From a virus, in the IMG/VR virus record IMGVR_UViG_3300030329_004037, positions 1 through 21,318 of that record: DNA of 21,318 nt; one strand, written 5' to 3'. How positions within the stretch are numbered: the stretch's first letter is position 1; each line of letters opens with the position of its first letter. Both the position numbers and the translations under genes were made by a program. Under the pieces are notes generated by a model. It searched no databases. It saw nothing but the letters and a program-made list of their open reading frames with translations, and was not told the origin of the DNA. Shown one piece after another: positions 1 to 21,318 of the stretch.

Positions 1-135
1 GAGCGCGTGATCTTCTCGGAGCTCTCCCGGCTCCCGCCATCGATGCGCCATCGACTGCTCGATCATCTCGAAGCACTCGACGCGGGTAAGGTGGTAGCTC
101 TGCCCTCAGGTACTGCTAAGAGGTCGGAGGGATGA
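1..135 (+). CDS. C-terminal end of upstream gene, probably small terminase subunit (partial)
   Basis: The first 44 codons read open in frame 1 and stop with TGA at 133-135, overlapping the ATG of the large terminase in an ATGA arrangement. The visible peptide starts ERVIFSELSRLPPSMRHRLL and continues as a charged amphipathic helix followed by a short polar tail. No motif is diagnostic. The only support for a small terminase subunit, the DNA-recognition part of the packaging motor, is its position directly before and translationally coupled to the large subunit, where that gene usually sits. It could equally be an unrelated small protein. The start lies outside the window. Confidence 0.5.
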   Translation, partial: ERVIFSELSRLPPSMRHRLLDHLEALDAGKVVALPSGTAKRSEG

Positions 136-1526
136 ATCTCGAAGCACTGGCCCGGGCCTCTCGGGGCTTGGCCTATCAGCTTGACCGAGACAGGCTGTCG
201 GCTTTCCGTCCGACGCCGCCGCAGCTCGACTGGCTCCAGGACAGATCACCGATCCGACTTCTTCGAGGCGCTAACCAGATCGGAAAGACGATGGCCGCCG
301 CCGCCGATCTGCACTGGCTATGCACGGGGACTCATCCATATAGACCGACGCGGAAACCACCGCTCGAAGTCTTCATGGTCTGTCATAGCTGGAGCCAGAG
401 CCAGACGATCATGCAGAAGATCCACGAGCTCGCCCCGATAGACGCTCTACATCCCGACACCGAGTATGTCCCTGGCAAGGGCTACCGCGGAAAGAATCCC
501 CAGCTCCACTATCGGAACGGGTCGATTATACACTTTCGGACCACGAGCCAGGGGACGCTGGCTCTGGCTTCGGCGACACTCGATCACGTTCACTGTGACG
601 AGCCAGTACCTGCGCACATATTTGGGGAGTTGGTCGCGAGATTGTTACGGAGAAGGGGCACAATGGGCATTAGCCTAACGCCGATCGGCCACGACCTGAC
701 TTATCTCCGAAAGATGGTCGACGAGGGCAGGGTATCGGACACCGTGGCTCCGCTGAACCTGGCTAACGTGACACCGCTCGGCGGACGTCCGCTGCTGACC
801 CAAGACGAGATCGATCGGGTGGCGTCTACTTATCTGCCGATCGATCGAGCTGCCCGGCTTGAGGGCTCGTGGGAAGTAGGGATCACCGAGGGCCGAGTCT
901 TCGACCATTTTAAGGAAGAGCACATCCACGCCGAGCTCGACAAGCGGAGAGAATGGCAGATCGCGATCGGCATCGACCACGGCTCCGACGCCGGCTCCCA
1001 GGTCGCACTCTTGATCGCCGTCGACGCTCGGACGCCGGGACGACCAGAGATCCACGTCCTCGATGAGTACACGTCAGGAGCAGCACCAGCCGAGAACCAC
1101 GCCCGAGGGATCCTGGCTATGATAGGGCGCCACGGGCTGACGTGGCAAAACGTCGATCGCTGGACCGGCGACATAGCGCACGGCGGAAAGAAGGGATCGC
1201 ATGGAAAGATGTCTAACTCTATGCTGATGGGCGCATTCGAGCGGGTGCTGGATTACCCGGTGCGCCGGCTACCCTGGCGGATCCGCACCGCATTTAAGCC
1301 ACGCTGGTCGGTCTACCATGGCGCCCAGATAATCCACGCCGCTATGTGTCAGGACCGCTTCCGGATCTCTCCACGCTGTAAGCAGACGATCGAGAGCCTA
1401 AAGCGCTGGCGATTCGAGAAGGATGGACCTTTCGTGCACGCGACCGACGCTCTCCGTTATGCTGTGGTTCCGATGGTCGACGATCGATATAGGTCCCGTC
1501 CGCCTGCTTCTGTGAGGATCTACTAA
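132..1526 (+). CDS. terL: Terminase large subunit (packaging ATPase and nuclease)
   Basis: This 464-residue protein is the motor that pumps DNA into the prohead and cuts the concatemer. The N-terminal ATPase has a Walker A loop RGANQIGKT (about residues 45-53), a Walker B strand DHVHCDE ending in D156/E157, and a coupling motif GISLTP (179-184). The C-terminal RNase H-like nuclease shows three acidic clusters typical of the family: AIGIDHGSD with D282, HVLDEY with D311/E312, and HATDALRYA with D439. The length is normal for the family, and all catalytic residues I looked for are present. It overlaps the upstream stop codon (ATGA) and its own TAA shares one base with the portal ATG, so the three genes are probably translationally coupled. 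It partners with the portal ring at the capsid vertex. Confidence 0.95.
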   Translation: MNLEALARASRGLAYQLDRDRLSAFRPTPPQLDWLQDRSPIRLLRGANQIGKTMAAAADLHWLCTGTHPYRPTRKPPLEVFMVCHSWSQSQTIMQKIHELAPIDALHPDTEYVPGKGYRGKNPQLHYRNGSIIHFRTTSQGTLALASATLDHVHCDEPVPAHIFGELVARLLRRRGTMGISLTPIGHDLTYLRKMVDEGRVSDTVAPLNLANVTPLGGRPLLTQDEIDRVASTYLPIDRAARLEGSWEVGITEGRVFDHFKEEHIHAELDKRREWQIAIGIDHGSDAGSQVALLIAVDARTPGRPEIHVLDEYTSGAAPAENHARGILAMIGRHGLTWQNVDRWTGDIAHGGKKGSHGKMSNSMLMGAFERVLDYPVRRLPWRIRTAFKPRWSVYHGAQIIHAAMCQDRFRISPRCKQTIESLKRWRFEKDGPFVHATDALRYAVVPMVDDRYRSRPPASVRIY

Positions 1527-3328
1527 TGAATTCCAGCCCGTACCCTATGAAGCCCGCCGCTCCAGATCTGGCCGTGCAAGATAGGTGGGACTACACATCG
1601 AGGGTCCGGGACATGCTCTCGGGGCAATGGACTCAGCATCTAGAGCGGGAGATGGCCCAGCACATCGGCCAGGACCGCCGCGCCGCGTGGGGTGTCCCGG
1701 ATCTCTCTTCTAATGTGCTGAAGTCTGTAGTGACTCAGCTATCGGTGCTCTATGACAGAGAGCCGACCGTATACGTGGATCAAGATCTCGACGGTGATAG
1801 CTTAGACGGTCTGCTGGGTCGAGACGGTCTGGTGACCCGTGCGGGGCTCTGGCCTCTAATGTCTCGGGTCCAGAAATTGGTGGTGGGCTGCCGGGAATAC
1901 TTCGTCCGCGTCGACGTCTCCGATAAGGGACTGACCTATCGGCCAGTAGCTCCGGATCTGGTGGTCGCCGAGGCCAGCCCAGATCTTCCGGACGTGCCGA
2001 CCTATATCCGCGAGCTCCAGCTTCGACGCCATCCCGAGACCGGGAAGCCGACGTGGATCTGGGAGGTGGCAGACATCCGGACACCCGAGGACGGCGGGCA
2101 CCCGCTCGGACCTCGCTGGGCTTTTCATCTATCCGACGAAGCGGGGCAGATGGGCCTCGACGTGACCGAGCTATTTACCGGCCAGCCGGATCAGAGCGGC
2201 GAGGCCTATCCATATCGGAAGGCAGACGGCTCTCCCTTCCTGCCATGGGTGCTCTACCACGCCGAGAAGAGCGGGAAGCTCTTCGACGCTTACCATAGCC
2301 GCGAGCTCATGACCGGAAGCCTCACAATTGGCGTGCTCTATACGATGTGGCTTCACGTCGTCCGAGATTGCTCGTGGCCTCAGCGCTATATGACTGGCGT
2401 ATCTATCGACGGTCTCGGCTATGAAGACACCGACACCAAGAGACGCCGAGCGGCGATCAGTATGGATCCCGCGTCGATTCTTATGCTTTCGGTGGATCCT
2501 GACGCCACCGGCCAGCCGATGGTCGGACAATTCCAGCCGGCGTCTGATGTCGGAGAGCTATTGGCGGCGATCTCGCAATATGAGCACCGGGTGGCCAGCT
2601 TCGCGGGGATCTCTCCCGCCGAGGTCTCCAGAGCAAACGGAGATCCGAGATCAGGCTATGCGCTGTCCATTACTCGAGAAGGACAGCGGGAAGCCCAGCG
2701 CCGCTTCGAGCCACAATTCCGCCGAGGCGATCAGCGACTGCTTGAGATCTCGGCGTGCCTGGTCAACCGGCACACTGGATCGAGCTATCCAGAGAGCGGC
2801 TATCGGGTACAGTACCAATCGATCCCGCTGTCGCCGAATGAGCTCCAGGCCCAGCGGGAAGATCTGATCGCAAAAATGGACGCGGGCCTACTGTCTCCGG
2901 TAGACGCCTATATGGCACTGAACCCCGGGATCGATCGCCCCGAGGCTATCTTCCGGCTTCAGGAGATTAGAGCCGAGACCCTGGCGCTATCTGCTCCGAC
3001 TGTACAGATGGACCCAGAAGATCAGGAAGCGCAGATCGACGCCGGCGAGCTCGCCGGAGAGAAGTCCGGACCTCTGCCAATTGTCGACGGCCCAGAGGGG
3101 CTATCCGATGTAGATAAGGCAGCCGACACTGCGCTGAATGGCGCGCAAGTTACCGCGGCAATGGGGATCGTTGTCGCAGTGTCCGAGGGCACTCTACCCA
3201 GAGACGCGGCGCTGGGCATGTTGTCCGAATTCTTCAATCTATCAACAGATCAGGCAGCTCAAATTATGGGCAGCGTCGGCAGCTCATTCTCGGCGCCACC
3301 AGAGCCAGATCCAAATTTCAACCGGTGA
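1526..3328 (+). CDS. Portal protein
   Basis: This 600-residue protein should form the dodecameric ring at one capsid vertex through which DNA enters and to which the tail attaches. Identification rests on position directly after the large terminase, on length, and on portal-like segments. These include SRANGDPRSGYALSITREGQ (about 368-387) followed by a long charged helix, a spacing typical of the portal stem and crown junction. The C-terminal helical region around 537-584 (LNGAQVTAAM, LPRDAALGML, FNLSTDQAAQIM) matches an extension I recall from other phage portals. Residues 85-90 (DQDLDG) form a short DxDxDG acidic loop that could bind a divalent cation. The start at 1526 shares a base with the terminase stop. 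It should contact the terminase, the scaffold and the adaptor encoded at 6351. Confidence 0.9.
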   Translation: MNSSPYPMKPAAPDLAVQDRWDYTSRVRDMLSGQWTQHLEREMAQHIGQDRRAAWGVPDLSSNVLKSVVTQLSVLYDREPTVYVDQDLDGDSLDGLLGRDGLVTRAGLWPLMSRVQKLVVGCREYFVRVDVSDKGLTYRPVAPDLVVAEASPDLPDVPTYIRELQLRRHPETGKPTWIWEVADIRTPEDGGHPLGPRWAFHLSDEAGQMGLDVTELFTGQPDQSGEAYPYRKADGSPFLPWVLYHAEKSGKLFDAYHSRELMTGSLTIGVLYTMWLHVVRDCSWPQRYMTGVSIDGLGYEDTDTKRRRAAISMDPASILMLSVDPDATGQPMVGQFQPASDVGELLAAISQYEHRVASFAGISPAEVSRANGDPRSGYALSITREGQREAQRRFEPQFRRGDQRLLEISACLVNRHTGSSYPESGYRVQYQSIPLSPNELQAQREDLIAKMDAGLLSPVDAYMALNPGIDRPEAIFRLQEIRAETLALSAPTVQMDPEDQEAQIDAGELAGEKSGPLPIVDGPEGLSDVDKAADTALNGAQVTAAMGIVVAVSEGTLPRDAALGMLSEFFNLSTDQAAQIMGSVGSSFSAPPEPDPNFNR

Positions 3329-3343
3329 CCATAGGGAGGGGCC

Positions 3344-3994
3344 ATGGAAAAAACCACAATTGAGGGCGTCGAATATTACCCGGCGGATCAGGTCGAGACG
3401 CTGATCCGCTCACGGCTTGCTAAAGTAAGCGAGAGAGCCAGGACCGCCGAGAGCCGACTCGAAGAGCTCGAAGGGCAGCTCGGGGAAGCTCAAGGAAAGA
3501 TCGGCGTTTCGGACACTCTGGCCGCCAGGGTTAAAGAACTGGAGGAGAGCCTGACCAGCGCCGAGGGTAAATATCAACGGCACACCGCGATCAGCTCTCA
3601 GGGCTTCACCGATCCGGACGTGCGCGATCTTATTGAGTGGGCTTACGACAGAGCCGCAGCTGGCGTTGACGACGCAGATCGGCCCGAGCTCGCGGCGTGG
3701 CTGGCATCCATGAAAGAGGACCCCAGCTCGGCGCCAGCAGCTCTCCGTCCGCACCTGTCAAGCTTGGCAGAGCCCGCACCGGCACCAGCCGAGCCGGCAG
3801 CCAAGCCAGAGCCCAAGAGCAGACCGATCCCCAAGTCTACCGCGGGACTTCAGCCGACCCCGGGCGGCAATATGACGATCGACCAAGCGCTGACGCTGGC
3901 CCAGCGTGGCGACATGTCAGCCTACAGACAGGTGCGGGAGGGACTTCGAGCCAGATACTCGAAGGGTAATCCCTTCTCGCCGGGTAAAGAATAG
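3344..3994 (+). CDS. Capsid scaffold protein
   Basis: The 216-residue product has the architecture of an internal scaffold that templates prohead assembly and then leaves. Residues about 25-80 are charged heptad-like helix (ERARTAESRLEELEGQLGEA), predicted coiled coil. Residues about 140-170 are a Pro/Ala/Lys linker (PAPAPAEPAAKPEPKSRP). The last 40 residues form a helix with a basic tail (YRQVREGLRARYSKG), the usual coat-binding element in scaffolds. It lies between portal and major capsid protein, the expected place. A strong ribosome site (GGGAGGGG, 3334-3341) precedes the ATG. No Ser-His-Asp protease domain is fused to it, unlike HK97-type protease-scaffold fusions. The last codons overlap a small perfect hairpin at 3961-3976. 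Confidence 0.82.
   Translation: MEKTTIEGVEYYPADQVETLIRSRLAKVSERARTAESRLEELEGQLGEAQGKIGVSDTLAARVKELEESLTSAEGKYQRHTAISSQGFTDPDVRDLIEWAYDRAAAGVDDADRPELAAWLASMKEDPSSAPAALRPHLSSLAEPAPAPAEPAAKPEPKSRPIPKSTAGLQPTPGGNMTIDQALTLAQRGDMSAYRQVREGLRARYSKGNPFSPGKE
3961..3976 (+). repeat. Perfect inverted repeat at the end of the scaffold gene
   Basis: GAAGGG and CCCTTC are separated by four bases (TAAT), giving a six-pair stem with a tetraloop in the last codons of the scaffold gene. No T run follows, so it is not an intrinsic terminator. It could be a processing or stability element between scaffold and capsid messages, or chance. Confidence 0.4.
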
Positions 3995-3997
3995 ACA

Positions 3998-4021
3998 GAT
4001 CGTATATATTCCGATACGATC
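3998..4021 (+). promoter_or_regulatory. Perfect 8-bp inverted repeat upstream of the capsid gene
   Basis: GATCGTAT (3998-4005) and ATACGATC (4014-4021) are exact reverse complements around an eight-base AT-rich spacer. They lie just after the scaffold stop, in the larger of the two clear gaps before MCP translation begins (3995-4109). As RNA it would be a stem-loop; as DNA it could be a dyad bound by a dimeric regulator. TATATT at 4005-4010 resembles a -10 box, but I see no matching -35 element, so I do not call a promoter. Its place before the most heavily expressed structural gene favours a control or mRNA-processing role, which is inference. Confidence 0.45.
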
Positions 4022-4098
4022 GGACCTGACATAGCCGACGGGTCGCACCCGAAACAGCGTGACGGCGCCTATCACTACTAAGGGCGCCCGCGTGCGCC

Positions 4099-4112
4099 GA
4101 GGGTTTACCATG
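4099..4112 (+). promoter_or_regulatory. Ribosome binding site that sets the capsid start
   Basis: GAGGG at 4099-4103 lies six bases upstream of ATG 4110. The in-frame GTG at 4059 would add 17 residues but has no purine-rich site before it, and the added peptide is Arg/Lys-rich and unlike a capsid N-terminus. I therefore choose 4110. Confidence 0.7.
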
Positions 4113-5027
4113 ACCGCAATTCTCGAATCCAATCTATCCACCGATCTGCGCCTCGCGCAGATGATCGAAGCCGAGATCCGTATGATCTTGGCCGACACCG
4201 CATCGATCCGGAACACCGGCGCTGTGGCTTTCCTGGGTGACGTGGCCGGCATCGGCTCCGACACACTGCAGCTCCGCCTGGCCGGTCTGAACGGTACCGA
4301 CGAGATGGCATCTACCGCAGAGAACGCCGACGCATCGACCACCGCTCTTACCGACTCCTCGGTCACGGTGACCGCTGCCCGCTATGCTCTCCGCCGCGAT
4401 ATCTCCGATCTTGCCGTCATGACTGGAATGGGCGCAGATATCGATCCGTTCAAGCTGGCCGAGTCTATGGTCGCAAGCTTCGAGGCTGCTTTTATGTCGG
4501 CTCTCTCGACATCGATCGCCAGCTTCAGCAGCAGCGCCGGAACCTCCGGTGTCGACTGCTCGGTGGACGACTGGATGGACGCCATCGCGACTCTTGAGCT
4601 CGCTTCGGTGCCCGGTCCTTACTACGCTATGATCCATCCTCGCCAGCTGGCAGATCTCCAGGAGAGCCTCCGCAGCGAGAGCGGGCCTCTGTCTTTCGCT
4701 CCTGCTTCCGCTGAGCAGATCAAGATCCAGGGACCCGGTGCAGCCGGTAACTTCCTCGGCGTCGACATCTTCCAGAGCTCGAAGGTCACATCCTCCGGTG
4801 GTAACCGGAAGGGCGCGATCTTCGGTGCCGGTGCACTCGGGTACGTGGTCGGAACGCCTAAGCCGCTGGCCGGTGCCGGTGGAGAGGTTCGTCCCGCTGG
4901 CTCTCCGGTGGTGGTGGAATTCCAGAGAGATGCTTCCGCAGCTCTCACCGAGGTGGTCGGTCACGCCTATTTCGGTTGTGCCATCGTGGAGAATTCTCGC
5001 GGCGTGCTTCTCAGCACCGACGCCTGA
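4110..5027 (+). CDS. Major capsid protein (HK97-fold)
   Basis: Starting at ATG 4110 the product is 305 residues and would form the icosahedral shell. Features typical of HK97-fold coats are visible. There is a helical N-terminus, then RYALRRDISDLAVMTG (about 91-106) and a spine-helix-like segment DPFKLAESMVASFEAAFMSA (112-131). YYAMIHPRQLADLQESL (171-187) is followed by a late block, GVDIFQSSKV and GAIFGAGALGYVVG (217-247), matching the conserved 'G-x-D-I-x-x-S' and 'GA-x-F-G-x-x-ALGY' pattern of such coats. Gly codons are enriched in GGT and Ala in GCT compared with its neighbours, consistent with high expression. It follows the scaffold and is followed by a terminator-like hairpin. No long cleavable N-terminal delta domain and no protease are seen, so coat cleavage is not expected. 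Confidence 0.88.
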   Translation: MTAILESNLSTDLRLAQMIEAEIRMILADTASIRNTGAVAFLGDVAGIGSDTLQLRLAGLNGTDEMASTAENADASTTALTDSSVTVTAARYALRRDISDLAVMTGMGADIDPFKLAESMVASFEAAFMSALSTSIASFSSSAGTSGVDCSVDDWMDAIATLELASVPGPYYAMIHPRQLADLQESLRSESGPLSFAPASAEQIKIQGPGAAGNFLGVDIFQSSKVTSSGGNRKGAIFGAGALGYVVGTPKPLAGAGGEVRPAGSPVVVEFQRDASAALTEVVGHAYFGCAIVENSRGVLLSTDA

Positions 5028-5032
5028 TCTTC

Positions 5033-5093
5033 GGGTCCGCTCGGGTGGGGCCTCCTGGTCCCTCCCGGGCTCTACCCGTGCGGGCTCACTTTT
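5033..5093 (+). terminator. Terminator-like stem-loop after the capsid gene
   Basis: GGGTCCGCTCGGGT (5033-5046) pairs with ACCCGTGCGGGCTC (5074-5087) in a 14-pair stem with one T-T mismatch and two G-T wobbles. A 27-base GC-rich loop separates the arms, and ACTTTT follows. The stem is long and GC-rich but the T run is only four bases. It is better read as a leaky terminator or 3' stabiliser that would give the capsid message more copies than downstream genes. It sits six bases after the capsid stop codon. Confidence 0.55.
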
Positions 5094-5119
5094 AACCAAA
5101 CAGAGGAGGGACCTCTATC

Positions 5120-5764
5120 ATGTCAATTAATCCAGAACAGAACCCCGAGATCTATCGGGGAATTACTGAAGAAAAGCAGCGAGCCGAGAAGCTTGCGCCG
5201 GCTCCGCCGTTTTTTCTGGTATTCGATCCGGGCGAGTGGGAGCTCGGAGACATCGACGGGAAGCCAGTCTGGCTCCCAGCGCTCGCGGTGCTCTGGGAAG
5301 TGCCCGGCGTTAATAATGTCCGCAGCACCCGAGGCGGCCCCGATTCGTCTATGGCTCGGATCAAGATCGAAGAGCAGGGACGCACGGTCCTGCCCCAGCA
5401 GCTCGGCTACGTCAAGCGGCTACCGGCTCGGGGCGGACGCTGGCATCATTGCCTATTTTGGGACCATACTCGACAGGTCGGAAACAAGACACTGACCCGT
5501 CACGACGATCAGGGCTACAACAAGTGGCGCCTGGAGCTACTTGAGAACGGGACGATCCCGCAGCCAGATCCCGAGGTGCTCGAGATCGCCATCGAGCGAC
5601 TCTCCGACCGGGTCCGCCGTCACGCATCCCGGGCTAACATTCCTGGAGTTAAGGCTAAGCTCGACATCGATCAAGCTCGGCTCGACTCAGCGAAGCAGGC
5701 GATCTCGGACATCCGAAACCCTCCAAAGGCCAAAGGCCGAAAGAAGGCGAGCAATGGCGTATAA
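5120..5764 (+). CDS. Conserved-looking hypothetical protein, head region
   Basis: I do not recognise this 214-residue protein. It begins polar, then has a compact mixed region with aromatic stretches (FFLVFDPGEWELG, VWLPALAVLWEVPG, RWHHCLFWDHTRQVG), followed by a helical charged section (EIAIERLSDRVRRHA) and a Lys-rich tail (PPKAKGRKKA). There is no signal peptide or membrane helix. It comes directly after the capsid gene and its terminator-like hairpin, and before small genes and the head-tail adaptor, so a virion or assembly role is plausible but not shown. An AGGAGGG ribosome site lies within a short AGAGG/CCTCT inverted repeat (5102-5116) just upstream. Its last codons overlap the 17-residue gene that follows. 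Confidence 0.75.
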   Translation: MSINPEQNPEIYRGITEEKQRAEKLAPAPPFFLVFDPGEWELGDIDGKPVWLPALAVLWEVPGVNNVRSTRGGPDSSMARIKIEEQGRTVLPQQLGYVKRLPARGGRWHHCLFWDHTRQVGNKTLTRHDDQGYNKWRLELLENGTIPQPDPEVLEIAIERLSDRVRRHASRANIPGVKAKLDIDQARLDSAKQAISDIRNPPKAKGRKKASNGV

Positions 5765-5807
5765 GAAGCTGAAGCCAAAGTCTAAGCCCAAGAAGGGCAA
5801 GAGATGA
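5754..5807 (+). CDS. 17-residue lysine-rich mini-protein
   Basis: ATG 5754 opens a reading frame for MAYKKLKPKSKPKKGKR, ending TGA 5805-5807. Nine of 17 residues are Lys or Arg. It starts inside the last codons of the preceding gene, has a purine-rich AAGAAGGCGA stretch seven to eight bases upstream, and ends in an ATGA overlap with the next gene. That is the same coupling style as the confirmed genes here. A basic peptide could bind packaged DNA or RNA, or be a leader that only couples translation. The length is too short for any family call. A non-coding spacer is possible, but the overlaps on both sides argue for real translation. Confidence 0.5.
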   Translation: MAYKKLKPKSKPKKGKR

Positions 5808-5968
5808 AGCACACCGAGGCCGAGGCCAGAGAAGCGATCGAACGTATCGCGACACGAATTCAGAAGACCAACCAGCAGCAGGGCCAGCAGGTCCGACGAG
5901 AGATAGCCCGGGACAAGGCTCGGGCTATCATTGAACGCCACGAGCGCCGACACGAGCGCGATCAATAG
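5804..5968 (+). CDS. 54-residue helical hypothetical protein
   Basis: ATG 5804 overlaps the stop of the 17-residue frame (ATGA) and follows AAGGGCAAGAG. The product MKHTEAEAREAIERIATRIQ... ends ...RHERRHERDQ. It is almost entirely predicted helix, very rich in Arg, Glu and Gln, with a central QQQGQQ stretch and no hydrophobic core. It could be a coiled-coil oligomer or be disordered in solution. I cannot assign a function. The next gene starts 11 bases after its TAG, with an AGGAG ribosome site overlapping that stop. Its place between capsid and adaptor suggests a small head-associated or assembly factor. Confidence 0.6.
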   Translation: MKHTEAEAREAIERIATRIQKTNQQQGQQVRREIARDKARAIIERHERRHERDQ

Positions 5969-5979
5969 GAGATCAGTCA

Positions 5980-6351
5980 ATGGCAAATTTCAAGAGTAGA
6001 TCAAGCTTTAAGCTTCGCAGAACCCTTGCTCTCGACGGCGGATTCAATGCGGAGACCCTGTCAGGAGACACGACCCTGACGCTAAAGGACTCGCAATTCC
6101 AAGCTATCGATCCGGGCGGAGCTGGTCGTAATGTGACCATGCCCAGCGGCGGAACGAAGGGCCGGTTTATGTTTGTGGCTAATAAGGCAGACGCCGACGA
6201 GGGGATCGTCCTGCTTCAGCCCGACGCATCCACGCAGGTCTGCACCGTCAGCCAAGGAGATATGGCAATCGTCTATGCTTCCGACGATATCGCCGCGGCG
6301 GCGACGTCCGGCTGGTCTCTGTTCTTCATGGTCAGCGGCGCGATTACCTAA
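5980..6351 (+). CDS. Small beta-rich virion protein, possible head decoration protein
   Basis: The 123-residue product has a basic N-terminus (MANFKSRSSFKLRRTLALDG) followed by alternating beta-strand sequence: GDTTLTLKDSQFQAIDPGGAGRNVTMPS, then FMFVANKADADEGIVLLQP and GDMAIVYASDD. The block with 'DPGGAGRNVTMP' followed by 'F-V-x-N-x-A-D' recalls small structural proteins found near the capsid gene in other aquatic phages. Some of these are thought to coat the head. There is no signal or membrane helix. It is preceded by AGGAG eight bases before the ATG and its TAA shares a base with the adaptor start. A head decoration or stabilising role fits position and fold type, but a minor tail role cannot be excluded. 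Confidence 0.7.
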   Translation: MANFKSRSSFKLRRTLALDGGFNAETLSGDTTLTLKDSQFQAIDPGGAGRNVTMPSGGTKGRFMFVANKADADEGIVLLQPDASTQVCTVSQGDMAIVYASDDIAAAATSGWSLFFMVSGAIT

Positions 6352-7100
6352 TGCCCGGATCCGAGCCTATATACTCGGCCCGAGTACGGATCCCGACTAT
6401 CATCGAGCGGGCTCGGTCCCAGGTGGTCAAGCTGGAGATCTACCGAGACGGGAGCCTCCAGGCTCCCAGCTCGGGGACTTACTCCCTGATCGATCCCGAC
6501 GGGACTACCGTCTCGACTGGCTCGGTCTCGGTCTCCGGCTCGATCGCTCAATACACGATCGGAGCCTCCGACATCCCGGCTACCGTCGAGCTCGGCGAGG
6601 GCTGGCTTGAAGAGTGGGCGCTAACGATCTCGAGCACCGTCCAGACCTTCAGGCGCCCTGCGTCGATGGTCAAGCGGGCACTGTATCCGGTGGTGGCTGA
6701 CGTGGACCTGACAGCCATCTATAGCGATCTCGCGGACGTCCGGCCCTCTTCGATGTCCAGTTATCAGACGTATATCGACGAAGCATGGATCGACATCGTC
6801 AACCGGATCCGAGCCAAAGGAGACTTCGAGTATCTGATCATGGATCCACAGGTGCTCCGCAGTCCACACCGAGATCTAACGCTCTACCTTATATTCAGGG
6901 ACTTTCACTCGACCATTGGCGAGGGCCGGTATCTGGAGCTCGCTCAAGAACACCGGGAAGTCTTCGAGGCTCGCTTCCGAGAGATCTCTTATCGATACGA
7001 CCACGACCACAACGGGGAAGCGGACGACCCAGATAAGCGCCGAGCGCTCCAGCCGGTGGTCTATCTGTCCAGGCCTCCCGCTATGGTGAGGCGCCGGTAA
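6351..7100 (+). CDS. Head-tail adaptor (connector) with N-terminal beta domain
   Basis: The 249-residue protein has two parts. Residues about 15-105 are beta-rich (KLEIYRDGSLQAPSSGTYSL, GTTVSTGSVSVSGS, EEWALTISS), like an immunoglobulin-type or jelly-roll module. Residues about 118-212 are helical (DLTAIYSDLADVRPSSMSSY, YIDEAWIDIVNRIRAKGDFE, LTLYLIFRDFHS), the pattern of gp6/gp15-type adaptors that dock on the portal and seal the DNA channel. Near the end, DHDHNGEAD (217-225) resembles a calcium-binding DxDxNG loop. Usual adaptors are about 100-150 residues, so the N-terminal domain is an addition. It sits between the putative decoration protein and the tail terminator, as expected for neck genes. 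It shares a base with both neighbours' codons. Confidence 0.72.
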   Translation: MPGSEPIYSARVRIPTIIERARSQVVKLEIYRDGSLQAPSSGTYSLIDPDGTTVSTGSVSVSGSIAQYTIGASDIPATVELGEGWLEEWALTISSTVQTFRRPASMVKRALYPVVADVDLTAIYSDLADVRPSSMSSYQTYIDEAWIDIVNRIRAKGDFEYLIMDPQVLRSPHRDLTLYLIFRDFHSTIGEGRYLELAQEHREVFEARFREISYRYDHDHNGEADDPDKRRALQPVVYLSRPPAMVRRR

Positions 7101-7540
7101 TGGCCGCCGTGTCGCTCGCCAACGCTCGACAGCGAGTAGCGGTCCGGGTCGCTACGGTCTCGGGGTTTACGGAGAGCCGTCTACCCTTCGATCTCTTCGG
7201 TCTCGTGCCCGAGTCGGTCGGGCATAAGCGCTTTGCGGTCAAGTGCAGCGCCAGCGATCCGATCGCTCACCGTCAAGCCACGCGGAACGGTCTCTATCTG
7301 AACACTCGGATCCTGGTGCGCTTCTCTTATAGGCTCCGACCTAAAGACCTAAAGACCGACGTCGACGCCGCCACCGATGCGGAAGAGTTGGTGATCGCTG
7401 CCATCCTGGCAGATGATACGACCCTTAAAGCCTCAATGTCGGTACAATATCTCTCGACGCTTTCCCGAACGGTTACAGGTTCGGGGGAGTACCATCTAAC
7501 CGAGCTCCAATTCGAAGCTCTCCACCGCACCGCACTATAG
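7100..7540 (+). CDS. Tail terminator / tail completion protein
   Basis: This 146-residue protein directly precedes the tube gene. Its pattern fits tail terminators that cap the tube and join it to the head: an N-terminal helix with Arg, then FDLFGLVPESVGHKRFAVKC, a central strand ILVRFSYRLRPKDLKTD, and a long Ala-rich helix with acidic residues (DAATDAEELVIAAILAD) followed by beta strands. I see no residues that prove it, and the assignment leans on gene order (adaptor, terminator, tube) and size. The ATG shares its first base with the adaptor stop codon. A neck completion protein of another type is the main alternative. Confidence 0.65.
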   Translation: MAAVSLANARQRVAVRVATVSGFTESRLPFDLFGLVPESVGHKRFAVKCSASDPIAHRQATRNGLYLNTRILVRFSYRLRPKDLKTDVDAATDAEELVIAAILADDTTLKASMSVQYLSTLSRTVTGSGEYHLTELQFEALHRTAL

Positions 7541-7549
7541 GAGCCCGCA

Positions 7550-8053
7550 ATGGCTGGCGCATCGACCATCGTTAAGAATTTCCGCGACGGAACCATTAAG
7601 ATCCAGGATAACACCGGGACACCGGTAGCTATCACCGTGGCTTATGAGGAGGGTAACTTCTCGATCTCAGGGCTTCAGCAGGACCTTACCGAGGTCGCTG
7701 CGTATATGGACCGCGGCTCTCTGTCGAACCTGCGAAAGACCAATCAGGTTTTCCCGACGTTCACCTTCTCCGCCTATATGACACACTTCACCAGCGGCGG
7801 ATCTGGAGCCATCTCGATCCTTGAGTTCATTAAGCAACAGGACGGCGGCTCCTCGCTGACTTCTCAGAGCGCCAGCAAGGGAGACGTCATGACCTTCGAG
7901 GTGCAGATCAAGGTCGAGGGGACCGACTTCGGAGACACCTCGGATCACCAGATCACGCTGCAGGAATGCGTGCTCAGCGTCGACTATAGCGAGGGCGATC
8001 CGTCTTCCTTCAGCGTCTCGGGCACGTGTTACGGCGTGGTTAGTGTAGCTTAG
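7550..8053 (+). CDS. Major tail tube protein
   Basis: The 167-residue product is nearly all beta sequence with alternating hydrophobic residues (GTIKIQDNTGTPVAITVAYE, FPTFTFSAYMTHFTS, MTFEVQIKVEG, HQITLQECVLSVDYSEGDPS). It ends in a strand, FSVSGTCYGVVSV. The late 'E-G-D-P-S-S-F-S-V-S-G' block is typical of tube proteins that stack as hexameric rings. The size and the position directly before the frameshifted chaperone gene agree. AGGAG overlaps the upstream stop and lies nine bases before the ATG. A single tube gene with no sheath gene in the window points to a non-contractile tail. Confidence 0.85.
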   Translation: MAGASTIVKNFRDGTIKIQDNTGTPVAITVAYEEGNFSISGLQQDLTEVAAYMDRGSLSNLRKTNQVFPTFTFSAYMTHFTSGGSGAISILEFIKQQDGGSSLTSQSASKGDVMTFEVQIKVEGTDFGDTSDHQITLQECVLSVDYSEGDPSSFSVSGTCYGVVSVA

Positions 8054-8081
8054 AACCTAAATAATCGGGCAGGGAGGGACC

Positions 8082-8462
8082 ATGCCGGAAGACACACCAG
8101 AGCCGGGAACAGTTACGATCGAGGGGAATACATGGAGACCCAGGCTCCCCAGATCGTTTACACTCCGCCAGGACTTGATCCTGGGCTCAGCATCGAATCC
8201 GAGACGAGCGGCCGCGGCTGCCCTCGGGATCTGCTGGGCTGGACCGAATCGCCCGTCGGCGAGCTACCAGAGGTCCAACTGGGACCCAATGGCTTATGGC
8301 GGCGAGGTCCTCGACGAGCTCGTGGAGCGCGGCGTAGAGTGGGACGCCGCCTATCACGCTGGGATGGTGTGTCTTTCGGTATTGCTCCAGGAGCACGTCG
8401 GCGAGCCCGAGGTGGCGGACGCCGAAAATTTTACCGAGGCCGAGGCCGGATCGACTTCCTGA
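8082..8462 (+). CDS. Tail assembly chaperone, short form (G-type)
   Basis: The unshifted frame gives 126 residues ending in TGA at 8460-8462. The sequence has an extended Pro-rich start (PEPGTVTIEGNTWRPRLP) and a helical body (ASNPRRAAAAALGICWAG, GVEWDAAYHAGMVCLSVLLQ). It ends in an acidic tail (DAENFTEAEAGSTS). By gene order, directly between tube and tape measure, and because it carries a textbook frameshift site near its 3' end, this is the G-type chaperone. That protein coats the tape measure while the tube polymerises. AGGGAGGG lies just before the ATG. The family diverges so fast that primary sequence alone would not identify it. Confidence 0.85.
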   Translation: MPEDTPEPGTVTIEGNTWRPRLPRSFTLRQDLILGSASNPRRAAAAALGICWAGPNRPSASYQRSNWDPMAYGGEVLDELVERGVEWDAAYHAGMVCLSVLLQEHVGEPEVADAENFTEAEAGSTS

Positions 8463-8665
8463 TCTTAGAGATCGAGCGGGCCTGGGGCCAGGAGCCCGGC
8501 TGGTTCAACGGTCTCGGCCAGCAGACCCAGGCGGATCTCTTCGGCTGGCAGCGGGTCCACATGATGCCGCAGAAGAAGAAGCCCCAGAGCGCCCGAGAGC
8601 GGGCTCTGAGGTCTTCTGGGGTCTCTGGGTCGGACAGCGCTATCAAATGGCTCTCGGGCGACTGA
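8082..8665 (+). CDS. Tail assembly chaperone, frameshifted long form (GT-type)
   Basis: A -1 shift at AAATTTT (8426-8432) joins codons 8082-8432 to the frame resuming at 8432, giving about 194 residues: 117 shared with the short form plus 77 new ones. The T part begins YRGRGRIDFLILEIERAWGQ, continues with PGWFNGLGQQTQADLFGW, and ends in a basic Lys/Arg region and IKWLSGD. In lambda-type phages the T domain recruits tube protein to the chaperone-coated tape measure. The -1 frame stays open from well before the slip site to its TGA at 8663-8665, which overlaps the next gene's ATG (TGATG). Confidence 0.85.
8426..8432 (+). promoter_or_regulatory. Programmed -1 ribosomal frameshift slippery site
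   Basis: AAATTTT fits X XXY YYZ in the zero frame (GAA AAT TTT): P-site AAT re-pairs as AAA and A-site TTT as TTT after a one-base backward slip. The site lies 10 codons before the stop of the short form. A run of GAGGCCGAGGCCGG follows; I could not establish a clear stimulatory stem or pseudoknot by eye. Confidence 0.88.
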
Positions 8666-9219
8666 TGGCGAAGAAGCACACGATCAAGGTCGGCGGTACT
8701 ACCATCGAGGTTAACGACCTCATGGATCGCATGGTCGAGCAAGTCCGAGAAGGCGCGAACGGTGAGATCGTCGAGGCTATGGAGGATATGCTCCGAGACT
8801 TGAAGAAAGACGCTCAGGATCAATGGCCGATCGGAAGGATCAGGAAGGCCACCGCCGGAGAGCCCTCGATGTCTTCAGAGCAACACAAGCGAGTGCGGGC
8901 AGAGATAAACAAAAAAGGCGGATCTCGAGCCGGCTACTTCGTAACAAATCCCCGAGAGCACTCGATCAACCTGTTCGAGCTGGAGACGAAAGTAACGACA
9001 AACGGGGTCGAAGTGAGCCTCGGAAACACCGCGTCGTGGGCATGGGCTGTCCGCTTCGGCAGAAAGGGCGGCTCTGGGGGCTTGGGAGTAAAGAGAGGGA
9101 AAAAGGCGTGGACCTCTTTAGTGAACAGACCCGGTCGAGAGTCCTCGAAGCAAGTAATAGCAGATATGGAAGAGCGGCTGATAGAGTTAGCGAACAAAGC
9201 TGCAAGGGATAAAAAATGA
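8665..9219 (+). CDS. HK97 gp10-like tail completion / minor tail protein
   Basis: I choose ATG 8665, overlapping the stop of the frameshifted chaperone (TGATG), over the in-frame ATG at 8647, which lacks a ribosome site. This gives 184 residues. The pattern resembles the HK97 gp10 family: an N-terminal helical part (LMDRMVEQVREGANGEIVEA), the loop DQWPIGRIRKAT at about 52-63 where relatives have 'P-x-x-T-G-x-L-R-x-S', and strands around VEVSLGNTASWAWAVRFGRK (115-134). A C-terminal helix, KQVIADMEERLIELANKAAR, completes it. Such proteins complete the tail end that joins the neck. Its place between chaperone and tape measure is unusual, because this gene normally precedes the tube gene. It ends in an ATGA overlap with the tape measure. 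Confidence 0.62.
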   Translation: MAKKHTIKVGGTTIEVNDLMDRMVEQVREGANGEIVEAMEDMLRDLKKDAQDQWPIGRIRKATAGEPSMSSEQHKRVRAEINKKGGSRAGYFVTNPREHSINLFELETKVTTNGVEVSLGNTASWAWAVRFGRKGGSGGLGVKRGKKAWTSLVNRPGRESSKQVIADMEERLIELANKAARDKK

Positions 9220-11765
9220 GCAGATCCACCGCTGTAGATTTTACGCTTCGAGCGAACATTACAGATCTCAAAAGCGAGCTCGGGAAGATCCCAGGCATCA
9301 CTGATAAAGAGGCTAAGAAGATGGCCTCGGGACTGGAGCGCCAGCTCCTGAGATCCGAGAAAGCAGCGAAGAAGACGGCCGCAGCTATGCGGGGAGATCT
9401 CGGGAAGTCCGTCGATCAAGCGGTAGAGAAATTCCGAAACTTAAGTACAGCCGTCGGGGTATCCGAGGAGAGCTTCGATTCGTTCAAGTCTAAAGCTGCA
9501 GAGATGGCCGGCTCGGTCGAGCAATTTAACGACGGGATCGGACAGGCTGACAGCTCTCTGTCCGCCATGGCTGTCGCCGTTCATAGCGTGAACCCAGAGC
9601 TCGCCGAGATGATGCGGAAGGGCGCCGACGCTGCTGGAGCCGTCGAGGCTGTGATCAATGCCGCCCGGAACGGACCCGCTGTCTTTGCTGCCCTCGCTGC
9701 TGCTACGGTCGCCGCATATGTGGCTCAGGAGCATTTTACGAAAGCGTCGAGAGAGTACGAAGAGCAAAACGAGAAAGCATCTAAGCAGCAGGACAAACTA
9801 CACGCCCAGCTGCGGCGACAGGAAGAGATCGGCGACACGCTGAGCGCTCAGTATGACGCTCAGGTATTGCAACTCAGCGAGACTGAGCAGTCTTATGCGG
9901 CAATGAATCAAAGGATTAGCCAGACAGTCGCCAGGCTGCAGAAGCTCGCAAGAAATACCCCGAATTACGGATCGATAGTTGAGCAGACGGAAGACTGGGC
10001 AGCCGAGCAATTTAAGCTCAACAAGGCCATTCGAGACACGACTCTGGCTCAGGAGAGATCAGCAAAGTCATTCCGAATCATGACAGCCGAGGCCAAAATT
10101 CACGAGTCAGCCCAGCTCGGTCTATTTGTTGCTCAGCGACGTCTTGCGGAGTCTACCAAATTCGCAAACAAGGAAGCGCTCAAGGAAGGCGCCCAGCGAT
10201 CATTCCTTGCAGCTCAAGCAAAAACGTTTGCAGTTCAGAAACAAAAACAAATCAGAGATCAGTACGAAGAAGCCAAATCAGCCGGCATTAATACAAAGGC
10301 CCTCGAACTGCATGGATCGCAATATTTCACACACGTTCAATTAATCAGGCAGGCAGCAGAAGACGCCGAGAAAGCCACCGGCAAATTTTACCAAGTGCTC
10401 GATTTTAGCGGTAATGTCGTCGATTTTGAAAAAAACGTCGAGACTCTTATTTCAGGATGGAACAGAACAGGGAGACAAGTTCAAGACACCGGCGCGTTTA
10501 TTCAAGATATGGGCACCGGCGAAATTATGACGCTTGCTCAAATTGTCCAAAAAACGCAGGCCGCCGACATGGCCCGCCGCGAATCAAGTAAACAGCGCCG
10601 GGCGCAGCTAAGAGCTGAGAAAGAGCTCGCCGACCAAGCTGCACTGGCAGAGCTGGACGCTCTCGCGTTTGAGCATGCCGCAGCAGTAGATAAGCAGAAG
10701 CTGGACGCTATGACCACCGAGGCCAAGCTGGCCGAGCTGGAGCGGCGAGCCCTTGCCGAGCTCGACGCTATGCAAGCGGGACTCGAGTCCCAGGAGCTCT
10801 TCTCGGCGGAAGCTCAAGAGAAGATCGAGCAAGCCAGATCCGACGTCCAGGAGAAATTCGAAGCAGAAAGAAAGCGAGGCGCGAAAGAAGAAGCCGATGC
10901 CCTCGTGTCTATATTCGAGAAGGCCGCTCAAGCTCTGCAAGCTCAGCAGATCGACTCCCCGCTGATATCAGACGTCGGCCTGGAAGCAATGGAGAAAGCA
11001 GGAGACACAGCGGCCAAATTGCGGCAAGAATTCAAGGCCGCAGGAGAGGACATCCCACCGCTCATTGAAGCTCAGCTTCAAGGCCTGGAGTCTATGGATC
11101 AGATGGCCGCCGCGATCCCTAAATTCCTGTCGAATTACGGACAGGCTCTAGCGGAATCACAGACGCAATTTGACGCAGTATGGAGCCAGATGGGCGCCAA
11201 AATTGAGGAGCAAGCCGCTCACCTGGGCACCTTCTTCTCCGGCGTCTCCGAGGCTGCGGGAGTAGCTGCGGACCTCATGGCTGACCAGAACAGAAAGGCA
11301 GCCATGAAAGCTTTTCGGATACAACAGGGCGCCGCAATATCTGAAGCCGTGATCAATGGAGCAGTCGCGATCTCCAAGGTGCAAGGTCAGCTCGGTGTGT
11401 TCTCGCCGTTCGCGATCGCTGGAATTGTGGCATCTACAGCGGCCCAGGTCGCGACCATTGCAGCAGAGCAACCGGCTTTCGATGTCGGCGGCGTGATCGG
11501 TGGCTCGATGGCCAGGACACCGGATCAGGTATCGATCCGAGCTCTACCCGGGGAAGCGGTGCTGAATCGTCAAGCGGTCGATCAGCTCGGAGAGGCCGGC
11601 GTCGACCGGCTGAATAACGGCGGATCACCGGGTGTCGTGGTCCGTCCGGTGTCTACCTTTAAACACTTTGATCGCTTCGCTCGCGCAGAATTTCGCCGGT
11701 CGGGCTACTTTAGGAGCCTCTTCGATCAAGATAGAGAATTTGCGGTCGGACAGCGGAGGTACTGA
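9216..11765 (+). CDS. Tape measure protein
   Basis: At 849 residues this is one of the longest genes here, and it sets tail length; the usual 1.5 angstrom per residue would give roughly 125 nm. It starts with an amphipathic region (MSRSTAVDFTLRANITDLKS), then long helical sequence rich in Ala, Glu, Gln and Lys with a hydrophobic segment at about 154-171 (PAVFAALAAATVAAYVAQ). Charged coiled coils run from about 440 to 580. The C-terminus is characteristic: a second hydrophobic stretch at about 728-750 (FAIAGIVASTAAQVATIA), then FDVGGVIGG and LPGEAVLNRQAVDQLGEAGV. It follows the chaperones and is coupled to the tip gene by TGATG. Its middle differs in base composition from the rest of the window. 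Confidence 0.92.
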   Translation: MSRSTAVDFTLRANITDLKSELGKIPGITDKEAKKMASGLERQLLRSEKAAKKTAAAMRGDLGKSVDQAVEKFRNLSTAVGVSEESFDSFKSKAAEMAGSVEQFNDGIGQADSSLSAMAVAVHSVNPELAEMMRKGADAAGAVEAVINAARNGPAVFAALAAATVAAYVAQEHFTKASREYEEQNEKASKQQDKLHAQLRRQEEIGDTLSAQYDAQVLQLSETEQSYAAMNQRISQTVARLQKLARNTPNYGSIVEQTEDWAAEQFKLNKAIRDTTLAQERSAKSFRIMTAEAKIHESAQLGLFVAQRRLAESTKFANKEALKEGAQRSFLAAQAKTFAVQKQKQIRDQYEEAKSAGINTKALELHGSQYFTHVQLIRQAAEDAEKATGKFYQVLDFSGNVVDFEKNVETLISGWNRTGRQVQDTGAFIQDMGTGEIMTLAQIVQKTQAADMARRESSKQRRAQLRAEKELADQAALAELDALAFEHAAAVDKQKLDAMTTEAKLAELERRALAELDAMQAGLESQELFSAEAQEKIEQARSDVQEKFEAERKRGAKEEADALVSIFEKAAQALQAQQIDSPLISDVGLEAMEKAGDTAAKLRQEFKAAGEDIPPLIEAQLQGLESMDQMAAAIPKFLSNYGQALAESQTQFDAVWSQMGAKIEEQAAHLGTFFSGVSEAAGVAADLMADQNRKAAMKAFRIQQGAAISEAVINGAVAISKVQGQLGVFSPFAIAGIVASTAAQVATIAAEQPAFDVGGVIGGSMARTPDQVSIRALPGEAVLNRQAVDQLGEAGVDRLNNGGSPGVVVRPVSTFKHFDRFARAEFRRSGYFRSLFDQDREFAVGQRRY
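10060..10822 (+). other. AT-rich, GATC-free patch inside the tape measure gene
   Basis: From about 10060 to 10560 codons shift to A/T endings (AAA, ATT, TTT, GAA AAA AAC at 10428-10436), unlike the surrounding GC-rich code. Between the GATC at 10315 and the next at 10823 there is none in about 500 bases, against roughly 18 per kb in the first 1.5 kb. The reading frame stays open, so this looks like a mosaic segment or an indel-derived tape measure module rather than an inserted gene. It corresponds to about residues 280-535. Confidence 0.6.
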
Positions 11766-14700
11766 TGGCCAATGACAAGAGCCCGAGCCACGCCCGAGGT
11801 CTATTAATTGCGGACCCTCGGATCTCTGCTTCGTCTATCTGGTCAGCCCAGAGCACACTGACCCAGGCGGGACCCGAGCCAGGGATCCCAGCTCCACAGG
11901 GTAGCTACGATCTGAACCTGATCAGCAGGGGAAGCCAAGTGGCAGATCAGGCCATCCGGATCCGTGGCCAGAGATCCGGCGGCGTCGGCATCCGAGGCAA
12001 TGGCGGGATCGTATGGAAGAAGAGCGGCGACAGCTCTTCGAGCTATCGCGGCAAGGACTCAATGGGGGCGATCACTCACTGGGAGGCCGTGACCTGGACC
12101 GACGGCACCGGGGATCCGGCATCGACTACCGATCCATATATCTTGGCCCTTGCCAGCGGGGTCACTTTGCTGGCCTACAGCGCCACGAGCTCGGCGGGCA
12201 ATTATGAAGTCCACGTCAAGGCTCGGTCCGCTTCGGGGACGTGGTCTTCCGCGGTGGTGGTCTACTCGACAGCTACAGCACCGACAGCGGCGATCTCGAG
12301 CTCGTTTTCTCCGACGATGTACCAGCTCCCCGACTCTCGGGTAGTTCTGCTCTGTAAGCTCGAAGAGTCGACGACATGTCAGGTCCAGGTCTACGAAAGC
12401 ACCGACGGCGGGGCGAGCTGGACGCAGCAATCAAGGAGCGCGCTACCTACCGCGATCAGTCTGGACAGCGGCTCTGATGGCTGGGTAGTTCGAGAGCTCG
12501 TGGTCGGCTACCAGAATGCCCAGGTGCTGCTCTTAATTTCGGCAGTGTCGAACGAGACGCACAGCGCCACCACGGGTCGCGAGTACCGTCAGGCGCTGTT
12601 TCAATATGCCAGCGACTCCTCGGGCCTTGACTTCGTAGCTATCCGAGAGCCGACGAGCAGGGTTAACGATCGGCAGCTTACGTCGAGTAATTCCGCCGCG
12701 TCTCCGCTTCGCTTCCTGGCCGGCTCTCCGTCCATCGTGGCTTATGGCGGTTTCTTTTATATATTCTATACAACCGACCACGCCGCCGGGACCACGAGCG
12801 TAAACCCAACAGCTCACGATCTCGGCGTTGATCGACTCGGCTCCGCTTTCCGCCACATAGGCACATCGGATCACCTGGGCACTATTGATGTAGACGTGAA
12901 ATTAGGCACTATCAGCTCCACCGATGGCGCTGTGATTAAAGATAGTAATCGGCACATTACCGAGTCCGACATCACAGCGACAGTATCCGACGACGGCGTC
13001 TTTTATGTGCTGGCCCGGGCACTCGATGAGACTCAACAGATCATGCTGATTCGAAGCACGGATCTCTGCCAGACCTTCGAGAGCGTCGGAGCTAATGCCG
13101 AAATTGCAGATTCTATCTATGATCGCGGGATCGTGTTCGCTTCCGGAGATGGCTCGTCCTACCTCACGCGGCTATCGGTGGCCGCGGTCCAGGGCCGGCT
13201 CTTGCTGGCCTCGAACATGTCCGCGGATCCGGGTAATGAAGACAATTCCACGGTCTGCACTTACCTGGGCGGATGGTCCCAGGTCACCGTCCCGCCGCTG
13301 TATAGCTACAGCAATGGCGCCGAGATGGGCGGCTACAATGTGAATTGGCTCCCGATCGACATTCCGGCAGCGGTCAGCGGGTGGACCGGCTCAGCGACCG
13401 GCGGAACCACGACGGCCACGCTTACCAATGGGGGCTTGATCGTTACGTCGGCGGGGACCGGTAATAGGTACTACCACCGGACGCCTACCAGCACGACGGC
13501 GCAGGGGTTGATCGCTCGCTGGGCGCTGACTTGTAGCCACGGCGACTCGGGGTCTGCTGAGGTGGGCTGCGTCTTCCGGGTCGCTGACAGCAGCCACGAC
13601 TCGAAGCTTGAGATCCGATATACCGCCACGGGCTTCTCGGTCATCGACGCGAACGACTCCGGAGTAGAGGGATCCGTTACGCTGGACATGACCACCGCGA
13701 GAGAATTCTTTCTGGCCTTCACCGGCGGAGCGGCGCCAGCATATCGGCTCTATTATCGGACGCACGACAGCGACAGCGATCGACAGTGGACCAAATTTAA
13801 CAGCGGCGCCGCCGCGGCTCTATCAGCAGGAAGCGCCACGAGTAACCTCGTCCAGTGGGGGCACATAGCCAACCAGACCGGCGGAGCTATGAACAGCTCA
13901 AAGTGGTTCGAATTTCATCTCGGCTCCGGCGCCCAGACGGGCCTCGGGCCGACTGCGATCGATACGAACCCCGATGATTTAATGCCCGGACGGATAGGCT
14001 CGGGGACTGGGCAGACCTTTATCGATGCGGGGCTTTCGGTCTCGGCGAGCTCTGGCCCGGTTCGCGTCGGCGATACTTTCCACGTCGACACCCGATACAC
14101 CTACCCGATCGAGCGGATCTTCCACGCCGAGAGCCCGAGCCCTCGGGTCCGATGGCGCTCAACGTCCACCGCTGAGCATACGATAGCGCTCCAGCTCGAC
14201 GCGATAACCACCGAGGCGAGTCTGGCCGGGAACGATACGATCGCGATCGCTCTTCAGAATCCTAACTTTAGAAATTGCACTCTTGAGGGCTACAACGTCG
14301 GGACGACATCGTGGGACACGATCGCGGCCATCGATAATAGCCAGGGCATCGGCGGGATCCAGTACGTCCGGAAAGCTGGGAGCGTGGCACCGGGTCCCGC
14401 GAGCTCGGAGAATTTCTACCTGCATACAAACGAGATGGCCGGCGGATGGTTCGGACTGCGGAGCACGACGATCCGGAAGATTAAGGCGAACACCGATGGC
14501 CAGTGGGCGGGCGGCGTAGCCAATCGAAAACTTCCGACCATACTGATCGACGACGCTTCGGCTTCAGATCTGACAGCTCATGACGCCGGCTTTTTTATCC
14601 CTCCGGTGGTGGTAGCGGTGGCCAAGCTCAACGGGTCGATCTATGGAGCCTATCGGCTGAAGATCCCAAGCCAGAGCGCCGGCGGCGGATCTTACTTCGA

Positions 14701-15205
14701 GCTCGGCGGGCTCGTGATCGGCTGGGTTGAATATTTCGCTAAGCAATACTCCTGGGGACGGGTCCAGACCTCGACAGCGAACACCGAGCTAACGCGCCAG
14801 CTCGACGGCACGGTGACCTCGAAGGTCTACGGGCCAGCCTATCGCACGGTCAAATTCTCGTGGACCGATGGCGTCGACGTGTCCCAGGTCGAGGGCGATA
14901 CCTTCGATCCGGACTACATTAAAAACAGCACCGAGGGAGCCGCGGAGGTGGTCGGCACGGTGGCCGAGACCCCTTATATGATCGAGGGCTTGACGTCTTT
15001 ACTGAACCCCGACGGCGGACCGTCGAGAGCGGTGGTCTATCTACCGTCAATCCCTAAGAGCGGGAACACCATAATTTTAAACAGAAAGCACCAGAGCCTC
15101 GTGGGGCGGGTCACGTCACCAGCTCAGATCGAGACCATCCAAGGCGACGAGCTCACCGACGAGGTCTATCGGATTGCCTCGGTGACCATCGAGGAGAGCG
15201 TATAG
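11765..15205 (+). CDS. Large tail-tip protein with Asp-box (sialidase-like) and jelly-roll-like domains
   Basis: This 1146-residue protein is coupled to the tape measure (TGATG) and precedes the hub, the usual place for distal tail or tip proteins. The first 100 residues (ISRGSQVADQAIRIRGQRSG) look like a tail-attachment segment. Residues about 115-510 resemble a beta-propeller. They contain a classical Asp-box, STDGGASW (about 211-218), and a weaker copy, STDLCQTF (about 430-437), as in sialidases and other carbohydrate-recognising propellers. Residues about 535-680 look like a concanavalin/LamG-type jelly roll (ARWALTCSHGD, EVGCVFRVADSSHDSKLEIR). The last 270 residues are beta-rich and end with structural-looking strands. 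I cannot see a full sialidase active-site set (Arg triad, Tyr/Glu), so binding is safer than hydrolysis. Host-surface glycan recognition is inferred. Confidence 0.75.
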   Translation: MANDKSPSHARGLLIADPRISASSIWSAQSTLTQAGPEPGIPAPQGSYDLNLISRGSQVADQAIRIRGQRSGGVGIRGNGGIVWKKSGDSSSSYRGKDSMGAITHWEAVTWTDGTGDPASTTDPYILALASGVTLLAYSATSSAGNYEVHVKARSASGTWSSAVVVYSTATAPTAAISSSFSPTMYQLPDSRVVLLCKLEESTTCQVQVYESTDGGASWTQQSRSALPTAISLDSGSDGWVVRELVVGYQNAQVLLLISAVSNETHSATTGREYRQALFQYASDSSGLDFVAIREPTSRVNDRQLTSSNSAASPLRFLAGSPSIVAYGGFFYIFYTTDHAAGTTSVNPTAHDLGVDRLGSAFRHIGTSDHLGTIDVDVKLGTISSTDGAVIKDSNRHITESDITATVSDDGVFYVLARALDETQQIMLIRSTDLCQTFESVGANAEIADSIYDRGIVFASGDGSSYLTRLSVAAVQGRLLLASNMSADPGNEDNSTVCTYLGGWSQVTVPPLYSYSNGAEMGGYNVNWLPIDIPAAVSGWTGSATGGTTTATLTNGGLIVTSAGTGNRYYHRTPTSTTAQGLIARWALTCSHGDSGSAEVGCVFRVADSSHDSKLEIRYTATGFSVIDANDSGVEGSVTLDMTTAREFFLAFTGGAAPAYRLYYRTHDSDSDRQWTKFNSGAAAALSAGSATSNLVQWGHIANQTGGAMNSSKWFEFHLGSGAQTGLGPTAIDTNPDDLMPGRIGSGTGQTFIDAGLSVSASSGPVRVGDTFHVDTRYTYPIERIFHAESPSPRVRWRSTSTAEHTIALQLDAITTEASLAGNDTIAIALQNPNFRNCTLEGYNVGTTSWDTIAAIDNSQGIGGIQYVRKAGSVAPGPASSENFYLHTNEMAGGWFGLRSTTIRKIKANTDGQWAGGVANRKLPTILIDDASASDLTAHDAGFFIPPVVVAVAKLNGSIYGAYRLKIPSQSAGGGSYFELGGLVIGWVEYFAKQYSWGRVQTSTANTELTRQLDGTVTSKVYGPAYRTVKFSWTDGVDVSQVEGDTFDPDYIKNSTEGAAEVVGTVAETPYMIEGLTSLLNPDGGPSRAVVYLPSIPKSGNTIILNRKHQSLVGRVTSPAQIETIQGDELTDEVYRIASVTIEESV

Positions 15206-16891
15206 ATGCCGCGGCGGCTGTCATCGATCCCAGGCTCCGAAGTGGTCTGGCTGTTAGAGCTCCGCTTCGGCGGGCGTGACTTCCGATGGGCGACCGATCA
15301 CATATCGCTATCGAATGCCAGCGGGGACTCTCTGGACTTCTCGGGTAGTCTCGACCTCGGCAATTACTCGGAGAGCCTTGACCGCTTCACGCACACCGCA
15401 GACGCTCAGAGCGTCTCCTTAGAGGTGGTCTTCGACGATATCAGCGTGGCTTCCCAGGTCTCGAAGGGCTACCATCTCGGAGCCGTCGAGGGCGAGATCT
15501 CGATTGTTCAGGTGCTGGACGGAAGCCCGCAGCAGACCTACGAGCAGCGGTCGATCGTGGCTCGTGGCTCGGTCGCTGATCCGCAGTTCGGACAGCCAGA
15601 CCGGCCAGAAGGGTATATGGCTTTCACGCTTGAAGGTCTGCTGATCGAGGACTCAGGCCAATTCTTATCGCCGACTCATGCGGTGACCGAGGACACTTTC
15701 GGAAGCCTCCCGGCATGGTCGGACAGTAACCCGCACATAGACAAGCCCTATCCGATCGTCTTCGGTCGCCCGGGCCGATACCGGAAAGCAGACTCGGACG
15801 GAACGGTGACCAGCACCGACGGCAGCCCGGCTTATATCTTAGAGCTCCAGCCGCCAGGAGGGACCGAGGACAAAACCGGGAGTCTGGTAATTGCCGGGCA
15901 CCACGTCGTTGCGTCGTCGGTACGGGTCAAGGCCGAGCGGACCGGAGAGACCCACGTAATTTTTAACAGCTACGACAATCTCGGTCGCCCGGTCGCGATC
16001 AATGATTACTCGGACATTGACGGATCGGGCACGAATTCCTCATTCTCTAACGCGGTGCTGGAAGAGCGGGAATGGTGGATCGGCTGGACCCGTTCGGGCG
16101 GGTATGGCATTGAGAACCCGTGGCACTCTGGACAAGGGCTGGCCCGAGCTGGGGACTTGATCCGCTGGGCTCTGACCTATTCGACGCTCCCGGTAGACTG
16201 GGGCGCGTGGCAAGCGGCATCGGATACGCTGAACGCTTACGAATTCTCGGGGTACATCACCGAGCGGGTAACGCCGTGGGACTGGCTCCAGCCGCTGCTA
16301 GAGCTGCTGCCGGTGACAGTGCGCCGCGGCGTGGACGGGATCTATCCAATCCTTCACGACACCGGATCGGACGCATCCCGAGCGGTCAAGCTGACCACGT
16401 CTCCGGACTTCCAGCGAACAAGCCCAGTGCAGATCGAGGGGAATATTCAGGACATATACAACCGGATCGAGATCCACCACGCTTACTCGGGAAAGAATAA
16501 CGCCGCTCGGACTTACTCGGCCCTCGGGCAATTCGAGAGCTACGACTTCGAGCCCGAGACCGGCTCGAATTCTATCGTCCGCAGATCTGAAGACCGGCAC
16601 GGCTCCCGGCTACTCTCGAAGGAATGCGCCTATCTATATGAGCGGGCCACCGCGGATCGGATCTGCCACGACCTCTCTCGCCGCCATGCTCTCTTTTCGA
16701 GGACCGTCCAGTACCGGGCCGCCCAGAGCTATGTCTGGTTGGAGCTCGGGGATCTCGTGGCTATTACAGATAGCGATCTGGGCTACTCGGATCAGGTCGC
16801 CCAGATTATCGCGAGAGCCTGGGATGGCGACTCGTGGATCTTCACAATAGTGATAGATCAAGATCCCGAGCGCGACACGCTGGGATCCTGA
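15206..16891 (+). CDS. Baseplate hub / tail-associated protein
   Basis: This 561-residue protein begins directly after the TAG of the tip gene with no spacing. Its N-terminus (VVWLLELRFGGRDFRWATDH, then SGDSLDFSGSLDL) matches the beta start of hub proteins that continue the tube at the tip. The middle (about 140-260) has FTLEGLLIEDSG, HIDKPYPIVFGRPGRY and a set of strands. Residues about 320-390 carry WALTYSTLPVDWGAW and the segment VTPWDWLQPLLELLPVTVRR. Late blocks DIYNRIEIHHAYSG and SYVWLELGDLVAIT are also typical of such hubs (tape measure, distal tail, hub order). No lysozyme or peptidase motif is visible. It probably forms a trimer that plugs the tube and anchors the fiber. Its stop lies within an inverted repeat at 16880-16911. 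Confidence 0.75.
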   Translation: MPRRLSSIPGSEVVWLLELRFGGRDFRWATDHISLSNASGDSLDFSGSLDLGNYSESLDRFTHTADAQSVSLEVVFDDISVASQVSKGYHLGAVEGEISIVQVLDGSPQQTYEQRSIVARGSVADPQFGQPDRPEGYMAFTLEGLLIEDSGQFLSPTHAVTEDTFGSLPAWSDSNPHIDKPYPIVFGRPGRYRKADSDGTVTSTDGSPAYILELQPPGGTEDKTGSLVIAGHHVVASSVRVKAERTGETHVIFNSYDNLGRPVAINDYSDIDGSGTNSSFSNAVLEEREWWIGWTRSGGYGIENPWHSGQGLARAGDLIRWALTYSTLPVDWGAWQAASDTLNAYEFSGYITERVTPWDWLQPLLELLPVTVRRGVDGIYPILHDTGSDASRAVKLTTSPDFQRTSPVQIEGNIQDIYNRIEIHHAYSGKNNAARTYSALGQFESYDFEPETGSNSIVRRSEDRHGSRLLSKECAYLYERATADRICHDLSRRHALFSRTVQYRAAQSYVWLELGDLVAITDSDLGYSDQVAQIIARAWDGDSWIFTIVIDQDPERDTLGS

Positions 16892-16911
16892 TATGATAGC
16901 CACGATCCCAG
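16880..16911 (+). repeat. Perfect 8-bp inverted repeat after the hub gene
   Basis: CTGGGATC (16880-16887) and GATCCCAG (16904-16911) are exact reverse complements around a 16-base spacer that includes the hub stop codon. No T run follows, so it is not a typical terminator. It could mark an mRNA boundary in the small gap before the next gene. Confidence 0.4.
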
Positions 16912-16935
16912 ATTGACCGACCGAAAGAGGGAGCC

Positions 16936-17304
16936 ATGTCCAATACCGTCACCCGGAAGGGTAAAGAGATCCTCGTCCAGATCACCGAGACCAGCGTAAG
17001 CAGCTCGACGGAAGAGACGATCACACTCGGAATTACGAAAGGACGGATCCTCCGTCAGACCTGCGTCAAGACATCCGGCAGCGGCTCAACCGTTGATCCG
17101 ATTTTGACCCGGACGTCTGGCGGCTCCGGCGTCGACATCGTGATGGAGAACGCCACCGCAGCGGCTACGGTAGACAACCAGGTGACCGGCGGGGTCCCTT
17201 TCTATACTTCCGACGGCGTGCTCTACCATAAGAGCTCGCCGGACAGCGCGAGCAATAATGCGGTCAGCTCGGAATACCTAATTCTCGTGGGCTGGGGAGA
17301 GTGA
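16936..17304 (+). CDS. Small beta-rich tail-region protein, unknown function
   Basis: I do not recognise this 122-residue protein. It opens MSNTVTRKGKEILVQITETS and alternates short strands (ETITLGITKGRILRQTCVKT, GGSGVDIVMENATAAATVDN, EYLILVGWGE) with Ser/Gly/Thr-rich turns, so it should be a small beta domain. GAGGGAG lies directly before the ATG. It lies between the hub and the fiber, and ends one base before the fiber ATG, which suggests a tip or fiber-linking part. No membrane helix, signal peptide or cysteine motif is present. Confidence 0.7.
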   Translation: MSNTVTRKGKEILVQITETSVSSSTEETITLGITKGRILRQTCVKTSGSGSTVDPILTRTSGGSGVDIVMENATAAATVDNQVTGGVPFYTSDGVLYHKSSPDSASNNAVSSEYLILVGWGE

Positions 17305-17305
17305 T

Positions 17306-19045
17306 ATGGGGCTGAATCGACCAAGTGTCACAGGCGGCGGCCAGGGTACAGTCAGCGGCGTAACAGCCGGATCGGCTATCTCTGGCGGCGGAACCTCGGG
17401 GACCGTATCCGTAGCCCTCGACGTTAGCGAGCTATCCGATGGAGTGGTAGCCACCGCGGACAAGGTTCTCCTGCTGGACTCCGACGGGTCGACGCAGATC
17501 CTTGAGTCCGTGGACGATCTGGCCAAAAAGCTTCCGGCCCTGGTGACCGAGGCCGCGGTCGACGTCGGCTCTGATTATTTGCTGTTCCTGGACGGTGGCT
17601 CGACTGGAGAGTGCAAGAAAGAGGCCCTGACCGATCTCGCTTCAGCTCTGGCCGGCTCGGGGCTCTCTTCTTCGTCTGGGGTTCTGTCTATCAGCGAGAC
17701 CGGCGATATCTCAGAGGTGACCGCTGGCGTCGGTCTGTCCGGCGGTGGCTCGTCCGGTGCGGTGACCTTGACGCTCGATCTGTCCGAGCTCAGCGCGGTT
17801 ACGCCGACGGCTACCGATAGCTTCGCTACTCTGGATTCGGACGGGTCGACAGAGCAGCGCACGACCATAACAGATCTGAGCAGCTTTCAGGCCGGCTCGG
17901 GGCTTTCTGCTTCTAGCGGCGTGCTCTCGGTCGACTCGATTACTTCGGTGGGCGCTGTCGACTCTGGCTCGATTACCTCCGGATTCGGAAGCATTGACAC
18001 CGGCAGCTCGGCTATCACGACCACCGGAGACCTAAGCGTCGGAGACGCCACCGTGACGGGTGGCGATCTTAGCTTCGGCAATGGCCAACACGCGACCGTC
18101 TCGGTCGCTGCGGTATCTGGTACGGATACAGCGGGCAAGAGCCTAACAGTCAAGGGCGGGCAGGGTACCGGAAGCGGAGCCGGTGGAGACATCGTCTTTC
18201 AGACCGCTAACGCCGGCAGCTCGGGCAGCAGCGCTAACAGTCTGGCCACCGCTTTGACGCTGAGCGATGATCTCTCGGCTACCTTCGGGGGCCATGTCGC
18301 CATCCCTGAGAGCTCTTCATACAAGATCGGCAGTAATGCGATCCTGTCGGACAGCAGCGGGGCCTGCACTCTGTCCAACGTCGACGCACTCGACGCTACG
18401 ACCGAGGCCACGATCGAGGGCGCGATCGATACCCTGGCGAACCTGACCTCGGCGAGCTCGCTGGCCACCGTCGGGACCATTACCTCGGGGACGTGGCAAG
18501 GGACCGCGATCGCTCGGAGCTATATCGCTGCCGACGCCATCGACGGCTCGAAGATCGACGACGACGCGATCGACTCCGAGCACTACGTCGACGGCTCGAT
18601 CGATACCGCACATATCGCCGATAATCAGGTCACCTTGGCTAAGATGGCCGGCATCACCCGCGGGTCTATCATTATCGGGGACGCCAGCGGAGACCCGGCT
18701 CTCTTGGCTGCGGGCTCGGCAAATTACGTCCTGACATCGGACGGGACCGATATCGCATGGGCCGAGGCCTCGGGGGGCGGGAGTACCGACCTAAACGGTC
18801 TAAGCGCTGCAGTCGTGGACGTGGCCGCGGACAGCATCGGGATCATTGACGCAAACGATAGCAACGCCAGCCGGAAAGAGTCTATCGCGGATCTTGTCTC
18901 GGCGATGGCCGGGACCGGAATTAGCGCGTCGAGCGGGGTTATGAGCCTCGATGTCGGAGCTTCAGCGACGGGGTTCGTGAGTGGCGGCGTCAGGACTACT
19001 AACGATCAAGCTGGCGAGATCCTCGCTATGCAAGTTTTCAGCTAG
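17306..19045 (+). CDS. Tail fiber with internal repeats
   Basis: The 579-residue protein is very rich in Ser, Gly, Thr, Asp and Ala, as in trimeric fibers. A module with the pattern 'L-x-D-x-x-x-S ... DLxSxxAGSGLSxSSGVLSV' occurs at about 86-129, 168-209 and 505-548, with a shorter copy at 50-79. A second module, VTAGxxxSGGGxSGxVxxxLDxSEL, occurs at about 19-43 and 139-163. The middle carries DGSIDTAHIADNQVTLAKMA (about 429-448) and 'SGTWQGTAIARSYIAADAI' (394-412), which I recall from fibers of many aquatic phages. The end lacks any chaperone peptidase motif. It should reach from the tip to the host surface, with neighbouring proteins adding the binding head. A GGGGAGAG ribosome site precedes the ATG. 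Confidence 0.85.
   Translation: MGLNRPSVTGGGQGTVSGVTAGSAISGGGTSGTVSVALDVSELSDGVVATADKVLLLDSDGSTQILESVDDLAKKLPALVTEAAVDVGSDYLLFLDGGSTGECKKEALTDLASALAGSGLSSSSGVLSISETGDISEVTAGVGLSGGGSSGAVTLTLDLSELSAVTPTATDSFATLDSDGSTEQRTTITDLSSFQAGSGLSASSGVLSVDSITSVGAVDSGSITSGFGSIDTGSSAITTTGDLSVGDATVTGGDLSFGNGQHATVSVAAVSGTDTAGKSLTVKGGQGTGSGAGGDIVFQTANAGSSGSSANSLATALTLSDDLSATFGGHVAIPESSSYKIGSNAILSDSSGACTLSNVDALDATTEATIEGAIDTLANLTSASSLATVGTITSGTWQGTAIARSYIAADAIDGSKIDDDAIDSEHYVDGSIDTAHIADNQVTLAKMAGITRGSIIIGDASGDPALLAAGSANYVLTSDGTDIAWAEASGGGSTDLNGLSAAVVDVAADSIGIIDANDSNASRKESIADLVSAMAGTGISASSGVMSLDVGASATGFVSGGVRTTNDQAGEILAMQVFS
17561..18950 (+). repeat. Diverged protein-level repeats in the fiber
   Basis: Three copies of a roughly 42-residue module lie within this span, at codons near 17561, 17807 and 18818. 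The clearest shared DNA is GCCGGCTCGGGGCT, present at both 17652 and 17891. Synonymous sites differ between copies, so duplication is not recent. Confidence 0.6.
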
Positions 19046-19054
19046 AGGCATATC

Positions 19055-19423
19055 ATGGCAGCAATTACGAAAGTCATCCTAAGCGGCAGCACTAACGGGC
19101 TTGGGATCAAGCTTACCGACACCGCTAGCTCGAGTAATACAGACGCCGGCTATCTGATCCACACCGCGGTCTCGGGTGCTGATGATATCGACGAGGTCTG
19201 GCTCTACGCCCACAACAGCTCGACGGCAGCGGTAAAGTTAACCCTGGAGTGGGGCGGCGTGACTTCCCCCGACAACACGATCGAGGTAACCCTCCCGCCT
19301 GAAGAAGGGCTGATGCAGGTGGCGCCGGGGCTCCTGCTCCAGAACGGGCTCCACATCAAGGCCTTTGCAGCGTCTGCCAACGTCGTAACGATCTATGGAT
19401 TCGTAAACCGGATCGACTACTGA
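19055..19423 (+). CDS. Small beta-sandwich virion protein after the fiber
   Basis: This 122-residue protein begins MAAITKVILSGSTNGLGIKL and contains two blocks of strands, VWLYAHNSSTAAVKLTLEWG and LHIKAFAASANVVTIYGFVN. That gives a compact beta-sandwich outline. Small proteins with this outline and position, just behind a fiber gene, occur in other aquatic phages, and I recall no proven role. It may cap or decorate the fiber. The TAG of the fiber is followed by AGG and a nine-base gap before the ATG. Its TGA overlaps the next gene's ATG (TGATG). Confidence 0.7.
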   Translation: MAAITKVILSGSTNGLGIKLTDTASSSNTDAGYLIHTAVSGADDIDEVWLYAHNSSTAAVKLTLEWGGVTSPDNTIEVTLPPEEGLMQVAPGLLLQNGLHIKAFAASANVVTIYGFVNRIDY

Positions 19424-20277
19424 TGTCCCGCCGCGAACGAACACAGCACATCGTCGGCTATCGGGGCATGCGTCCCGATAGAATGGGCCGATGGCGCACC
19501 GTTATGGATCTCAATTTCAAGGGTAATTGCTGGTCAGCTGGAGCCCTGACAGAGAATGCCGGATCTCTCACCGTGCTCAACGGGAACCAATATCATCTCT
19601 ACGTCCGAAACACGACGGACATGAGCTGGACGCAGACCGACGACACTGGGATGGTCGTCGACTTCGGCGGAGGGACTGCAGGGAAGAACAGGCTTACAAT
19701 TAAGGTCCCTTACTATCCGCTCTCCAGCGACGCACGGTACCCACGTATCCGCGCGTCGGCCAGCTTCAGCGGGCTAACGACGTCGAATAATGGAGACTAT
19801 ATCGGTGTGGGCGTGACAGGCTTCTATGTGAACAACGCCAACCCGAAAAATCCTCACCCGACATGCATCTACGACACCCACAATAAAGACACGCCGACTT
19901 TCAAATACTTCGGCCAGTCGATAAAGGGAAATTGGGGCCAGACCGGATCGGGGCTTGAGACTACCGGCGGCGTCGCCACCGACGGAAATAACACCAGCGG
20001 CGTAGTCGTCATCGAAGACGGCGGCCAGGGCGTTTGGGTCGCTCGCGGTCATGACGGAGACACCAACATAAAGACCGGCGGGACGAATGTTGACACGTTC
20101 AGAGCCCAGGTCACGGCCGCCGGGTATGACGGGCAAACCTCAGATCGGGCCTTCTATCGTGCCGACAGCGGCACCGATTACGATGGGCCCTACGTCTCTT
20201 TGTGGTGCAACACCGGATCGGCTGGCGGCTCTCAGGCTGTGACCTGGGAGCGTTTGATCGTCGAGGTTTACTACTGA
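19423..20277 (+). CDS. Possible receptor-binding or tip protein, lectin-like
   Basis: The 284-residue product has a basic start (MSRRERTQHIVGYRGMRPDR) that may attach it to the fiber. The rest is beta-rich with many Gly, Thr, Asn and aromatic residues: GNCWSAGALTENAGSLTVLN, YHLYVRNTTDMSWTQTDD, YPRIRASASFSGLTTSNNGD and QAVTWERLIVEVYY at the end. The composition and 'strand-turn' rhythm resemble jelly-roll lectin domains, but no named motif is visible. It overlaps both neighbours by TGATG. Lying last in the tail block, it is a good candidate for host recognition, which is inference. It could also be a non-binding tip component. Confidence 0.6.
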   Translation: MSRRERTQHIVGYRGMRPDRMGRWRTVMDLNFKGNCWSAGALTENAGSLTVLNGNQYHLYVRNTTDMSWTQTDDTGMVVDFGGGTAGKNRLTIKVPYYPLSSDARYPRIRASASFSGLTTSNNGDYIGVGVTGFYVNNANPKNPHPTCIYDTHNKDTPTFKYFGQSIKGNWGQTGSGLETTGGVATDGNNTSGVVVIEDGGQGVWVARGHDGDTNIKTGGTNVDTFRAQVTAAGYDGQTSDRAFYRADSGTDYDGPYVSLWCNTGSAGGSQAVTWERLIVEVYY

Positions 20278-20480
20278 TGTCAGATATTATCTATGTCTCC
20301 CGCGTGAGGGAGGTCGAATATACGCACTTTTTAGAGGACGGAGACACTCCCAGGATGCCCGGGCGGATGGTGGAGATCTTCATACCAGCCGAACGGAGAG
20401 AAGACGTCGATCGGAATGACGCGCAGCGGCGAGAGCTGACAGCAATCCTTGAGGCCGCGATCGTGGCGGATGGTGGGTAG
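20277..20480 (+). CDS. 67-residue hypothetical protein
   Basis: I choose ATG 20277, which overlaps the preceding stop (TGATG), over an in-frame upstream ATG at 20202 that lies inside the preceding gene. The product MSDIIYVSRVREVEYTHFLE... has an N-terminal beta-like half with a Pro-rich turn (DGDTPRMPGRMVEIFIPAE) and a C-terminal helix (AQRRELTAILEAAIVADGG). No family is recognisable. It lies between the last tail gene and the holin-like gene, so it could belong to the tail or to lysis control. It carries no membrane segment. Confidence 0.65.
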   Translation: MSDIIYVSRVREVEYTHFLEDGDTPRMPGRMVEIFIPAERREDVDRNDAQRRELTAILEAAIVADGG

Positions 20481-20481
20481 C

Positions 20482-20730
20482 ATGTCAGCCACGCAGATCG
20501 ATAAGGTCTGGGCCGTTACTAACGGGATCCGGAAAGACGTCAGCGAGATCAAGATCTGTATAGCTCGACTGGATGAGCGCTCAGCAGCCCGAGAGGCCCA
20601 TGTCGAGCTCCAGTCCATCCGGCTCGACAAGATGGAGCACCGGCTCCAGCGTCTCGATCTGAAGGTAGCCGCCGCCATGGGCATGGTCGCCTTGATCTCG
20701 TATGGCCTGCAGCTGCTGGTGAGTGTGTGA
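20482..20730 (+). CDS. Putative holin-like protein (XhlA-type layout)
   Basis: From ATG 20482 the product is 82 residues: a charged helix with coiled-coil character (about 14-60; KDVSEIKICIARLDERSAAR, LDKMEHRLQRLDLK) followed by one hydrophobic segment at about 62-82 (VAAAMGMVALISYGLQLLVS) that ends the protein. That layout is seen in XhlA-type phage holin partners, which anchor to the inner membrane. The next gene, a candidate cell-wall enzyme, overlaps by four bases (GTGA), and such pairs are common lysis cassettes. A single helix alone is weak proof of a holin. It could be an anchor or regulator of lysis. An upstream in-frame GTG at 20473 would add three residues. Confidence 0.6.
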   Translation: MSATQIDKVWAVTNGIRKDVSEIKICIARLDERSAAREAHVELQSIRLDKMEHRLQRLDLKVAAAMGMVALISYGLQLLVSV

Positions 20731-21314
20731 GCTACCTCCCGCCACTGCTTCGATCTGTCCAGGCTCTCGGCTATGCCGTCTTCGACGGTCCGCGAGACTT
20801 CGATCTAAACCTGGTGGCCGTCCGTAGCAGGGAGACACATCGCTCTCCGGACAAGTACCTTGACGATTTTCACGTCATATGGAAGGAGGGCGGTCACTGG
20901 CGACAATGGAGCGCCGCGTGTAGTACAAGCCCCGGGGCCTACTATCTCGCCCACCCTATGCGGCCCTCGGAGGGCTGCGCTATCATGGCGCCGGGACAGT
21001 ACCGAGGAGCCTATAAGCGAGGCCTCCACAAGGGCACCGAGGCTCTCCGACAGCACAGGCCGGTGAAGTATTACCGAGACAATGACAGAGACGGAGAGCT
21101 GGACCTGGACGAGAGCACGTTACGGACTGGGGTGGCTTATCTGAACATCCATAGAGGCGGGGTAGGCGATCGGGTTGGACGCTGGAGTGCCGGCTGCACT
21201 GTCCTCCATCCTGATGATATGCTGCACCTCGTGAAATTGTGCGACTCTCAGATTTCCCATAATCCAGGTTGGGACACCTTTACTTACACCCTACTTGATG
21301 AGGCCCAGCTATGA
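20727..21314 (+). CDS. Putative endolysin with L,D-transpeptidase-like His/Cys motif and EF-hand-like loop
   Basis: The gene starts with GTG overlapping the holin stop and has no clear ribosome site, so coupling is likely. The product is 195 residues. The C-terminal half carries LNIHRGGVGDRVGRWSAGCT (139-158), in which H142 and C157 are spaced somewhat like the His and Cys of YkuD-type L,D-transpeptidases; the second His of 'SHGC' is replaced by Ala (SAGC). Just before it, DNDRDGELDLDE (118-129) fits the canonical 12-residue EF-hand loop (D118, D120, D122, G123, E129). I recall phage proteins with this same RD..D..LD ... NIHR ... WSAGC order near lysis genes. No signal peptide is seen, consistent with release through a holin. 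Peptidoglycan cleavage is inferred from context and motif. Confidence 0.7.
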   Translation: MSYLPPLLRSVQALGYAVFDGPRDFDLNLVAVRSRETHRSPDKYLDDFHVIWKEGGHWRQWSAACSTSPGAYYLAHPMRPSEGCAIMAPGQYRGAYKRGLHKGTEALRQHRPVKYYRDNDRDGELDLDESTLRTGVAYLNIHRGGVGDRVGRWSAGCTVLHPDDMLHLVKLCDSQISHNPGWDTFTYTLLDEAQL

Positions 21315-21318
21315 AGCT
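21311..21318 (+). CDS. Start of next gene (partial)
   Basis: ATG at 21311 overlaps the endolysin stop codon (ATGA) and opens a frame of M-K-x before the window ends. Nothing can be said about the product. The overlap style matches the rest of the operon, so a further lysis gene such as a spanin is possible but unsupported. Confidence 0.4.

What the first reader, a model, noticed from the sequence alone, without database searches (positions are those of the whole stretch)
1..21318. Strong over-representation of GATC across the window
By hand I count 27 GATC words in bases 1-1520, about 18 per kb, where base composition near 58% GC predicts about 6. Other stretches look similar, for example 18361-18600 with six. 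Synonymous choice follows it. In the terminase gene plus the first 157 portal codons, Asp is GAT in 12 of 18 cases when the next base is C, but in only 6 of 29 cases otherwise. This suggests selection or mutation bias acting on DNA rather than protein. Possible readings are a host or phage GATC methylation system, binding of a GATC-dependent protein, or a genome-wide word bias shared with the host. Part of the codon effect may be a simple preference for T before C, since His codons also show CAT before C.
Basis: partly seen in the sequence, partly recalled or inferred. Interest (0 to 1): 0.72.

Follow-up and report, generated by a model that had tools for sequence, protein, structure and literature searches.

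The report
GATC-rich word bias in phage genome
This phage fragment really does carry the four-letter word GATC almost four times more often than its base composition predicts, but the excess is a spread-out compositional habit that its phage family gains and loses repeatedly, not a located element, and nothing here shows that a methylation system causes it.

Summary
Observation confirmed. The 21,318-b window, a viral record covering a tailed-phage structural region, has 289 GATC: 3.8x base composition, 1.35x a maximal-order Markov expectation, and 277 in genes against 148±9 after synonymous-codon shuffling (z=14; top 4-mer). About half of the excess over codon usage is ordinary junction-neighbour preference (GA/TC/AT); the rest is word-level. 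GATC is not alone: AATT is 2.3-2.4x, CTAG 0.15x. Sites are randomly spaced and turn over between the window and its 85%-identical relative L001. Bacterial segments of similar GC reach 2-3.6x base composition, but 0 of 95 match the codon-controlled excess. In 76 relatives sharing the terminase, GATC runs from 0.05x to 6.3x, with at least 12 changes on the tree. No methylase was found in the window; L001 encodes one, but methylase presence does not track GATC density. Best reading: a fast-changing genome-wide word bias, probably host-shaped (host unknown). A known kind: mycobacteriophage B3 phages are similar.

The parts
1..21318 (.). 289 GATC words, 13.6/kb, spread over the whole record; no cluster, largest gap 508 b starting at 10315
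   Evidence: CV of gaps 0.93 against 0.986±0.058 for random placement.
1..21318 (.). 74 AATT words (2.1x base composition, 2.45x Markov), the companion enriched palindrome; 6 CTAG (0.08x / 0.17x)
132..1526 (+). Terminase large subunit gene, 17.9 GATC/kb; used for the tree of relatives
   Evidence: Pfam Terminase_6N 1.9e-9, phrog_2 8.5e-19; GATC density.
1526..3328 (+). Portal-position gene (600 aa), 15.5 GATC/kb
   Evidence: Position after the terminase; 82% identity to L001; no Pfam/PHROG hit.
3344..3994 (+). Probable scaffold gene
   Evidence: Weak Phage_scaffold hit 0.0033; 71% to L001.
4101..5027 (+). Major capsid protein gene, 15.1 GATC/kb
   Evidence: Pfam Phage_capsid_4 1.1e-10; phrog_544 8.7e-9.
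9216..11765 (+). 849-aa gene, tape-measure-like by length and position, 11.4 GATC/kb; holds the largest GATC gap
   Evidence: Length and position only; no family hit.
11765..16891 (+). Two long tail genes, 1146 aa (BNR_2-like stretch) and 561 aa (Phage-tail_3); 13.1 and 15.4 GATC/kb
20727..21314 (+). Endolysin-like gene; lowest GATC density in the window (5.1/kb)
   Evidence: phrog_3000 1.1e-25, phrog_33083 endolysin 7.5e-12.

Best explanation
The GATC excess is a genome-wide compositional word bias of this phage lineage. Shown: it has two layers. The first is a preference for the dinucleotides GA/TC and AT, which raises GATC about 2-3.5-fold over base composition and is common in bacteria of 55-70% GC. 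The second is a word-level preference for GATC and AATT over AATC and GATT, written mainly into synonymous third positions (GAT|C Asp, xxG|ATC). It acts statistically on density, since sites turn over freely. Shown: it changes quickly in the phage family, including near-total purging in some lineages. Inferred: the bias is set by context-dependent mutation, repair or weak selection in the replication environment, mainly by matching the word usage of the present host, and host switching explains the repeated gains and losses. In the purged lineages, restriction or a similar GATC-directed defence is the likely cause (inferred).
For: Dispersed over the genes, random spacing (CV 0.93 vs 0.99±0.06). 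GATC shared/union between window and L001 orthologues is 0.30, similar to control words (TCGA 0.27, AATT 0.27, GAGC 0.25), so density is kept but sites are not. Not unique to GATC: AATT is stronger at the word level. Base-composition ratio of GATC in 95 bacterial segments: median 1.86, 95th percentile 3.45, max 4.54; at GC 55-65% median 2.1, max 3.58. Bacterial chromosomes with both GATC and AATT raised and CTAG depleted exist: genome G475, 120 kb: GATC 1.21 (Markov) / 3.42 (base composition), AATT 1.93/2.42, CTAG 0.12 (alphaproteobacterial by its CtaD). Tree of 76 terminases: at least 12 changes between enriched and not enriched; 25 of 76 phage loci enriched, 4 avoiding. Phage-host tetranucleotide co-variation is established (PMC1360066, PMC5224470; abstracts).
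Against: The host is not identified, so matching to the host is untested. The codon-controlled excess (1.86) exceeds all 95 bacterial segments (max 1.73), which come from only two phyla. The best chromosomal match, G475, correlates only 0.54 in word residuals, differs in AACT (Markov ratio 1.89 vs 0.40 in the window) and lacks the Asp-specific shift. So some phage-specific component is possible.
Confidence: 0.62

Rival explanations
1. GATC density is raised by selection because the sites are marked (adenine methylation or phosphorothioation, by phage or host) and the mark is useful, for example against GATC-directed restriction or for mismatch-repair or replication control; lineages without the mark purge the word.
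For: L001, the 85%-identical relative, encodes a PF01555 beta-class methyltransferase upstream of the terminase (5.1e-33; truncated by the contig end); a 58%-identical enzyme sits in the most GATC-rich clade (L038 record). Nearly complete GATC purging in L066, L068, L069 (0.05-0.12x) shows GATC-directed pressure in this family. [quoted passage not shown]
Against: Specificity of these enzymes is unknown. PF01555 enzymes also occur in non-enriched (L027 ratio 0.77) and GATC-avoiding (L030 ratio 0.40) members, and the enriched fragments L015, L016, L022 show none (they are fragments). Phages carrying the same enzyme type at about 50% identity (P-HM1, CGphi29, PHB04) have GATC at 0.95-1.0 of Markov, and phiCh1, whose methylase modifies GATC (PMC7230728), has 0.91. 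It does not explain AATT.
Confidence: 0.2
2. The effect is only codon usage plus a general T-before-C junction preference, with no GATC-specific component.
For: Junction dinucleotides explain a large part: the frame-0 expectation rises from 48.0 to 65.4 of 91 and the frame-2 expectation from 81.6 to 105.2 of 148. Ala, Pro, Gly, Thr and His also favour T before C.
Against: Excess remains after dinucleotide and trinucleotide terms (z 3.6 and 4.8); Asn and Tyr show no shift; Markov ratio 1.35, z 5.2.
Confidence: 0.1
3. GATC sites serve a DNA-binding protein at defined places (packaging, replication or condensation).
For: None beyond the density itself.
Against: Random spacing, little phase at 10-11 b, low site conservation between window and L001, no extended hexamer context beyond the core.
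Confidence: 0.03

Closest known systems
Mycobacteriophage subcluster B3 (GATC and GGATCC over-represented; PMC4841201)
   Same: GATC about four times expectation, raised genome-wide, in one lineage of a phage cluster whose sister lineages lack it.
   Different: B3 also favours GGATCC; here no hexamer context beyond GATC is favoured (GGATCC 18 vs 17.4), and AATT is raised too. The B3 records were not in the collection under the accessions tried, so metrics were not compared directly.
HF1-group haloviruses (GATC and CTAG absent; PMC7230728)
   Same: Same word under strong pressure in phages; parallels the purged relatives L066, L068, L069.
   Different: Opposite direction from the window.
Haloarchaeal chromosomes with GATC methylase, and phage phiCh1
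   Same: GATC 3.25x base composition in phiCh1.
   Different: In phiCh1 this is all lower-order bias: Markov ratio 0.91, against 1.35 here.
Phage-host tetranucleotide matching (PMC1360066, PMC5224470)
   Same: Predicts that phage word usage follows the host.
   Different: Not testable here without the host.

Membership tests
GATC-over-represented phage genomes (as mycobacteriophage B3) | GATC about 4x zero-order expectation | tested here: met
   3.76x.
GATC-over-represented phage genomes (as mycobacteriophage B3) | Increase is genome-wide, not one region | tested here: met
   7-25/kb in all genes but the last; random spacing. Only 21 kb is held.
GATC-over-represented phage genomes (as mycobacteriophage B3) | GGATCC raised as well (a B3 detail) | tested here: not met
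   GGATCC 18 observed, 17.4 expected from pentamers. So the window shows the same kind of phenomenon, not the same case.
Phage with its own GATC methylation | Adenine methylase gene present | tested here: inconclusive
   None among the window proteins scanned; PF01555 enzyme in relative L001, in a region the window does not cover.
Phage with its own GATC methylation | Enzyme specificity is GATC | not testable with these tools
   Closest solved enzymes include CcrM, DpnA-type and others, matched over the catalytic parts.
Phage with its own GATC methylation | GATC adenines modified in virion DNA | not testable with these tools
   No read data.
Host-matched word usage | Host shares GATC and AATT excess | not testable with these tools
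   Host unknown; terminase searches in 392 Planctomycetota, 120 Pseudomonadota and 190 genomes of the class of G475 found no close relative.

The most novel reading that the evidence does not exclude
In this phage family GATC density is a selected, switchable trait: lineages that mark GATC accumulate the word and lineages facing GATC-directed restriction purge it, so word density records the phage's modification state.
Probability: 0.15. Interest if true: 0.6.

Novelty: new member of a known kind. Interest (0 to 1): 0.3.

Why it matters
GATC-rich phages are known but unexplained. This family offers relatives at both extremes (0.05x to 6.3x), which makes it a natural comparison set for asking whether phage word density follows host composition, restriction or DNA modification. 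For the window alone, the practical message is that the raw 4x figure overstates the case: bacteria of the same GC average about 2x.

Tried and rejected
Prophage relatives to name the host: two genome-contig scans gave only distant hits in a Gammaproteobacteria and a Phycisphaerae MAG; searches of 702 genomes found nothing close. Nearest isolate phages share 23-29% terminase identity, no host clue; the endolysin-like protein resembles crAss-like and Pseudoalteromonas phage proteins; the tape-measure-like gene has no match. Methylase presence versus GATC: no clean association. HIP1-like GCGATCGC was considered: only 3 copies. GANTC and CCWGG counts were taken and not pursued. The site-binding idea was rejected on spacing and turnover. 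In one search one short gene (20493-20730) was entered out of frame; searches use corrected or independent gene sets and agree.

Full report
What the window is. The window is a whole 21,318-b virus record, likely a fragment, with the late structural genes of a tailed phage on the + strand: terminase, portal-position gene, probable scaffold, capsid, tail genes and an endolysin-like gene. GC is 59.5%.

The observation. GATC occurs 289 times, 3.76 times the base-composition expectation and 1.35 times the expectation from its trinucleotides. Shuffling synonymous codons across the genes gives 148±9 against 277 observed, z 14, the largest of all 256 tetramers. The Asp log-odds exceed the pooled His/Asn/Tyr value by 1.87±0.31.

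How much is word-specific. A log-linear model of third-base choice was fitted with codon usage, then junction dinucleotides, then junction trinucleotides. Expected GATC in frame 0 rises 48.0, 65.4, 70.9 against 91 observed; in frame 2 it rises 81.6, 105.2, 117.5 against 148; frame 1 shows nothing. So roughly half of the excess over codon usage is ordinary neighbour preference and the rest belongs to the word. GATC is not alone: AATT is 2.45x its Markov expectation and stays the strongest frame-2 word in the full model (23 vs 7.0), while AATC, GATT and CTAG are depleted.

Arrangement. Gaps between sites look random, there is little helical phase, and no flanking base is favoured beyond the core. 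In five orthologous genes of window and L001 the GATC overlap is 34 of 113 sites, close to control words. Density persists while sites turn over. That argues against defined binding sites.

Comparison with bacteria. In 95 chromosome segments from Planctomycetota and Pseudomonadota, GATC is often above base composition (median 1.86x; 2.1x at GC 55-65%, maximum 3.58x there), so the headline fourfold figure is only moderately unusual. The codon-controlled ratio 1.86 is not reached by any (maximum 1.73), and the Markov ratio 1.35 by one. An alphaproteobacterial genome, G475, shows GATC and AATT both raised and CTAG depleted across 120 kb, though without the Asp-specific shift. The panel covers two phyla only.

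Comparison with relatives. Eighty viral loci encode related terminases. GATC relative to base composition runs from 0.05x (L069) to 6.3x (L040). With codon control 25 of 76 loci are enriched and 4 avoid the word. On the terminase tree this needs at least 12 changes. Within one clade L016 and L023 are rich (13/kb) and their near neighbours L019 and L021 are not (7/kb). The trait is labile. Many loci are fragments of 4-12 kb, so single values are noisy; L001 itself falls just under the cut-off used for 'enriched' (ratio 1.37).

Methylation. No methylase was found in the window. L001, whose proteins are 71-86% identical, has a PF01555 enzyme 3.6 kb upstream of its terminase, in a region that the window does not cover. 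Fifteen of 50 related records carry PF01555 and two carry a Dam-type PF02086 enzyme (L060, L062), both with unremarkable GATC. PF01555 occurs in rich, neutral and avoiding members. Unrelated phages with the L001 enzyme type, and phiCh1 with a known GATC methylase, have no word-level excess (PMC7230728). Methylation is therefore not excluded but not indicated.

Conclusion. The best-supported reading is a genome-wide, fast-changing word bias, part dinucleotide and part word-level, most likely following the host. Host matching is inference, because no host was found. The closest precedent is mycobacteriophage subcluster B3, which also has GATC at four times expectation genome-wide (PMC4841201).

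Noticed in passing
L066, L068, L069 (whole loci): Related phages with almost no GATC (1, 3 and 2 copies; 0.05-0.12x), and in L068/L069 almost no AATT; word purging typical of restriction avoidance, in the same family as the GATC-rich members.
   Followed up: partly
L036, L038, L039, L040: A clade with 15-18 GATC per kb (5-6x base composition), richer than the window; its 30.5-kb record carries two PF01555 methylases side by side.
   Followed up: partly
L001:1-705: PF01555 methyltransferase truncated at the contig end, 49-50% identical to the 'dam' of Prochlorococcus phages P-HM1/P-HM2 and to enzymes of CGphi29 and PHB04.
   Followed up: partly
window 1-21318: AATT 2.45x Markov expectation and Asn AAT used in 21/27 cases before T; CTAG only 6 copies.
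   Followed up: partly
window 20727-21314: Endolysin-like protein whose best isolate matches are crAss-like Bacteroides phages (41%) and Pseudoalteromonas phages (34%); its gene also has the lowest GATC density, which may point to recent acquisition.
   Followed up: no
L203, L206: Two very GC-rich (73-75%) Planctomycetota segments with strong Asp-specific GATC excess (Markov 1.41 and 1.30), the closest chromosomal parallel for the codon effect.
   Followed up: no
L010-L012: Relatives at 46% GC that keep GATC at 3.2x yet have CTAG enriched 1.7x, opposite to nearly all other loci.
   Followed up: no
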